Origin: Gallionella sp.
GTDB taxonomy: Bacteria > Pseudomonadota > Gammaproteobacteria > Burkholderiales > Gallionellaceae
Assembly (NCBI GenBank): GCA_028707275.1
Contig: JAQTUP010000001.1
Span: 372,001-436,000 of the forward strand
Direction of reading: 5' to 3'
DNA: 64,000 bases
Numbering within the stretch: the first letter of the stretch is position 1; each line of letters begins with the position of its first letter. The position numbers and the translations under genes were made by a program. The notes below the pieces were generated by a model. It ran no database searches and was not told the origin of the DNA. It saw only the letters and a list, made by a program, of their open reading frames with translations. Below are positions 1 through 64,000 of this stretch, in pieces.

Positions 1-404
1 CCGCCGAGAGCACGCGCGTGATGTCGCTGCTGCTGGGCGCCATTGCATCCGTATCGCTGTTAGTCGGCGGCATTGGCATCATGAATATCATGCTGGTCTC
101 AGTCACAGAACGCACCCGCGAGATCGGTATCCGCATGTCCATCGGCGCCAGAGAGGGCGACATCCTGTTGCAGTTTTTGCTCGAAGCCGTCATCATTTCA
201 GTGGTCGGCAGCAGTGCCGGATTGCTGCTCGGCATCGGCGGCGCCCTGCTGGCTCAGGCAATGACCGGCACGATGGTCATCATCTCGGGCAGCTCGATAT
301 TGGTAGCGTTCGGCGTAGCGGCAACGGTCGGCATCTTCTTCGGCTTCTATCCCGCAAAAAAAGCCGCAAGACTCGACCCGATCGAGGCCTTGCGCTACCA
401 GTAA
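1..404 (+). CDS. MacB-type ABC transporter permease, C-terminal part (cut by window edge)
   Basis: The reading frame is open at base 1, so only about the last 133 residues are present. They hold the end of an FtsX-like permease domain: a transmembrane helix rich in Gly/Leu, the cytoplasmic signature VTERTREIGIRMSIGA, two more hydrophobic helices, and the closing motif YPAKKAARLDPIEALRYQ. That ending is typical of MacB/YknZ-class permeases, which work with an ABC ATPase and a periplasmic adaptor to move macrolides, peptides or lipoprotein-like substrates. The rest of the operon lies outside the window, so the substrate cannot be inferred. The next gene converges on it from the minus strand with a 7-bp gap. 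Confidence 0.9.
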   Translation, partial: AESTRVMSLLLGAIASVSLLVGGIGIMNIMLVSVTERTREIGIRMSIGAREGDILLQFLLEAVIISVVGSSAGLLLGIGGALLAQAMTGTMVIISGSSILVAFGVAATVGIFFGFYPAKKAARLDPIEALRYQ

Positions 405-411
405 CGAGAGG

Positions 412-795
412 TTACGCCGTGTGTTGTGCGTTCGCCTGGATGACACGCAATCCGCATTGTTTGAGTCTGGCGGCCATGACCCGCATCACCTCGATGGCAA
501 ATCCCGGCGTTTCATCCACCAAAAACCTGAAATGCTTCTTACCGACAATGACGAATTTACAATCCGTAGCGGCAGTGACGGTCGCGTAGCGCGGCGAACC
601 ATCGATCACCGCCATTTCCCCCACAAAAGATCCCTGCGTACATTTTTCGAACAAAATCCCGCTGATGGTGATTTCGGCCTCACCGGCGATGAGCACATAC
701 ATCGTATCCCCGGCGTCCCCTTCCTTGAACAAGGTTTCCCCGGCATTTATTTCAACAAACTGGGGGTCGTGCCTGAACAAATCAAAAAAAAGCAT
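412..795 (-). CDS. Small cyclic-nucleotide-binding domain protein
   Basis: This 127-residue protein is essentially one CRP-type cyclic-nucleotide-binding beta-barrel. Visible are the entry strand (AGETLFKEGDAGDTMYVLIAGEAEI), given here by its key residues G, E, G and Y/V, and the phosphate-binding cassette FVGEMAVIDGSPRYATV with the Glu and Arg that contact the ribose and phosphate. No helix-turn-helix follows, so it is not a CRP-like regulator. It is more likely a stand-alone cNMP sensor or a partner subunit. The cassette is intact, so nucleotide binding is plausible. It may respond to the class III cyclase encoded at 20.6 kb, but that link is inference. Confidence 0.85.
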   Translation of the reverse strand: MLFFDLFRHDPQFVEINAGETLFKEGDAGDTMYVLIAGEAEITISGILFEKCTQGSFVGEMAVIDGSPRYATVTAATDCKFVIVGKKHFRFLVDETPGFAIEVMRVMAARLKQCGLRVIQANAQHTA

Positions 796-899
796 AAAAA
801 CCTCACTGATAAAAAAACGGATTCACTATTAAAATCACCCGCTTTTGAGCCTGCGGGTATAAAAATCGACTTCCTGCAAAAAACACCTTTGCATGCCAG

Positions 900-1715
900 C
901 TAGCCTAAAAACTGGCCAAAGCGCTCGTGCAGACTTAACAATATCTCGAACAGGATCAGGCCAATCACATACCATTCGAGCTTGTGCAACTGCTTGTTGT
1001 CCCACACGTCAGAGAGCGTTTGCGCCGTGTCAGAGATGAGTCCCAACTTGCGATCGAGCGCCGACTGACGTTCCTTCAACTCGAACTCATCTTCCATACT
1101 GGCATACAAACCACCCAGATGCGGAAAGTTCCACAGTGTTTCCGGCTTGTCGCCGATCTCGGCGCGCCCCACCATACGATGTTCGATCAGCAGCATATGT
1201 CCGATCTTGGACAGCAACATTTTAGAGCCGCCGCTCACGCGCCCACGGCTTGCCAACTCCTGCGCCAGAGGCTCTATTTTATCGAACTCGTCGGCAACTC
1301 GTTTTTCGTAGAGCGCAAGCACCAGATTTTTGCTCAGAGCATCGGCGATAATCTGCAATTTCTCCAAAGATATTTCGTCCAGCGACACGGCGCCGCTTTG
1401 CACGCCGATGCTGTCCTGGCCGCAATGAATGTCCATTTCCTCGATTTCCGGGCAAGCGTAAGGATTGGTCAGCAAGGATCCTAGCTTATCGACAAATCTG
1501 ACTTCATCATCCTGAGGCACACCAAACAACACCACCACACCATAGCGGAATAATACCGCGACACCATTATCCACCTCCAGCGTCAGCGGCGTGGTCGCCA
1601 GGCAATCGGCGATCTTGAATGATTTCAAATCCAGCCTGTCCCCCAGCAACAATGCGCGCGCGATCAGATCCCGCCTGTCGTTCAGTTTTAATGTCATATG
1701 CGACTTTCGAATCAT
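900..1715 (-). CDS. DUF155 / RMD1-family protein
   Basis: This 271-residue protein matches the RMD1/DUF155 family, known from yeast Rmd1 and many bacteria and of unknown biochemical role. It shows the conserved body with a motif close to VAVLFRYGVVVLFGV, an EEMDIHCGQD stretch, and a long helical region (residues about 140-235) ending in one hydrophobic segment near the C-terminus (YVIGLILFEILL), consistent with a single C-terminal membrane anchor. The start may be this ATG or the in-frame ATG six codons downstream (position 1697); nothing decides between them. It is divergent from the AmmeMemoRadiSam cluster, with about 200 bp between them. Confidence 0.8.
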   Translation of the reverse strand: MIRKSHMTLKLNDRRDLIARALLLGDRLDLKSFKIADCLATTPLTLEVDNGVAVLFRYGVVVLFGVPQDDEVRFVDKLGSLLTNPYACPEIEEMDIHCGQDSIGVQSGAVSLDEISLEKLQIIADALSKNLVLALYEKRVADEFDKIEPLAQELASRGRVSGGSKMLLSKIGHMLLIEHRMVGRAEIGDKPETLWNFPHLGGLYASMEDEFELKERQSALDRKLGLISDTAQTLSDVWDNKQLHKLEWYVIGLILFEILLSLHERFGQFLG

Positions 1716-1921
1716 ACTGTTCGCACATTCTAACGCCCGCGACGCGCTGATTGCACTTTCCCGCGCGCACCAGACAAAAATAGGCTGGCTATCAGGTCAA
1801 ACAGCGCCTATCATTGCCCCCGATAATTGAAAGAATGTAAGTCAGACCTCTTCTCGCCTATGACCCGCAGGCGGAGCAGACGATCTATCCTTTTAGCTAC
1901 GCGGGTTCCATGGAGAACGCC

Positions 1922-2725
1922 ATGCCTGACATCCGTCCGCCCGCTGTCGCCGGGATGTTCTATCCCGCCGATCCGGCTGAACTTGCCGGTAAAATTCAAC
2001 AGTTCATTTCCCGCGCACATTTTTTTGACCTGATTCCCAAGGCACTGATCGTCCCGCATGCAGGCTACATCTATTCGGGTGCGGTGGCCGCCACCGCCTA
2101 TGCAACGCTGCGCCCGGCAGCCCATAAAATTCGGCGAGTGGTGTTGCTGGGCCCCACCCACCGGGTTGCAGTGCGAGGGTTGGCATTACCCGGAGTGAAA
2201 GCTTTTGACACGCCACTGGGGCGGATCATGATAGACAAAGCGGCGGTAAATGCCATCCTTCATCTGCCGCAGGTCGAAACCAGCAGAGGCGCTCACGCGC
2301 AGGAGCACTCACTGGAAGTTCAACTGCCATTCCTGCAAAGTGTGCTCGATGATTTCACCCTGCTGCCGTTAGCCGTCGGCATGGCAACAGCGAAAGACGT
2401 GGCCGAGGTGCTCGAAGCACTCTGGGGCGGGGACGAGACTCTGATCGTCATCAGCTCGGATCTGTCTCACTATCTGCCCTACAGCACTTGCCAGCGCATC
2501 GACCGGGAGACGGTGCAGGCCATCGTCAATTTGCAGCAACCCATTCCGCATGACCGCGCCTGTGGTGGCACAGCCATCAGCGGCCTGATGATCGCCGCGA
2601 GGCATCATCACCTGAGCGCGCGTTTGCTCGATCTGCGCAACTCGGGTGACACGGCGGGCACACAAGACGAAGTCGTAGGGTATGCGGCGATCGCGTTCAC
2701 CGGGGAGGCGCATCATGCCGACTGA
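1922..2725 (+). CDS. amrB: AmmeMemoRadiSam system protein B (MEMO1 family)
   Basis: This member of the MEMO1 family, a fold related to class III extradiol dioxygenases, has about 267 residues. Candidate metal-site residues of the family are visible: the His of PHAGYIYSG, the His of LGPTH, the His of EHSLEVQLPFLQ, and a Cys in ACGGTAISG near residue 225. I chose the ATG at 1922 rather than the in-frame one at 1910 because GGAGA (1912-1916) stands 5 bp ahead of it. It overlaps the next gene by 11 bp and is the first gene of the three-gene cluster. The cellular reaction is not established; the family name comes from the conserved gene trio. Confidence 0.92.
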   Translation: MPDIRPPAVAGMFYPADPAELAGKIQQFISRAHFFDLIPKALIVPHAGYIYSGAVAATAYATLRPAAHKIRRVVLLGPTHRVAVRGLALPGVKAFDTPLGRIMIDKAAVNAILHLPQVETSRGAHAQEHSLEVQLPFLQSVLDDFTLLPLAVGMATAKDVAEVLEALWGGDETLIVISSDLSHYLPYSTCQRIDRETVQAIVNLQQPIPHDRACGGTAISGLMIAARHHHLSARLLDLRNSGDTAGTQDEVVGYAAIAFTGEAHHAD

Positions 2726-3266
2726 CCGTGGCGCTGTTTTGCTGCCCATCGCGCGTGCCGCCATTTCACACGCATTGAATATTCCCTGTGTCGCAGATGA
2801 AAGTGCGCCCTGGCTACATGAGCCCGGCGCCTGTTTTGTCACCCTCACCCAGCAAGGCCAATTGCGCGGTTGCATCGGAAGTCTGGAAGCATACCGCTCC
2901 TTGCTGGCCGACATTAAAAGCAATGCCGTCGCGGCAGCCTTGCACGACCCGCGCTTCATGCCGCTCACGGCACGCGAACTCGGCATCACCCGCATCGAAA
3001 TTTCACTGCTCACACCGCCCTCTGAAATCATTCATCGCGATGAAACCGATGCACGGCACCAGCTGCGATGCGGCACAGACGGCGTCATATTTGAGTTTGG
3101 CCCCTTCCGCAGCACATTTTTACCGCAGGTATGGGAACAACTCCCGGAACCTGACGAGTTCATGGCTCACTTAAAACGCAAGGCCGGCATGCCCGCCGAT
3201 TTTTGGGACGAAGGCGTAAGACTGTCGCGTTATTCCGTCAGTAAATTTATCGAAGAGGAGCACTAA
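2715..3266 (+). CDS. amrA: AmmeMemoRadiSam system protein A (AMMECR1 domain)
   Basis: This 183-residue protein consists of an AMMECR1 domain, shown by the near-invariant LRGCIGSLEAYRSL motif and the downstream VAAALHDPRFMPLTARELGITRIEISLLTPP region. The start at 2715 gives MPTDRGAVLLP and lies inside the last codons of amrB, so translational coupling is likely. An upstream in-frame start at 2682 would add 11 residues with no family counterpart. Its function is unknown. The conserved surface Cys of RGCIG suggests a nucleophile or a ligand, possibly acting on or with the radical SAM partner encoded 1 bp downstream. Confidence 0.92.
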   Translation: MPTDRGAVLLPIARAAISHALNIPCVADESAPWLHEPGACFVTLTQQGQLRGCIGSLEAYRSLLADIKSNAVAAALHDPRFMPLTARELGITRIEISLLTPPSEIIHRDETDARHQLRCGTDGVIFEFGPFRSTFLPQVWEQLPEPDEFMAHLKRKAGMPADFWDEGVRLSRYSVSKFIEEEH

Positions 3267-3267
3267 A

Positions 3268-4356
3268 ATGGACGAAGCGATCCGTCTTGAAGAACGGTAC
3301 CCCGCCAAATACTGGCACCTGCTGCCGGACGGGCGCATCCAGTGCGACCTTTGTCCGCGCGACTGTCGGCTGCACGACGGGCAGCGCGGCGCATGTTTTG
3401 TGCGGGGCAGGGTCAATGACGCCATGGTGCTCACCACCTACGGTCGTTCCTCGGGTTTTTGTGTCGATCCGGTCGAGAAAAAGCCGCTCAACCACTTCTA
3501 TCCGGGCAGCCGCATCCTGTCCTTCGGCACAGCAGGTTGCAACCTGGCCTGCAAATTTTGCCAGAACTGGGATATCTCCAAGTCGCGCAGTTTCGACAAG
3601 TTGGCCGACGAGGCCACTCCCGAGGCGATTGCCAACAGCGCAAAAAGTCTGGGTTGCAAGAGCGTCGCCTTCACCTATAACGACCCTGTCATCTTCACCG
3701 AATATGCGATGGACGTCAGTGACGCCTGTCACCAGCAGGGCATCAAGACCGTGGCGGTGACAGCCGGCTACATTCACGAGGCTCCGCGCCGCGAATTCTT
3801 CGCCAAAATGGATGCGGCGAACGTGGATCTGAAAGCGTTTACCGAGGAATTTTACGTCCGGCAATGCGGCGCTCACCTGCCGCCTGTGCTCGACACGCTC
3901 AAATACCTGTGCCGGGAGACTGACGTATGGGTGGAGCTGACCACGCTGCTGATCCCGGGCCTTAACGACAGCGAGGATGAAATAGCCCTGATGAGCGACT
4001 GGATCGCCAAAGAGTTAGGCACGCACGTGCCCATACACTTCACCGCTTTTCACCCGGATTACAAGATGACCGACATACCCGTCACGCCGCCTGCAACCCT
4101 CAGCCGGGCACGAAAAATCGCGATGAAAGCGGGGCTGCTCTATGTCTATACCGGCAACGTGCATGATCGCGAGGGAGACACTACCTTTTGCCCCGGTTGC
4201 GGCACTGCCCTGATCGAGCGCGACTGGTATGACATCGACCATTACCGGCTCACAGCCGACGGCCATTGCCCCGACTGCAACACGGCCATTGCAGGGCATT
4301 TCGAAGCTTATACCGGCGCTTTTGGCCGACAGCGCATCCGGGTGATGCCGACATAA
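3268..4356 (+). CDS. amrS: AmmeMemoRadiSam system radical SAM enzyme
   Basis: This 362-residue radical SAM protein of the AmrS / PflA-like class carries the cluster-binding triad in GCNLACKFCQNW (CxxxCxxC, about residues 91-98), and the following Trp is typical of activating enzymes. Four further cysteines near the N-terminus (CDLCPRDCRL ... GACF) and a C-terminal CPGCG ... CPDC pair suggest an extra metal site at each end. The gene starts 1 bp after the amrA stop, so the trio is one transcription unit. The substrate is unknown; a glycyl-radical-type or peptide modification is only a guess from the family. Confidence 0.93.
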   Translation: MDEAIRLEERYPAKYWHLLPDGRIQCDLCPRDCRLHDGQRGACFVRGRVNDAMVLTTYGRSSGFCVDPVEKKPLNHFYPGSRILSFGTAGCNLACKFCQNWDISKSRSFDKLADEATPEAIANSAKSLGCKSVAFTYNDPVIFTEYAMDVSDACHQQGIKTVAVTAGYIHEAPRREFFAKMDAANVDLKAFTEEFYVRQCGAHLPPVLDTLKYLCRETDVWVELTTLLIPGLNDSEDEIALMSDWIAKELGTHVPIHFTAFHPDYKMTDIPVTPPATLSRARKIAMKAGLLYVYTGNVHDREGDTTFCPGCGTALIERDWYDIDHYRLTADGHCPDCNTAIAGHFEAYTGAFGRQRIRVMPT

Positions 4357-4636
4357 AACGTGCCTCCATGCCAATCAGGGCGGAACCTCTGCGTTCTGGC
4401 ATGCGCGCACTTCAGGAGTCAGAGCGGCCCGTTCTCCTGATTGAAAATGACAGCACACTTAACGGGACACGCCGATATTGCATTATTTAACTGCGTTGCG
4501 TAGTATTGTCGACGCGCTTTCAAACGAAGCCGACGCCTGCGCCTTCGAACGCAGGGCGGGATTTTGCAAACGTCTGAAAAAGCGGATGTCAATCCGGCAC
4601 ATCCTTTGCAAACTGTCGAATCACCCGGAGGTCGCC

Positions 4637-7177
4637 ATGAATAAGTTGTCATTCTGGAAAAAAGACTGGTTTGTCGGAATACTGGTCGCTCTGGCGTTCT
4701 TGTCGGGCGCCAACAGTGATCTGATCCAGAGCCTGGAGCGCAAGGCCTATGATTTGGCGATGGTATCTACCTCCCGCACACCCAGCGACCGTATCGCGGT
4801 GATCGCCATCGACGATCAGAGCATCGCCAATCTGGGGCGCTGGCCCTGGCCGCGCGAGATACATGCCAGGATGATCGACATTCTGTCCAATGGTCATGCC
4901 AAGGTCATCGGGCAGACCGCGTTTTTCTTCGAGCCGCAAGTCGATGCCGGACTGGGTTACATCCACAAAATTACCGAATTAATCGATAAATCCACACTGA
5001 AAGATTCCGCAGATCCTGTGCATCAGGATGAGATTTTGCAACTCAACGCCTTGCTGCATCTGGCGGCAGAAAACCTCGACAACGATCAGAAACTTGCCGC
5101 CAGCATGGCGCGCGCGGGCAACGTTCTGTTGCCTATGTACTTCAGTCCGGGCGCGCCACAAGGCAAACCGGATCAGCCCTTACCCGACTACGTACTGCGA
5201 AATAATCTGAGCAATATTACAGACACAGGTTCTGAAGGCCCGGTGCCGGCACAAGGCGCGCTGGCTCCCATTCCCGTGCTGGGCAAGGTGGCGTTCTCAA
5301 TAGGACATCTGAATAGTATTCCTGACGTGGATGGCGCGATACGTACTGAACCGCTGGTGGTGGACTATTACGGTCAACACTACCCTTCTCTTTCGCTGAT
5401 GCTCGCCGCCCGTGAATTAAATCTCGAACCTGCCGATATTCAGGTCGACCTGGGCGCCGGGGTGCAACTGGGGAATCTGAAGATTGCGACCGACCCCAAC
5501 TTGCAGATGCACACTTATTTTTACAAGAACAAGGACAACCTGTCCGCCTTTGCCGTGGATTCGTTTTACGACGTATATACCGGAAAGATTCCTGCCGAAA
5601 AATATCGCGACAAGATTGTGCTGATTGGCGCCTCGGCAGCGGGCGTGGGTAGCTTGCAAGTCACCCCCGTCTCGTCAGGGATGGCGCCTGTGCTCACCCT
5701 GGCTCACTCCGTGTCCGGCATACTCCAGGGTGATTTTTTCATCGTGCCGGAATGGGCGGCCATGGCGCAAATCGGCATTTTCCTGTCCGTCGCCCTGTAT
5801 CTGATTCTGTTGCTGCCCCGATTGAGTGCGGCGATTGGCGCGCTGGTGACAGGTATGCTGTTCGCGGCATTGCTAGGGGCTCATTTTGTGCTGATGATGA
5901 CACAGGCGATGTGGCTGCAGCTGATGTTGCCCGCAGCCCTGCTGCTGACGGGGCATTTGCTGCTGACCACCAAACGTTTTCTGGTCACTGAAAAAGGCAA
6001 GCAAAAATCCGATGCGGACTCAGCCGAAAGCAATCGCATGCTGGGCCTGGCTTTTCAAGGGCAAGGACAACTGGATATCGCCTTCGACAAATTTCGCAAA
6101 GTGCCGCTGGATAACAGCCTGATGGAAGTCTTGTATAACCTGGGGCTGGATTTTGAACGCAAGCGTCAGTTCAATAAGGCGGAGTCGGTATTCAAATACA
6201 TGGCCGAATACAACCCAAAGTTTCGCGACCTGGCACAGCGCGTAAACAACGCGCATGACATGGCTGAAACGGTAGTACTGGGCGGCACGGGCGGGCGCAC
6301 CAATACCAGCATGATGTCGTCGGGAAAATCCGGCGTATCCAAACCCATGCTGGGTCGTTACCAGATCGAAAAAGAACTGGGCAAGGGCGCCATGGGCGTG
6401 GTGTATTACGGCACAGACCCCAAGATCGGTCGTGTCGTGGCCATCAAGACCATGGCGCTGTCCCAGGAGTTTGAAGCGGATGAACTCGAAGACGTGAAAG
6501 CGCGTTTCTTCCGCGAGGCCGAAACAGCAGGTCGCCTGAACCACCCGAATATCGTCACCATGTACGACGCGGGTGAGGAACATGATTTAGCCTATATCGC
6601 GATGGAGTTCCTCAAGGGACATGATCTGGTTCCCTACACCAAACCCGACCATTTACTGCCCTTGCCCCGGGTGATGAGCATCATCGCGCGCGTGGCCGAT
6701 GCGCTGGAGTATGCGCACAAACTCCATGTGGTGCATCGCGACATCAAGCCGGCCAACATCATGTACGACGCTGAGACGGACACCCCGAAAGTCACCGACT
6801 TCGGCATTGCGCGGATTACTGATTCGAGCAAGACAAAAACCGGGATGGTGCTGGGCACCCCTTCTTACATGTCCCCCGAACAACTGGCCGGCAAGAAAAT
6901 TGACGGAAGTTCGGACATGTTCTCCCTGGGCGTGACCCTGTACCAGCTGTGTTGCGGGAAATTGCCGTTTGAAGGAGAGTCCATGGCGCAACTGATGTAC
7001 CGTATCGCCACCGAGCCTCCTGCCGACATACGGGCAATCAGGCCGGATTTGCCCGAGTGCCTGGTGTCTATCATCAACAAGTCACTGGAAAAACAGATGG
7101 AAGATCGTTATGCGGACGGCGCCCAGATGGCGCAAGCCTTGCGGCAATGCGCCGCCAGCCTGAATCCTGAATCCTGA
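4637..7177 (+). CDS. CHASE2-TPR transmembrane Ser/Thr protein kinase
   Basis: This protein has 846 residues from the ATG at 4637, which has GGAGG 6 bp upstream; the longer frame from 4478 lacks a ribosome site. Order of parts: a signal-anchor helix (about 10-28); a periplasmic CHASE2 sensor with IAVIAIDDQSIANLGRWPWPR; a block of about three membrane helices (about 370-450); a TPR-like helical stretch (residues 470-530); and a Hanks-type kinase from about residue 572. Kinase motifs are complete: GKGAMG loop, VAIK lysine, HRDIKPAN catalytic loop, DFG, and SPEQ in place of APE. It probably senses a periplasmic signal and phosphorylates a cytoplasmic target, which is unknown. Its last codons and stop lie in a 7-bp repeat, and it converges on the Pil-Chp operon. 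Confidence 0.93.
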   Translation: MNKLSFWKKDWFVGILVALAFLSGANSDLIQSLERKAYDLAMVSTSRTPSDRIAVIAIDDQSIANLGRWPWPREIHARMIDILSNGHAKVIGQTAFFFEPQVDAGLGYIHKITELIDKSTLKDSADPVHQDEILQLNALLHLAAENLDNDQKLAASMARAGNVLLPMYFSPGAPQGKPDQPLPDYVLRNNLSNITDTGSEGPVPAQGALAPIPVLGKVAFSIGHLNSIPDVDGAIRTEPLVVDYYGQHYPSLSLMLAARELNLEPADIQVDLGAGVQLGNLKIATDPNLQMHTYFYKNKDNLSAFAVDSFYDVYTGKIPAEKYRDKIVLIGASAAGVGSLQVTPVSSGMAPVLTLAHSVSGILQGDFFIVPEWAAMAQIGIFLSVALYLILLLPRLSAAIGALVTGMLFAALLGAHFVLMMTQAMWLQLMLPAALLLTGHLLLTTKRFLVTEKGKQKSDADSAESNRMLGLAFQGQGQLDIAFDKFRKVPLDNSLMEVLYNLGLDFERKRQFNKAESVFKYMAEYNPKFRDLAQRVNNAHDMAETVVLGGTGGRTNTSMMSSGKSGVSKPMLGRYQIEKELGKGAMGVVYYGTDPKIGRVVAIKTMALSQEFEADELEDVKARFFREAETAGRLNHPNIVTMYDAGEEHDLAYIAMEFLKGHDLVPYTKPDHLLPLPRVMSIIARVADALEYAHKLHVVHRDIKPANIMYDAETDTPKVTDFGIARITDSSKTKTGMVLGTPSYMSPEQLAGKKIDGSSDMFSLGVTLYQLCCGKLPFEGESMAQLMYRIATEPPADIRAIRPDLPECLVSIINKSLEKQMEDRYADGAQMAQALRQCAASLNPES

Positions 7178-7179
7178 AT
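7159..7179 (+). repeat. Heptamer tandem repeat, site A (CCTGAAT x3)
   Basis: There are three perfect copies of CCTGAAT, from base 7159 to 7179. They encode the last residues of the kinase (LNPES), and the third copy supplies its TGA stop (7175-7177). The repeat fills the convergent junction with the minus-strand CheW-like gene, which ends at 7180. Confidence 0.9.
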
Positions 7180-7644
7180 TTAATCCCCGGGACTCGCGAA
7201 TATGCGCCCCAGGTTCAGGACGGGCACAGGCACTCCCTCATGTTCGAAGCAGGAAATGGCTAAGGGTTGCCAGACAGACGAGAGTTCCGACAACGCGCAC
7301 GCCTGTGAGTTGCCCACTGAAACAGCAACAGGCGTTGATGCCAGCATGAGGGCGCCAAAGCGTGTTTCTCCTCCGGAACTGCTTTGATAACCTGCGACGG
7401 CCAGCAATTTTGGCGGTTCTGGCAAACCGCCCAGACGCACATTCATGTCCATCACCGCCAGCAGCTGATCTTTCCAGAACACCACGCGACGACAATATTG
7501 GGGGGTGTCGGGCAACACAAAAGTCTTCGGCTGATCGATCAACTCCAACAACACCAGCGTCCCCACGGCAGCGCACCCTGCACGGCCAAAATCCAGCAGC
7601 CAGGCGTTGTTGCGCGACAGGCCGCGTTTTATTTCAGTCGCCAC
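7180..7644 (-). CDS. CheW-like domain protein, end of Pil-Chp operon
   Basis: A CheW-type beta-barrel protein of about 154 residues, if the GTG at 7644 is used (GGGGG a few bases upstream). The frame is open to an ATG at 7713, but that would overlap the preceding gene by 80 bp. Visible CheW-like features are alternating hydrophobic strands, a ...RRVVFWKDQLLAVMDM core and a C-terminal VPVPVLNLGRIF strand. Members of this family link chemoreceptors to a CheA kinase. It is the second of two small CheW-like genes after chpA, in the place where other Pil-Chp operons carry chpB/chpC. Sequence conservation is low, so the family call rests partly on context. Confidence 0.7.
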   Translation of the reverse strand: MATEIKRGLSRNNAWLLDFGRAGCAAVGTLVLLELIDQPKTFVLPDTPQYCRRVVFWKDQLLAVMDMNVRLGGLPEPPKLLAVAGYQSSSGGETRFGALMLASTPVAVSVGNSQACALSELSSVWQPLAISCFEHEGVPVPVLNLGRIFASPGD

Positions 7645-8095
7645 AAACGCCCCCCGTCCGTCCGATGTACCCGGCCAGTTGCCGCGCGCAACTGACGCAG
7701 ACAATGCCATCATCCATGGACAGCAGATACTGAACGGGCGACCCGGCCCGTCTCATGGAGGCAGGCAACTCATATTGGCGCTGAGGAATTTGCCGCACGA
7801 TACTGACATCATCGGCCAGTATCCCCATATATTCAGCCTCGACCGCCAGCAGCACACAGACCCGGCACGCAGGCGGCACCCGGGTGAGCAGTTCCAGATC
7901 CTCAGACAAACAGTAAACCGGCCAGCGCTGTTGCGCGTAACTTATCCAGCCGACACTGCCTGTCAGAGGCTCATTCGTGTCGACGTCGGCTGCCGCTTCT
8001 ACCGTACGAATATCAGTTTGCGGCAGCAACAGGTGCATCCCGGCAATCTTCAATAAGGCCGCCGCCCCTGGCGCGGAAATGGGCATCATACTCAT
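7634..8095 (-). CDS. CheW-like protein (ChpC-like position)
   Basis: This 153-residue protein starts 3 bp after the chpA stop, so the two are translated together. It has the CheW layout of two beta subdomains: LLKIAGMHLLLPQTDIRTVE at the start, then WISYAQQRWPVYCLSEDL and CVLLAVEAEYMGILADDV. A CheW adaptor would couple receptor (PilJ) to kinase (ChpA). The Pseudomonas operon has one such gene (chpC) here; this one has two in a row. The 3' end overlaps the next gene by 11 bp. The specific role of each adaptor cannot be told from sequence. Confidence 0.75.
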   Translation of the reverse strand: MSMMPISAPGAAALLKIAGMHLLLPQTDIRTVEAAADVDTNEPLTGSVGWISYAQQRWPVYCLSEDLELLTRVPPACRVCVLLAVEAEYMGILADDVSIVRQIPQRQYELPASMRRAGSPVQYLLSMDDGIVCVSCARQLAGYIGRTGGVCGD

Positions 8096-8098
8096 CGT

Positions 8099-11000
8099 TT
8101 ATCTGCTGCGGGTCAGGCGCATGACATGTTGCAGCAACACATCGTCGTCAAAGGGCTTGGTAAGGTGGACATCGACACCGGAGGCCCGGCCCATTTCGCG
8201 ATGCTTTTCGGTCGTGCGCGAGGTAATCATGATTACCGGGATGTGTTTGGTGCGTTCCGAGCTGCGCACATGCGCTGTGAGCTCCAGACCATTCATGCGC
8301 GGCATTTCCATGTCGACGAGCATGATGTCGGGAATCAGTCTCGTCAGTAAATTGACGGCATCCAACCCGTCGGAGGCCGACTGCACCTCAAATCCTGCGT
8401 CTTTCATGAGCTGGGTCGCGGCACGCCGGGCGGAGAGCGAATCGTCGACCACCAGCGCGGTCAGGATCTTCTCTTCAGGCAATGGCCCGACATTCGTCGT
8501 CGCATCGCCGACATAGGTTGCATGCACCTTGTGTACGCGCAACAGTTCGACCAGATCAATCACAGGTGCCGTGCCGCCGTCACCCAGAATAACGGCGCCG
8601 ATCACGCCCTGAGTTCTGGGCACATAACGACCGAAATTCTTCATGACCAGCTCGCGGCTGCTCAAGATTTCCTGCACCAGCACCGCGCGCACTGCGCCAT
8701 CATCTATGCGCGTGAGCAGCACGGGAAAACCTGAACTTTCCTCCATACGCAGATCGCCTGCCAGTGAAAGCAATTTTTCCAGTCTGACCAGCTCATATAC
8801 CGCATCCCCTTCGCGTATATACTCAAGCTCACCTGCCAGCTGGATTTGTTCTCGGGAAACATAACGGATATCCTCAATCCCCCGGCTTGATATGGCCAAA
8901 AGTTTTGCACATTGCCGCACGATCAGGGTATGGGTGGATAACAACGCCGCAGGCATGCGCAGCTCGACTTCAAATCCTGCGCCGCGCCTGGAATTGAGCG
9001 ACAACATGCCCTTCATTTCCTGCACGCGGTTATATACCACGTCCAGCCCGACGCCGCGTCCTGACACCTGCGAGGCGGCGCCTGCACGCGTTGAAAAACC
9101 GGGGCTCAGAATCTGCCGGGCGAGTTCATCTTCTGAATAATCGTGTCCGGGAACAATCATGCCGCGGCTCTCGGCGATGCGGCGTATCGTTTCATAATCC
9201 AGACCTGCCCCGTCATCGCGACAGCGTACGACGATGTAATTGCCCTCATGCGAAAAGGACAACTCGATGCGCCCCTGCGACCGCTTACCTGCCATGGCGC
9301 GCACCTCGGGCATCTCGATACCGTGATCGACCGCATTGCGCAGTATATGCATCAGCGGATCCATCAGGTCATTGAGCAACTGGCTGTCAATATTGGTGTT
9401 CTCGCCCTTGATGACCAGTTCAACCTGCTTGTCGAGCAGGCGACCCGTTTGTCGCACCCCGCGCTGCAAGCGTGGAACAACGCTGGCCACGGTCACCATG
9501 CGCGTGCGCATCACGGCATGCTGGTTGGATATTTGCAGGCGTCGCTGCTCTTCGAGCAGATCATCCAGCGTGGACAATTGTTTTGTGACCCCTGCATTCA
9601 ATTCCTGCGCGTCGGTCGCCGCCTCGATCAGCCGCCGTGTCACCGTATGCAATTCGCTGTAATGCTCGAATTCCAGACTGTCTAAACCATCATCTTTGTG
9701 TGCTGCGGATATTTGCGGCGAAGTGACCCCGCGAAAGTCCACCAGCTCTTCGAGTTCTGCGACCAGTTGCAACAACAGCTGATTTTGTTTGCCTATCACT
9801 TCTGCCTGACTGATAGACTGGCGCAAACGCTCCTGAATCTGGGAATTGGCGATCAGTGTCTCGCCTGCCAGTCGCAACAACTCATCCACCACAGGCGCCG
9901 GGACGCGCAATGACTGCTCCACGACGACGGGCGCCGGGGCGGCTTCGTGCTCAAGCGCTTTGAAATCCGCGACAGGCGTCAGAGGCTCAGATACTGGCAA
10001 CACGCCCATATCAGCCGACAACACCCCCTCTTTGTCGATTAAATTGGCGCAATCGAGCACATCCTGAAATACCTTTAACGCATGATCGGGTTCCGGGCCC
10101 AGCCCCAGCAGAAATTCACTCATCGCCGCAAGACAATCATCCGCATTGATCAGTATCGCGGCCACCGATGGCGGCGGCAGTATAGATGCATCGATTAACG
10201 CCACCAGAATATCTTCAAGATGGTGAGTGAGATTGGCGATCCCCGCCACGCCCACGGTATTGGCGGCGCCTTTGAGGGTATGTGCGGCGCGCATGGCGCG
10301 CTCGACATCCTTCATATTGCCCTGACCGCTGGCAATCAGCTCAATGGCAGCCGTAAATGCGCCCACTTGCAAGGGTAACTCCTGAAGCAAACCTTCGAGC
10401 AATTCCTGATTGACCTCACCTGACAAAATCAAGGACACGTCCTGCCAGGTGGCGATGCTCTGACGCGGCGCCTCAGGTTGAGCGCCTTCCATGACCTGCA
10501 CAGAGGCCAACGCCCCTTGCAACAAGGCGACTTCATCGTAGGCGATGGGCTGCGCCCAGACGGGATCGGCCAGGATCAAAGCCAGCGCATCGCAACTGTT
10601 TTCGTCGCCGGGTGCTGCGAGGTAGGCGGCCAGAAATTCGGGCAATTGTCGTAAAAGCCCTTGTTGTTCCACTGACAAACCGCCTGTCAGCTGTGAGAGT
10701 TGCTGACCTAACTGCATGAGTAATGCCGCCAGTGCGGCAAGCCCGACAGACTCGGCCGTCGAGCCGATGCGCTCTAAAAAATCCCGGAAATTGCCAAGCG
10801 CTGCCTGTTGCTCGTCGGGCGCACCGCTCGTAATAATGTCCAGATCGACATCGAACTGTTCTGCGAGCAAAGCCAGCTCGGATGCCAGGATGGACAGCAT
10901 TTCGCTCTCGACTTGCTGTGGCGAAAGATTCAGCAAAAGCTCGGCGAAAGCCGAGGGTGCAGCGGAGGAAGCAGGCGTGATCGCCTGCCCCATCAAGTGC

Positions 11001-11404
11001 GCCAACTCGCAGGCGGCAGACTCTTCGGACAAGGCCATAGGCAGACTTTGCAGCAAGGCTGTACTCGACACAAGGTCTGCCCGATGGGTCAGATAGTCGA
11101 ACAACAGCAACGGCCATCTCTCCAGTATGGCTGACTCGTCGGCCGTAATTACCCGCGCGCCCCCCTGCATAAACAACAAATTTGCCTCGAACATTGCGCA
11201 GACCGATTGCAGCCCTTCCAGGCCGCAGTCCCAGGCCAGCTGACCGATTTTCTCGGCCAATTCGCTGTAGCTTGTCAGCAGACTTGCGGCAACATCAGCG
11301 TCAGTCCTCGCTGCCGGGCATTGCTGCACGAGCACCACCAGCTGATCCAGTTCATCGGCGGCGAGCTCGAAGAGCTGCGCCAGCCTGATTTCTAGCGTGT
11401 CCAT
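8099..11404 (-). CDS. chpA: Hybrid chemotaxis histidine kinase/response regulator (ChpA/PilL)
   Basis: This central kinase of a type IV pilus chemosensory system has 1101 residues from the ATG at 11404. A GTG at 11452 would overlap pilJ. Order: an N-terminal region of about 330 residues with degenerate Hpt-like helices; one canonical Hpt domain with HTLKGAANTVG (about residue 370); a dimerisation region; a HATPase with HILRNAVDHG and DDGAGL (from about residue 680); a CheW-like domain; and a C-terminal receiver with DIMLVDMEMPRMNG (phospho-Asp near 1025) and a closing TKPF. Pseudomonas ChpA has several Hpt-type modules and is roughly twice this size, so this is a shortened form. It should phosphorylate PilG and PilH. 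Confidence 0.95.
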   Translation of the reverse strand: MDTLEIRLAQLFELAADELDQLVVLVQQCPAARTDADVAASLLTSYSELAEKIGQLAWDCGLEGLQSVCAMFEANLLFMQGGARVITADESAILERWPLLLFDYLTHRADLVSSTALLQSLPMALSEESAACELAHLMGQAITPASSAAPSAFAELLLNLSPQQVESEMLSILASELALLAEQFDVDLDIITSGAPDEQQAALGNFRDFLERIGSTAESVGLAALAALLMQLGQQLSQLTGGLSVEQQGLLRQLPEFLAAYLAAPGDENSCDALALILADPVWAQPIAYDEVALLQGALASVQVMEGAQPEAPRQSIATWQDVSLILSGEVNQELLEGLLQELPLQVGAFTAAIELIASGQGNMKDVERAMRAAHTLKGAANTVGVAGIANLTHHLEDILVALIDASILPPPSVAAILINADDCLAAMSEFLLGLGPEPDHALKVFQDVLDCANLIDKEGVLSADMGVLPVSEPLTPVADFKALEHEAAPAPVVVEQSLRVPAPVVDELLRLAGETLIANSQIQERLRQSISQAEVIGKQNQLLLQLVAELEELVDFRGVTSPQISAAHKDDGLDSLEFEHYSELHTVTRRLIEAATDAQELNAGVTKQLSTLDDLLEEQRRLQISNQHAVMRTRMVTVASVVPRLQRGVRQTGRLLDKQVELVIKGENTNIDSQLLNDLMDPLMHILRNAVDHGIEMPEVRAMAGKRSQGRIELSFSHEGNYIVVRCRDDGAGLDYETIRRIAESRGMIVPGHDYSEDELARQILSPGFSTRAGAASQVSGRGVGLDVVYNRVQEMKGMLSLNSRRGAGFEVELRMPAALLSTHTLIVRQCAKLLAISSRGIEDIRYVSREQIQLAGELEYIREGDAVYELVRLEKLLSLAGDLRMEESSGFPVLLTRIDDGAVRAVLVQEILSSRELVMKNFGRYVPRTQGVIGAVILGDGGTAPVIDLVELLRVHKVHATYVGDATTNVGPLPEEKILTALVVDDSLSARRAATQLMKDAGFEVQSASDGLDAVNLLTRLIPDIMLVDMEMPRMNGLELTAHVRSSERTKHIPVIMITSRTTEKHREMGRASGVDVHLTKPFDDDVLLQHVMRLTRSR

Positions 11405-11429
11405 AGGCTTATTGTCGTGGGGGCTGACG

Positions 11430-13271
11430 TCAGCCTGGCAACTTGAACACACGCACAGTGGCCAAAAGCTGCTTCGCGTATTCCACGAGGTTGCGGGTTT
11501 GTCCGGACTGCTCCTCTAGTTGGATACTCGCGTGTTCACTGTTGCGCCTGATGGATGCCGCGCGCACCAGCAATTCCTGACCCGCCTTGGCCTGAGTGGC
11601 AGAGGTCGCCGCAATCTGTTTCACCGATGCGGCAAGATCGGCCGTGGCGTCCCCTGTCAGTTGCATTTGCTCTCCTGCCTGTTCGGCCAGGCGACTGCCC
11701 TCGACGATCTGTGTGATGGCGGTATTCATGGTATTCACCGTATCCACAGTTTCCATCTGGATATTGCTGACCAGGGCTGCAATCTGCTGGGTCGCCTGAC
11801 GGGCATTTTCTGCCAGCCGTTGCACTTCGTCCGCCACCACCGCAAAACCACGACCGGCTTCACCTGCAGATGCCGCGTGCATACTCGCGTTCAGCGCAAG
11901 AATATGCGTACGTTCCGCGATCACGTTAATCAGGTTCACCACCCCGGAAATTTCCTGCGAGCGTTCGCCTAAGCGCTTGATACGTTTTTCCGTTTCGCGA
12001 ATAACGTCCCGCGTTTTGTTAATACCGCTGACCGTATTAATTACCGTGGAGAGCGCCAGCTGGGTGGTTTTAACCGCATTGTCAGCGGCGATATTACATC
12101 CGCGTGCAAGTTCGGCGATTTCGTCCAGCGCATGCGCGGCAGAGGACAAGGACTGCTCGGTAAGATCAACTTCCACGCGCTCATCTGCGGCAGAGAGCAA
12201 CATGGACTCAGCCTGACGCTGCACTTTGAGCGAAGCCGAAGTCACATCCGCCGAGATGTTGGACACATCCTGCAACGTCTTGGAGGTTTCGCGGGAAAAC
12301 AGGTTGAGCGCGTCCGCTACGGCGCCGGTCACATCCTCGGACACAGGCACCTTTACGGTCAGATCCTTTTTAGCCAACTGCGCCACTGCGAGCAACAGCC
12401 CCAATACAGAATCGTTCAGCTGTTCGTTTTCAGTTTCGATCCGTGCCTGTGTCGCCATACGGTTATCCAGCAGTTCGTTGAACGCCTTGGCCAGCACGGC
12501 CAGCTCATCGCCACTACCTGTTTCGGCGCGTGCATCGAGCTTGCCCTGATTGATTTCGGTAATCGTACCCATGAGGCGTTCAAGATTTTGAATAATGCCG
12601 CGTGTAATGAAAAAGCCCAACGCAATCAACAGCGGTACCGCAATACCCAGCACGGCCACCGTCACCCAGAGCGTAAAGCTGCTGCTTGATTCAACATCGC
12701 GCTTTGACGCTTCAACCGACTGGTGAGCCGCCTCGGTAATGTCCGCAGCCTTCTTGTTGATCATCTCGGCAAAGGCCTTGTCAGCGCCCCTCACCAGCTT
12801 GTCGATGTCCTGCCCGGACGACTCCTGCGCCGGGTTAAATTGCCCGAGCGCGGCAACGTATCGCTCTTGCAGCGACTTGTGCGCCTTGAGCAGTTCATCG
12901 ACATCCTTTGAACTGACCAGCGCACTTAACGCGGATTCAGTCGACAGTTTGCGCACCTCTTCCAGCTGCGCGTCCACTTCCTGGTTAAATTTTACAAAAG
13001 AGTCATGGTGGTGAGTGTAGAGTTCCGGATTATTGCCGCGCAGCAAGATATTCTTCCACTCCTGAACCTGCGAACGAAAAGTACCGCGCACGTCCGTAAT
13101 TTTCCTGAGCAGATCGAACATGGAAGAGTTGGAATCGACCGCCTCGTTAGATATTTGCGACAGGGAATAGACACCCCAGGTGGCTGCCGCCCCCACGCCA
13201 CCTAAAAACAGAACAGCGGAAACGGCCAGAATCGTGATCTTTGCCCTGATGGTTAAGCGGATACTTTTCAT
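11430..13271 (-). CDS. pilJ: Methyl-accepting chemotaxis protein PilJ
   Basis: This 613-residue receptor has a first membrane helix at about residues 12-35, a periplasmic helical sensor (about 36-195), a second helix near 200-222, a HAMP domain, then a long cytoplasmic coiled coil. The signalling tip is seen near residues 450-483 as [21 protein letters not shown] followed by [15 protein letters not shown], which is diagnostic of chemoreceptors. In known systems PilJ senses pilus or surface contact and controls ChpA. It lies between pilI (36 bp upstream) and chpA (about 25 bp downstream). No CheR- or CheB-type gene is present in the operon, so adaptation by methylation is not evident locally. 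Confidence 0.95.
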
Positions 13272-13307
13272 ATACAGACCCCTTGCTTCAATTGAACTTC
13301 CGGTTAT

Positions 13308-13862
13308 TTACTCACGACAAATATCATCAAAAAAACTACTGTGGTCAAACTCCAGCCAGATCATTTCATCCTGCAAATATCCAAAAGATACGTGATTCTG
13401 TAACGCATCGGGCAAGGGCGGCAAATGAGACAAGGGATGCAGCGCGGAAAGTGCGACAGGAGAACCCTCGATGATGACCCCGACGGCCTCACACCCCTGA
13501 CCAAACACCAGCACCATCGTGCTCATGCCAGGCGCTCTCGGGGCAAAGCCGAATAAGGTACGCAATTCAAACAAAGGGATCAGATTACTGCGCAAATTGA
13601 CCAGCCCCAAAAATCCGGCGGGAGCCCCCGGCATAGCCGCAACAGAGGGCATCTCCATGACCTCGCTGCCCGTATCAGGATTAATCAGCAAGCCCAGCTG
13701 ACCTGCGCGAAAGCCATAGCGCACCCGCGCATCCTGCCGAGGCTGCCCGGCGAGTGCCGTATGCAGGCCCACGGGAGGCTCAAAATACGCAAGCGCGGCT
13801 TCAGGCAGCAAATCGCTCCCCCCCTCGATAAAGGATTGCTGCTTAATACCGAGCGTCTCCAT
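13308..13862 (-). CDS. pilI: CheW-type coupling protein PilI
   Basis: A CheW-fold protein of about 184 residues from the ATG at 13862; the longer frame to 13973 would run into pilH. The family core is seen as RYGFRAGQLGLLINPDTGSEVMEMP, FLGLVNLRSNLIPLFELRTLFG and the C-terminal strand. It connects PilJ to ChpA. Position (after pilH, before pilJ) and length agree with PilI of other Pil-Chp operons. The call is confident because of the ordered neighbours as well as the domain. Confidence 0.88.
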   Translation of the reverse strand: METLGIKQQSFIEGGSDLLPEAALAYFEPPVGLHTALAGQPRQDARVRYGFRAGQLGLLINPDTGSEVMEMPSVAAMPGAPAGFLGLVNLRSNLIPLFELRTLFGFAPRAPGMSTMVLVFGQGCEAVGVIIEGSPVALSALHPLSHLPPLPDALQNHVSFGYLQDEMIWLEFDHSSFFDDICRE

Positions 13863-13885
13863 TCTACAGGCCTGGCCGGGCTTTA

Positions 13886-14254
13886 TCAGCCCAGCTTCTT
13901 GAGCTGATCCACGACCTGGTCTGCCGTGTAGGGTTTGGTCAGATGTCCCTTGGCGCCTTGCAACTCGCCCCACACTTTGTCAGCTTTTTGCGCCTTGCTG
14001 GTCACAAACACCACAGGAATAGCCTTGGTGGCCCCATCCTGAGACAATTGACGACAGGCTTCATATCCGTCCATATCCGGCATCACGATATCCAGAAAAA
14101 TAACAGACGGCTGTTCAGCTTTTGCCTTGGTGATCGCCTCCGCACCACTGGTTGCGGTAATAACAAGGCATCCGGCATCGGACAGAACAGCCTTGATATT
14201 TGCCAGATCGGCTGCGGAATCATCAACCACCAATACTTTTTTTGCCATGCTCAT
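13886..14254 (-). CDS. pilH: CheY-like response regulator PilH
   Basis: This single receiver domain has 122 residues. The acidic pair is in VLVVDDS, the phosphorylated Asp in SVIFLDIVMPDMDGYEACRQL (near residue 55), the Thr in PVVFVTSK and the Lys in HLTKPYT. AAGGAA precedes the ATG. PilH is one of two outputs of the Pil-Chp system and is thought to act on the retraction ATPase or to serve as a phosphate sink. It is 39 bp downstream of the pilG-like gene. Confidence 0.92.
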   Translation of the reverse strand: MSMAKKVLVVDDSAADLANIKAVLSDAGCLVITATSGAEAITKAKAEQPSVIFLDIVMPDMDGYEACRQLSQDGATKAIPVVFVTSKAQKADKVWGELQGAKGHLTKPYTADQVVDQLKKLG

Positions 14255-14293
14255 TTCCTTCCAAAGATTTTTGTTAAATTAACCAGTCACATG

Positions 14294-15085
14294 CTACAAC
14301 AAAAAATCCACGGGTACGTCTGTTTTTACGTACTTATCGACGACAGAACGAAAATCCTTATAATCGACAGGTTTGGTCAGATACTCGTTACAACCTGCCA
14401 GCTTGCCGCGCACCCTGTCAAACGCGGAGGATTTACTGCTCAACAAAACTACCGGCGTCAGTCTCGTTTTCGGGTTTTTTCGGATGCTTTTGCAAATCTG
14501 ATATCCATCTGTTCCGGGCAGGACGATATCCAGAAAAATAATATCGTATTGCGAATACAACAGCATGTTAAGACCTGCCTCTCCCGTTTCTGCGCAATCG
14601 GCCTGGATATTCAATTTCTGCAACTCAATACCGAGTTGTTTGAGCACGGTCAGACTGTCGTCGATGACCAGCGCCCTTGTTTGTGGCGCCCCGGCGCAAG
14701 CTTGCAACTGCTTGGACTCGACGGGAATTTTCCAGACCTCAGCGGATTCGCGTATTTTGGTGGAAATTTTGTCCAGTAACGCCAGCAGTCTGGAGGGGCC
14801 AAATGGCCGCAATATATAATTCTGAGAGGGATCGGCAGGTTTTGTCGCCGTATATAACACCATCACAGGCGGGTTGGCTCCCACCGACAAATAGCGCCAC
14901 TTGGACATGGCCGAATAATCATCCGCATTGACGATACAGATGTCTGCATCCCGCACATCCGTCGCAATGTGATACCCCCCACCGGGGCGTGATCCTGTCA
15001 GGCACGCGATGCTTCCCAGCAACCTCAACTCATCGGTTGTCAGCCCCAGAGCACCGATCATCCGGCCTTTACTTGAAGATTCCAT
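14294..15085 (-). CDS. pilG: PilG-like response regulator with N-terminal degenerate receiver
   Basis: This 263-residue protein has a C-terminal receiver (about 136-258) that is complete: LVIDDSL, YDIIFLDIVLPGTDGYQICKS with the phospho-Asp, LLSSK and YLTKPVD. PilG is usually only about 130 residues, so the first 130 residues are extra. They resemble a second receiver that has lost its phospho-Asp: strands ADICIVNADD and PPVMVLYTATKP, then ILRPFGPSRLLALLDKI where the Lys-Pro is replaced by Arg-Pro. It is the first gene of the pilG-pilH-pilI-pilJ-chpA operon. Confidence 0.85.
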   Translation of the reverse strand: MESSSKGRMIGALGLTTDELRLLGSIACLTGSRPGGGYHIATDVRDADICIVNADDYSAMSKWRYLSVGANPPVMVLYTATKPADPSQNYILRPFGPSRLLALLDKISTKIRESAEVWKIPVESKQLQACAGAPQTRALVIDDSLTVLKQLGIELQKLNIQADCAETGEAGLNMLLYSQYDIIFLDIVLPGTDGYQICKSIRKNPKTRLTPVVLLSSKSSAFDRVRGKLAGCNEYLTKPVDYKDFRSVVDKYVKTDVPVDFLL

Positions 15086-15342
15086 ACTCGCTCCAATTGT
15101 TTATATTCGGCATGAGGCTGCCACCGGCTTAGCATCAACTCAGCGCAAGCTTACAAACAGGAAGGAAACAAAAATTAACCTTATTGAATAAATTCTCTAT
15201 GTCTCAGACCGGGCGAAACTATAGCACAAACAAAACCCGAGACGATCGAAACAGTTCAGTTCAAACGGGCTGACCAATTGTGTTGCGCACAATCGTCCGA
15301 AACCATGAAATCAACATCGCGGGCATGAACAGCGCGGGCAGA

Positions 15343-16737
15343 TCAGCCACTCATTTCAGCCCTGTTCAGCCTTGGATCGAAGGCGTCGCGCACCGCATCG
15401 GCGAATAAATTTGCGGCCAGCACCAGCACCAACATGAAGCCGAAGGCGGCGGCCAGCGCCCACCAAACTACAGGTTCACGCGCCATTTCCAGCCTCGCAC
15501 CGTTGATCATCGTGCCAAAACTGATCATCGAGGAATCCACCCCCACGCCCACATAAGACAACACGGCCTCGGCCAGAACCAATTCAGAGAAATCCATCAC
15601 CAGCGCGATCAGGATGATGTGCATCACATTGGGCACGATGTGGCGCGACAAAATGCGTAACGATGACACGCCAAACGACTGAGCCGCCTGAATATACTCC
15701 ATCTCCCGCAGCTTCAACGCCTCCCCCCGTAACAGGCGGCACAGACTCGTCCACCTGATCACTCCCAGAATCAGGCACAAGCAAACCAGCCGCAGATCGG
15801 CGCGCGATGCTGACGTATCAAACCAGCCCGGGTGCTTGTCTATGGTCACCTGCATGATCAGCACCGCAGCCGCGATCAGCAGCACACTGGGAATGGAACT
15901 TAACACCGTGTAAACATACTGAATCACGTCGTCCACCCATCCCCGGAAATATCCGGCAGCAACGCCCAAAAACAACGCCAGCGGCAGCGTCACGAGCGTC
16001 GTCACCGTACCGATAATCAGCCCGGTACGTATGCTCTTCAAAGACAGATACAACACATCCTGACCTACCTTGTCAGTGCCTAACACGTGATAGGCGGCAG
16101 CCAGATTGATCACGGCGCCCGTCAACACTGCGATAAAAAGAAAGGCGACGATGACCGCCCGCCCGGCCTTTTGCCTTGCAGCTGTTGAATGAGCGGATTT
16201 TCGCCCACGCTGAAATAACGCGATCACCCACACGAGCAACACCCCGCCCGACAGCCCTGCCAACGCGCCTGTTGCGGTGCGCCTGATAACATCCGGCTCA
16301 CGCGACGATAGATTACTCAGATGTGCGCCGCCATATTGCAACCTGGGATAAATGCGCCAGGTGAGTCCTTGCGCATCCGTCACGCTCTCCCTGGCATACA
16401 AAGTCACGGCCAACGGCGCGGAATAGGTTTTCTCGGCATGCAGGCGCAGAGGATCTGCCAGCTTGTCGAACACGCTCAACACCTCGGGCGAATAAACTGT
16501 CTCGCCTTCATTTTTATCCGGCAATGCCAGCCGGTAGTGCAGCGTGTCCAGACCGCCTACCAGCAAAAACATCGATAACACCAGCAGCGACACCATCGCC
16601 ACACGGCTTTGCGCCACCCTTTGCCAGGGCAGCATCAAGTGCTCATGACGGCGCACATACCAGACAGCCGCCATCGATGATGCCAGCAACAGAAAAACCA
16701 GCGCGTCGCTCCATAAAATCACCGGGATAAAATTCAC
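15343..16737 (-). CDS. Peptide-type ABC transporter permease (OppC/YejE-like)
   Basis: This 464-residue permease has an N-terminal hydrophobic hairpin with a long periplasmic insertion (residues about 65-155), then the usual binding-protein-dependent permease core. The EAA loop is clear: MEYIQAAQSFGVSSLRILSR, followed by HIVPN. It ends with DAVRDAFDPRLN, typical of OppC/DppC/YejE. Its start overlaps the upstream permease gene stop by 4 bp (ATGA), so they are co-translated. No ATP-binding subunit gene follows within the window. Confidence 0.9.
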   Translation of the reverse strand: MNFIPVILWSDALVFLLLASSMAAVWYVRRHEHLMLPWQRVAQSRVAMVSLLVLSMFLLVGGLDTLHYRLALPDKNEGETVYSPEVLSVFDKLADPLRLHAEKTYSAPLAVTLYARESVTDAQGLTWRIYPRLQYGGAHLSNLSSREPDVIRRTATGALAGLSGGVLLVWVIALFQRGRKSAHSTAARQKAGRAVIVAFLFIAVLTGAVINLAAAYHVLGTDKVGQDVLYLSLKSIRTGLIIGTVTTLVTLPLALFLGVAAGYFRGWVDDVIQYVYTVLSSIPSVLLIAAAVLIMQVTIDKHPGWFDTSASRADLRLVCLCLILGVIRWTSLCRLLRGEALKLREMEYIQAAQSFGVSSLRILSRHIVPNVMHIILIALVMDFSELVLAEAVLSYVGVGVDSSMISFGTMINGARLEMAREPVVWWALAAAFGFMLVLVLAANLFADAVRDAFDPRLNRAEMSG

Positions 16738-17705
16738 TGCAACCTCACCCTCGGGTCAACCATGGTGTATGAAATATCGGTGAGAATCAGACCTGCGATA
16801 TACAACAGCGAACCTAAAAAAACCATCGCGCGCACCACGGAAAAATCCTGGGAATTGATCGCATCTATCGTATAACTGCCAAGCCCTGGAATACCGAAAA
16901 AAGACTCGGTGAGCAAACTGCCCATAAACAGTTGCGGGATGACCACCACCACTCCGGTCAGAATCGGAATCATCGCGTTTTTGAGCACATGGCGAAACAG
17001 CACACGAAGCTCGGACAAGCCCTTGGCACGCGCGGTGCGCACGTAGTCTCGCCCCGTCTCCTCCAGAAAAATAGCGCGATACCAGCGGCTGCTCGAACCA
17101 ATGCCGCTGAGCACGCCGATCAAAACGGGCAGAGCCACGAACTTGAACCCGCCCTCACCGTATCCGGATATGGGCACCAAATGCCACAGTTTGCTGACAA
17201 TAAATTGTCCGCCTATGATGTAGAACAAGCCTGAAACAGACATCAGCACCACGCACAGCGCAACACCTGCCATATCCAGTGCGGTTGCGCGAAACAGGGT
17301 CATCAGAAGCGCAAAGCTCACATAGATCACAAGCCCTGCCACAAAAGTCGGCAGCGCAATCGCAAGGCTGGGCCCCATGCGGGTCGATATTTCGCCGGAG
17401 ATGCTGCGCCCGTCATCGGAAAAACCAAAATCCAGTAAAAACATGCTGGCGGACTTGTGCCAGAAGATGGTATCGGTTAATTTTTCCGACCCTGCCGCCT
17501 GCATATTGACCAGCAACGGCTTGTCGTAACCGTGCTGCCGCTTCCATTGTTCGATAGCCTCAGCGGTCACACGCTTGACACCCAACTGCATGCGCGCCAT
17601 ATCGTCCGGCGTATTCACCACGAAAAACAGTGCAAAGGTGAGCAGATTCACCCCGATGAGAATCGGGACGGCGTAGAGGAGACGACGGATCAGGTAGGCT
17701 ATCAT
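16734..17705 (-). CDS. Peptide-type ABC transporter permease (OppB/YejB-like)
   Basis: This 323-residue permease of the OppB/DppB/YejB class has a first helix after MIAYLIRRLLYAVPILIGVN and a periplasmic stretch with TPDDMARMQLGVKRVT. It has the EAA loop GRDYVRTARAKGLSELRVL followed by RHVLKNA, and ends in YTMVDPRVRLQ. I chose the ATG at 17705 over 17714 because GAGG stands just upstream of it. It forms the channel with the next gene product. Both are divergent from a DUF302 gene that separates them from the binding-protein gene on the same strand. Confidence 0.9.
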   Translation of the reverse strand: MIAYLIRRLLYAVPILIGVNLLTFALFFVVNTPDDMARMQLGVKRVTAEAIEQWKRQHGYDKPLLVNMQAAGSEKLTDTIFWHKSASMFLLDFGFSDDGRSISGEISTRMGPSLAIALPTFVAGLVIYVSFALLMTLFRATALDMAGVALCVVLMSVSGLFYIIGGQFIVSKLWHLVPISGYGEGGFKFVALPVLIGVLSGIGSSSRWYRAIFLEETGRDYVRTARAKGLSELRVLFRHVLKNAMIPILTGVVVVIPQLFMGSLLTESFFGIPGLGSYTIDAINSQDFSVVRAMVFLGSLLYIAGLILTDISYTMVDPRVRLQ

Positions 17706-17823
17706 AAGCCTCATATTGTACGGGCAAACGCCCGATTACCAAACTGCCGGACCGTAAATCAGGTTAAACTTGCGCCGGCATCCTGCCGGGCAAAATTTCA
17801 ACGCTTAAACAAGGGGAGATTTT

Positions 17824-18207
17824 ATGTATTACATTGCAGATACCGACAAATCATTCGCTCAGGCATCGACTGACCTTGACGCGGCCGTCAGACATCACGG
17901 CTTTGGCGTGCTGCATATTCATGAATTGGGTAACACCCTGCGCAACAAAGGCGTCGCCTTTGAAGAAGAGTGCAATATATTCGAGGTGTGTAATCCGCTT
18001 CAGGCGGCAAAGGTACTGTCCACCGACATGCGCCTGAACATGGCGCTGCCGTGCCGTATATCGGTTTATACGGAAAAAGGCAAAACCAGGATAGGGATGA
18101 TTCGTCCTGTGCCTATGCTCCTGGCACTGTCTGACGATGAGGCTCTAACCCGGGTTGCCCAGGAGGTCGAGGAAAAGATCATCCAAATGATCGATGAGGC
18201 GAAATAA
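17824..18207 (+). CDS. DUF302 domain protein
   Basis: This 127-residue soluble protein has the DUF302 fold (an alpha-beta sandwich). It opens with MYYIADTDKSFAQASTDLDA and has a central NTLRNKGVAFEEECNIFEVCNP with two Cys three residues from each other's strand ends, then MRLNMALPCRISVYTEKGKTRIGM. A strong ribosome site (AAGGGGAG) precedes the ATG. DUF302 proteins are common near redox and metal genes, but their function is not settled. The gene lies inside an otherwise minus-strand ABC transporter set, so it is probably an independent unit. Confidence 0.85.
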   Translation: MYYIADTDKSFAQASTDLDAAVRHHGFGVLHIHELGNTLRNKGVAFEEECNIFEVCNPLQAAKVLSTDMRLNMALPCRISVYTEKGKTRIGMIRPVPMLLALSDDEALTRVAQEVEEKIIQMIDEAK

Positions 18208-18251
18208 TTCCGGTCATGGTGAGTGCGCGAGAGTTAGATGCCTCCTCTGCA

Positions 18252-20396
18252 TCAACTCGCCCGTCTTTGTTCTCGCTGCCTTAACACGCGCCACATCCAC
18301 ACGAAAAACAGCATCAACACGCCCAGCCCTGACCAGATCGGCCACAACGCAGGTTTATTCCACAAAGCACGCAACCGGTCACGCGGCGCTGCGCCCACTC
18401 GCCAGTATTTAATCTGGTTGTTCGCCATCACGTTGGGTTTTACGTTGTGCAGCCAGGCGTGTTGCAACACGTAGTTTTTCGGATGATAGCCCCACAACCA
18501 GGGTGAATCGTTGCGCACAATCTCCAGCATTTTGTCGATAATTGCCTGCCTTGCGGGGCTATTTTCCATATTCTTCATTTGATCGAACAGACGATCATAG
18601 TCCGGATTGCTGTAATTGGCGGCATTCTCCCCTCCTTTAGCCACCTTGGCTTGCGCGCCATGCAGCAAGAACAAAAAGTTCTCAGGGTCAGGGTAATCGG
18701 CATTCCACCCGAAGTAGAACATCTGTGTATCACCCCGGCGGATCTTGTCCTGAAAACGGTTGTAATCGGTGCTGCGCACGACCAGTTGCACGTTAATCTT
18801 GGCAAATTGCTTGCGCAACCAGTCGAGGCGCGACTTGTTCCCCACGCCATTGGCCGTTGTATCCAGGTTGATCACCAGAGGCTGACGGGTTTTCTCGTCG
18901 ATACCGCCAGGATAACCCGCCTCGGCCAGAAGCCGCTTTGCATGATCGACTGACTTGCGCACGGCTTGACCGCCAATCCAGTCGTACACGACAGGATTGA
19001 TACCGGCCTCCCCCTCGCGATAGCCAAAGATACCCGGCGGAATCGGTGATTGCGCGCTGATGCCGCGCCCGTTGGCGAATATGGATACAAACTCTTCGAA
19101 GTCCACCGCAATCGAGATGGCCTGGCGCAACTTCCTGGCGCGCTGGGAGTTGCCGCCGACGACAGGATCCAGCCAGTTAAAACCTGTATACATGGTTGAC
19201 GTAGCCACCGATGTGGACAGCGTGATGCCCTGCTCGCGCATTTCATCGCTGACACTGCTCTGCCCGCTCACGCTGACTTGCACCGCCTGATCAAAGCTGT
19301 CTGAACTGATGCCGGACGCATCGTAATATCCCTGTAAAAACTTGTTCCAGTAAGGAATGGTCTCCTTCTCCAGCGTAAAGACCACCCGGTCGGTCAGCGG
19401 CAGAGGCGCGCGGGCATCGGCCAGCAGCCCTGCCGCAGCATCTCCGGCCTCGCCCTGTTCAGGGTAGCGCTCGCTGTCGTAATAAGGATTCCTGGACAGC
19501 ACCATGCGCCGGTTCGGGTCGTTTTCAGACAGAAAATAAGGGCCGCTGCCCACAGGCCACCAGTCCAACGTCAGGTTGAGCTCTTTCATCCCGGGCTGCT
19601 CATAAAAACGCACGGCTTCGGGCGGCATCGGCGCAAAAAACGGCATCGCCAGCCAATAGGCAAACTGCGGGTACTTGCCGCGAATGGTGATTCGGTAGGT
19701 GGTATCGTCGACGACTTCCACCCCCGACAAGGGATAGGCGTCAAGATCGAGGAAATGATCCGGATTTTTATGCAAAGCCTGTTGCAAGGCGGCCGCATAG
19801 TCTTTTAAACCTACGATGTATTCGCTCATCACGCTGTAAATCGGCGTATGCAACTGCGGGTGTGCCAGCCGCTTGATTTGATTGACGTAATCGGCAGCCG
19901 TCACCACACGCGTACCGCTGTGCGCAAAGTCTCCCGGCGCGTGAATATCGTGCAGCTGTGAGGGGCGCAGATGATCGTATTCCAGACGTCCCTTAGCATC
20001 GCGAGCAAAGGCCGGATGCGGCTGGTAACGCTGCCCGGGCTTGATGTGAATCTCATATACGCTGTAGGCAATTTTATCCACCGCCGCATCCTCCGGCAAG
20101 GGCGCGTGCCTCGCATCCTGATACGCGATCTGCGGCATCGCACTGGCCGATAATGGCACGAGCTGGTAGGGGCGCTTGAGGTAGTGGTATTGCAGCGGCG
20201 GCGCATAAACAGAGGCTAAAATAGCATACTCATTCTCGCTGTATGCCTGCGCCGGGTCGAGGTGTTTGGGGCGTTCGGTGAACACCGAATAGAGTATCGC
20301 CCGGCCCGCATCCTCTGCCGGATACGGGTTATTCCACTGCCCGCCATCGCAGGCGGCTAACAGAGTGAGCAAGATAAAGCTGACAAGATATTTCAT
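18252..20396 (-). CDS. Family 5 extracellular solute-binding lipoprotein with C-terminal membrane helix
   Basis: This 714-residue binding protein of the OppA/DppA/YejA class has a lipobox LLAAC at residues 12-16, which predicts a lipid-anchored periplasmic protein. The body carries family landmarks: PKHLDPAQAYSENEYAIL, a YPLSGVEVVDDTTYRI region, and FYFGWNADYPDPENFLFLLHG. An extra C-terminal hydrophobic segment (LWPIWSGLGVLMLFFVWMW) followed by basic residues predicts a second, transmembrane anchor, which is unusual for binding proteins. The cognate permeases are probably the two genes downstream at 15.3-17.7 kb. The ligand is unknown; a large size suggests peptides. Confidence 0.88.
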   Translation of the reverse strand: MKYLVSFILLTLLAACDGGQWNNPYPAEDAGRAILYSVFTERPKHLDPAQAYSENEYAILASVYAPPLQYHYLKRPYQLVPLSASAMPQIAYQDARHAPLPEDAAVDKIAYSVYEIHIKPGQRYQPHPAFARDAKGRLEYDHLRPSQLHDIHAPGDFAHSGTRVVTAADYVNQIKRLAHPQLHTPIYSVMSEYIVGLKDYAAALQQALHKNPDHFLDLDAYPLSGVEVVDDTTYRITIRGKYPQFAYWLAMPFFAPMPPEAVRFYEQPGMKELNLTLDWWPVGSGPYFLSENDPNRRMVLSRNPYYDSERYPEQGEAGDAAAGLLADARAPLPLTDRVVFTLEKETIPYWNKFLQGYYDASGISSDSFDQAVQVSVSGQSSVSDEMREQGITLSTSVATSTMYTGFNWLDPVVGGNSQRARKLRQAISIAVDFEEFVSIFANGRGISAQSPIPPGIFGYREGEAGINPVVYDWIGGQAVRKSVDHAKRLLAEAGYPGGIDEKTRQPLVINLDTTANGVGNKSRLDWLRKQFAKINVQLVVRSTDYNRFQDKIRRGDTQMFYFGWNADYPDPENFLFLLHGAQAKVAKGGENAANYSNPDYDRLFDQMKNMENSPARQAIIDKMLEIVRNDSPWLWGYHPKNYVLQHAWLHNVKPNVMANNQIKYWRVGAAPRDRLRALWNKPALWPIWSGLGVLMLFFVWMWRVLRQREQRRAS

Positions 20397-20594
20397 GGCG
20401 CAGGAGTGTAACGGAATGCGGCATGCTAGTCATTGCCATAAAACCGAATACACAGTAAAGTGCCACGCCGACCAGAGCCCCGGCGAGAGATTAGCGGCTG
20501 ACAGGCTGCTGAAAGCACTGAAACACGGTGGCAGCCCCCCTTCATTCGGACATCAGACGCTGTCACACACGGGTACTCAAACATGGAGCAACAC

Positions 20595-21974
20595 ATGAGT
20601 TCGAGTTTCGATATGACTGATGAAGAACCCGCAGATGCGCTAAAAGAACTGGCAGATGAGCGTGAAGCCCATGCCGGGACGCGCGCCCGGTTAAAATTGC
20701 TCGAGCGCACCTTGATGCACTTCGTGCCGCGCGACCTGATTTCCTTCCTCGGCAAAGCCAGCCTGATCGACGTCAAGCTGGGCGATCACGTAGAAAAAAC
20801 CATGTCTGTGGTATTCACCGACATCCGCGACTTCACGTCCTTGTCGGAGAGCATCACCCCGCAGCAAACCTTCGACATGATCAACTCCTATCTGTCTGTG
20901 ATGAACCCGGTCATCAGCGCGCATCGCGGCATCATAGACAAATACATGGGTGATGCGATTATGGCGCTGTTTCCGACGACGGCCGATGACGCACTGACAG
21001 CGGCGCTGGCCATGCTCGCACGCCTGACTGAATACAATTCGGGACGCAAACGCGCGGCCTACGCCCCGATACGCATAGGCATAGGCGTCAATACCGGACT
21101 CCTGATGCTGGGGGTGATAGGCGGCGGCAATCGCATGGAAGGCACGGTGATCAGCCATGCGGTCAATCTGGCATCAAGATTGCAAACCCTGACCAAGACC
21201 TATGGCACGCCGCTGCTCATCAGTGAACACACCTTGTATAGCCTGGCAGAGCCGGACAAATTTCAGTACCGCTATCTTGGCCGCGTCAAGGTCGCATACA
21301 AAACCCATCCTGAATCCATCTATGAAGTGTTCAACCACGACCAGCCGCATATCAGGGAATTAAAAATTCAGACACTGGAAAAGTTTGATAAGGCACTGGC
21401 TTATTACCACACACGACAAGTACAACGCGCCCAGAACATGCTCGAAGAAATTGTCCGGATCAACCCGGACGACCTGCCCGCAAAAGTCTATCTTCAGCGC
21501 TGCGCCAACCATCTGTTGAGCGGCGTTTACGAGGGATCTGAAGAATTCACAGGGGATGTGGCATGGAGCCATGAATATCAGTTGGGCAACGATATTATCG
21601 ACGGCCAGCACCAGGAAACCTTACTTCTTCTGGGCAAGCTGTACGATGCGGTCACGACGGGGGCGAGCCCCGGCGAAATCAGCGAAATGATGCTTGTGCT
21701 AAAAGAGCAGATCAAGGGGCATTTTGATTACCAGGAGAAATTGATGCACGACATTCACTACCCTTTCGCAGCAGACCATATCGCGCAGCACAAAGCTTAC
21801 ATGAAATTTTTTATCAGGCTAAAGGATGAAGCCGCGTCCAATATGGACGACCCGTGGCATTTTGGTTTTCGCATCAAACTGTTCCTGGCCGACTGGTTGT
21901 TGAATCATTCCAACCGGGATGACCGGCATTTCAACCGGTTCCTCAACGAACAAGGCATACTGAACGCACACTAG
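20595..21974 (+). CDS. Class III adenylate/guanylate cyclase fused to bacteriohemerythrin
   Basis: This protein has 459 residues from the ATG at 20595 (GGAG 6 bp upstream; an ATG at 20583 is the alternative). A short coiled coil is followed by a class III cyclase domain (about 55-240). Its two metal-binding Asp are D76 (FTDIRDFT) and D120 (MGDAIM), and VNLASR is intact. At the usual base-selecting Asp of the xDAVN motif there is His (H188, ISHAVN). Then comes a TPR-like pair of helices, and a C-terminal hemerythrin domain (about 325-455) with H339, H376, H395, H399, H438 and D443. The glutamate four residues after H376 is Gln (Q380). It probably links oxygen or NO binding to nucleotide synthesis. 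Confidence 0.9.
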   Translation: MSSSFDMTDEEPADALKELADEREAHAGTRARLKLLERTLMHFVPRDLISFLGKASLIDVKLGDHVEKTMSVVFTDIRDFTSLSESITPQQTFDMINSYLSVMNPVISAHRGIIDKYMGDAIMALFPTTADDALTAALAMLARLTEYNSGRKRAAYAPIRIGIGVNTGLLMLGVIGGGNRMEGTVISHAVNLASRLQTLTKTYGTPLLISEHTLYSLAEPDKFQYRYLGRVKVAYKTHPESIYEVFNHDQPHIRELKIQTLEKFDKALAYYHTRQVQRAQNMLEEIVRINPDDLPAKVYLQRCANHLLSGVYEGSEEFTGDVAWSHEYQLGNDIIDGQHQETLLLLGKLYDAVTTGASPGEISEMMLVLKEQIKGHFDYQEKLMHDIHYPFAADHIAQHKAYMKFFIRLKDEAASNMDDPWHFGFRIKLFLADWLLNHSNRDDRHFNRFLNEQGILNAH

Positions 21975-22029
21975 CGGGCTCTCATTTTTTGCAGAATTTT
22001 TTCAATTTCATACGACGCGGGTCCATACC

Positions 22030-23019
22030 ATGCAATCAGACTGGCAAACATTTCTTAACCAACAGGGCGCCACCTTTGGCGATGCCGCAGCAGAACTGAA
22101 AGCCGCCGTTCAGGGCACTGTGCTGTGCAATCTTGGCCAATTCGCGACGCTGCGCGTTTCAGGTATGGATGCTCAGTCATTTTTGCAAAACCTTTTGAGC
22201 AATGACATTCTTGAAGTGAGCGCCAGCAAAGCGCAATTTTCAAGTTTCAACTCTGCCAAGGGCAGGATACTTGCAACCTTTTTGATCTGGCGCGAGGGGG
22301 ACGACTATCTGCTGCAACTGCCCGGCACACTGGCCGATGCGCTGCGCAAGAAGCTGTCCATGTATGTGCTGCGCGCCAAAGTATCAATCACTGACGCCAG
22401 CGATGAGATTGTTTCGCTGGGATTATCGGGCGAGTGTGCACCATTGCCGGAAAATTGCCTCGAACTGCCCCCATTGGGCACAGCTCATATTCCGGACGCC
22501 TGCGTCATCAAACTGGACGACTCGCGTTTCATGCTCAGCACCACGCCCAAGCTGGCGCCCGCGCTTTGGAAAACGCTGAGCATGCACGCTCAACCTGTGG
22601 GCAGCAGCTACTGGGACTGGCTGAATATTCGCGCGGGAATACCCGTCATTCTTCCCCAAACGCAGGAACAATTCGTGCCGCAGATGGCCAATCTGGACTT
22701 GATCAACGCGGTCAACTTCAAGAAAGGCTGCTACCCGGGGCAGGAAATAGTCGCCCGCATGCATTACCTGGGACGTCTCAAACGCCGCATGTATCTGGCG
22801 CACGTGGAAGAGTTGGCGTTAGCCGGTGATGAGTTATTCAGCGCAGACATGGCAGATCAGGCCTGCGGCATGGTGGCCAATGCGGCTCCGGCGCCTGCCG
22901 GCGGATACGACGTGCTGGCCGTGGTGCAAATATCGAGCCATGAGTCGCAGACTGTGCATCTGCACTCGCAGCAAGGTGCTCCCCTTAAATTCGAAGCACT
23001 CCCCTACCCGCTGCCATGA
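22030..23019 (+). CDS. ygfZ: tRNA-modifying / Fe-S repair protein YgfZ
   Basis: This 329-residue folate-binding protein is related to the glycine-cleavage T protein. The diagnostic KKGCYPGQE motif, with its conserved Cys, is present near residue 235, and the N-terminal half has the GcvT-like LRVSGMDAQSFLQNLLSNDI. YgfZ helps in folate-dependent maintenance of certain iron-sulfur proteins, including MiaB. The gene overlaps the next by 4 bp, which suggests co-expression with a CbiM-like permease. The length and the motif are as expected. Confidence 0.93.
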   Translation: MQSDWQTFLNQQGATFGDAAAELKAAVQGTVLCNLGQFATLRVSGMDAQSFLQNLLSNDILEVSASKAQFSSFNSAKGRILATFLIWREGDDYLLQLPGTLADALRKKLSMYVLRAKVSITDASDEIVSLGLSGECAPLPENCLELPPLGTAHIPDACVIKLDDSRFMLSTTPKLAPALWKTLSMHAQPVGSSYWDWLNIRAGIPVILPQTQEQFVPQMANLDLINAVNFKKGCYPGQEIVARMHYLGRLKRRMYLAHVEELALAGDELFSADMADQACGMVANAAPAPAGGYDVLAVVQISSHESQTVHLHSQQGAPLKFEALPYPLP

Positions 23020-23684
23020 ACCTGCCCGCCCAGTTATTTGCCGACAACTGGCTGGTGCTGGCAAACACCGTCTTCGCCTTACTGCTGTACCGGGCTGTGC
23101 GCGTTGCGCCCTGGCGCCGTTTGCTGGGCAACGCCAACATGATGAACGCGCTCATCGGCCTGCTGTTCTGCACGCCGGTTTTCTGGCATCTCAACGCAGG
23201 CATACACCCGGGGTTCAATTTTCACCTGATCGGCGCCACGCTGTTTCTGCTGATGTTCGGCTGGCCCATCGCGCTGGTCATGCTGTCCCTGGTAATGCTG
23301 GGCACATGGCTGTACTCGGGGCTGGACTTGATCGCGCTGGGGCTCAACGGATTGCTGATGCTGGCGCTGCCGATGCTGTTTGGCGAAGGGCTGCTGCGCT
23401 TTTGTCGGCGCTACCTGCCCAAAAATTTCTTCATCTTTGTGTTGCTCAACGGTTTTGCCTGCGCGGCGCTGGCCTGCATGCTGATGATGTTCGCGACCAC
23501 GCTGGTGTTACTGGCGCTGAGCCACTACACCTGGCCGCAGATTCAATACCACTATCTCATTCCGGCGCCTATTCTCATCTTCGCCGAAGCATTCGCCACC
23601 GGGGCGGTGATCAGCGCTTTCACCGTATCGCAGCCTGAGGCGGTGATGAATTTCAGCATAGACGATTATTTAACGGGGAAATAA
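23016..23684 (+). CDS. CbiM-like energy-coupling-factor permease, orphan
   Basis: This very hydrophobic 222-residue protein has about six or seven membrane helices and matches the CbiM-like predicted permease family (COG3235). Supporting features are the LLGNANMMNALIGLLFCTPVFWHLNAGIHPGFNFHLIG segment, seen here by its Asn, His and Gly positions, and the C-terminal AEAFATGAVISAFTVSQPE. True CbiM proteins transport Co or Ni with CbiN/CbiQ/CbiO; none of these genes is nearby. The substrate is therefore uncertain. The start ATG overlaps the ygfZ stop. Confidence 0.8.
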   Translation: MNLPAQLFADNWLVLANTVFALLLYRAVRVAPWRRLLGNANMMNALIGLLFCTPVFWHLNAGIHPGFNFHLIGATLFLLMFGWPIALVMLSLVMLGTWLYSGLDLIALGLNGLLMLALPMLFGEGLLRFCRRYLPKNFFIFVLLNGFACAALACMLMMFATTLVLLALSHYTWPQIQYHYLIPAPILIFAEAFATGAVISAFTVSQPEAVMNFSIDDYLTGK

Positions 23685-24107
23685 TTTCAGCCGCATCTTG
23701 ATGTGCGGCAGCCCTGCATCCATAAATATGCAACCCTCCTCGGCAAAGTCGAAGCCGTGATAAAACGGCACGGCATGAAGCTGCGCGTCTACATCGACCT
23801 GCGGATAATCGTGGGCGCGAGCGTAGTCGAGCAAGGACTCGATAATCGCCGTGCCCACTTTTCGATTGCGCCAGTTTGGCAGGACGGCAATGCGCCCGAT
23901 ATGACCGTCTGCGAACATACGCCCACAGCCGATCGCCTCCCCCTGATGACTGAGCACCAGCGCATGGCGGCAATTTTCATCCAGACCATCCCACTCAAGA
24001 TCAGGTGAAATACCCTGCTCGCGGATGAATACCGCCTCACGTACCGATCTGAGCAAGGGTTCACCATCATGCCAATTCACCAGACTAACGCTAAAAGGAG
24101 TGTTCAT
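23670..24107 (-). CDS. GNAT family N-acetyltransferase
   Basis: This 145-residue GNAT protein of the YjcF/ElaA type has the opening VFIREQGISPDLEWDGLDE, then strand beta-4 HIGRIAVLPNWRNRKVGTAI containing the acetyl-CoA-binding loop (RNRKVG replacing the usual R/QxxGxG/A). It ends FYHGFDFAEEGCIFMDAGLPHIKM. It transfers an acetyl group from acetyl-CoA to an unknown amine. It is convergent with the CbiM-like gene and their ends overlap by 15 bp. Confidence 0.9.
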   Translation of the reverse strand: MNTPFSVSLVNWHDGEPLLRSVREAVFIREQGISPDLEWDGLDENCRHALVLSHQGEAIGCGRMFADGHIGRIAVLPNWRNRKVGTAIIESLLDYARAHDYPQVDVDAQLHAVPFYHGFDFAEEGCIFMDAGLPHIKMRLKLFPR

Positions 24108-24116
24108 ACATTTCCT

Positions 24117-25123
<1,007 letters not shown>

Positions 25124-26350
25124 TCACCCCTCGGTGGCCAGCGCATAACATACATCCAGTTTCCGTCCGAGCAGGCTGACAACGTCGCTGTCTACGCATC
25201 CTGCCTGCGCCAACTGGGTCAGTTGGGCAAACACTTCATCGCGCGTCTGAGGATCCCGGTAAGGACGATCCTGCGCCAGCGCCTGAAAGATATCGGCGAC
25301 GCTGATAATGCGCGATTCGAGATCCATATCCACCCCGGCCTGCCTGAACGGATATCCGGTTCCCAGCAGGTTCTCGTGGTGCGCACCGGCCCAATGGGCA
25401 ATTCGGCTGTTACCAAACACATTCTTCAAAATCCGGAAGCTGTCGTAGGCATGGCGGGTAATCGACGCTCGTTCCTCAAGGTTGAGCGGGGCGGGTTTAT
25501 CGATAATGTAGTCCGGTACGCGCAACTTGCCCAGATCGTGCAGCAATCCTGCTGCCTCGATCAAATCCAGCACATTCCCGGTCAGTCCTTCCTGTTCTGC
25601 CAGATAACGGGAAATCTTGCCCACCCGCTGTGAATGATCGTGGGTATAAGCGCTCTTGGCATCGACGATGCGTGCAAAGAGATTGGCAATGTTCAGCATA
25701 TCCGGCATGGAAAGCTGCTGATCGGATGCTGTCGTAAAATCCTTGATATCTTCATCCAGATAGTCCGCCTCCATCGCCAGCCAGAAAGCCTCATTCATCG
25801 AAGCGCTGACAAAAGCCTCCACCAGCACAGGTGCAAAGCAACTGCCGGAGAATTCACGAACCTGTTCGATAATGGCCGGGTATTCCCAGAGAATGGAATT
25901 TTTCAGCCCGGCCCCCGGGATAATGTAGGGGATTTGCAGTACATCAACCCGGTCCACCAAAAAGATAAGATTGGCTGACAGGCGAATTTTTTCAGGCAGG
26001 GATGCGGGCAGGTTTTCCCAGTGCGTATGATGCCAGCGGATGACGGGCGCAAAATCAGCCAGGGGTGGGCACTCAAGCAGATAGTGTTCTCCCCGATGAC
26101 AGTGAGCATTAACCCCCTTCCATTCGAATTCTTCGGCAAGATCCTGGTGTTCCAGAGTCCTGGATACGCCGCAGTCGTGCAACATGCCTGCATGCAAAAT
26201 GAAATCCCGGTCAGCCTTGCTCCATCCCAGCTCGCGCGCAACAGCTTCCGCCATCGCGGCAACCCGCTTGCCATGACGAACTTCATCGACCCCGACAAGA
26301 TCAAGTGCATGGGTCAGTCCGATGATTACGTGGTGCAAGCTCAAGTGCAT
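25124..26350 (-). CDS. HD-GYP domain protein with tandem HD regions
   Basis: This 408-residue cytoplasmic protein has a first HD region at residues about 20-130 (LHDCGVSRTLEH) and a second, complete HD-GYP domain at about 225-390. Motifs in the second are HDLGKLRVPDYIIDKPAPL (HD, then KP), and HHENLLGTGYPF, the HHExxxGxGYP signature. HD-GYP enzymes hydrolyse c-di-GMP to pGpG and/or GMP. The first region could be a regulatory or a second catalytic HD. It is divergent, 580 bp away, from a diguanylate cyclase operon, so both arms of c-di-GMP turnover are encoded here. Confidence 0.9.
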   Translation of the reverse strand: MHLSLHHVIIGLTHALDLVGVDEVRHGKRVAAMAEAVARELGWSKADRDFILHAGMLHDCGVSRTLEHQDLAEEFEWKGVNAHCHRGEHYLLECPPLADFAPVIRWHHTHWENLPASLPEKIRLSANLIFLVDRVDVLQIPYIIPGAGLKNSILWEYPAIIEQVREFSGSCFAPVLVEAFVSASMNEAFWLAMEADYLDEDIKDFTTASDQQLSMPDMLNIANLFARIVDAKSAYTHDHSQRVGKISRYLAEQEGLTGNVLDLIEAAGLLHDLGKLRVPDYIIDKPAPLNLEERASITRHAYDSFRILKNVFGNSRIAHWAGAHHENLLGTGYPFRQAGVDMDLESRIISVADIFQALAQDRPYRDPQTRDEVFAQLTQLAQAGCVDSDVVSLLGRKLDVCYALATEG

Positions 26351-26404
26351 AAAAAATTCCCCGCCGCTATCGACGCCAACTGTACAAAAGTAGAAGTATA
26401 ACCA

Positions 26405-26880
26405 TTGCAGCTAACCCTGACTCAAAAATCAGCATCCCGACCGCACAAAAGCACCAGGCCCATGCAACAACAGAAAACAGTAACTGATGTTACGCAGCAA
26501 CATCAGTTTTGCATACAAATCAACTTCGCCGGGGGCAGCCCGGCTGCTGGCGACTTTCTTTTGAGTCGCCAAAAGAAAGTCGCTAAAGAAAAAGCGACCC
26601 CGGCTTGCCGCGCCGCCTGACTGCCCTGCATGGGATCGGCAGGTGACAGTCAGTCTGCGTTCCCTCGATAGCCGCAAACAGGCGGAGCTGCGCAACTCGC
26701 ACGATCCGCACAGCGGCCACGTGCTCAAACAGTGCTCGCCTACCCCCCCGCTTGTTTGCGGCTATCTTCGGCGGCGCACAGGGGTAGTGGGCGAAGCTCA
26801 AAGGTTACCGCTAAAAAATAATTTTAATGATTCCAAAATACTGACTTTAGAAGTCAGTGCGTAACATCAAACAGTAATTA
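26405..26880. other. Intergenic stretch with no supported gene
   Basis: Between the HD-GYP gene and the REC-CheC-GGDEF operon there are about 580 bp without a convincing gene. The short frames in both orientations are low-complexity and share the repeat element annotated at 26540-26800. Only an AT-richer stretch just before 26932 looks promoter-like. Confidence 0.6.
26540..26800. repeat. Palindrome-rich intergenic repeat element
   Basis: Two clear inverted repeats lie in this stretch. The first has perfect 13-bp arms, 26550-26562 (GCGACTTTCTTTT) and 26571-26583, with an 8-bp loop. The second has 19-bp arms, 26667-26685 and 26748-26766, with one mismatch, built on GATAGCCGCAAACA. From recall, similar sequence is scattered in many betaproteobacterial genomes as noncoding dispersed repeats; this copy has no ORF with a family. 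I see no transposase. Confidence 0.6.
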
Positions 26881-26931
26881 AAACCTAACTGCGATAGAAT
26901 CGCCGGGTTAAAAAATGCAACAGGGATAATT

Positions 26932-27309
26932 ATGCCACCCAGCATCAAGACACTGCTCATTGTAGATGACAGCCGAGTATCCCGGATGCTGATCCGAGCC
27001 TTTGTACTCGCCAGCCGCCCCCAATGGATCATCATCGAGGCCGCCAGCGGCGCCGAAGCCCTGGAAGTCGTCGGGGAAAACCGGGTTGATTTTTGCACCA
27101 TGGACATCAACATGCCAGGCATGCTTGGCACAGATGCTGCAGAACAAATGATCAGCCGACATCCCAAGATACGTATCGCCATCTTCTCAGGAAACATTCA
27201 GGACTGCCAACAGAGCCGCGCGGCAGCCCTGGGTGCTGTCTTCGTCGCGAAACCGGTCACGGCAAAAAGTGTCGCGCAGGCGCTAGAGCACTTCGAAAGC
27301 ATTGAGTGA
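26932..27309 (+). CDS. CheY-like response regulator
   Basis: This 125-residue single receiver has an acidic pair in LLIVDDSR, a phospho-Asp in FCTMDINMPGMLGTDAAEQ, the switch Ser in IAIFSGNIQ and Lys in VAKPVTAKS. It has no output domain, so it works by binding a partner. The stop overlaps the next gene start (GTGA), so it is translated with the CheC-type phosphatase. Together with the third gene it makes a signalling operon. Confidence 0.92.
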   Translation: MPPSIKTLLIVDDSRVSRMLIRAFVLASRPQWIIIEAASGAEALEVVGENRVDFCTMDINMPGMLGTDAAEQMISRHPKIRIAIFSGNIQDCQQSRAAALGAVFVAKPVTAKSVAQALEHFESIE

Positions 27310-27917
27310 AGACCCTGTCCGAATTGCACCTGGATGCACTCACCGAAGTGTTTAACATCGGCGCGGGACGAGCCGCATCGAGCCTGAGCGAGATTGTGGG
27401 CGAAGAGGTCAAATTATCCGTGCCCAGATTGCAACTGGTGCAGCCTGCGGATATCAACATGCAGACGCTGGCGCTCAACAGCCCGAGACTGGGCGCAGTC
27501 AAGCAGCAGTTCAGCGGCCCGTTTGACGCGGATGCCATGTTGCTGTTCACCGAGGAGAGGGCGCTGGAAATCGTGCGCGACATGATGGGATCTCACATCA
27601 GCATCGAGGAACTGGCCGAATACGAACAGGACGCCATGTGCGAACTGGGCAACATCATCCTGAATGCCTGCCTGTCTGCCATGGCAGACATTCTTAAAAT
27701 CAGCTTTCAAAGTTCACTGCCGCGTTATGTTGTTGACTCATCAGATGTTATCCTGCGGCAAATCATCAAGGACACGAATCTGTCCATCATGCTGGCGCTG
27801 CATATCGACTTGACGATCGAGAAACATCATACGCAGGGCAATCTGGTTTTTCTGCTCAACTCGACATCATTGCAGGAACTCATCGCACACATCGACCATT
27901 TCATTTCCGGAATCTAG
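27306..27917 (+). CDS. CheC-type phosphatase
   Basis: This 203-residue CheC/CheX-family protein has both active-site helices: LTEVFNIGAGRAASSLSEI at the N-terminus (Glu and Asn of the ExxN motif) and MCELGNIILNACLSAMADI in the middle. Such proteins dephosphorylate CheY-like regulators. The start is GTG at 27306, overlapping the TGA of the preceding receiver gene. The natural substrate is therefore probably the receiver encoded just before it. Confidence 0.9.
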   Translation: MKTLSELHLDALTEVFNIGAGRAASSLSEIVGEEVKLSVPRLQLVQPADINMQTLALNSPRLGAVKQQFSGPFDADAMLLFTEERALEIVRDMMGSHISIEELAEYEQDAMCELGNIILNACLSAMADILKISFQSSLPRYVVDSSDVILRQIIKDTNLSIMLALHIDLTIEKHHTQGNLVFLLNSTSLQELIAHIDHFISGI

Positions 27918-27925
27918 CGATCACA

Positions 27926-28915
27926 ATGCCTCCTTTGATAATAAAACCCGACAAGCAGGCTCTGCCGAACGATACGATATGGCAGGCCATCTGGGACAAC
28001 GTCAATCTGGGTCTGATTCTCGTTGACCAGACAGGTCGTGTGAGACAGTGGAACGACTGGGTCGCAAAACGCAGCGGGATCCCCGCCAAATCAGCCGAAG
28101 GCCATACACTCGAATCGCTGTTTCAGGATGAACTCAACCCCCCGTTCAAGTCGGCGCTGAAAAACTCCCTGACACACAGATTGCCTGTCGTGCTCTCCAA
28201 CGCGCTGCATCGCTCGCCTCTGCCGCTATTCCCTTGGCCTGTGACAGAACGCCAACAAACCCGCATCCAGCAATCCATCGCCATCACCCCGCTTACAGGC
28301 GGCGCGGACGAACATTTTTGCCTGATCCAGATCACCGACACCAGCATATCCATCAAACGCGAACGGGTGCTGAAGCTACACTCGGAGCAGCTGAGCATAG
28401 ACGCCAACACCGATGCCCTGACCGGAGCTCATAACCGGCGTTACTTCGACGAGCGCTACAAAATTGAATTTAACCGCGCTCAAAGACAAGGCACCCCGCT
28501 TTCCCTGCTGATGCTCGATATCGATTTCTTCAAAGACTACAACGACAACTACGGTCACCCGGCAGGAGACAAGGTGCTCATCGCCGTGGTCGCGGCAATC
28601 AAATCGCAGCTCAACCGCGCCACGGATGTCGTGACGCGCTATGGTGGTGAAGAGTTCGCCGTAATCCTGCCCGACTGCGAAGCGCCGGAAAATCATGCAA
28701 TGGCCGAAAAACTGCGACGGGCAGTTTCCAACTTGAACATTCCGCACTGCAAGTCGAAAATCACCGGGACTGTCACCTTGAGCATCGGCATCACCACGCT
28801 CGAATGCGACGCCAAATGCAGCGCAGACCGCCTGCTTGAAACAGCGGATACCGCCTTGTATGAAGCCAAGCACGCCGGACGAAACCGCGTAAATTATCTG
28901 GGCGCCGCAGAATAA
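27926..28915 (+). CDS. PAS-GGDEF diguanylate cyclase
   Basis: This protein has 329 residues. An N-terminal PAS domain (about 15-130, IWDNVNLGLILVDQTGRVRQW) is followed by a GGDEF domain with RYGGEEFAVILPD, the catalytic A-site. An inhibitory RxxD (RATD) stands five residues before it, so product feedback is likely. The enzyme makes c-di-GMP from two GTP. It is the third gene of a REC-CheC-GGDEF operon, and its activity may be set by the phosphorylation state of the receiver. Confidence 0.92.
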   Translation: MPPLIIKPDKQALPNDTIWQAIWDNVNLGLILVDQTGRVRQWNDWVAKRSGIPAKSAEGHTLESLFQDELNPPFKSALKNSLTHRLPVVLSNALHRSPLPLFPWPVTERQQTRIQQSIAITPLTGGADEHFCLIQITDTSISIKRERVLKLHSEQLSIDANTDALTGAHNRRYFDERYKIEFNRAQRQGTPLSLLMLDIDFFKDYNDNYGHPAGDKVLIAVVAAIKSQLNRATDVVTRYGGEEFAVILPDCEAPENHAMAEKLRRAVSNLNIPHCKSKITGTVTLSIGITTLECDAKCSADRLLETADTALYEAKHAGRNRVNYLGAAE

Positions 28916-29002
28916 AAATTCCGGCATTGCAAACTGCCATGACTGCCTGACATAATGAGCCCTGCCGTGCTTTTGACAACAATGAAAATCCGAAAGCGAA
29001 CC

Positions 29003-29455
29003 ATGCCAAAAACCGTTATGACTGATTTCTCCCTGCCCGCGACAGGCGGGCACACCTTTACGATGTCAGGGGCACGGGGCCATCACCTGGTGATATTCTT
29101 TTATCCCAAAGACAATACGCCAGGCTGCACCACCGAGGCGCAACAATTCCGTGACCTGCACGAGGCCTTCGGGCAGTGCACGGTGGTCGGCATTTCCCGC
29201 GACAGCATCAAGTCACATGAAAACTTCAAGGAAAAATTCTCACTGCCTTTTGATCTGCTCTCCGATACGGACGAGACTGTCTGCGAGCTGTTCGGTGTAA
29301 TCAAACAAAAGAACCTGTATGGAAAACAGGTGCGCGGCATCGAGCGCAGCACCTTCGTCTTTGACCAAGAAGGCGTGCTGCGCCAGGAGTGGCGGGGAGT
29401 CAAGGCCGATGGTCACGCGCAGGCGGTACTCGATTTCGTCACAACGCTCAACTAA
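29003..29455 (+). CDS. bcp: Thioredoxin-dependent peroxiredoxin (BCP/PrxQ)
   Basis: This protein has 150 residues from the ATG at 29003; the frame opens upstream to 28955 but that adds a non-family segment. The peroxidatic Cys lies in YPKDNTPGCTTEAQQFRD. The second Cys that E. coli BCP has five residues later is absent here (Gln). Another Cys in DETVCELFGV may resolve, or the enzyme may be of the 1-Cys kind. It reduces peroxides using thioredoxin. The spacing to the next gene is 9 bp, with AAGGAA before the PhoH-like ATG. Confidence 0.9.
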   Translation: MPKTVMTDFSLPATGGHTFTMSGARGHHLVIFFYPKDNTPGCTTEAQQFRDLHEAFGQCTVVGISRDSIKSHENFKEKFSLPFDLLSDTDETVCELFGVIKQKNLYGKQVRGIERSTFVFDQEGVLRQEWRGVKADGHAQAVLDFVTTLN

Positions 29456-29464
29456 AGGAAAATC

Positions 29465-30871
29465 ATGCCCCAACGCAAAAAAGCGGTACCGCAGACCAAG
29501 TTGTTTGTTCTGGACACCAACGTGTTATTGCATGACCCCACCTGCCTGTACCGCTTCGAGGAACACGACATCTGCCTGCCGATGTTTGTCCTGGAAGAAC
29601 TCGACAACAAGAAAAAAGGCATGACCGAAGTGGCGCGCAATGCGCGTCAGGTGAGCCGCTTTCTCGACGAAATCGTCAACGATGCGCCACGCAACATCAA
29701 CGAGGGCATCGCGCTAAAATCCGATGCGCACAAGAACAGCACCGGGCGGCTGTTTTTGCAAACCAGTTTCATCAAGCAAGAACTGCCGGAGAATCTGGAG
29801 CTTGGCAAAGCCGACAATGCGATTCTGGGCGTGATCATCGGCCTGCAACACCTGCAACCCGATCGCACCGTCATACTGGTGAGCAAAGACATCAACATGC
29901 GCATCAAGGCGCGTGCGCTGGGACTCGAAGCACAGGACTATTTCAACGACAAGGTACTCGAAGACACCGATCTGTTGTACAGCGGCGTATTGGAGCTGCC
30001 GGCGGATTTTTGGGACACCCACGGCCAGGAGATGAAATCCTGGGTCAAGGATGAACACACCTATTACCAGATCAACGGCCCGCTTTGCGCCGGATTTTTT
30101 ATCAATCAATTCGTCTACCAGGAAAACGGCACCCCGTTCTACGCACAGGTACTGGAACAGGACGAAAATACCGCGCTGCTGCGTACACTCACCGACTACA
30201 CGCACAGCAAGAACAACGTGTGGGGCATTGTGGCGCGCAATCGCGAACAAAACTTCGTGCTCAATTTGCTGCTCGACCCGGAGATTGATTTTGTCACACT
30301 GCTAGGACAGGCCGGCACGGGGAAAACGCTGCTGACACTGGCGGCAGGGCTGATGCAGACACTGGAAGTCAAACGCTATTCGGAGATCATCATCACTCGC
30401 GTGACAGTACCGGTCGGCGAAGATATCGGCTTTTTGCCCGGCACGGAAGAGGAAAAAATGACGCCCTGGATGGGCGCGCTCGAAGACAATCTGGATGTGC
30501 TCAACAAGACAGAGGAAGAAGCCGGAGACTGGGGACGGGCCGCGACCCGCGACCTGATCCGCTCGCGCATCAAGATCAAGTCGCTAAACTTCATGCGAGG
30601 CAGAACTTTTCTTAACAAATACATCATCATAGATGAGTCTCAAAACCTGACGCCTAAGCAGATGAAAACCCTGATTACGCGTGCGGGCCCCGGCACCAAG
30701 GTGGTGTGCATGGGGAATATCGCACAGATAGACACGCCCTATCTCACCGAAGGCAGCTCGGGGCTGACCTATGTGGTGGACAGATTCAAGGGCTGGGCGC
30801 ATGGCGGCCACATCACGCTGTTAAGAGGCGAACGCTCGCGCCTGGCAGACCATGCCGGCGAAGTGCTTTAG
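29465..30871 (+). CDS. PIN-PhoH family ATPase
   Basis: This 468-residue protein combines an N-terminal PIN nuclease-like domain ([14 protein letters not shown], residues about 10-160, with the acidic residues needed for metal) and a C-terminal PhoH-type ATPase. The Walker A is [10 protein letters not shown] near 281, and the Walker B region [11 protein letters not shown] near 393. Such PhoH2-like proteins unwind and cleave RNA in vitro. The physiological role in proteobacteria is unknown. The next gene, msrB, starts 17 bp after its stop. Confidence 0.93.
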
Positions 30872-30887
30872 GGCGTGCGCGAAAATC

Positions 30888-31280
30888 GTGCATAAATTAC
30901 AAAAATCCGAGGCTCAGTGGCGCAGTGAGCTGACACCCGAGCAATTTAAGGTGTGTCGGCAGTGCGGCACTGAGGCGCCCTTCACGGGTCAGTATTGGAA
31001 TTGCCACGATGCAGGCGTCTATCACTGCGTCTGCTGTGATCACCCGCTGTTCGACGCCGCCTGTAAATTTGATTCAGGCAGCGGCTGGCCGAGTTTCTGG
31101 CAACCGATCGCGCCTGAGAGCATCGTCACGCACCGCGATTTGAGTCACGGAATGCAAAGAGATGAAGTAAACTGCCAACTTTGCGGCGCACATCTGGGGC
31201 ATGTCTTTCCCGACGGGCCAAAACCTGCCGGACTGCGCTATTGCATCAATTCCGCCTCGCTCGTTCTCAATAGAAAATAA
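30888..31280 (+). CDS. msrB: Peptide methionine (R)-S-oxide reductase MsrB
   Basis: This protein has 130 residues from a GTG at 30888. The frame is open to 30852, but that start overlaps phoH. Four zinc-binding Cys are in CRQCG..., CVCC and CQLCG. The catalytic Cys is in [10 protein letters not shown]. The loop that in other MsrB proteins reads SGCGWPSF is SGSGWPSF, so the common resolving Cys is Ser, which implies direct thioredoxin reduction or another Cys. It reduces methionine-(R)-sulfoxide in proteins. Confidence 0.93.
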
Positions 31281-31283
31281 ACC

Positions 31284-31826
31284 ATGAAACTGCTGTTCGA
31301 TCTTTTTCCCGTCATCCTGTTTTTTATCGCATTCAAAATCAAGGGGATCTACGTTGCGACCGCCATCGCCATTATTGCGACCATCGCCCAGATCATTTGG
31401 GCAAAGTACAAGCATGGCAAGGTGGATACCATGCTTTGGGTAAGCTTCGCCATCATCGGCGTATTCGGCGGCGCCACCTTGCTGCTGCACGATGAAACCT
31501 TCATCAAATTCAAGCCCAGCGTGCTGTACTGGCTGTTCTCCGTGATTTTGCTGGGCTCGAACCTGTTTTTCAAAAAGAACCTGATACGTTCACTGCTGAA
31601 TGAAAAAATGGCGCTCCCCGTGCGCGTATGGGATCGCCTGAATCTGAGCTGGAGCCTGTTTTTTGCTGTGCTGGGTTTCATCAACCTGTACGTGGCGTTC
31701 AATTACTCCACCGATACCTGGGTCAATTTCAAACTGTTCGGTTTCACCGGCATGATGCTGGTTTTCATCATCGCCCAGAGCGCGTGGCTGGCGAAATATG
31801 TGGATGAAAAGAAGGAAAATAACTGA
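31284..31826 (+). CDS. yciB: Inner membrane septation protein YciB/IspZ
   Basis: This 180-residue protein with about five membrane helices matches YciB/Isp[19 protein letters not shown], then [16 protein letters not shown], and [21 protein letters not shown]. It functions in cell-envelope synthesis and is linked to septation and to osmotic stress. The stop overlaps the yciI start by one base. The order yciB, yciI, bolA, parvulin is conserved in many betaproteobacteria. Confidence 0.95.
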
Positions 31827-32128
31827 TGCTGTACACCATTATCGGTCAGGACACACCGGATAGTCTGGAAAAACGTATGGCATCGCGCCCGGCTCACGTG
31901 GCGCGCCTGCAATCATTGCAAGCTCAGGGCAGGTTGCTGCTGGCAGGTCCCTTCCCGGCTGTTGATGCCGAAGATCCGGGCGCTGCGGGCTATACCGGCA
32001 GCCTGATCGTGGCTGAATTTTCACAGCTTGCAGAGGCTCAGGCCTGGGCGGATGCCGATCCTTACGTGGCAGGCGGCGTCTACAGCCGAGTCTCGGTGCA
32101 GCCCTTCAGAAAGACGTTTCCCGCATGA
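31826..32128 (+). CDS. yciI: YciI-family protein
   Basis: This 100-residue YciI fold protein has the opening [17 protein letters not shown], then [23 protein letters not shown], given here by its HxxxL spacing, and [18 protein letters not shown]. The conserved His and Asp of the putative active site are present. Function is unknown in most species. The gene overlaps both neighbours by 1 to 4 bp. Confidence 0.93.
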
Positions 32129-32388
32129 GCCGCATCACAGCCATGCGCGCGCAGCTGAGCGCGCTGTCTCCTTTGTCAGTGGAAATCACCGACGAGAGTC
32201 ATCTGCACGCAGGCCACGCAGGAGCTTTTGCGGGCGGTGGTCATTACCTGTTACACATTGTTTCGTCCGAGTTCACCGGGAAGAGTACGATAGCGCGCCA
32301 CCGTATGATATATTCCGCGCTGGGGGAGATGATGAAGCATGAAATTCACGCGCTCAACATACAGGCGAATACGCCAGAAGAAATTTGA
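32125..32388 (+). CDS. bolA: BolA-family protein
   Basis: This 87-residue BolA-like protein has [11 protein letters not shown], then [32 protein letters not shown], cited here by its conserved His and FxGKxxxxRHR, and a closing [13 protein letters not shown]. BolA proteins bind glutaredoxins with an iron-sulfur cluster and influence envelope and iron control. No monothiol glutaredoxin gene is in the window. Confidence 0.93.
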
Positions 32389-32421
32389 ATTTTATTTATT
32401 TTTTATTTTAAGAGGACTCAA

Positions 32422-33207
32422 ATGTTGAAAACCCACAAATTTGCAACGCTGGCCATTCTTGTCTCACTGGCGATCAATCCTGCGTTCGCCGCAGAAAAAT
32501 CTGCTGCGGTAGTCAACGGCGTGGTCATTTCTCAAGAACGTGTTGAAATGAATGTAAAAGGCGCCATTGCACAAGGGCAGGCCGACACCCCGGAACTGCG
32601 CAAAGCCATTCGCGATGACCTGATCAGCCGCGAAGTGATGGTTCAGGCCGCCGTCAAGGACGGATTGGATAAATCGCCTGCCGTCATCCAGCAAATGGAA
32701 CTGGCCAAACAGACCGTACTGGTCAATGCCTTCATCCAGGAAAGTATCAAGAAAAATCCAATCTCTGAAACAGAACTTCAGAAAGCTTTCGAAACACTCA
32801 AGGCCAAGCTCGGCGACAAGGAATACAGCGCCCGCCACATTCTGGTCAAAACTGAAGCCGAAGCGAAAGACATCATCGCTCAGCTCGGGAAAAAAGCCAA
32901 ATTTGAGCAACTGGCCAAAAAATCCATGGACACAGGTTCCGCTGAAAACGGTGGCTCACTGGGCTGGAGCGTGCCGAAGAACTTTGTTGAACCCTTCGCC
33001 AATGCCTTGCTGAATTTGAAAAAAGGCGAATACACCAAGGAACCGGTACAAAGCCAATTCGGCTGGCATGTCATCAAACTTGAAGATGTCCGCGCGCTTA
33101 AAGTACCGGCTTATAACGAGTTAAAGCCTCAATTGCAGCAACGTTTGCAACAACAGGAAATCCAGAAGATCATCACTGACCTGCGTGCAGCGGCTAAAAT
33201 CGAATAA
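32422..33207 (+). CDS. Periplasmic parvulin-type peptidyl-prolyl isomerase
   Basis: This 261-residue protein has a signal peptide ending near AFA-AEK, an N-terminal SurA-like helical region (residues about 30-120), and one parvulin domain (about 125-225) with ARHILVK, SLGWSVPKNFVEPFANALLNL, given by its key G-W and F, and FGWHVIKLEDVR. It is likely a chaperone for outer membrane or secreted proteins. A clear terminator follows, so it closes the operon that begins with bcp or yciB. Confidence 0.93.
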   Translation: MLKTHKFATLAILVSLAINPAFAAEKSAAVVNGVVISQERVEMNVKGAIAQGQADTPELRKAIRDDLISREVMVQAAVKDGLDKSPAVIQQMELAKQTVLVNAFIQESIKKNPISETELQKAFETLKAKLGDKEYSARHILVKTEAEAKDIIAQLGKKAKFEQLAKKSMDTGSAENGGSLGWSVPKNFVEPFANALLNLKKGEYTKEPVQSQFGWHVIKLEDVRALKVPAYNELKPQLQQRLQQQEIQKIITDLRAAAKIE

Positions 33208-33225
33208 CACCGGCAGACCGCAAGC

Positions 33226-33254
33226 AAAAAGGACACCTCAGGGTGTCCTTTTTT
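33226..33254 (+). terminator. Rho-independent terminator after the parvulin gene
   Basis: A 12-bp stem, AAAAAGGACACC, a four-base TCAG loop, then GGTGTCCTTTTTT. It sits 19 bp after the stop of the parvulin gene and would also stop transcription from the djlA side. Confidence 0.92.
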
Positions 33255-33277
33255 CATGGGCCAGGCGGCTCATCCGG

Positions 33278-34051
33278 TCAAATATTGCGGCTCTTCTTGA
33301 TCAGGTCGTGTGCCAGCTGAATTTCCTTTGCCTGCTCGGTCGCCATGGCGATCATGTCTGCCGGTACGCCCTGCCCGATCAGTTTGTCCGGGTGGTATTG
33401 ACTCATCAAACGACGATAAGCGCGTTTGATCTCGGCATCGGTGCTGTCTTTAGTCACGCCCAGCGCCTTATAGGCATCCTCCAGTGCTGCGGCTTCACTG
33501 ACCTGTCCGCCGCCAAAATGGGACTGATTGAGCACCATATCCAGCAGTTGCCTGAAGGCTGCCAAATCGTAGCCGATGTGGCCTGCAATCTCTGCCAGCA
33601 ACGCTTCTTCCGCCGGGTGAAAATGCCCGTCTGCCAGCGCCATCACGATCAGATAAACCATCAGCACCTGCTTCAGATTCTTCGTATTCCCGCAAACTGA
33701 CATGAAGCGCTTGCAGGTAGGTTCAATTTCAAAGGCCGGATCCGCCCCCTGCCTGAACCAGACAATAGCCTGCTGGCGATGCAGCTCGGTCATGCCCATT
33801 TTCTGCATGAACTGCTCGACATGCGCGATCTCATCCTGAGTCACGACACCGTCAGCCTTGGCCAGCTTGCCCATGGAAATGAATACTGTTTCAAGGAAAA
33901 CCCCCTGGCGCAGGGCATTTTGCAGCGGGTTCATGCCGCCCGTACCATACACCCTCATCCGGTCGAAAAATCCCCCGACAAAGAATCCCAGCAGCGCGCC
34001 GAAGAAGCCAAAAAAATAATATCCCGCTATGACACCGATGAACTTGAACAA
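33278..34051 (-). CDS. djlA: DjlA-like membrane-anchored DnaJ protein
   Basis: This protein has 257 residues from a TTG at 34051 (CTGGAG a few bases upstream). The longer frame to 34132 would add 27 residues that do not resemble DjlA. The N-terminus is one membrane helix (FKFIGVIAGYYFFGFFGALLG), then a TerB-like helical domain (about 60-170), and a C-terminal J-domain with AYRRLMSQYHPDKL, including the HPD tripeptide that stimulates DnaK. DjlA works on membrane proteins and capsule regulation in enterics. Confidence 0.9.
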   Translation of the reverse strand: MFKFIGVIAGYYFFGFFGALLGFFVGGFFDRMRVYGTGGMNPLQNALRQGVFLETVFISMGKLAKADGVVTQDEIAHVEQFMQKMGMTELHRQQAIVWFRQGADPAFEIEPTCKRFMSVCGNTKNLKQVLMVYLIVMALADGHFHPAEEALLAEIAGHIGYDLAAFRQLLDMVLNQSHFGGGQVSEAAALEDAYKALGVTKDSTDAEIKRAYRRLMSQYHPDKLIGQGVPADMIAMATEQAKEIQLAHDLIKKSRNI

Positions 34052-34249
34052 GACAACTCCAGAGAAAAAGCGCGCAAGCAGCGCAACGCGCACATTATAC
34101 CTTCGCCAGCTGACATCGACAGCCCGGCGCAAAACCAGCGATCGAGGCAGGCCATCCAGCCCTTATGTGAGGAATATCGCTCCACACCCTGTTACCCTCA
34201 GCCCGATTGTGTCAAACTGTCGCCTGTCCCATCAATCTGACCATTCACT

Positions 34250-35494
34250 TTGCAACCCTACGAACTATTCATCGGCCTGCGCTACACCCGTGCCAAGCGA
34301 CGCAACCATTTCATTTCATTCATTTCACTGATTTCCATGCTCGGCATGGGACTGGGCGTGATGGCGCTGATCGTGGTGCTCTCGGTAATGAACGGCTTCC
34401 AGAAGGAAATTCGCGCACGCATGCTGGGCGCATCCCCCCACCTGGAAATAGTCGCCGACGGCGGCCGGATGCAGGACTGGCACCCCCTGCTGGCGACGGT
34501 CTCCGCCCACCCGCAAGTCACGGCCAGCGCCCCCTATGTTGCAGGACAGGGTATGTTGTCGTTCGGCCAGAGCGTACAGGGCGTGATGGTGCGCGGCATC
34601 GATCCTCTGCGTGAGACCGCCATTACCGATCTTGCCAACAAAATCAAGGCGGGGAAATTAGCGGATTTGCGCAGCACGGAATTCGGTATCGTGTTAGGTT
34701 CCGATCTGGCGCGAGCGCTGGGGGTGCGCATGGGTGAAAAGGTCATGCTGATTGCGCCGCAAGGCTCGGTCACCCCCGCCGGCATGATGCCGCGCCTGAA
34801 GCAATTTCGCGTAGTGGGCATCTTTGAAATCGGCATGGCGCCTTATGACAACAGCCTGGCGCTGATCAATATCATTGATGCGCAAAAACTGTTCCAGCTG
34901 GGTGATGCGGTAACCGGGATCAGCACCAAGCTGCGCGACATCGACAAAGCCCCTGACGTGGCCAGCGAGCTGCAACACCAGTTGCCGCCCCACCTCTTTG
35001 CCAATGACTGGACGCACCAGAACAGCAACTACTTCCGTGCGGTGCAAATGGAAAAGAAGATGATGTTCATCATTTTGTCACTGATCGTCGCGGTCGCCGC
35101 CTTCAATATTGTCTCAACCCTGGTAATGGCCGTCACCGACAAACAGGCCGACATCGCCATTTTGCGCACCCTGGGCGCATCGCCTCGCAGCATCATGAAA
35201 ATATTTATCGTGCAAGGGGTCGTGATCGGTCTGATCGGCACGCTCATAGGCAGCCTCTGCGGCATCCTGCTGGCGCTCAACCTTAACGTTGTCGTGCCTT
35301 TTATCGAACACCTGTTCGGCGTGCAGTTTCTCGCAAAGGACGTGTATTACATCAGCGAGTTGCCATCCGATCTGCGCTACCACGAGGTCTTGCTGGTATC
35401 GGGTTTGTCGTTCCTGATCAGCCTGATGGCCACGCTATATCCGAGCTACCGCGCATCCAAAACACAACCGGCGGAGGCTTTACGCTATGAGTAA
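34250..35494 (+). CDS. lolC: LolC/LolE-type lipoprotein-releasing permease
   Basis: This 414-residue protein starts at TTG 34250 and has four membrane helices. The first follows MQPYELFIGLRYTRAKRRNHF and the last three are in the final third, separated by a large periplasmic domain. It ends with ATLYPSYRASKTQPAEALRYE, the typical LolC/E ending. With LolD it lifts lipoproteins from the inner membrane to LolA. Only one permease gene is present, as in organisms where a single LolF-like protein forms a homodimer. It overlaps lolD by 8 bp. Confidence 0.93.
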   Translation: MQPYELFIGLRYTRAKRRNHFISFISLISMLGMGLGVMALIVVLSVMNGFQKEIRARMLGASPHLEIVADGGRMQDWHPLLATVSAHPQVTASAPYVAGQGMLSFGQSVQGVMVRGIDPLRETAITDLANKIKAGKLADLRSTEFGIVLGSDLARALGVRMGEKVMLIAPQGSVTPAGMMPRLKQFRVVGIFEIGMAPYDNSLALINIIDAQKLFQLGDAVTGISTKLRDIDKAPDVASELQHQLPPHLFANDWTHQNSNYFRAVQMEKKMMFIILSLIVAVAAFNIVSTLVMAVTDKQADIAILRTLGASPRSIMKIFIVQGVVIGLIGTLIGSLCGILLALNLNVVVPFIEHLFGVQFLAKDVYYISELPSDLRYHEVLLVSGLSFLISLMATLYPSYRASKTQPAEALRYE

Positions 35495-36269
35495 TATTCA
35501 GGATTCAGGGTTCAGGATGCAGGACTCGAAAGGCTGCGGGATGCAGGAGGCAGAAACCGGGGACAAGGGACTTAAAACAGCAAAACTGCGTACCGATTTG
35601 GTTATCTCATGTCGCGACCTGAGCAAGACCTATACGCTGGGCAAACTGCAAGTCCCCGTGCTCAGAGGCGTGAGCCTTTCCATCGAACGCGGCGAGCGCA
35701 TCGCCATCATAGGTTCATCAGGTTCTGGCAAGAGCACCTTGCTGCATCTGCTGGGCGGTCTGGACAATGCAAGCTCCGGCAGTGTCGAGATACTCGGGCA
35801 GGATGTTCAGAAGATGAATGAGAAGCAACGAGGCGACATCCGCAATCAGTCGTTAGGCTTCGTCTATCAGTTTCACCACCTGCTGCCGGAATTCACAGCC
35901 CTTGAAAATGTCGCCATGCCGCTGCTGATACGCGGCATGAAGCGCAGCGAGGCCAAACCGGTCGCCGCCGCCATGCTTGCAAAAGTGGGGCTGGCGCATC
36001 GCACAGGCCATTTGCCGAGCGAACTGTCAGGGGGCGAACGTCAGCGCACGGCGGTCGCGCGCGCCCTTGTCACCGAACCTGCCTGCGTGCTGGCCGACGA
36101 GCCTACCGGCAACCTGGATCGCAACAGCGCAGAGGAATTGTTCGACCTGATGCAGCAACTCAACGAGCAACTCAAAACCAGTTTTATCGTCGTCACCCAC
36201 GATATGGAACTGGCAAAACGCATGCAACGCAGCCTGAGACTGGTGGACGGCGTACTGCACAACGCATAA
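35487..36269 (+). CDS. lolD: Lipoprotein-releasing system ATP-binding protein LolD
   Basis: This 260-residue ABC ATPase has a Walker A (GSSGSGKST), signature LSGGERQR, Walker B CVLADEPTGNLD and the switch His VVTHD. The first ~30 residues (MSNIQDSGFRMQDSKG...) are not part of LolD (normally ~225-235 residues) and come from a 7-bp repeat at 35496-35523. The true family start corresponds to ISCRDLSKTYTLG. Several ATG codons in the repeat (35517, 35541) could serve as alternative starts. Confidence 0.93.
   Translation: MSNIQDSGFRMQDSKGCGMQEAETGDKGLKTAKLRTDLVISCRDLSKTYTLGKLQVPVLRGVSLSIERGERIAIIGSSGSGKSTLLHLLGGLDNASSGSVEILGQDVQKMNEKQRGDIRNQSLGFVYQFHHLLPEFTALENVAMPLLIRGMKRSEAKPVAAAMLAKVGLAHRTGHLPSELSGGERQRTAVARALVTEPACVLADEPTGNLDRNSAEELFDLMQQLNEQLKTSFIVVTHDMELAKRMQRSLRLVDGVLHNA
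35496..35523 (+). repeat. Heptamer tandem repeat, site C
   Basis: There are four units in a row: ATTCAGG, ATTCAGG, GTTCAGG, ATGCAGG. A fifth, degenerate unit follows, and another ATGCAGG lies at 35541. They encode the start of the extra N-terminus of LolD, IQDSGFRMQDS, in the same peptide register as at sites B and D. Confidence 0.9.
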
Positions 36270-36314
36270 CGCGCTTTTGCCGTACCCCGTCAGTCTCGCA
36301 TCCAGGCAGCACCA

Positions 36315-36854
36315 TCAACGTTTAGCGCGCTGCCTGGCTCGCCATTTCAAAATCACTGCCAGGCGCCAGACCAGACGCACAATGATGTAGCCTGCCAGCG
36401 CAAGGATCAGCGCCAGCAACGGCAGCCCGACTAACAGCGGCTGCCCCAGCGCCAGCACCCAGACCCACAACTCCCCGGCCCATCCGCTCCATTGCAAGGC
36501 AGGCAAGGCGAGCTGCACATGAGTCATGCCATTTTGTGCGCCGATCACCCGCGCACCCAGTTCAAAAGCCAGCATGTACAGCGGCAGAATGGTCAAGGGA
36601 TTGGTGTACAGGGTGGTAAAGAGCGCAACGGGCAGATTGACGCGCAACAATACCGCGAATAACGCTGCAAAAATCATCTGCAACGGCCCGGGTATCAGCC
36701 CGCAAAACAGGCCGATCGCCACGCCTCCTGCCACCCCGCGTCTGTGCAGATGCCACAGATTCGGCTGGTGCAGCCAGGCGCCAAACGGTTTGAGCCAGCG
36801 GTTACTTTTAACCGTTTCGTGATGCGGCAGAAACTTGCGTAAAAATTTTCGCAT
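36315..36854 (-). CDS. DUF2062 domain membrane protein
   Basis: This 179-residue DUF2062 protein has a basic N-terminus, then GVAGGVAIGLFCGLIPGPLQM and FTTLYTNPLTILPLYMLAFELG, both family hallmarks, and two or three membrane helices. Function is unknown. It is convergent with lolD (45 bp) and divergent from comEC. Confidence 0.9.
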   Translation of the reverse strand: MRKFLRKFLPHHETVKSNRWLKPFGAWLHQPNLWHLHRRGVAGGVAIGLFCGLIPGPLQMIFAALFAVLLRVNLPVALFTTLYTNPLTILPLYMLAFELGARVIGAQNGMTHVQLALPALQWSGWAGELWVWVLALGQPLLVGLPLLALILALAGYIIVRLVWRLAVILKWRARQRAKR

Positions 36855-36881
36855 GACGTCATTCTAGCCAAAGGTTAATCT

Positions 36882-39248
36882 GTGCGCATGATTCTCTTCA
36901 CGATCTTCTTCACCCTGGGCGTGTGGCTGCTCCAGCAGCAGGCAACGCTGCCGCCCTCATCCGGCATCTGGCTGCTCGCCGGCTTGCCTGTGATCTTGTT
37001 GATACCGACAAGGACACGGCCTTTTCGCCTGATCCGCGCGCTGTCGATCGCAGTCTTTGCCTGTGGCATCGGTTTTTATCATGCCGCCTGGCAAGCGGAG
37101 CTGCGTCTGGCGGAGAGCCTGCCGGATGAGTGGCAGGGGCGCGACATAGAGGTCATAGGCGTAGTCGCCGAATTGCCCCGCATATCGTTGCGCGGCCAGC
37201 GCGCAGGCTTCGATGTCGAAAAAACACTCACGCCGGGGGTGACCGTCCCCGGACACATTTATCTGAGCCTCTATTTTGATTCAAAAAGCCAGCCGCTGCA
37301 TGCAGGCGAGCGCTGGCAACTCACGCTGCGCCTGAAGCAAGTCCATGGCAGCAGCAATCCGCACGGCTTCGACTTCGAACTGTGGGCGCTGCAAAACAAG
37401 GTGCGCGCCACAGGATACATCCATAACAAGGGTCATAATATCCGCCTGTCGCCACTGGCCGCTGGCATGCACTACCGGGTAGAGTCCTGGCGCGAAACGG
37501 TGCGTGACAAAATCAATGCCACCCTGGGCCGCGCGCCCTATACCGGCGTGTTGACGGCGTTAGCCATCGGCGATCAGGGGAGCATCCCGTATGCACAGTG
37601 GCAGATTTTCACCCGGGTCGGAGTGATTCACCTGATGAGCATCTCAGGCCTGCACATCACCATGCTATCCGGCATGGCTTTTGCGATAAATTACTGGCTA
37701 TGGCGGCGCAGCGCAAGGCTGACCTTGTGGCTGCCTGCCCGTCGCGCCGCTGCAATCGCCGCATTGCTGGCGGCCTACAGTTACGCACTCCTCGCAGGCT
37801 TCGGCGTTCCCGCACAACGCACCGTGTATATGGTGGGCGCGGTTGCCTGCGCCCTCTGGCTCAACCGCAATTTTTCACTCGGCCAGATACTCAGCATGGC
37901 CGCCCTCGCCGTATTGATCCCCGATCCCTGGGCCGTGCTCTCCCCGGGTTTCTGGCTGTCATTCGGCGCGGTCGCGCTGATCCTGTATGTCAGCGCACAC
38001 CGCATCAACGCGGCTGACAATGCCGAATCCGCCCCGTCAGTCAAACAACGGCTATGGCGCTTGCTGCGTGAATACGCAATCGTGCAATGGGCGATGTGCA
38101 TAGGCCTGATCCCGCTGTTGCTGGCGCTGTTCGGACAAGTCTCGCTGGCCTCTCCTCTGGCTAATGCGCTGGCTATTCCGCTGGTGAGCCTCGTCGTCGT
38201 ACCCCTGACCCTGGCAGGAGCCGTGTTGCCGACTGACGTGCCACTGTGGCTGGCGCATATCGCGCTGGACGGGTTGATGATACCGCTGCAATTTTTGAGC
38301 GCTCAGCCTCAAGCCGTATGGACTCAACATATTCCGCCTGCCTGGACCATCATCACAGGCATGCTGGGCGCCTTGTGGATACTGGCGCCAACGGGCATCC
38401 CCGCGCGCGCATTGGGTCTGCTGCTGATGCTGCCGATGTTTTTGAACAAACCCGAAACCATCCCCCCCGGCAGCTTGCGCATCATTATTTTCGATGTCGG
38501 ACAAGGTTTATCAGTCGCGGCTTTCACCGGCCATCACACCCTGCTGTACGACACGGGACCTGACTATTCAGGGGATACGGACAGCGGCAACCGCATCCTG
38601 ATTCCGAGCCTCGCAAACCTGGGAATCAGTGAACTGGATCGCATGATTTTAAGCCACAATGACATCGATCACACCGGCGGCACATCCTCTGTATTGCAGG
38701 CCCTGCCAACAGGCCTTCTCATCAGCCCACATCAGCCACCCTCCACCCCTCAGTCCGCTCGCGCGTCAGAACGCTGCCAGGACGGGATGAGCTGGAACTG
38801 GGACGGCGTACAATTCGACATTTTGCACCCGGGCGCCGACAGATCCCATGCAAACGATAACAGTTGCGTGTTGCGCATCAGCACGGGCAATCAGCACATT
38901 CTGCTGGCCGGTGACATTGAGTGGCGCGGCGAACAACGCCTGCTCAGGGAGCATCCTGACCAGCTCACCGCCAACCTGCTGGTTGTCCCGCATCACGGCA
39001 GCTCAAGTTCATCGCACATAGGCTTTGTCGCGGCCGTACTGCCTGACTACGCCGTATTCACCACAGGCTACCGCAACCGCTTCGGTCATCCAAAAGCCGA
39101 AATCATGCAACGCTATATCGACAGCGGAGCGAAGCTGCTGCGCTCTGACCGGGACGGCGCCATTCTGGCCACAATGACCCCGCAGGGACTGACCATCGAG
39201 CGCTACAGGGTCACACACCGCCGTTACTGGACGCACCAGAGCGACTGA
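36882..39248 (+). CDS. comEC: DNA internalization-related competence protein ComEC/Rec2
   Basis: This 788-residue protein starts at GTG 36882 or ATG 36888. Order: N-terminal hydrophobic segment and a DUF4131 domain (about 20-200); the Competence membrane domain with about eight helices (about 220-520), including the HLMSISGLHITMLSG motif; and a C-terminal metallo-beta-lactamase-like domain with DVGQGLS, SHNDIDHTGG and LLVVPHHGSS. ComEC is the channel for uptake of single-stranded DNA in natural transformation. The presence of type IV pilus signalling upstream is compatible with competence. Confidence 0.95.
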   Translation: MRMILFTIFFTLGVWLLQQQATLPPSSGIWLLAGLPVILLIPTRTRPFRLIRALSIAVFACGIGFYHAAWQAELRLAESLPDEWQGRDIEVIGVVAELPRISLRGQRAGFDVEKTLTPGVTVPGHIYLSLYFDSKSQPLHAGERWQLTLRLKQVHGSSNPHGFDFELWALQNKVRATGYIHNKGHNIRLSPLAAGMHYRVESWRETVRDKINATLGRAPYTGVLTALAIGDQGSIPYAQWQIFTRVGVIHLMSISGLHITMLSGMAFAINYWLWRRSARLTLWLPARRAAAIAALLAAYSYALLAGFGVPAQRTVYMVGAVACALWLNRNFSLGQILSMAALAVLIPDPWAVLSPGFWLSFGAVALILYVSAHRINAADNAESAPSVKQRLWRLLREYAIVQWAMCIGLIPLLLALFGQVSLASPLANALAIPLVSLVVVPLTLAGAVLPTDVPLWLAHIALDGLMIPLQFLSAQPQAVWTQHIPPAWTIITGMLGALWILAPTGIPARALGLLLMLPMFLNKPETIPPGSLRIIIFDVGQGLSVAAFTGHHTLLYDTGPDYSGDTDSGNRILIPSLANLGISELDRMILSHNDIDHTGGTSSVLQALPTGLLISPHQPPSTPQSARASERCQDGMSWNWDGVQFDILHPGADRSHANDNSCVLRISTGNQHILLAGDIEWRGEQRLLREHPDQLTANLLVVPHHGSSSSSHIGFVAAVLPDYAVFTTGYRNRFGHPKAEIMQRYIDSGAKLLRSDRDGAILATMTPQGLTIERYRVTHRRYWTHQSD

Positions 39249-39737
39249 TTGCGTGCGAGTCGATGATCCTTGAAAAAGCAGTTGAAACTATAAAAGTTCG
39301 TCCATGCTTCGACAAGCTCAGCACGAACGGTCTTTGTGGCGTTCACCAGCTTGGTGAACAGTCCGTTCGCCCTGAGCCGCCCGCCTTGTGGGCGTGTCGA
39401 AGGGGGATTGTCTGGCAAGATTTAGGATGATCTGCTCATAGGCCAAATTACCTAGTCACAAAGGCATATTGTCAACGCGCGCCAAACCTGCAAAACTGCA
39501 CCATTGAAAACCAATCGAAATAATCGTTGGGTGGACAAAGCATGTATGACACACAGTTACTCTATTTACTGATCACGCTGTCGGCGGGTGCGCCATCGGG
39601 CGCATCTCCTTCCAACCCGCAAACAGCCGCGAACATCGGGTGCGAAAAACGGAATCAGGCCGCCTTGCCCACCGTCAAGACCCCGCGATGTGCAGGCGAC
39701 AAAGATAAGTCTCAACTTGCCAGAAAACGGGAACCCC
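39249..39737. other. Intergenic stretch of 489 bp
   Basis: No supported gene. The first part is an inverted-repeat element (39308-39405). The rest holds a short plus-strand frame (39527-39751) that begins MYDTQLLYLLITLSAG but has no family, no ribosome site and overlaps the next gene; I do not call it. Confidence 0.5.
39308..39405. repeat. Inverted-repeat intergenic element
   Basis: Outer arms are TTCGACAAGCTCAGC... ACGAACGG (39308-39330) and CCGTTCGCCCTGAG plus TGTCGAAGGGG (39363-39376 and 39395-39405). An inner perfect palindrome GTTCACC-AGCTT-GGTGAAC stands at 39341-39359. The right arm is broken by an 18-bp insertion that is itself a small hairpin (CCGCCCGC...GGGCG). Elements with this arm sequence, as I recall, are dispersed in many environmental betaproteobacteria. 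Confidence 0.7.
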
Positions 39738-40145
39738 ATGCTCTCAGATAAAAAGCTCACCCCGGAAAATGTATTCCTCATTGCCGATGCGATGCAGGCG
39801 GCAACAGCCAATGCACTCTTACGGCGACGCTCGACGAAGGGTCGCTTGTCGGATGCTGAATATCAGGCGCTGATAGAAAAGGAAACGGCTCTGCGCCATG
39901 ATGCAGATCGCTGGCGCGCGGTCGGAATCACTCTGCTGGCAACCAATGGCGCTCTCACGGCGCAGAATATTGTCGATACGATTGATGATGCGGGCCGAGC
40001 CATCCAGACTGTCGGAGATCTTAACCGGGCGCTCAATATCATGGCCGGATTGGTCACATTAGGCCTAACCTTGTCCTGCGGCCATGCCGAAGCGATTCTG
40101 AATCAAATGGCAGCGCTCCGGGCAACGGTTAAGGCAAACACCTGA
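39738..40145 (+). CDS. Hypothetical helical protein
   Basis: This 135-residue protein has no family I recognise. It is predicted mostly alpha-helical; a basic stretch (LLRRRSTKGRLSDAEYQAL) is followed by amphipathic helices and one moderately hydrophobic segment near the C-terminus (IMAGLVTLGLTLSCG). The start at 39738 has only a weak site (CGGGAA upstream). Codon use is like its neighbours. It may be a lineage-specific protein; it stands alone between the repeat element and the palindromic promoter region. Confidence 0.55.
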   Translation: MLSDKKLTPENVFLIADAMQAATANALLRRRSTKGRLSDAEYQALIEKETALRHDADRWRAVGITLLATNGALTAQNIVDTIDDAGRAIQTVGDLNRALNIMAGLVTLGLTLSCGHAEAILNQMAALRATVKANT

Positions 40146-40445
40146 AACCTGCATCCTTTTCAAGGATGACTCCCGCGCGATTTCAACCCTGCACACCCCG
40201 GCGAATCTGCCATTTTTCAGATTAAAATCAGACCTTACATCCCCTGACTGCACAGCATGCTCCGCATGCACGAGCGGCAATGCCACGGATCATGTGCCGC
40301 GCCCCTCACCTTCCGAACCTGTCAAAGCGCAAATCCTGTCAGCGGCGTTCTGTCGCGCCGACAATAAATTTGCATTAACAGTATTACTGTATATACTGTT
40401 AATGCGCGTATCGTTTACGCAGCAATACAGAAGGAATGGTGTGTG
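40146..40445. other. Intergenic stretch with regulated promoter
   Basis: These 300 bp carry no gene. The last 80 bp contain an AT-rich promoter with a large palindrome (40372-40405) and an AAGGAA site before the ATG at 40446. Confidence 0.6.
40370..40405 (+). promoter_or_regulatory. 34-bp palindromic operator overlapping a sigma-70-type promoter
   Basis: Arms of 13 perfect bases, GCATTAACAGTAT (40372-40384) and ATACTGTTAATGC (40393-40405), are separated by TACTGTAT. The left arm lies over a possible -35 box TTGCAT (40370-40375), and the right arm over a -10 TATACT (40392-40397), with 16 bp between. This geometry fits a repressor operator. It is not a canonical LexA box, because the half-site order is ACAG...CTGT rather than CTGT...ACAG. 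Confidence 0.7.
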
Positions 40446-40628
40446 ATGGAACAACAATTTTCGCCGGGACTGCTTTATTCAGTTGCACCTGAAAATTTTT
40501 CAGAACTTCATCTGCAAGATGAAGCAAAAGTAGATGAGTTTGCATGGGACGACCAGGAATCAACGCATATAATGAGCGACCTTGCACATGCGGTGGCTGA
40601 TTTTTTTAAAAATCCTGCCGCCAAATAG
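40446..40628 (+). CDS. Small acidic orphan protein
   Basis: This 60-residue protein, MEQQFSPGLLYSVAPENF..., ends FFKNPAAK. It is acidic (many Asp/Glu) and has no recognisable family. AAGGAA is upstream, and a strong palindromic promoter region precedes it, so it is probably a real, regulated gene. It may interact with a DNA- or ribosome-associated partner; nothing in the sequence says which. Confidence 0.6.
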   Translation: MEQQFSPGLLYSVAPENFSELHLQDEAKVDEFAWDDQESTHIMSDLAHAVADFFKNPAAK

Positions 40629-40694
40629 GGGCTGCGAACGTAAACCTGCCTGACCCACTGGCAGGAAAATGCACAAGCGTGCTACCCTTGCGGC

Positions 40695-41135
40695 ATGAAA
40701 AATATCGCTCATCATCTGGTCGCCCTCCTCGTCACACTCTGGGCGGGCAGCCTGTGGGCTACAGGCTATCTTGCCGTACCCATCCTGTTTCACGCACTGC
40801 CCGACAAACAACTGGCAGGCATGCTGGCAGGAAAAATGTTCAGTGTGGCGGGTTATCTTGGACTGATCTGCGGGATTTATCTGCTGATTTATTACATCAA
40901 ACAGGCTGGCACCGCCTCCGCGCAGCTGCGCATCGTATCGGCTATGCTGCTGATCGGCCTGATTTTTCAGTTCGGATTTCAACCCGCGATGAACGAACTG
41001 AAGGCGCAGGCATTGCCGCTGGAGGTGATGAAAAGCGCCCTTGCCAGCCAGTTCGGAATGCTGCACGGCATCTCCAGCATCGCCTACCTGGTCGAAAGTT
41101 TACTGGGCGCCCTCCTCATCATCAAGAGCCGTTGA
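40695..41135 (+). CDS. DUF4149 family membrane protein
   Basis: This 146-residue protein with four membrane helices matches DUF4149: LVALLVTLWAGSLWATGYLAVPILF, given by its W-G, then FSVAGYLGLICGIYLLIYYI, and the C-terminal GMLHGISSIAYLVESLLGALLI. Function is unknown. A strong terminator (41154-41182) follows. The gene is close to the orphan above but the 66-bp gap leaves the operon structure open. Confidence 0.85.
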   Translation: MKNIAHHLVALLVTLWAGSLWATGYLAVPILFHALPDKQLAGMLAGKMFSVAGYLGLICGIYLLIYYIKQAGTASAQLRIVSAMLLIGLIFQFGFQPAMNELKAQALPLEVMKSALASQFGMLHGISSIAYLVESLLGALLIIKSR

Positions 41136-41153
41136 TTTTAAATGCCGCACGAT

Positions 41154-41182
41154 AAAAAGAGCCGCTATAAGCGGCTCTTTTT
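41154..41182 (+). terminator. Rho-independent terminator after the DUF4149 gene
   Basis: A 13-bp stem AAAAAGAGCCGCT, a 3-base loop ATA, then AGCGGCTCTTTTT. It is symmetrical enough to serve the convergent pntB side as well. Confidence 0.92.
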
Positions 41183-41295
41183 CATTTCGACAAAGAGACT
41201 TTTAAGCTACTGCACAGGTCACGTCCTCGACGAGCATTTTCGCGTCGGCAATTCCCACGTCGGCATCTGCAAAGGCTGCATCGTCCGCGCGGCCG

Positions 41296-42717
41296 TTAGG
41301 CTTTCAACGCGGCGAGCACTTCTTCGAGCATTTTCTTGGCATCGCCGAACAGCATGCGGTTGTTCTCTTTATAGAACAGAGGGTTGTCGACACCCGCATA
41401 GCCGGTCGCCATGCTGCGCTTCATCACGATCGAGGTTTTTGCACGCCAGACTTCCAGCACCGGCATGCCGGCGATGGGGCTGTCCGGATCTTCCTGGGCT
41501 GCCGGATTCACGATGTCGTTGGCGCCTATCACCATGCAAACGTCAGTATCGGGAAAGTCCGCATTGAGTTCGTCCATCTCCATCACGATGTCGTAAGGCA
41601 CCCGGGCTTCGGCCAGCAGCACGTTCATGTGGCCGGGCATGCGGCCTGCAACCGGATGGATGCCGAAACGCACGTTGACGCCCCGCTCGCGCAGCAGCTT
41701 GGTGATTTCATTGACCGTATGCTGTGCCTGCGCCACGGCCATGCCGTATCCCGGCACGATGATCACGCTCTTCGCATCCTTGAGCAGTTCGGCCGTCTCG
41801 ATGGCGCTGACAGGCACCACTTCCCCCGCAGGCACCGCATCACCGTCAGCCTTTTTGGCAGGCTTGCCCGCGCCCGTGCCGAATCCGCCCGCGATCACGC
41901 TGATGAAGTTGCGGTTCATCGCCCGACACATGATGTAGGACAGAATCGCGCCGGAGGATCCTACCAGTGCGCCCACGACGATCAGCAGGTCGTTGTTCAA
42001 CATGAAGCCGGTTGCCGCTGCCGCCCAGCCGGAATAGCTGTTGAGCATGGACACCACCACCGGCATATCCGCCCCGCCGATGGCCATCACCATATGGACG
42101 CCGAACAGCAGCGCGATGACAGTCATCACGCTCAGTGCGATCATGCCCGCACTGACCGATTCGGCGTGCATGAATTGCCAGCCGAACGCGATGACGACCA
42201 GCAAACCTGCCAGATTCATCAGGTGACGCCCCGGCAGCAACAAAGGCTTGCCGCCTATCTTGGCCGACAGTTTGCCAAAAGCGATCAGGGAGCCTGCAAA
42301 AGTCACCGCACCGATCAATATGCCCACATAGATTTCGATCTCGTGGATCGCTTTTTCGGCAGCGGACAGATTTAACGCCGCCATCGGGTCGATGTAATTG
42401 GCAAAGCCGACCAGCATGGCGGCCAAGCCTACCAGACTGTGCATCAGCGCGACCAGTTCTGGCATCTGCGTCATTTGTACCCGGCGCGCCGCATAAAGAC
42501 CGACGCTGCCACCTGCGACCATCGCGACGACGATCCAGGGAAGTGCGGCCGCCGTGACGCGCGGGCCGAACACCGTGGCCAGCACGGCGATGGTCATACC
42601 GATCATGCCGTAGAGATTGCCGCGCCGGGAAGACTCAGGGTTGGACAATCCTCCCAGACTGAGGATGAAAAGAATGATTGCACCAATATATGAAACGGTT
42701 GCCAGGCTTGCAGACAT
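41296..42717 (-). CDS. pntB: NAD(P) transhydrogenase subunit beta PntB
   Basis: This 473-residue protein has about nine membrane helices in the first 280 residues (domain II) and then the NADP(H)-binding domain III with [22 protein letters not shown], given by its [10 protein letters not shown] core, and [19 protein letters not shown]. It pairs with PntA to move protons while passing hydride between NADH and NADP+. The gene follows pntA by 80 bp on the same strand. Confidence 0.96.
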
Positions 42718-42797
42718 AATTTATTACCTTAACATTAATCGTTTTTGTTCTTGCACGATAGCGGGTAGCCAACCTGATTTTGCTGCCCGCTACCGGC

Positions 42798-44366
42798 TCA
42801 CTTGCGGAACATTGCCAGCATGCGCCGGGTGACCGCGAAACCGCCGAACATATTGACCGCCGTGAGCGCGACACCCCCCACCGCCAAGGCGAGTATCCAG
42901 CCATCCGGACGATCGAGACCTGTTACCAGCGGCGGGGCGATCTGCACCAGCGCGCCGATGGCGATGATGCTGGAAATCGCATTGGTGACGCTCATCAGGG
43001 GCGTGTGCAGAGCCGGCGTGACGTTCCACACCACCATGTAACCTACGAAACACGCGAGCACAAACACGGTAAAGTGGCCTAAGAACGCGGCGGGCGCGAA
43101 AGCGCCGATCAGCAGGAACAGCAGGGCTGCGGCGCCGAACAGGATGGCCGTTTTTCCTGCCGGGGCAGGCGCTCCACCGCCGCCATGCGACGCGGGCGCC
43201 GCGACCGGTTTGGCTATCGCCGGTTTAGCCGCAGGCAGTTTGAGCGCGGGAGCCGGCCAGGTGATCTCGCCGTCCTTGATCACGGTGAGGCCTCGAATGG
43301 CATCGTCTTCCATGTTGACGTGGATCACGCCATCCTTGGTCTTGCACAATTCCTCGGTCAGACGGAACAGATTGGTTGCATACAGCGTGGAGGATTGCCG
43401 GGCTAAGCGACTATTGAGATCCGTGTAGCCGACGATGGTCACGCCGTGCTTCACCACGACCTGACCCGGTTCGGTCAGTTCGCAATTGCCGCCGCGCTCG
43501 GCCGCCATATCGACGATGACGCTGCCCGGGCGCATCGACTGCACCATCTCGGCGGTGATGAGCCTTGGCGCCGGACGGCCCGGGATCAGGGCGGTCGTGA
43601 TGATGATATCCACTTCGCGCGCCTGCCGGGCATACATCTCGCGCTGCGCCAGCTGGAAGCCTTCAGACATTACTTTGGCATAACCGCCGCCACCGCCGCC
43701 TTCTTCCTCATACTCGACTTTAACGAAATCGCCGCCCAGGGATTTGACCTGATCGGCCACTTCGGCACGGGTGTCATTGGCGCGCACGATGGCGCCCAGG
43801 CCTGCCGCCGTACCGATCGCGGCCAAACCTGCCACACCGGCGCCGGCGATGAATACCTTGGCCGGAGGCACCTTGCCCGCCGCCGTGATCTGCCCGTTGA
43901 AGAAGCGCCCAAACACGTTGGCGGCCTCGATGACAGCCCGGTAACCGGCGACCCCGGCCTGCGAAGTCAGCGCGTCCATCTTCTGGGCGCGGGAGAGCTG
44001 GCGCGGCAGCGCATCGATGGCCAGCACCGTGGCGCGCTTGCCCGCCAGTTGTTGCATCAGTTCGGTATTTTGCGCAGGCCAGATGAAACCTATCAGGGTG
44101 ATGCCATCCGGCATCAGCTCAACCTCGGCGCGGGTCGGGACTGTCACCTTGAACACGATATCGGATTGAGCCCACAGCCGGGCGGCGCCTTCGACGATTT
44201 GGGCGCCTGCTGTGCGGTAAGCGTCGTCACTGAAATTCGCGCCGTCCCCCGCACCGGATTCGACCGCCACACTGAATCCCAGCTTGATGAGCTTCTCTGC
44301 GATCTCAGGTACCGTCGCGACACGCTTCTCGCCTGCATACGTTTCCGCAGGAATGCCTATACGCAT
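42798..44366 (-). CDS. pntA: NAD(P) transhydrogenase subunit alpha PntA
   Basis: This protein has 522 residues from the ATG at 44366, preceded by AGAGGAGAAA; the upstream frame to 44534 runs into the divergent mutL start. Domain I (NAD-binding, about 1-370) has [17 protein letters not shown], the [18 protein letters not shown]ossmann loop and a glycine-rich [11 protein letters not shown] insert. Four C-terminal helices follow. This is the single-chain alpha form (alpha1+alpha2 fused) of enterobacteria. Confidence 0.96.
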
Positions 44367-44420
44367 CTGTTTCTCCTCTGATGTAAATCGTGCATCAATG
44401 CACTTCTGATTAAGCCCGCG

Positions 44421-44461
44421 ATTATACCGATTCTCGCTGAACATAAAACCCCACGTATAAT
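44421..44461. promoter_or_regulatory. Divergent -10 elements of pntA and mutL
   Basis: A TATAAT on the minus strand (plus 44421-44426) points to pntA and a TATAAT on the plus strand (44456-44461) points to mutL. The -35 boxes are weak. The two hexamers lie 29 bp apart, so the two promoters could interfere. Confidence 0.4.
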
Positions 44462-44493
44462 CCCGTCTGTCGAATTTACCCTGCCCCTCGCTC

Positions 44494-46437
44494 ATGCCTT
44501 CATACATACGGGTACTGCCCGAACTGCTGATCAATCAGATCGCCGCCGGCGAAGTGATCGAACGCCCGGCCGCCGCCCTCAAAGAGCTGATGGAAAACAG
44601 TCTGGACGCAGGGGCGACCGACATTGATGTGCAACTGGACAATGGCGGCATCAAATTGCTGCGGGTGCGCGACAATGGCCGAGGTATCGCTAAAGATGAA
44701 CTGGCGCTGGCACTGATGCGCCACGCCACCAGCAAGATCGCATCATTAGACGACTTGCAAAATGTCACCAGCATGGGGTTTCGTGGCGAAGCGCTGGCCA
44801 GCATCGCCTCTGTCGCGCAACTGGCGCTGTCCAGCCGCACGCCTGAGACAGCGCACGGCTGGCGTGTCGACGCCATCGACGGTCGCCTGAGTGAGCCAGT
44901 ACCTGCGAGCCTCGCCGCAGGTACAACCGTTGAAATTCGCGAGTTGTACTTCAACACGCCGGCACGGCGAAAATTTCTCAAGACAGAGGCGACCGAATTC
45001 TCTCATTGCGAAGAGGTCTTCAAGCGCATCGCCCTCTCACGCCCCGATGTCAGCTTTTCGTTGCAACACAACGGACGCACCGTATGGCAACTGAATACAG
45101 GATTCAGGATGCAGGATGCAGGAGACAGGATTCAGGATTCAGGAGGCGGAATTCAGGATGCAGGATCCGAAAAACTAAAAACCGAAAATCAAAAACAGAA
45201 AACTGAAAACTGGCTTAGAGATGCGGCGCTGAAGCGCGTTGCAGCATTGCTCGGCGATGAATTCGGCAAGGCGGCGGTTCCCGTCTCGCGCAATGTCGCG
45301 AACCTCACGCTGCACGGTCTGGCCGCCCTCCCCGCTTATTCGCGGGGAAGTCGCGATGCGCAGTATTTTTTCGTCAACGGTCGTTTCGTGCGCGACAAGG
45401 TGGCCAGCCATGCCCTGCGCCAGGCCTATCAGGACATTCTGCATCACCTGCGCCATCCGGCCTTCGTGTTATTTCTCGAACTCCCGGCCGATCTGGTGGA
45501 TGTGAACGTGCACCCGGCCAAGAGCGAAGTGCGCTTTCGCGAAAGTCAGGGGGTACACCAGTTCATCTTTCACGCCGTGCAACAGGCGCTGGCCACCCCC
45601 GCAACACCCGCACCATCTGAAATCAACGCCCCGGATACTGTCAGCAAAACTGTCATGCCCGCCCAACTCCCACTGGGCGCAGCACAACCGGGTGCGACTT
45701 ATCAGGTGTGGGAGATGCAAAGCCAGGATTCGGGATTCAGGATTCAGGATTCAGGGATATCGCAGGTAAATAGTGAGTGGAAAGTGGATAGTGAAAAAAC
45801 CTCTCCCGCAGAGCACTCACCACTATCCACTATCCACTATCCACTATCCACTGACTATCCATTGGGTTTCGCGCTCGCGCAACTCTCCGGCGTCTACATC
45901 CTGGCGCAAAATGCACAGGGGCTGATCGTGGTGGATATGCATGCCGCACACGAGCGCATCGTCTACGAGAAACTCAAGACGGCGATGGACAATGAAGCCA
46001 TCGCCACGCAACCTCTGCTGATTCCGGTGTGTTTTCAGGCAGATGCACAGGACGTGGCAACCGTCGAGGCAGAACAGGCGGCGCTGAATGCACTGGGTTT
46101 TGAGATCGCACCGCTCTCGCCCACGACCCTTGCGATACGCGCCATGCCGGTGCTGTTAAAACAAGCCGAGGCGGAGGCTGCCGCATGCCTTGTTTTGCAC
46201 GAATTGCGTGAATATGGCGCCAGTCGCATGCTCACCGAACGGCGCAATGAACTGCTGGCCGGTCTGGCCTGCCACGGGGCGGTACGCGCCAACCGGATTT
46301 TGAGTCTGCCTGAGATGAACGCACTGCTGCGCGAGATGGAGCAGACCGAGCGCGCAGGCCAGTGCAATCACGGCCGCCCGACCTGGTTTGCCCTTTCCAT
46401 GAACGAGCTGGACAAGATGTTCATGAGAGGGCAGTAA
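44494..46437 (+). CDS. mutL: DNA mismatch repair protein MutL (endonuclease type) with two repeat insertions
   Basis: This 647-residue MutL has an N-terminal GHKL ATPase ([43 protein letters not shown]). The region joining the two N-terminal domains (residues about 201-240) is a 119-bp heptamer repeat. The linker (about 410-456) carries a second repeat array. The C-terminal domain has [12 protein letters not shown] (the DQHAxxExxxxE endonuclease motif with Met for Gln), ACHGAVRAN and CNHGRP (metal-binding). It nicks DNA in organisms without MutH. The reading frame is intact through both inserts. Confidence 0.95.
45095..45213 (+). repeat. Heptamer tandem repeat, site D: 17 units inside mutL
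   Basis: Exactly 119 bp are filled with 7-bp units in register. The first eleven are of the ATTCAGG/ATGCAGG type (45095-45171; some degenerate, such as AGGCGGA and ATCCGAA). The last six are of the AAACTGA type (45172-45213). The block lies at the boundary of the ATPase and transducer domains, and is translated as a Gln/Asp/Gly/Lys-rich loop. Confidence 0.93.
45721..45860 (+). repeat. Heptamer tandem repeats, site E in the mutL linker
   Basis: Four ATTCAGG-type units (45728-45755) are followed by GGATAGT-type units (45772-45792), then by four perfect CACTATC units (45821-45848) with degenerate copies on each side (to 45860). GGATAGT and CACTATC are each other's complements in 7-bp register, so the array contains an inverted pair. 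It encodes an unstructured part of the MutL linker. Confidence 0.92.
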
Positions 46438-46440
46438 AAG

Positions 46441-46500
46441 GTAGCCAGTAGCCAGTAGCCAGTAGCCAAAAAATTATCCATTATCAATTTTCAATTCTGA
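46441..46500. repeat. Heptamer tandem repeats, site F (mutL-MFS spacer)
   Basis: Four perfect GTAGCCA units (46441-46468), a four-A bridge, then four degenerate units of ATTATCC type (ATTATCC, ATTATCA, ATTTTCA, ATTCTGA; 46473-46500). They fill the whole 67-bp spacer apart from the last few bases before the ATG. Confidence 0.92.
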
Positions 46501-46504
46501 ACTA

Positions 46505-47806
46505 ATGAACCCGACCCCTGAATCCCGGATCCCGAATCCTGCATCCTGCTCGACTCTCCGTATCGCCTTCGCCAGTTTCATCGGCACCGCCATCGAATTT
46601 TACGATTTCTACATCTACGGACTGGCGGTCGCGATGGTGATAGGCCCTGTTTTCTTTCCCGACAGCGACCCGGCGGTGCAGGCATTGAACGCATTTCTCA
46701 CCTTTGGCATCGCCTTTATCGCAAGACCCATCGGCGCGCTGCTGTTCGGCCATTTCGGCGACAGGATAGGACGCAAGACCACGCTGGCCGTCTCGCTACT
46801 GGTGATGGGCACCTCCACCACACTGATAGGCTTTCTGCCCGGCTACGCGCTCATCGGCTGGACGGCTCCTCTGCTGCTGTGCCTGCTGCGTTTCGGCCAG
46901 GGCATAGGCTTGGGGGGAGAATGGGGGGGCGCGGCCTTGCTGGCGGCGGAATATGCACCGAAGGGGCGCAGAGGCTGGTTCGGCATGTTCCCGCAACTGG
47001 GGCCGCCGGTAGGTTTCCTGTTAGCCGTCGGAAGTTTCCTGTTGTTATCGCAATGGCTCGATGATGAGCAGTTCCGCGACTGGGGCTGGCGCATCCCGTT
47101 TCTGGCAAGCTCCATACTGGTCGTCATCGGTCTGTACGTGCGGCTGAAACTGTCTGAGACGCCGGTGTTCGAACAAGCGCTGAAAACGCATAGCCCGCTG
47201 AAAATGCCGATGGTCGAATTATTCACCCGTCACGCAAAACCGCTGCTGCTGGGCGCACTGGTGATGGTGGTGTGTTACGCGCTGTTCTATATCTCCACGG
47301 TGTTTTGTTTGAGCTATGGCACCACCACACTCGGCATCCCGCGCCCACAATTTTTGTCCATGCTGTGCGTGGCCGTGCTGTTCATGGCGGCCGCCACGCC
47401 ACTCTCGGCTTGGGCAGGCGACCGCTTCGGACGCCGTCCGGTATTGATTATGGCGGGCGGTTTAGCACTGCTGTCCGGCTTTCTGCTGGAACCGATGCTC
47501 GCCAGCGGCTCGACTGTTCAGATCACCATTTTCCTGTCCATCGAACTGTTTTTGATGGGTGCGACCTTCGCGCCGATGGGCGCGCTGCTGCCGGAACTCT
47601 TTCCCACCGCCGTCCGTTATACGGGAGCCGGGACAGCTTATAACCTGGGCGGCATCCTGGGCGCATCGCTCGCCCCCTATATCGCGCAACAACTGGTGCT
47701 GGCGGGCGGACTTTCCTGGGTGGGCGGCTATATATCCGTTGCCGCCGCCATCAGCGTACTGGCCGCCATCGCCATCAACGAAACCCGCGACAAGGAACTG
47801 ACATGA
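46505..47806 (+). CDS. MFS transporter, metabolite:H+ symporter family
   Basis: This 433-residue transporter has 12 predicted membrane helices. The first 20 residues ([17 protein letters not shown]) are encoded by a heptamer repeat and are not part of the family. Then [20 protein letters not shown] begins helix 1, and [13 protein letters not shown] is the loop 2-3 motif of the MHS (ShiA/ProP-like) group. It probably takes up organic acids, shikimate-like or compatible solutes with protons. No ribosome site is visible before the ATG because the repeat occupies that space. Confidence 0.92.
46517..46551 (+). repeat. Heptamer tandem repeat, site G
   Basis: Five units in register: CCTGAAT, CCCGGAT, CCCGAAT, CCTGCAT, CCTGCTC. 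They encode residues 5-16 of the MFS protein. The last unit, CCTGCTC, is the same end seen at site H in miaA. Confidence 0.9.
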
Positions 47807-48759
47807 ATACCCCATCTTGCATCCTGCATCCTGCATCCTGCTCTTCGCTGCCTCCTGCCATTTTCCTGATGGGCCCTACCGCAAGCGGCAAAACGGGCGT
47901 GGCCGTCGAGCTGGCGCAAACCCTGCCCGTCGAAATCATCAGCGTGGATTCGGCGCTGGTGTATCGCGACATGAATATCGGCACGGCCAAGCCGGATGCA
48001 AAAATGCTGAGGATCGCACCGCATCACCTGATCGACATCATAGATCCGACCGATGCATATTCCGCAGCCCTGTTTCGCCGCGACGCACTGGCGCTGATGG
48101 CGAACATCACCGCGCGCGGCAAAATTCCGCTGTTAGTCGGTGGCACCATGCTGTATTTCAAGGCATTGAAGGGGGGCCTGAGCCCGTTACCCGTTGCCGA
48201 TGCTGCGGTGCGCGCAGAGCTCGATGCCACCATCGCACAGCATGGCACAGCGTATTTGCACGCCCAACTGGCGGCGGTTGACAAAGAGACGGCCGCCCGT
48301 TTATCGCCCAACGACACGCAACGCATACAACGCGCGATGGAAATTTATCGGCTCACCGGAAAACCGATGTCCGAACTACTCAGATACCAGGAAGAAGTCG
48401 AGTTACCCTACGATATCACCTCAATCGCGCTCATCCCGTCCGATCGCAGCGTGCTGCACCGGCGCATCGAGGCGCGCTTCAAACAGATGCTGGACGCGGG
48501 GCTGCTCGATGAGCTGCGCAGCTTGCGGCAAAAATACGACCTGCACCCCGAACAGCCTTCGATGCGCTGCGTAGGCTATCGCCAGGCGTGGCAATATCTG
48601 GAGGGCGAAATCAGCGAGGCGCAATTGCTCGAAACCGGCATCATCGCCACCCGCCAGCTCGCCAAACGACAACTGACCTGGCTGCGCTCCATGCCTGAGA
48701 ACGTGGAAATTGACTGTCTGACAGACAATCTGACAGGTAAAGTCATCCGGGCACTGTGA
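47803..48759 (+). CDS. miaA: tRNA dimethylallyltransferase MiaA
   Basis: This 318-residue enzyme adds a dimethylallyl group to A37 of tRNAs that read U-starting codons. The P-loop [32 protein letters not shown] and [18 protein letters not shown], given by its DxxxPxxxYS core, are all present. The first ~16 residues ([14 protein letters not shown]) come from a heptamer repeat and are extra to the family. It overlaps the MFS stop by 4 bp. In many relatives miaA lies after mutL directly; here the MFS gene is inserted between. Confidence 0.95.
47816..47843 (+). repeat. Heptamer tandem repeat, site H
   Basis: Four units in register: CTTGCAT, CCTGCAT, CCTGCAT, CCTGCTC. They encode the N-terminal extension of MiaA. 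Confidence 0.9.
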
Positions 48760-48796
48760 GGCTCGGCGTTGCAAACCGAAGCAGATGGATCAGTTA

Positions 48797-50221
48797 TCAG
48801 CCCAAAACCGTGCAGGGGGTGGATGGTCGGCACGACGTCACATCAAAGATCACGCGCATCAGCGTGCCGCATTCATTTGCACCCGAGAGCACAAAAACCT
48901 CGCTGTGATGGCGGTGTGCGATTTCACGGACGATGGGCAAGCCTAAGCCGCAGCCATCCTGCCCCGTGCCCGCCACGCGATAAAACCGCTCAAATATACG
49001 GTCCCGTTCTGCTGCCGGAATTCCGGGGCCGTTATCTTCCACTTCCAGTTTAAATAAAGCTTCGTCGTGGCTCACCCGCACGGTGACCAATCCGCCTGCC
49101 GTGGTATAGCGCAAGGCATTGTCGATCAGGTTGTTGAGCATTTCGCCTAACAGCAAAGCGTCACCCGCCAGGCTAAAATCCAGGCCGACACACTCAAAAC
49201 CCAGATCTATCTCCTTATTCAATGCACTGTGCACCCAGGATTCAGTCACCTTGCGAGCCAGAACAGCCACGTCGAGCTCGGTAAAGCTATCTTGCGCCCC
49301 GGGTTCAGAACTTGCCAGCACCAGCAACTGATTGATCAGATGCCCGGCATGATCCGCCGCGATATGTAACTGCTGCACGGTATGGTGAATCTCCTCCACG
49401 CTGTCCATGCGCATGATCAACTCGGCCTGGGTTTTGAAACCGCTCAGCGGGGTGCGCAACTGATGGGCCGCGTTGCTGATGAAGCGCCGCTGAGAGGACA
49501 GCGAAATATCCAGCCGCGCCATCAACTCATTGAAACTATGAATCAAGGGTCTCATTTCGCTGATAATCTGCTCCTCCGGCAGGGGATGCAAATCAAGGGA
49601 CGAACGCCTTAGTACCTCATCCCGCAAGGAAAGCAGGGGCTGCAGGCCACGCCCCACCCCCCACCATACCAGGGCACCTGAGAGCATCATCAAGATAAAA
49701 TGAGCCGGCAACACCCGCCATATCCACTCCTGGGCGCGTTTATGATGCAGCAACAGCGTTTTCCCGACCGTGACGACCACGGCTTCGCCGATGTGATCGG
49801 CCTTCGGTATCAGGACGGTCATCATCCGTACCGGACGGCCCTGGTAATCGGCAAAGTAGTAGAGCGGGGTTTCACCGGGGGGCTCAGGCGGCTCAGGCAG
49901 ATCCGGATAGCCAAACAGGTAGGCGCGTTTCGCCCCGGCCAGCGAGAAATACACCTGATCTTTCTCGTCTTCGGCCAGCACACCCAGGGCGCTGCTGTGA
50001 AAATTGAATTCGACCCGCCCCTGATCGAGGTGCAACTGGTCGAGCAATGTATTGCTCACATCCAGCAAAAAACGGTCGTGCCTGCGGTTTGCACTGTCAT
50101 AGCCAAATTTGTTGACCACCGCCACATTGATAAGCATCAGGATCAACATGGGCAACAGCACGCTCCACAACAATCTTTTGCGCAAGCTGACCGATTTGAT
50201 CCATGCCCTGTAAAGATTCAC
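48797..50221 (-). CDS. Sensor histidine kinase (QseC/TctE-like)
   Basis: This 474-residue kinase has a first membrane helix (about 12-32), a periplasmic sensor (about 33-165), a second helix near 170-190, a HAMP region, then an H-box FISNAAHQLRTPLSGFKTQ with the phospho-His. Its HATPase has EMLNNLIDNALRYTT, DNGPGIP and GLGLPIV. The C-terminal last dozen residues, SCRPSTPCTVLG, are not conserved. It overlaps the regulator gene by 4 bp and converges on miaA. Confidence 0.93.
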   Translation of the reverse strand: MNLYRAWIKSVSLRKRLLWSVLLPMLILMLINVAVVNKFGYDSANRRHDRFLLDVSNTLLDQLHLDQGRVEFNFHSSALGVLAEDEKDQVYFSLAGAKRAYLFGYPDLPEPPEPPGETPLYYFADYQGRPVRMMTVLIPKADHIGEAVVVTVGKTLLLHHKRAQEWIWRVLPAHFILMMLSGALVWWGVGRGLQPLLSLRDEVLRRSSLDLHPLPEEQIISEMRPLIHSFNELMARLDISLSSQRRFISNAAHQLRTPLSGFKTQAELIMRMDSVEEIHHTVQQLHIAADHAGHLINQLLVLASSEPGAQDSFTELDVAVLARKVTESWVHSALNKEIDLGFECVGLDFSLAGDALLLGEMLNNLIDNALRYTTAGGLVTVRVSHDEALFKLEVEDNGPGIPAAERDRIFERFYRVAGTGQDGCGLGLPIVREIAHRHHSEVFVLSGANECGTLMRVIFDVTSCRPSTPCTVLG

Positions 50222-50883
50222 GGCATTTCCAGCATGTAGCCTAAGCCGCGCAAGGTGCGGATATTGACGCCTCCTGCCTCAAGCTTTTTCCGCAGGCGAT
50301 GCACATACACCTCGACGGCATTGATGCTCAGCTCCTCGCCCTCGCAGGACACCTGTTCGCACAAAAGCTCCTTGCTCACCACCCGGCCTGCGCGCAACAT
50401 CAAAATTTTCAGCACACTCAATTCCCGCGCCAGCAACTCGATCGGCTCGCCTCGCAGCGTGGCGCGCTGCCCTGTCGTGTCAAGAGACAACTCCCCCAGT
50501 TGCAGCGGCGCACTGCCGCCGGAGGATCCGCGCCGCAGCAGCGCCCTGATCCTCGCTTCCAACTCGGGCAGATCAAAGGGTTTGGCCAGGTAATCATCCG
50601 CGCCGAAATCCAGCCCCCGCACGCGATCATTCAGGGTATTTCTGGCCGTCAGCACCAATACCGGCACGTTGCTGCCACGCTGGCGCAGGCGGTACAACAC
50701 CTCGGCGCCGTCCATGTCCGGCAGCCCCATATCCAGAATGACTAAATCAAATTCCTGAACAGTCAACAACTGATCGGCCAGACGCCCGTTGTCCTGATGC
50801 ATAACCCTGTAATTGGCGCGCTGCAAGGCTGACATCAGGCCGTTAGCCAGCACAGGATCGTCTTCTACGAGTAATAAGTTCAT
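50218..50883 (-). CDS. OmpR-family response regulator
   Basis: This 221-residue regulator has a receiver with LVEDDPVL and LVILDMGLPDMDG (phospho-Asp near residue 51), KPFDLPE, and a winged-helix DNA-binding domain ending in VEVYVHRLRKKLEAGG and RTLRGLGYML. Its gene is upstream of the kinase gene and they are co-transcribed. The pair is of the QseBC/TctDE class. The neighbouring metal efflux and antiporter genes are candidate targets, but no operator is identified. Confidence 0.94.
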   Translation of the reverse strand: MNLLLVEDDPVLANGLMSALQRANYRVMHQDNGRLADQLLTVQEFDLVILDMGLPDMDGAEVLYRLRQRGSNVPVLVLTARNTLNDRVRGLDFGADDYLAKPFDLPELEARIRALLRRGSSGGSAPLQLGELSLDTTGQRATLRGEPIELLARELSVLKILMLRAGRVVSKELLCEQVSCEGEELSINAVEVYVHRLRKKLEAGGVNIRTLRGLGYMLEMP

Positions 50884-50912
50884 GGTTCACAGCCCATATT
50901 TCAAACGCGAGG

Positions 50913-51989
50913 CTAAATCACCCCTATGGTCACCAGCGCGATAAAGGCCGCAAACAGCGCAAAGTGACTGATCCCTTCGATGGCATTCGTCTCTCCATCT
51001 TGCAAGTTGTTCATCACGGTAAAAAAGGTGAGCAGCAACATGCCGCCTTGCACCGGCGTGAGCGCCATATCGATACGCTCGCCATTGAACAGGGCAATCG
51101 CTTCGATCACGGGCAAGGTCAGCAGCACGGTGGCCAGCGAGGCACCCAGCGCAATATTGACGGTTGTCTGCATGCGATCATTTTGTGCGGCCCTGAGCGC
51201 GGTGAGGATCTCGGGACTGGCAGAAATCAGCGCCACCAGCACGGCCGGGATGGACTTGGGCAGGCTGCTGGCCGCAAGCCCTGCATCGAGCAACACGGAC
51301 AACACTTCCGAGAGCAGACCGACTAGCACCACCGCCCCCACCATCAGCGCGACATGCAGACTGTTCGGGCTGTGCACCTCATCGTGCGCCTCCTCGTCAG
51401 TTTCTGCGGAATACTCAAAAAACTTGCGATGTTCAACCGTCTGCAAACGCAGGAAAGCCGCGTACATCAGCGCCATGATGCACACGGAAAAAGCCGAATA
51501 AATCGGCCATTTATCTGCGGGCACAAAGTCGGGGACAAACATGCCGATACCGATGGCGACCAGCAACATGGAGATAAAGGAATTTGACGAATCCACATTG
51601 TATTTGGCACTGCCGTGTTTGAGCCCACCGACAATGGCCGCAAGACCTAAAATACCGTTGATATCGAACATGATCGCGGCAAACACCGTGTCTCGCGCAA
51701 GCGTCGGGTTAGGCGCGCCTTGCAGCAAAACGACCAGAATCACCACTTCTACAGAGACGGCGGCAAGCGTCAGAATGAGCGTGCCATAAGGTTCACCGAA
51801 GCGCAGCGCCAGGACTTCAGCGTGGTGCGCGATACGAAATGCGACGCCGATGATCGCAGCAAGAATGACCAGCACCGCTCCCCACAATAGCGCGCCGCCA
51901 TGCTCGACTGCGGCATGTTCCAGCGCGAACCCCGATCCCAGCACAATCAAGGCCAGCGCGACGGGGAATTCTGATTTAATCGACTTCAT
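50913..51989 (-). CDS. ChaA-type calcium/cation:proton antiporter
   Basis: This protein has 358 residues from the ATG at 51989, preceded by TGGAAGCC; the frame opens to 52019. It has about eleven membrane helices in two halves. The CaCA signatures are FGEPYGTLILTLAAVSVEV (first half) and SASPEILTALRAAQNDRMQ (second half, with the acidic residues). It exports Ca2+/Na+/K+ in exchange for protons. Its position next to metal efflux genes suggests a common cation homeostasis role. Confidence 0.88.
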   Translation of the reverse strand: MKSIKSEFPVALALIVLGSGFALEHAAVEHGGALLWGAVLVILAAIIGVAFRIAHHAEVLALRFGEPYGTLILTLAAVSVEVVILVVLLQGAPNPTLARDTVFAAIMFDINGILGLAAIVGGLKHGSAKYNVDSSNSFISMLLVAIGIGMFVPDFVPADKWPIYSAFSVCIMALMYAAFLRLQTVEHRKFFEYSAETDEEAHDEVHSPNSLHVALMVGAVVLVGLLSEVLSVLLDAGLAASSLPKSIPAVLVALISASPEILTALRAAQNDRMQTTVNIALGASLATVLLTLPVIEAIALFNGERIDMALTPVQGGMLLLTFFTVMNNLQDGETNAIEGISHFALFAAFIALVTIGVI

Positions 51990-52191
51990 AACAGGGCTTC
52001 CAATCAAAAACTCAAACAAAACAGGCGATCAACCAGCGGCGGATCTCAGGCGCACAGGATATGGCTTTCACCCGCTGCGGGCAAGAGATACGTCACGGCA
52101 AAAAGCATGCTGTCCAAAATCCAGCCCCCGGGCGAAGCGTACGGCCTGCCGCTTCGCGAACTTCACGCCAAAGGCCGGTGAACGTCGAGGC

Positions 52192-52518
52192 TCAGACAGG
52201 CACCTCGCATAATCTGCGAAACGCCTGAACTTCCGTGACCCACAATACCCCGTCTCCTGCCTGCCCCGTATGGGCGTGGGTATGAATGATCGAAACGATG
52301 TCAGCTGCCATCTCGTCCGGGGCGACAATTTCGATGCGCAGCTTTTTGGAAAAATCCGTCAACTCCTCCCTTAAAGAGTCATGATGTTCCGCGCCCGCAT
52401 GGGCGCTGCACCCTTCAACGTTAGAAATATTCATACCCGGAAATCCTGGCAGATTGCGGAAGGCATCGCGTATCTTGTGCAAACGTTGCGGCCGCACAAT
52501 GGCTTTAATTTCTTTCAT
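52192..52518 (-). CDS. PII-like signalling protein
   Basis: This 108-residue protein from the ATG at 52518 (GGGAGA upstream) has the ferredoxin-like PII fold: MKEIKAIVRPQRLHKIRDAF, then a central region, and a C-terminal B-loop HTGQAGDGVLWVTEVQ. The T-loop is short and lacks the uridylylated Tyr; it has C37, H40, E44, H45 and H46, plus H79, H81, H83 before the B-loop. The gene is 16 bp after the RND transporter stop. It may sense metal rather than nitrogen; this is inference. Confidence 0.8.
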   Translation of the reverse strand: MKEIKAIVRPQRLHKIRDAFRNLPGFPGMNISNVEGCSAHAGAEHHDSLREELTDFSKKLRIEIVAPDEMAADIVSIIHTHAHTGQAGDGVLWVTEVQAFRRLCEVPV

Positions 52519-52534
52519 GCAGATCTCCCTGAGT

Positions 52535-55500
52535 TTATGCTTCAACAGTCTTTTCTTCAAACCACTTATACAACGTCGGCAATACCACCAGCGTGAGCAG
52601 TGTTGAGGTGATCAACCCGCCTATGACCACGATCGCCAAAGGCCGCTGCACCTCGGAGCCCGGCCCGTTGGCGAACAGCATGGGAATTAACCCCAGCATC
52701 GCCACGGTCGCGGTCATCAATACCGGGCGAAAACGCTGACGGCAGCCTTGTATGACCGCATCGATCTGACTCATGCCCTCCTCGCGCAAGGATCGGATGT
52801 AGGACACGAGCACCACCCCGTTCAACACGGCAATCCCCCACAGCGCGATGAAGCCCACCGATGCCGGCACAGACAGATACTCCCCGGTCACAAACAGCGC
52901 CACCACACCACCGATAGAGGCAAACGGCAGCACCAGTATAATGAGTGCGGCATAGCGCAAGGAGCCGAATAACAAAAACAGCAGGAAAAATATCGCCGCG
53001 ATGGTCACCGGTACGATTATCTTAAGATGCCCCATGGCTCGTTCCATATTCTGAAACTGCCCGCCCCACTCCAGATAATACCCCTCGGGCAAGCTGACCT
53101 TGCTCTCTACTGTCTGCTGCAACTCGGCGACGAAGCTACCCAGGTCACGGTCTTTAACGTTCACACCGATCACAATGCGGCGGCGCCCCTGCTCACGGCT
53201 GATCTGTGCCGGGCCGTCCGCCACGCGGATAAGTGCCAGATTTTCCAGCGCCACCAGCGCGCCATTGGGCGAACCGACCAACAGCGCACGGATGGTTGCC
53301 ACATCCCCTCTGAACGCGTCGGGCAGGCGCACGACCGCGCCGAAGCGACGCTCGCCCTCATAGATCTCGGTTGCCATTCTGCCGCCGATCGCACCCTCGA
53401 TCACATCGTTAATGTCCGATACGTTAATGCCGTGGCGGGCGATGGCCTGACGGTCGATTTCGATGGACAGATACTGCTGGCCTGTCACCCGCTCGACTTT
53501 CAGATCCTGCGCGCCTTTCACGGAGGCTGCAACCCTGGCAATGGCATCGGCCTTTTTCCTGAGCTGCTCCATATCGTCGCCAAACAGTTTGATCGCCACA
53601 TCCGAACGCACACCCGTGACCATTTCGTCCACACGGTCAGAGATAGGCTGAGCCATGACGATCTGCACGCCCGGCAAGGTCATCAATTTTTCCCTGATAG
53701 CGGCAGCGATATCGTCCTGATCCCAGCCTTTTGGCCATTCGCTGCGGGGCTTTAAGCTGACAATCGGCGTGGACTCATTCTGACCTTGAGAATCGGCAGG
53801 GCTCTCGCCGCGCCCGACGCCCGAGATGGCGGACTTGACGCCTGGCACCTGCATCACCCGCCGCATCGCCTCCATTTCCAGCCTGATCGATTCTTCGAGC
53901 GAAATATTCGGAACGCGGTTGATTCCGGGCACAATGGAGCCTTCCTTCATCTCCGGGATAAAAGCCGTGCCCAGAAAAGGCAACAACAGTATCGCTGCGA
54001 CAAAGACCAACGTTGCGGCAAAAATGGTCTTGCGCCCATTGGCCAATGTCCAGGCTAATAAGCGCAGGTAGGGCTTTTTAATCAGGGCGACCAGACGGGT
54101 ATCGTGCTCTTCCTTGCCGACCAGAAGGTAGGAACACAGCACAGGGGTGAGCGTGAGCGCCAGCACCAGCGATACGAACAGGGCAATCGCGATGGTAAAC
54201 GCCAGCGGCGCAAACATCTTGCCCTCCATGCCTTGCAAAGTCATCAGCGGCAGGAACACCAGAATAATGATGGAAACGCCGAAGATGACGGGCGTACCCA
54301 CCTCTGTGGCCGCTTCGAGCACCACCCGTACCCGGCTCAGGCCTCGCCCCTTGTTCTCGGCCAGTCGCTGGAAGGCGTTTTCCACCACCACGACCGAACC
54401 ATCCACAATCAGGCCGGTGGCGATGGCTAACCCGCCCAGCGACATCAGGTTGGCGGATAAACCGTAATGGTTCATCACGATAAAGGTAATCAGCGGCGTG
54501 AGCACCAGGGAGGCCACCACCACCAGGGAGGATCGCACGTCACCCAAAAACAGGAACAATACGATAATGACCAGCACTACCCCCTCGATCAATACTTTCA
54601 CGACCGTGTGCAGCGCGGCATCCACCAACTCGCTGCGATCATAATACGGGGTGATCTTCAGGCCATCGGGCAGCATCCCCTTGTCATTGATTTGCGCCAC
54701 GCGTTCCTTGATACGGGAGACCACCTCCTTGGCATTCCCTCCGCGCATCATCATCACGACCCCGCCTACCGATTCGGTGACACCGTTTTTCAGCAAGGCG
54801 CCATAGCGCACCTCATGGCCGATGGTGATCTGTGCCACATCGCGTACCAGCACGGGAACTCCGTCCTGCTCCTTGAGCACGATGCTGCGGATATCGTCGA
54901 GATTTTTGACCAGACCGACCCCCCTGATCAGATACTGCTCGGCATAGTGAGGCAGCACGCCGCCACCCGAGTTGGCATTGTTGCGCGCCAGCGCCTGATA
55001 GACATCGGGAAGCGTCACCTTGTAGTGACGCATACGGTCCGGATTGACCAGCGCCTGGTACTGCTTGATATAGCCGCCCTGAGAGTTGATTTCTGCAACC
55101 CCGGGAATTCCGCGCAACAACGGACGCACCACCCAGTCCTGAGCAATGCGGCGCCCAGTGAGTTCCTCGACCGACAGCGATTTATTCCCATCCCCCGGCA
55201 AATCCAGCGTGTACTGATACACCTCGCCCAACCCGGTGGATAAAGGCCCCAGGGTCGGCGCCACCCCTTGCGGCATGCGCGCGGCGACCTCGATTAACCG
55301 CTCCATCACCAGCTGACGCGCAAAATAGACATCGGTCGCTTCAGTGAACACCAGCGTAATCAGCGACAAGCCAGGCTTATTGAGCGAGCGCATTTCCTCC
55401 AGCCCCGGCAGGCCGGTCATGGCCATTTCCAGCGGCACCGTCACGAAACGCTCGACTTCTTCGGGTGAACGCCCCTGCGCCACGGTGGCGATCTGCACCT

Positions 55501-55636
55501 GCACGTTGGTCACATCGGGAAAAGCATCCACCGACAGTTTTCGCGTCGCATCGAGCCCGAACAAAATCAGGCATACCGCTACGACGACCAGCACCAGGCG
55601 CTGTTTTAGCGCGGCACGTATTAAAGATTCCAACAT
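52535..55636 (-). CDS. Heavy-metal RND efflux transporter (CusA/CzcA family)
   Basis: This 1033-residue inner membrane RND protein has the HME-RND landmarks: N-terminal helix, QVQIATVAQGRSPEEVERFVT, and the TM4 motif GGLAIATGLIVDGSVVVVEN, in which the Asp of VDGSV is kept but the first Asp of CzcA (DFGxxVDGA) is replaced by Ala-Thr. The central periplasmic loop ends with GEYLSVPASVGFIALWGIAVLNG, seen by the key W and G. The metal specificity is therefore not settled; it is between Cus and Czc types. It works with the adaptor and channel genes upstream. Confidence 0.94.
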   Translation of the reverse strand: MLESLIRAALKQRLVLVVVAVCLILFGLDATRKLSVDAFPDVTNVQVQIATVAQGRSPEEVERFVTVPLEMAMTGLPGLEEMRSLNKPGLSLITLVFTEATDVYFARQLVMERLIEVAARMPQGVAPTLGPLSTGLGEVYQYTLDLPGDGNKSLSVEELTGRRIAQDWVVRPLLRGIPGVAEINSQGGYIKQYQALVNPDRMRHYKVTLPDVYQALARNNANSGGGVLPHYAEQYLIRGVGLVKNLDDIRSIVLKEQDGVPVLVRDVAQITIGHEVRYGALLKNGVTESVGGVVMMMRGGNAKEVVSRIKERVAQINDKGMLPDGLKITPYYDRSELVDAALHTVVKVLIEGVVLVIIVLFLFLGDVRSSLVVVASLVLTPLITFIVMNHYGLSANLMSLGGLAIATGLIVDGSVVVVENAFQRLAENKGRGLSRVRVVLEAATEVGTPVIFGVSIIILVFLPLMTLQGMEGKMFAPLAFTIAIALFVSLVLALTLTPVLCSYLLVGKEEHDTRLVALIKKPYLRLLAWTLANGRKTIFAATLVFVAAILLLPFLGTAFIPEMKEGSIVPGINRVPNISLEESIRLEMEAMRRVMQVPGVKSAISGVGRGESPADSQGQNESTPIVSLKPRSEWPKGWDQDDIAAAIREKLMTLPGVQIVMAQPISDRVDEMVTGVRSDVAIKLFGDDMEQLRKKADAIARVAASVKGAQDLKVERVTGQQYLSIEIDRQAIARHGINVSDINDVIEGAIGGRMATEIYEGERRFGAVVRLPDAFRGDVATIRALLVGSPNGALVALENLALIRVADGPAQISREQGRRRIVIGVNVKDRDLGSFVAELQQTVESKVSLPEGYYLEWGGQFQNMERAMGHLKIIVPVTIAAIFFLLFLLFGSLRYAALIILVLPFASIGGVVALFVTGEYLSVPASVGFIALWGIAVLNGVVLVSYIRSLREEGMSQIDAVIQGCRQRFRPVLMTATVAMLGLIPMLFANGPGSEVQRPLAIVVIGGLITSTLLTLVVLPTLYKWFEEKTVEA

Positions 55637-55734
55637 AATCTGCCTCTATATGAGTTGATGTCTCGCCCGCAAAGGAAGAGAGCGGCTTGTCGCATCGAAC
55701 CTGATGCGCTATCGTTTAGCCCCCGGCTGGGGCA

Positions 55735-56886
55735 TCACGCTCCCTCCAGCTCCTTGCGGCGACGCTCGTTATTGAGGTGGAACGCGCCCTCGGTGACAAT
55801 TTTTTCACCCGCAGCCAGCCCTTCGATCACAGGCGCTACCCCATTATTTTCATTGCCCAATTTAACCTGGCGCAACTGAAAGCGAACCGCATCAATCTGA
55901 ACAAAAACATAGTCCAGATTCTCCTCGCGCACCACGGCCACCACGGGCACCATCACGCGCTTTTTAGTCGCCCCATGAATCAGCATTGAGGCCAGCATGC
56001 CAGGCTTGATCAGCCGGTCGGGGTTTTCGACATCCATGCGCGCGGTCACTGTGCGAGTATCAGGTTTTACCGTATCGGACACGAAGATCAGCCGCCCCCT
56101 GATATCCTGCTCTGCCAGTGCCGAAATCTCGGCCTGAACAACATCGCCGGTCCTGACCAAACCCGCTTGCTGTTCCGGTATTTCGGCAACCAGCCAGACA
56201 TGTGAAAGATCCGCAATGGTAAACAGTGCATCGGCCGGCTGAACCACTTGCCCCGGAGTAACTTTGCGTTCGATCACCGCGCCACCCTGCGTGGCAATAA
56301 CGGAGGACAAAGAATGTACCGAGCGCGTTCTGGCGAGCGTATTGACATCGTTTTCGGTCATGCCCAGCACCTTTAGCTGATCGTGCGAAGTTTGACGCTC
56401 GGCCTGCGCTTGCAACAATTCGCTCTCACGCCTTTGCAACTCGGCAGCACTGATGACATCGGATTCAAACAAAAGCTTGGCGCGGCTGACCGCCCGCGAC
56501 TGCAATTCTTCCTGAGACAAGGCCTTGAGATAGGCTAGCTGGAACGAGGATAACTCGGCGCTGTGCAGCGTTGCCAACACATCGCCCGTGCGCACCCGTT
56601 GCCCGAGCTCGGCGTGAATTTCGGTCAGGCGTCCTGTGACCGCCGCGCCGATGCGCGCCACCCTTTGCTCATCGACTTCGATACGCGCCGCAACGCGTAT
56701 CATCTGTGCCTGATCGCCCTCACCTGCGGCCATCACCGTCAGTCTTCCGAGTAAATCGGCAGAAACCGTGACGATGGACGGATCTGCGGCCGCGACAGCC
56801 GGCGCAACGGTTTTCTTTTCCTGACACGCGCCCAATAAAAGCGCCAACAACAGCGCGGGCAAGAGGTATGGTTTTGGCAATATCAT
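55735..56886 (-). CDS. RND efflux periplasmic adaptor (CusB/CzcB-like) lipoprotein
   Basis: This 383-residue membrane fusion protein has a lipobox (LLLGAC, Cys near residue 21) and the hairpin and lipoyl-type motifs VTGRLTEIHAELGQRVRTGDVLATL and KVTPGQVVQPADALFTIADLSHVWLVAEI, cited by their G/V key positions. It bridges the RND pump and the outer membrane factor. The start overlaps the channel gene stop by 4 bp; a gap of about 100 bp precedes the pump gene. Confidence 0.92.
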   Translation of the reverse strand: MILPKPYLLPALLLALLLGACQEKKTVAPAVAAADPSIVTVSADLLGRLTVMAAGEGDQAQMIRVAARIEVDEQRVARIGAAVTGRLTEIHAELGQRVRTGDVLATLHSAELSSFQLAYLKALSQEELQSRAVSRAKLLFESDVISAAELQRRESELLQAQAERQTSHDQLKVLGMTENDVNTLARTRSVHSLSSVIATQGGAVIERKVTPGQVVQPADALFTIADLSHVWLVAEIPEQQAGLVRTGDVVQAEISALAEQDIRGRLIFVSDTVKPDTRTVTARMDVENPDRLIKPGMLASMLIHGATKKRVMVPVVAVVREENLDYVFVQIDAVRFQLRQVKLGNENNGVAPVIEGLAAGEKIVTEGAFHLNNERRRKELEGA

Positions 56887-58127
56887 TTTGACTCTCCAAC
56901 AGTGGCACTCAGTCGTTCAATTTCGACCAGCGCAAATTGCAATTCATAACCGGCATTAAGATAGTCCATGCGCGTACTGCGGAACACGCGCTGAGCATCC
57001 AGATAATCGAGAATCCCCCGCTCGCCGTAACGATAGGCGGCTTCGGCCACTTTCAGGGCAGACTCGGCATCCCGCATCAAACCCGTTTCGAATATTTTCA
57101 ACTGACGCTGAGCGATCAGATAACGGCCGTAAGCCTGATCGAGCTCGCCCAACAGACTGTTCCGTATGCGTTCCTGATCTGCCTGAACGCGTTCCATGTT
57201 TGCATGCGCCTCGCCTATCGGGCCTGTTCGCCTGTCCCACAAAGGCAGGGGAAATGCCAGGCTGACCCGCCAAAGGCTCACATCAGGGTGACGCTCCGCA
57301 CTCCATTTGAGCGTGGGCTGAGGCGTGCGCAGACTGCGTTCCTGTTCCAGCGTCGCCTGCGCGCGATCAAACTCGGCGGCAGCCACCTTGAGCTGCGGCT
57401 GATTCGACAGCAGCTCCGCCCTTAATTTGCCAAGTTCAGTCAAAGGCGCGGTCACGGGCATCTCATGCACGATCTCGAACTGCTCATCAAGCGGCGCACC
57501 CAGCAAGGAACGCAACCTGTCCCGGGCCTGAACCACCCGGATTTCGCTGCTCCTGGCCGCGCTCTCTGCGGCCAATACCTCGGCCTCCGACTTCACCAGC
57601 TCATAACGCGCTGATTCACCCACTTCCACGCGCAACCCTACCCTGTTTTTGATTTGCAACAGCAGGCCATGATTTTCTTCGGCGAGCCGGGCTTCATCCT
57701 GTCGGCGCAATACTTCCAGAAAAGCCAGTTTTACCTGTGCATAGAGATTAAGACGAGCATCGGCCAGCTGCGCCTCGCCTGAGGCGATACCCGCTTGCGC
57801 CCCGCGCTGACGGGCGCGGCGCAGCCCCGGCATCTGTACAGGCTGAGCGAGTGCCATCAGACTGTTATGTCCGGTAAGCGCTGCGGGGGGTAACAGACGA
57901 GAGTTGCCCGAGCCTATCTCTATCTCGGGATTGGGATAAGCGCCAGCCGTATCGAGCGCGGCCTGAGCGCCGTGAATCTGCGCACTGGCCAGCAAAAGCG
58001 CGGGGCTGTGCTGTTCGGCCAACGCCCACACCTGTAAAAAAGTCAAAGGCGCGGCGCTCACCGGCGTTAAAAACAGACAGGAAAGCAGTAACGCCCCTGA
58101 GATCGGGTGATAATTGAAAAATTTCAT
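56883..58127 (-). CDS. TolC-family outer membrane efflux channel (CusC/CzcC-like)
   Basis: This 414-residue protein has a signal peptide (cleaved near VSA-APL), then two TolC-type repeats with ALLLASAQIHGAQAALDTAGAYPNPEIEIGSG given here by its ANP-like YPNP, and the second half similar. It forms the outer membrane part of the efflux complex. It is the first gene of the CBA operon and follows a small secreted-protein gene upstream. Confidence 0.92.
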   Translation of the reverse strand: MKFFNYHPISGALLLSCLFLTPVSAAPLTFLQVWALAEQHSPALLLASAQIHGAQAALDTAGAYPNPEIEIGSGNSRLLPPAALTGHNSLMALAQPVQMPGLRRARQRGAQAGIASGEAQLADARLNLYAQVKLAFLEVLRRQDEARLAEENHGLLLQIKNRVGLRVEVGESARYELVKSEAEVLAAESAARSSEIRVVQARDRLRSLLGAPLDEQFEIVHEMPVTAPLTELGKLRAELLSNQPQLKVAAAEFDRAQATLEQERSLRTPQPTLKWSAERHPDVSLWRVSLAFPLPLWDRRTGPIGEAHANMERVQADQERIRNSLLGELDQAYGRYLIAQRQLKIFETGLMRDAESALKVAEAAYRYGERGILDYLDAQRVFRSTRMDYLNAGYELQFALVEIERLSATVGESK

Positions 58128-58168
58128 GGTCGGATCCGTTGAATCTGCCGCCGATGGCGGAAAAATAC

Positions 58169-58189
58169 GACGCCAGCTTAAATGGCGTC
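58169..58189 (-). promoter_or_regulatory. Inverted repeat before the efflux operon
   Basis: GACGCCA and TGGCGTC, 7-bp arms with a 7-base AT-rich loop, 42 bp upstream of the channel gene start. It has no T-run, so it may be an operator or an attenuator rather than a terminator. Confidence 0.45.
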
Positions 58190-58198
58190 AGTCAGAAA

Positions 58199-58492
58199 TC
58201 AAATGGCGACTGAGGGCGGGCGATCAGGGGGGTGAGAAAAATGAGTGACCAGCACGCGGGTTAATGGCTGAGGGTAATGGAATGCTGCTAATACCGGCCG
58301 GACAAGCTCAATACTGGAGACAATGAAGTCAGATTCGGGAAATTCGTCGGGATGACCGTCCAGATCCTGCGAGAGGACGATCCTGTCCGGCAGATCCTGC
58401 GTGAAAAAATCCTGCGCGCCGCTCACCCACAGGCTGAGCAACAGCATGAGAGCAATGCAACAACGTAGCGGGGAGAAGCCAGAAAAAATCAT
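58199..58492 (-). CDS. Small secreted hypothetical protein upstream of the efflux operon
   Basis: This 97-residue protein from the ATG at 58492; the frame opens to 58582. A signal-like segment (CCIALMLLLSLWVSGAQ) is followed by an acidic middle (LDGHPDEFPESDFIV) and a C-terminus with several His (FHYPQPL, THFSHPP). No family recognised. Position right before an efflux CBA operon, on the same strand, is compatible with a periplasmic metal-binding or sensing accessory. A short hairpin (58169-58189) lies between it and the channel gene. Confidence 0.6.
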   Translation of the reverse strand: MIFSGFSPLRCCIALMLLLSLWVSGAQDFFTQDLPDRIVLSQDLDGHPDEFPESDFIVSSIELVRPVLAAFHYPQPLTRVLVTHFSHPPDRPPSVAI

Positions 58493-58585
58493 TCCGGTAT
58501 ACCATAGCAGGCAAATTTGAACATGACAGGATTTCGATCCGGCCAGCGGCAGGCTGCCGGGTGACGGGCGCGATACTGACATATC

Positions 58586-58612
58586 AAAAAGCCCGCAACA
58601 AAGCGGGCTTTT
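58586..58612 (-). terminator. Rho-independent terminator of the tRNA unit
   Basis: Stem GCCCGC / GCGGGC with a six-base loop and flanking A- and T-runs. It lies just past the 3' end of tRNA-Glu on the minus strand, and is symmetrical enough to work both ways. Confidence 0.88.
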
Positions 58613-58619
58613 ATTTGTA

Positions 58620-58695
58620 TGGCGTCCCCAACGAGATTCGAACTCGTGTTACCGCCGTGAAAGGGCGATGTCCTAGGCCTCTAGACGATAGGGAC
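58620..58695 (-). tRNA. tRNA-Glu (anticodon TTC)
   Basis: A 76-nt cloverleaf with encoded CCA. Acceptor GTCCCTA pairs with TGGGGAC (one G-T pair). The anticodon arm CCGCC-CTTTCAC-GGCGG has TTC. The T arm has GTTCGAATC. Discriminator base G. Confidence 0.97.
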
Positions 58696-58718
58696 GTAAA
58701 CTTTACTACACTCTCAAA

Positions 58719-58794
<76 letters not shown>

Positions 58795-58905
58795 TGTGCT
58801 TCGAGAGAGTCGGCATTATAGGGATGCGACCCCTGCCTGTAAAGCATTATTTGAAAAAAGTTGCAAAAAACATGGTTCGGCATGAGAAGTGCTAAACTTG
58901 CGCTC

Positions 58906-59922
58906 ATGAAAAACGTTCACCTGCTTATCGCCGATTTATTCCTGCCCCGTGATTTTGCAGCAGAAGTGTGTGCGGATTTAGCGCTGCCTGCGCTGGAAAA
59001 AATCCTCGCGCGCGGCCGCACAGACCTTGCCGCCCGCCCTTTGCACACAAAGCCCTTCTGCACCGAATCCTTGCTGTGCGAACTGTTCGCATGCCCGTCA
59101 GTCGCGCCTGTTTCCGCAGCCTTCGACGGTCTGCCCGAAGGCTGCTGGCTGCGCGCCGATCCTGTGCATGTGCGCTTGCAGCGCGAACAAGTCGTGTTGC
59201 TGCCCAACCCCCAAATCAGCATGGATGAAGCCCGGGAATTGTGTGCCAGTCTCAATGAACACTTTGCAGGACAAGACATCGAATTTTTTGCGCCCCACCC
59301 GCAGCGCTGGTACGTTCGGACTGACAAGCTACCCTCCATTGCCACCGTGCCCATGTCGCAGGCATCCGGTCGCAACATCCACGGCAATCTGCCGACAGGA
59401 TCTGACGCCCGCCGCTGGCATCAGTTGTTCAATGAAATACAGATGCTGCTGTTCGCACACCCGCTCAACGGCGCGCGTGAAGCGTCTGGCCAGATGCCGG
59501 TCAACAGCCTGTGGTTTTGGGGGAATGGCGCGGGCGCATTGCCCGCGCAAAACAAATACGACAGGGCAAGCTCTGATGAGGTGCTGGTTGAAATGCTATC
59601 GGCGAGCGCCAAAGTTGCATTTTCGCCCTGGCAAAAACAATGGAAAAACAATGCGGGCGACAGCCTGCTGGTCTGGACAGGCTTGCGCTGCGCCCTGCAA
59701 AAGGGTGATTTTTCGCAGTGGCGGCGCGCTCTGCAGGATTTTGAAACAGCTTATGCACAGCCCCTGTGGCAAGCTTTGCAAAGAGGACACATCGCAACCT
59801 TGCAGGTCGATGTGTTCGGCGCGGACAGCCTGGCGCACACCCGCCTGACACGAGCCGATACCCGCGCCTTCTGGCGGCGCAGCAAGCGCCTTGCAGATTA
59901 CAGCCGCGCACAAAAGGATTGA
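58906..59922 (+). CDS. RpfE-like / COG4255 regulatory protein
   Basis: This protein has 338 residues from the ATG at 58906. It matches the family annotated as RpfE-like or phosphoglycerate-mutase-related (COG4255): RADPVHVRLQREQVVLLPNP, RWYVRTDKLPSIATVP, NEIQMLLFAHPLNGAREASG and NSLWFWGNGAG. Its function is unknown; in Xanthomonas rpfE lies in the rpf cluster. The next gene starts 2 bp past its stop, which suggests an operon with the channel. Confidence 0.85.
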   Translation: MKNVHLLIADLFLPRDFAAEVCADLALPALEKILARGRTDLAARPLHTKPFCTESLLCELFACPSVAPVSAAFDGLPEGCWLRADPVHVRLQREQVVLLPNPQISMDEARELCASLNEHFAGQDIEFFAPHPQRWYVRTDKLPSIATVPMSQASGRNIHGNLPTGSDARRWHQLFNEIQMLLFAHPLNGAREASGQMPVNSLWFWGNGAGALPAQNKYDRASSDEVLVEMLSASAKVAFSPWQKQWKNNAGDSLLVWTGLRCALQKGDFSQWRRALQDFETAYAQPLWQALQRGHIATLQVDVFGADSLAHTRLTRADTRAFWRRSKRLADYSRAQKD

Positions 59923-59924
59923 TC

Positions 59925-61454
59925 GTGGGATTTTTACAAACTGCAATACAGTATTTCTGGCGGGAAGAATCACCCTTCGTGCTGGTCTTCACGCTCTGCC
60001 TGGCATTTTTGCTGTTCACCTTCCTCAAAAATGACCAGAAGAGTGTCCGCAATACGCTCATTTTCTTTATTGCCTGTCAGTTGCTGGCCATCATCAGCGG
60101 CTTATTTCACGCAATGCAATTTACCTTTGCCGCGCTGGTCTTTCACGAAGCCGCGATTACCGGCGCCGGGATTGCAGTCATCCGCCTGTGCGGCTTGCTG
60201 GCATTTCGCATCGTGCTGCCCATGATCCGTTTGCAGCCACCGCGCATCACCGAAGATATTTTTGTCATCATGGCCTATCTTTTCTGGTTCCTGGTGCGGC
60301 TGCGCTTCGCAGGTCTTGATCTGGGCAGCATCGTGGCCACCTCGGCAATGATTACAGCCGTCGTGGCCTTCGCCATGCAAGACACCCTGGGCAACATCCT
60401 GGGAGGACTCGCGCTGCAACTGGACAATTCCATCGAAATAGGCGACTGGATCAAGGTAGATGATGTGGTAGGACGCATAGTCGACATACGCTGGCGCTCG
60501 ACGCTGGTTGAAACCCGCAACTGGGAAACGGTAGTATTCCCCAACAGCCAGCTGATGAAAAACAAATTCCAGGTGCTGGGTCGTCGCACGGGTCAGCCTG
60601 TTCAGTTACGCCGCTGGATCTGGTTCGATGTCAGCCTGAACACCACGCCCAGACAAATCATTCGTGCGGTAGAAGATACCATTATGCTGGCGGATATCAG
60701 CAATGTGGCCAAATTCCCTCAGCCTAACTGCGTATTGATGGAAATCGACAAGGGCGTCTCGCGCTACGCTTTGCGCTACTGGCTCACCGATCTTGCGGTA
60801 GACGACCCGACCGATGCTGCCGTACGCTGGCATGTTTATACGGCGCTCGAACGCGCAGGTATCCAGCTGGAGGTCGAAAAACAAAGTGTCCACCTGATAA
60901 AGGAAAACGAAAAATACGAGGGCGTGGTGCATCAGCGTGAGGCGCAGCAGCGCGTCAAGACCCTCAGGCGCGTCGAATTATTCGCCCAGATGACGGATGA
61001 GGAATTGAGCGGACTGGCCGAGCGACTCAAATTCGCGCAGTTTGCCAAGGGAAATATCATTTCCAGACAGGGAGCCATCGCGCACTGGCTGTATATCATC
61101 ATCAACGGCGAGGCAGAAGTGTATCTCGAAGCGCCCAATGGTGAACGGCGCAGCGTGAATATACTAAGCAAGGGCAGCTTTTTCGGCGAAATGGGCATGA
61201 TGACCGGTGAGCCGCGTTCGGCATCGGTCATCGCCATCACAGACGTGGAATGCTACCGCCTGGACAAGGAGGCTTTTGCCGTCATCATGCAGGCGCGCCC
61301 CTCCTTAGCCGAAGATATCACCCATATTCTGGTTGAGCGTCGCGCACAACTTGACAGCGTGATGCACCACCTGGACGAGCAAACCCGCAGCCAGGAAAAA
61401 AGCTCGCAGCGCAATGAACTGCTGGTGAGTATCAAACGTTTCTTCGGATTGTAG
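59925..61454 (+). CDS. Cyclic-nucleotide-gated MscS-type channel
   Basis: This protein has 509 residues from the GTG at 59925 (AAGGA 7 bp upstream). An N-terminal set of about four membrane helices (residues 15-145) is followed by the MscS pore and beta domain with QDTLGNILGGLALQLDNSIEIGD, given by its GNxxxG pattern, and a C-terminal cyclic nucleotide-binding domain (about 365-490) with FFGEMGMMTGEPRSASV, the phosphate cassette with Glu and Arg. Such bCNG channels gate on cAMP instead of tension. It could respond to the cyclase at 20.6 kb. Confidence 0.92.
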   Translation: MGFLQTAIQYFWREESPFVLVFTLCLAFLLFTFLKNDQKSVRNTLIFFIACQLLAIISGLFHAMQFTFAALVFHEAAITGAGIAVIRLCGLLAFRIVLPMIRLQPPRITEDIFVIMAYLFWFLVRLRFAGLDLGSIVATSAMITAVVAFAMQDTLGNILGGLALQLDNSIEIGDWIKVDDVVGRIVDIRWRSTLVETRNWETVVFPNSQLMKNKFQVLGRRTGQPVQLRRWIWFDVSLNTTPRQIIRAVEDTIMLADISNVAKFPQPNCVLMEIDKGVSRYALRYWLTDLAVDDPTDAAVRWHVYTALERAGIQLEVEKQSVHLIKENEKYEGVVHQREAQQRVKTLRRVELFAQMTDEELSGLAERLKFAQFAKGNIISRQGAIAHWLYIIINGEAEVYLEAPNGERRSVNILSKGSFFGEMGMMTGEPRSASVIAITDVECYRLDKEAFAVIMQARPSLAEDITHILVERRAQLDSVMHHLDEQTRSQEKSSQRNELLVSIKRFFGL

Positions 61455-61539
61455 TATCATCGCCCCGCTCCCGGCAGGCTAATCGCCGGATGAATTTATT
61501 AAACAGCTAGCAGCCACCTGCTCATAGCCAGGATCGAAC

Positions 61540-62520
61540 ATGAAAATTACATTTTTGGATTTTGAAACCCCCATCGCGGATCTCGAAGACAAGATAGAGC
61601 AACTGCGCAATGTACACGATGATACTGCGGCGCTGGACATCAATGATGAAATTGCGCAACTGTCCAAAAAAAGCGAGGCACTTACCAAGGATATTTATGC
61701 CAAGCTCACTCCGTGGCAGATTTCCAAGGTTTCGCGCCACCCGCAACGCCCCTACACGCTGGACTATGTAGAGCACCTGTTTACCGATTTCGAGGAATTG
61801 CACGGCGACCGGAACTTTGCAGATGACAAGGCGATCGTCGGCGGTCTGGCGCGCTTTAACGGCCAGAGCGTCATGGTGATAGGCCATCAAAAGGGGCGCG
61901 ACACCAAGGAAAAGATCACCCGTAACTTTGGCATGCCGCGCCCGGAAGGTTACCGGAAAGCCATGCGACTGATGCGTCTGGCTGAAAAATTTGGCATTCC
62001 CATCATGACCTTCGTAGACACCCCGGGCGCCTATCCCGGCGTGGGCGCGGAAGAACGCGGCCAGTCAGAAGCCATCGGGCGCAACCTGTATGAGATGAGC
62101 GAATTGCGTGTACCTGTGATCTGCACCATCATAGGAGAAGGCGGTTCAGGCGGTGCGCTGGCCATCGCAGTAGGGGATGCCATGCTGATGCTGCAATACA
62201 GCACCTATTCGGTGATTTCGCCCGAAGGCTGCGCCTCTATCCTGTGGAAGAGCGCCGAGAAAGCTCCCGATGCGGCAGAAACGCTGGGGATCACCGCGAC
62301 CCGCTTAAAATCGCTGGGTATCGTGGACAAGATCATCAACGAACCATTGGGCGGGGCACATCGCGATTACCCGGCTACCATGCAGAGCGTGAAAAAAGCG
62401 TTGCAGGATGCACTGAAAATTGCACAGGAAAAAACGACTAACGACTTATTGCATGACCGCTTTAATCGCCTGATGAGCTATGGAAAGTTCAAGGAAGTCG
62501 ATCTCGCACCTGTTGCCTGA
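61540..62520 (+). CDS. accA: Acetyl-CoA carboxylase carboxyltransferase subunit alpha AccA
   Basis: This 326-residue subunit transfers the carboxyl group from biotin to acetyl-CoA. Key segments are [44 protein letters not shown] given by its [23 protein letters not shown] and [22 protein letters not shown] precedes the ATG. It overlaps tilS by 41 bp. Confidence 0.97.
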
Positions 62521-63850
62521 ACGGGTCGCGGCGACGTTAGCCCCGCTGATCCCTGTCGGCAGCCGTATTCTGACAGGCTTGAGCGGAGGGGTAGACTCGG
62601 TGGTGCTGCTGCATCTGCTGCACGAGTTAGCGCCCCGTTTTTCATGGCAAATCTCGGCACTGCACGTTCATCATGGCATCAGCCCCCATGCCGATACCTG
62701 GGTGGATTTCTGCGCCGCCTTGTGCCAGCGATACGATATTCCGCTGCACATACAGCATGTGGACATCACCCCGCTGCTCGCGCAAGGCATTGAAGCTGCC
62801 GCACGCGAGCTTCGTCATGCGGCGTTTGCCGCACAACCCTGCGATTTTGTAGCCCTAGCGCATCACGCTGACGATCAGGTTGAAACCCTTTTTTTACAAC
62901 TGCTGCGCGGCGCGGGGGTGCGCGGCGCCAGTGCGATGCCTGTTCTTAGCCAGTCAACGCGGGGCACCACGCAAAAACGGGTACGTCCCTTGCTGCACAG
63001 CACGCGCTGTGAAATTCTGACCTATGCCGCAGCACAAAATCTGGCATGGGTAGAAGACGAAAGCAACGCGGATGACAGCTATCCGCGCAACTTCCTCAGG
63101 CATCAATTGTTGCCGCAGCTGGCCAAAAAGTTCCCCGCTTATCGCCAGACCCTCTCGCGCAGCACCCGGCATTTTGCAGAGGCTGCCAGTTTGCTGGACG
63201 AGCTCGCAGAACAGGATGCAGCTAGCTTTATACGTGAAGGCACACTGACTGTCAGCGCGTTGCAGACCTTGAGCCCGGCACGGGCAAAAAACCTGCTGCG
63301 TTTTTTCCTGCACCAGCATAGCTTCCCCATGCCGCAAGTCGTGCAACTGGAGGACATGCTGCAACAACTCTCTGCGGCAAGGCAGGATGCGAGGGTGTGC
63401 ATCAGTTTTGGTGGCGGCAACTTTGAGCTGCGCCGCTATCAAAACCGGGTGTATGCCTTGCGCACCCCGGGCAAATTCGACAGCCACCAGGTATTGTCCT
63501 GGCAAGGCGAAACGAGCCTGGCCTGGCCGGCGCTGGACTCGCGCGTCTCGTTCCGGCACACATGCGGCGAGGGGCTTGATTTGGCCAGATTGCAAGCTTC
63601 GACGGTAACATTGCGCCATCGCCGGGGAGGCGAATCGCTGCGTCCCTCAAAAAATGCTGCCAGTCGCACACTCAAAAATTTGCTGCAAGAGCATGAAATC
63701 CCCCCCTGGCAACGCGACCGCCTGCCGCTGCTGTATTGCGGCGAAGATCTGGTCTGCGCGCCGGGCGTGGCCATTGCAGCAGAATACCAGGCAGCCCCAG
63801 GCGATGCGGCCCTCTCGGTGACAGTGGACAGCACAAAAGTGCTGCTGTAA
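62480..63850 (+). CDS. tilS: tRNA(Ile)-lysidine synthase TilS
   Basis: This 456-residue enzyme changes C34 of tRNA-Ile(CAU) to lysidine. The PP-loop is [15 protein letters not shown], and [18 protein letters not shown] is the second motif. A C-terminal TilS domain with [13 protein letters not shown] follows. The start at 62480 lies inside accA; a TTG at 62513 is an alternative with only a 1-2 codon overlap, and no strong ribosome site decides. About 150 bp remain to the window end and hold no recognisable gene. Confidence 0.94.
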
Positions 63851-64000
63851 CAACAACCGATACTGCAAAATGCGGAAAGATTAACCCGTTATCGATCGCC
63901 TCTGCGTTACCTGCCCAGGCATGTTTGACGCTGCAACGAGGACATACAAAGCAACCGCGCCAAAACGATAGCCAGACCAACGCTCAACAGGATGAATCAC

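Follow-up and report, generated by a model that had tools for sequence, protein, structure and literature searches.

The 64,000-nucleotide stretch of the Gallionella sp. genome analysed here (hereafter the window) holds short arrays of 7-bp units, several of which lie in or around mutL (table 1). A preliminary description of this DNA had listed eight such loci in strict 7-bp register, and TRF recovered arrays at all of them; together with an exact-run scan it also confirmed the register, while the two MutL arrays began at 45098 and 45724 and not at 45095 and 45721. Further arrays were called by TRF at 46472-46496, 45776-45797 and 45820-45852, the last two being the arms of one hairpin. As had been proposed, the arrays were head to tail without spacers, and so not CRISPR, and were placed at gene ends, starts, junctions and linkers: at the kinase stop codon, the deaminase C-terminus, two MutL linkers, the gap between mutL and the MFS gene, and the MFS N-terminus. 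N-terminal placement in the ABC ATPase and MiaA depends on the ATGs at 35487 and 47803, since these arrays are in frame only with those starts and the crude gene caller chose a later start in both genes. The first MutL array falls in a stretch that was unaligned against solved MutL structures.

Table 1. Heptamer arrays in the window and the genes that carry or adjoin them.
Feature	Positions	Strand
(CCTGAAT)3 at the 3' end of a CHASE2/protein-kinase ORF (4478-7177), stop codon included	7159..7179	+
CCTGAAT/CCCGAAT array, close to the C-terminus of a minus-strand TadA-like deaminase (24602-25111) and in frame with it	24621..24653	-
ATTCAGG array at the 5' end of an ABC ATPase ORF (35487-36269), behind an FtsX/MacB-type permease ORF	35496..35524	+
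mutL, host of two heptamer insertion sites	44494..46437	+
In-frame CAGGATT/CAGGATG array, MutL residue 202 (approx.) onwards	45098..45166	+
In-frame degenerate AAAACTG array, MutL residues 226-240 (approx.)	45171..45212	+
CAGGATT array, MutL interdomain linker, about residues 411-421	45724..45755	+
Heptamer hairpin in the linker of MutL: G-arm starting at 45776, loop of 20 nt, (CCACTAT)n-bearing C-arm ending at 45852	45776..45852	+
(GTAGCCA)4 immediately 3' of the mutL stop codon	46441..46468	+
AATTATC array in the gap between mutL and the MFS gene	46472..46496	+
CCTGAAT/CCCGAAT/CCTGCAT array, in frame, N-terminus of an MFS transporter (46505-47806)	46517..46548	+
(CATCCTG)4, N-terminus of MiaA (47803-48759)	47813..47841	+

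In the window, eight exact runs reaching about 2.6 copies had period 7, and none had periods 4-6, 8-13 or 15; the two at period 14 were both among the period-7 arrays. The preliminary description had suggested comparison with shuffled sequence, and in a sample of 464 kb (the window and another 400 kb from its genome) we found 27 exact period-7 arrays of at least three copies against 0 in five order-2 shuffles. Exact arrays at periods 5, 6 and 8-12 numbered 0-1, period 4 was at background (7 vs. 6-18 in shuffles) and period 3 was in roughly twofold excess (261 vs. 116-138). When mismatches were allowed, the sample contained 50 imperfect period-7 arrays and two order-3 shuffles contained none; the remaining periods between 4 and 13 yielded 0-7, with a small excess only at periods 9 (7 vs. 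0 and 1) and 12 (5 vs. 0 and 0). Being 7-bp runs above chance, these arrays are heptameric long SSRs of bacteria. Many unit types occurred (CAGGATT, GATAGTG, AAGGGTG and others), the commonest being a family made up of the CAGGATT and CAGGATG classes, with 22 of the 50 sampled arrays and 374 overlapping matches genome-wide. A Blastocatellia genome had 64 period-7 arrays in 180 kb (vs. 0-4). Other counts speak against generality: five congeners had 1, 1, 0, 4 and 0 arrays in 100, 100, 60, 80 and 60 kb, respectively, a Halochromatium genome that had been found via the repeat had none in the 80 kb sampled, and three copies of the unit CCACTAT were present in just 5 of 61 genomes of the genus.

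Array midpoints fell in coding sequence in 21 of 50 cases, where coding sequence makes up 83% of the sample, and between tandem genes in 24, where such gaps make up 10%; no weight is placed on their absence between divergent genes, where about 1.5 were expected. By the crude gene calls, 20 of the 50 arrays were intragenic and kept the frame, occupying loops, linkers or ends of MutL, CarA, DnaE, MetG and other proteins, and the inserts in these four were unaligned or gapped stretches against solved structures. Seventeen of the 20 in-gene arrays were free of stop codons, compared with 38 of the 60 readings (both strands) of the 30 arrays outside genes, which is weak evidence for a filter.

The direct arrays that the preliminary description reported are real, but it saw direct repeats alone and so missed the hairpins. 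A significant complementary flank accompanied 14 of the 50 arrays (some of these being the two arms of one hairpin), and in 13 of the 14 the G-richer arm came first; for the remaining 36 arrays a partner arm was absent. In these hairpins two complementary 7-bp-periodic arms, one of them G-richer, enclose a short loop, and close pairs have the convergent orientation that is a feature of the repeats in PMC4692102. Among the genus sequences scanned, all 50 distinct hairpins were G-first, many of them at the same orthologous sites, while the same search at periods 5, 6, 8, 9 and 10 returned 0, 0, 0, 2 and 1. Because 27 of the 50 lie at or just upstream of two genes (12 at dnaE loci, 8 as the carA insert and 7 upstream of carA), they are not independent. 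A separate scan of 60 further loci (L001-L030 and L163-L192) yielded three more hairpins, all G-first, and stretches of two other genomes outside the listed matches gave 10 of 10. In contigs chosen by the repeat there were 45 hairpins, 37 of them G-first, 3 C-first and 5 undecided. The arms were often imperfectly complementary; predicted folding nevertheless gave z < -2 in 48 of the 50 genus hairpins (median -5.1, 40 shuffles each). A loop motif, AAAACC/GGTTTT, was weakly shared (9 of 50 loops vs. a maximum of 6 in shuffles).

Turnover was followed at the dnaE site. Manual reading of 30 genomes of the genus revealed 19 heptamer inserts of several units, 3 other inserts and 8 empty sites; the automatic hairpin finder passed 13 of the 19, the copy of our own genome being counted among them. 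The empty state required at least six changes on the dnaE tree, and the unit GAGGACT followed that tree with two changes, a value reached by 1 of 500 shuffles. Two sister genomes, one with the hairpin (G043) and one empty (G021), differed at 23 of 660 flanking bases, and in another pair (G052 and G049; 25 of 660) the second arm differed by exactly 21 bp. The codons next to the insert also differed between hairpin and empty alleles, so that some of the turnover could reflect exchange of alleles between species. The units of both arms varied between congeners, and other palindromic repeats occupied the same sites, which makes assembly error unlikely. By eye, we found no seed unit at the empty orthologous dnaE and carA sites. 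As a side observation, also by eye, agreement of the units at dnaE, carA and mutL within a species was mixed.

Several mechanisms could in principle produce such repeats. Ordinary long SSRs could arise by local polymerase slippage alone, without dispersal, with units recurring by sequence preference. Many bacteria are known to have an excess of heptamers, for which PMC4679880 and PMC4692102 give the length of DNA contacted by the polymerase as a proposed cause. An exact CAGGATT 24-mer was present in at least 112 stretches with titles spanning many phyla; however, CAGGATT was rare in other Pseudomonadota, with 2 of 397 genomes compared with 1 for a reversed control, so recurrence between phyla needs no transfer and transfer was not supported. 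Within the genus, the reversed control gave 14 matches; these came from 4 of 101 genomes, in which other heptamers are present. Nevertheless, the dominance of one unit family, the empty sites without a visible seed and the variation of both arms between congeners make slippage alone a rather unlikely account. Regulatory structures (G-quadruplexes, RNA hairpins, terminators or translation signals) appear improbable. The arrays adjoin genes, the predicted hairpins are stable, and quadruplex formation in vitro is described for the G-rich heptamers of Xanthomonas and Nostoc (PMC4692102). Yet only 5 of 50 G-arms had four GGG tracts, 25 had fewer than four GG tracts, arms such as TTAGTCG and AATTGAG kept the polarity, and sisters differed in presence, unit and length. 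Quadruplexes were on this count rejected as the general cause. Nor was a known RNA family identified, since in nine sources, mostly array-bearing, no Rfam family but one tRNA reached the gathering score.

Movement by an enzyme was weighed as well. The hairpin form, the dispersal, the sites shared with other palindromic repeats in congeners and the presence of PF01797 in 51 of 61 genus genomes would suit REP/RAYT-like or MITE-like hairpins moved by a Y1 (HUH) transposase. This is very improbable, considering that two heptamer hairpins lie in the 100 kb sampled (L235) from G039, a single-contig genome with no PF01797 match at E 0.001, that none of the 12 best-scoring PF01797 loci, which were short and IS200-like and not of RAYT length, held a period-7 array, and that no array flanked the one Y1 gene of our genome. 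A RAYT/REP origin was therefore rejected, and a Y1 transposase seems not to be required for the hairpins. Templated heptamer synthesis by a reverse transcriptase or telomerase-like enzyme would account for short tandem units with the G-richer strand first. Although RVT_1 was matched in 23 of 61 genus genomes, neither G039 nor our own genome, the richest in CAGGATT of 101 searched, had a match at the sensitivity of Pfam RVT_1, and we regard this origin, which was also rejected, as extremely unlikely.

With about even confidence, we interpret the arrays as genome-wide heptameric SSRs, part of them hairpin elements, that arise by slippage, snap-back and short-patch spread under a selective filter, and that would be no regulatory code but passengers, near-neutral or selfish. 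Replication slippage would change copy number in 7-bp steps, as the 21-bp difference in dnaE of one species pair suggests. G-richer 3' ends may then snap back and copy themselves into a second arm, giving the G-first order, and later template switching might keep the arms complementary; this origin of the second arm is a guess from the polarity. Units would spread to permissive sites, or replace inserts there, via short-patch copying or recombination, and our searches found no dedicated enzyme for this. Selection would mainly filter, in keeping with the pattern that in-gene inserts survive in loops, linkers and termini with the frame kept. The abundance of the CAGGATT/CAGGATG family counts against this interpretation, as local slippage is insufficient for it and the proposed dispersal is inferred; so do the 36 sampled arrays without a partner arm and the frequent mismatches between arms. 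More tentatively, and with less confidence, heptamer-armed hairpins could form one general class across the bacterial domain, in which the unit is free and period 7 and G-first order are nearly invariant. Such a class might come from core replication (7-nt slippage and snap-back of G-richer 3' ends), which would also copy units between loci and rewrite inserts even in dnaE, the gene of the replicative polymerase.

According to the available text of PMC4679880 and PMC4692102, the dominance of heptamers among long bacterial repeats has been unexplained since a 2007 survey. Here close relatives were observed to gain, lose and alter such repeats, and the genus offers natural experiments in which one site is empty, paired or rewritten. 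That unrelated units from different phyla share the G-first polarity speaks against quadruplexes as a general explanation and directs attention to the way heptamer repeats are made. Moreover, the in-frame inserts in DnaE, MutL, CarA and MetG show repeats adding loops to essential proteins.

Cyanobacterial STRR sequences are dispersed tandem heptamers; compared by class and not by unit, they have only the 7-bp tandem class in common with our arrays, and the host group differs. Rickettsia palindromic elements, as described in the available text of PMC10969869, are likewise palindromic inserts, in frame, in unrelated metabolic genes, but they are about 150 bp long with conserved peptides, whereas the arms here are 7-bp arrays of changing sequence and units differ between congeners at one site. 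The TAACTGA repeats of Beggiatoaceae, Cyanobacteria and Bacteroidetes (PMC4679880) are also heptamer arrays of patchy distribution, and a Crocosphaera contig has a hairpin with a TAACTGA-type arm. They involve one unit, mostly intergenic just upstream of starts, with one inverted case, whereas here there are many units, hairpins and in-frame inserts, and the commonest family has mixed placement. The preliminary description had not counted heptamers among the described features of betaproteobacteria, and novelty in that group does not stand. Published heptameric repeats (PMC4692102, PMC4679880) already include convergent pairs in Xanthomonas, with 70 and 75 convergent inverted pairs in two genomes (PMC4692102). 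The repeats of that study (GGGAATC in Xanthomonas, GGGGA(C/T)T in Nostoc) are likewise dispersed 7-bp tandem units that favour gaps between aligned ORFs and vary in length at shared sites. The Gallionella repeats differ from them in having many units per genome, G-arms mostly without four GGG tracts, two-fifths of the arrays in genes, other units at orthologous sites, and the same polarity in unrelated units and phyla.

TRF recovered heptamer arrays at all eight loci, from 7159 to 47843, at which the preliminary description had placed 7-bp tandem repeats, and it added three more. In a 464-kb sample, consisting of the window and 20 further stretches of 20 kb each from the same genome (3.17 Mb in 15 contigs, with the window at G000:C12:372001-436000), there were 27 arrays with three or more exact copies of a 7-bp unit, while five order-2 shuffles contained none. 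Exact arrays of periods 5, 6, and 8-12 numbered 0-1, period 4 was at background level, and period 3 gave 261 arrays against 116-138 in shuffles. When mismatches were tolerated, 50 period-7 arrays were found (none in two order-3 shuffles), and units of the CAGGATT or CAGGATG class accounted for 22 of them. At each of the remaining periods between 4 and 13 there were 0-7 arrays, periods 9 and 12 lying slightly above the shuffles. The longest array of the sample (17.7 copies, GGATTCG then GGATTCA) was directly 3' of a dihydrolipoamide-dehydrogenase-like gene. Across the whole genome, three copies of CAGGATT with at most three mismatches gave 374 overlapping matches and the reversed pattern gave none. 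With at most two mismatches, 34 of 101 genomes matched, the present one counted (33 of 61 in the genus, 1 of 40 in other families), and the reversed control gave 14 matches in 4 of the 101. Stretches of five congeners chosen irrespective of arrays held 0-4 arrays per 60-100 kb; therefore, the present genome is unusually rich.

A search for adjacent period-7 runs with complementary arms, covering the window, L031-L050, and L193 onwards, found 50 distinct heptamer hairpins in the genus, and the G-richer arm came first (G-first) in all 50. The identical search at periods 5, 6, 8, 9, and 10 yielded 0, 0, 0, 2, and 1 hairpins. More than half (27) were located at or just upstream of dnaE or carA in different species, and eight came from the 464-kb sample, including one in the window. 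Sixty loci omitted from the first scan supplied three more, all G-first. The folding z was below -2 in 48 of the 50, and four GGG tracts were present in only five of the G-arms. In a complementary-flank test of the 50 arrays from the sample, for which about one false call is expected, 13 had a partner in G-first order, 1 in the opposite order, and 36 had no partner. The loops were often A-rich at the start with a small GC-rich inner palindrome, both in the genus set and in three Thiobacillus-related contigs (L123, L125, and L147); a shared inner stem is possible.

Gene positions came from a crude gene caller, and the gene symbols and starts are our own assignments. On this basis, 20 of the 50 arrays were within genes, 5 spanned a stop codon, 21 were in tandem gaps, 4 in convergent gaps, and none in divergent gaps. 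By midpoint, 21 fell in coding sequence, 24 in tandem, 5 in convergent, and 0 in divergent gaps, which make up 83%, 10%, 3%, and 3% of the sequence, respectively; the zero is not significant alone. The in-gene arrays were spread over 11 proteins. Because 7 and 3 have no common factor, every frame of an array encodes the same heptapeptide cycle (e.g., QDSGFRI). The consensus unit was stop-free on the coding strand in 17 of the 20 in-gene arrays; stop-free units were also frequent outside genes (38 of 60 strand readings).

Proteins holding the in-gene heptamer arrays, and other located features
Feature	Arrays	Position	Remark
MutL	4	insert 201-246	two sites; unaligned or gapped against solved structures
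CarA	2	insert about 185-210	unaligned or gapped against solved structures
DnaE	2	insert about 588-607	unaligned or gapped against solved structures
MetG		insert about 280-302	unaligned or gapped against solved structures
Dihydrolipoamide-dehydrogenase-like protein	4	behind lipoyl domain	
Dihydrofolate reductase	2	N-terminal	
GHMP kinase, read as IspE		N-terminal	Pfam on part of protein
Phosphoribosyl-AMP cyclohydrolase		N-terminal	
GcpE		C-terminal	
TadA-like deaminase		C-terminal	
MFS protein		N-terminal	
Hairpin in the window		45776-45852	
Longest array		L048:15035-15158	
Seemingly doubled stretch		L050:8000-8820	beside Y1 gene

Of 20 congener loci for mutL, 19 could be cut out at the first site and 10 at the second; the inserts were heptamers with different units or palindromic repeats of another sort, and some loci had no extra sequence. 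Matches to dnaE were found in 57 of 61 genomes; among the best 30 of the 57, there were 19 heptamer inserts (13 passing the automatic finder, own copy counted, and 6 by eye), 3 other inserts, and 8 empty sites. At the carA site, 24 of 30 loci were cut out and 10 were empty. On a tree of the dnaE flanks of the 30 loci, insert labels assigned by eye required 20 changes against a shuffled mean of 20.5, that is, they scattered as in shuffles. The empty state required at least six changes, and the GAGGACT type was clustered (2 changes, matched by 1 of 500 shuffles). Two genomes, one with the dnaE hairpin (G043) and one without (G021), differed at 23 of 660 flanking bases; the codons adjacent to the insert also differed, which may reflect allele exchange. 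In another pair (G052 and G049), the second arm showed a difference of exactly 21 bp, and a third pair (G013 and G031) had different units in both arms. GC-rich palindromic repeats, e.g., CTCTCCCGCAAGCGGGAGAG, occupied the same in-frame mutL sites (L198, L201, L202, L207, and L209) and the in-frame dnaE site of other species (L263 and L270); thus, these loops seem to be general acceptor sites for short palindromes. The mutL-MFS gap was about 110 bp, mostly heptamers, in the window, and 0.6-2.2 kb in 4 of 16 cut-out congener loci (L201, L204, L207, and L211).

Period, polarity, in-frame placement, rapid turnover, and a difference of one unit step are direct observations. As for their origin, replication slippage would change copy number, snap-back copying of G-richer 3' ends would produce G-first polarity, and short-patch copying between loci could spread units common to several of them, the repeats being presumably near neutral. 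An origin through an enzyme, either a reverse transcriptase or a Y1 transposase, is a weak rival, because RVT_1 had no match in the present genome or in the single-contig congener G039, and the latter has hairpins yet no Y1 match. Next to the only Y1 gene of the present genome, some 200 bp of sequence seemed, by eye, doubled in near-identical form.

The structural rule of the hairpins seems general. Among 112 contig pieces listed as CAGGATT matches, 45 hairpins were found (37 G-first, 3 C-first, and 5 undecided), and 3 of the 37 were on contigs titled Gallionella or Sideroxydans. The best-matching named pieces were a Sideroxydans contig (L082; 81% over 1198 bp and 77% over 2148 bp to L041 and L042 of the present genome) and a Gallionella contig (L122; 80% over 786 bp to the window), so that the host probably belongs to the Gallionellaceae. 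Three genomes found via the repeat were sampled in stretches outside the listed matches, partly on contigs among them. A Blastocatellia genome had 64 period-7 arrays in 180 kb (other periods gave 0-4), and all nine hairpins there were G-first (arms, e.g., AATTGAG and ATTTGCG); an Armatimonadetes genome had 12 arrays in 50 kb, its one hairpin G-first; and no period-7 arrays were found in 80 kb of a Halochromatium genome.

In the open-licence literature (titles and abstract openings) and in the papers cited below, we found no description of hairpins built from heptamers in Gallionellaceae, of in-frame inserts of heptamers that are rewritten from one congener to another, or of polarity among units unable to form quadruplexes. 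The genus is a clean comparative system for heptamer inserts, for which no description was found. The heptamer repeats and hairpins are a genuine and conspicuous example of an already known kind of feature. Heptanucleotide hairpins occur in a Nostoc tRNA intron, heptamers are present in cyanobacterial RNase P RNA, and quasi-palindrome correction is also known. Published work reports heptamers from Xanthomonas (GGGAATC) and Nostoc (GGGGA(C/T)T), convergent pairs being few in Nostoc and numbering 70 and 75 in two Xanthomonas genomes (PMC4692102), TAACTGA repeats (PMC4679880, which cites a 2007 survey), the palindromic elements of Rickettsia (PMC10969869), and (GATAGRA)n heptamer satellites in Chloroflexus (PMC6749651).
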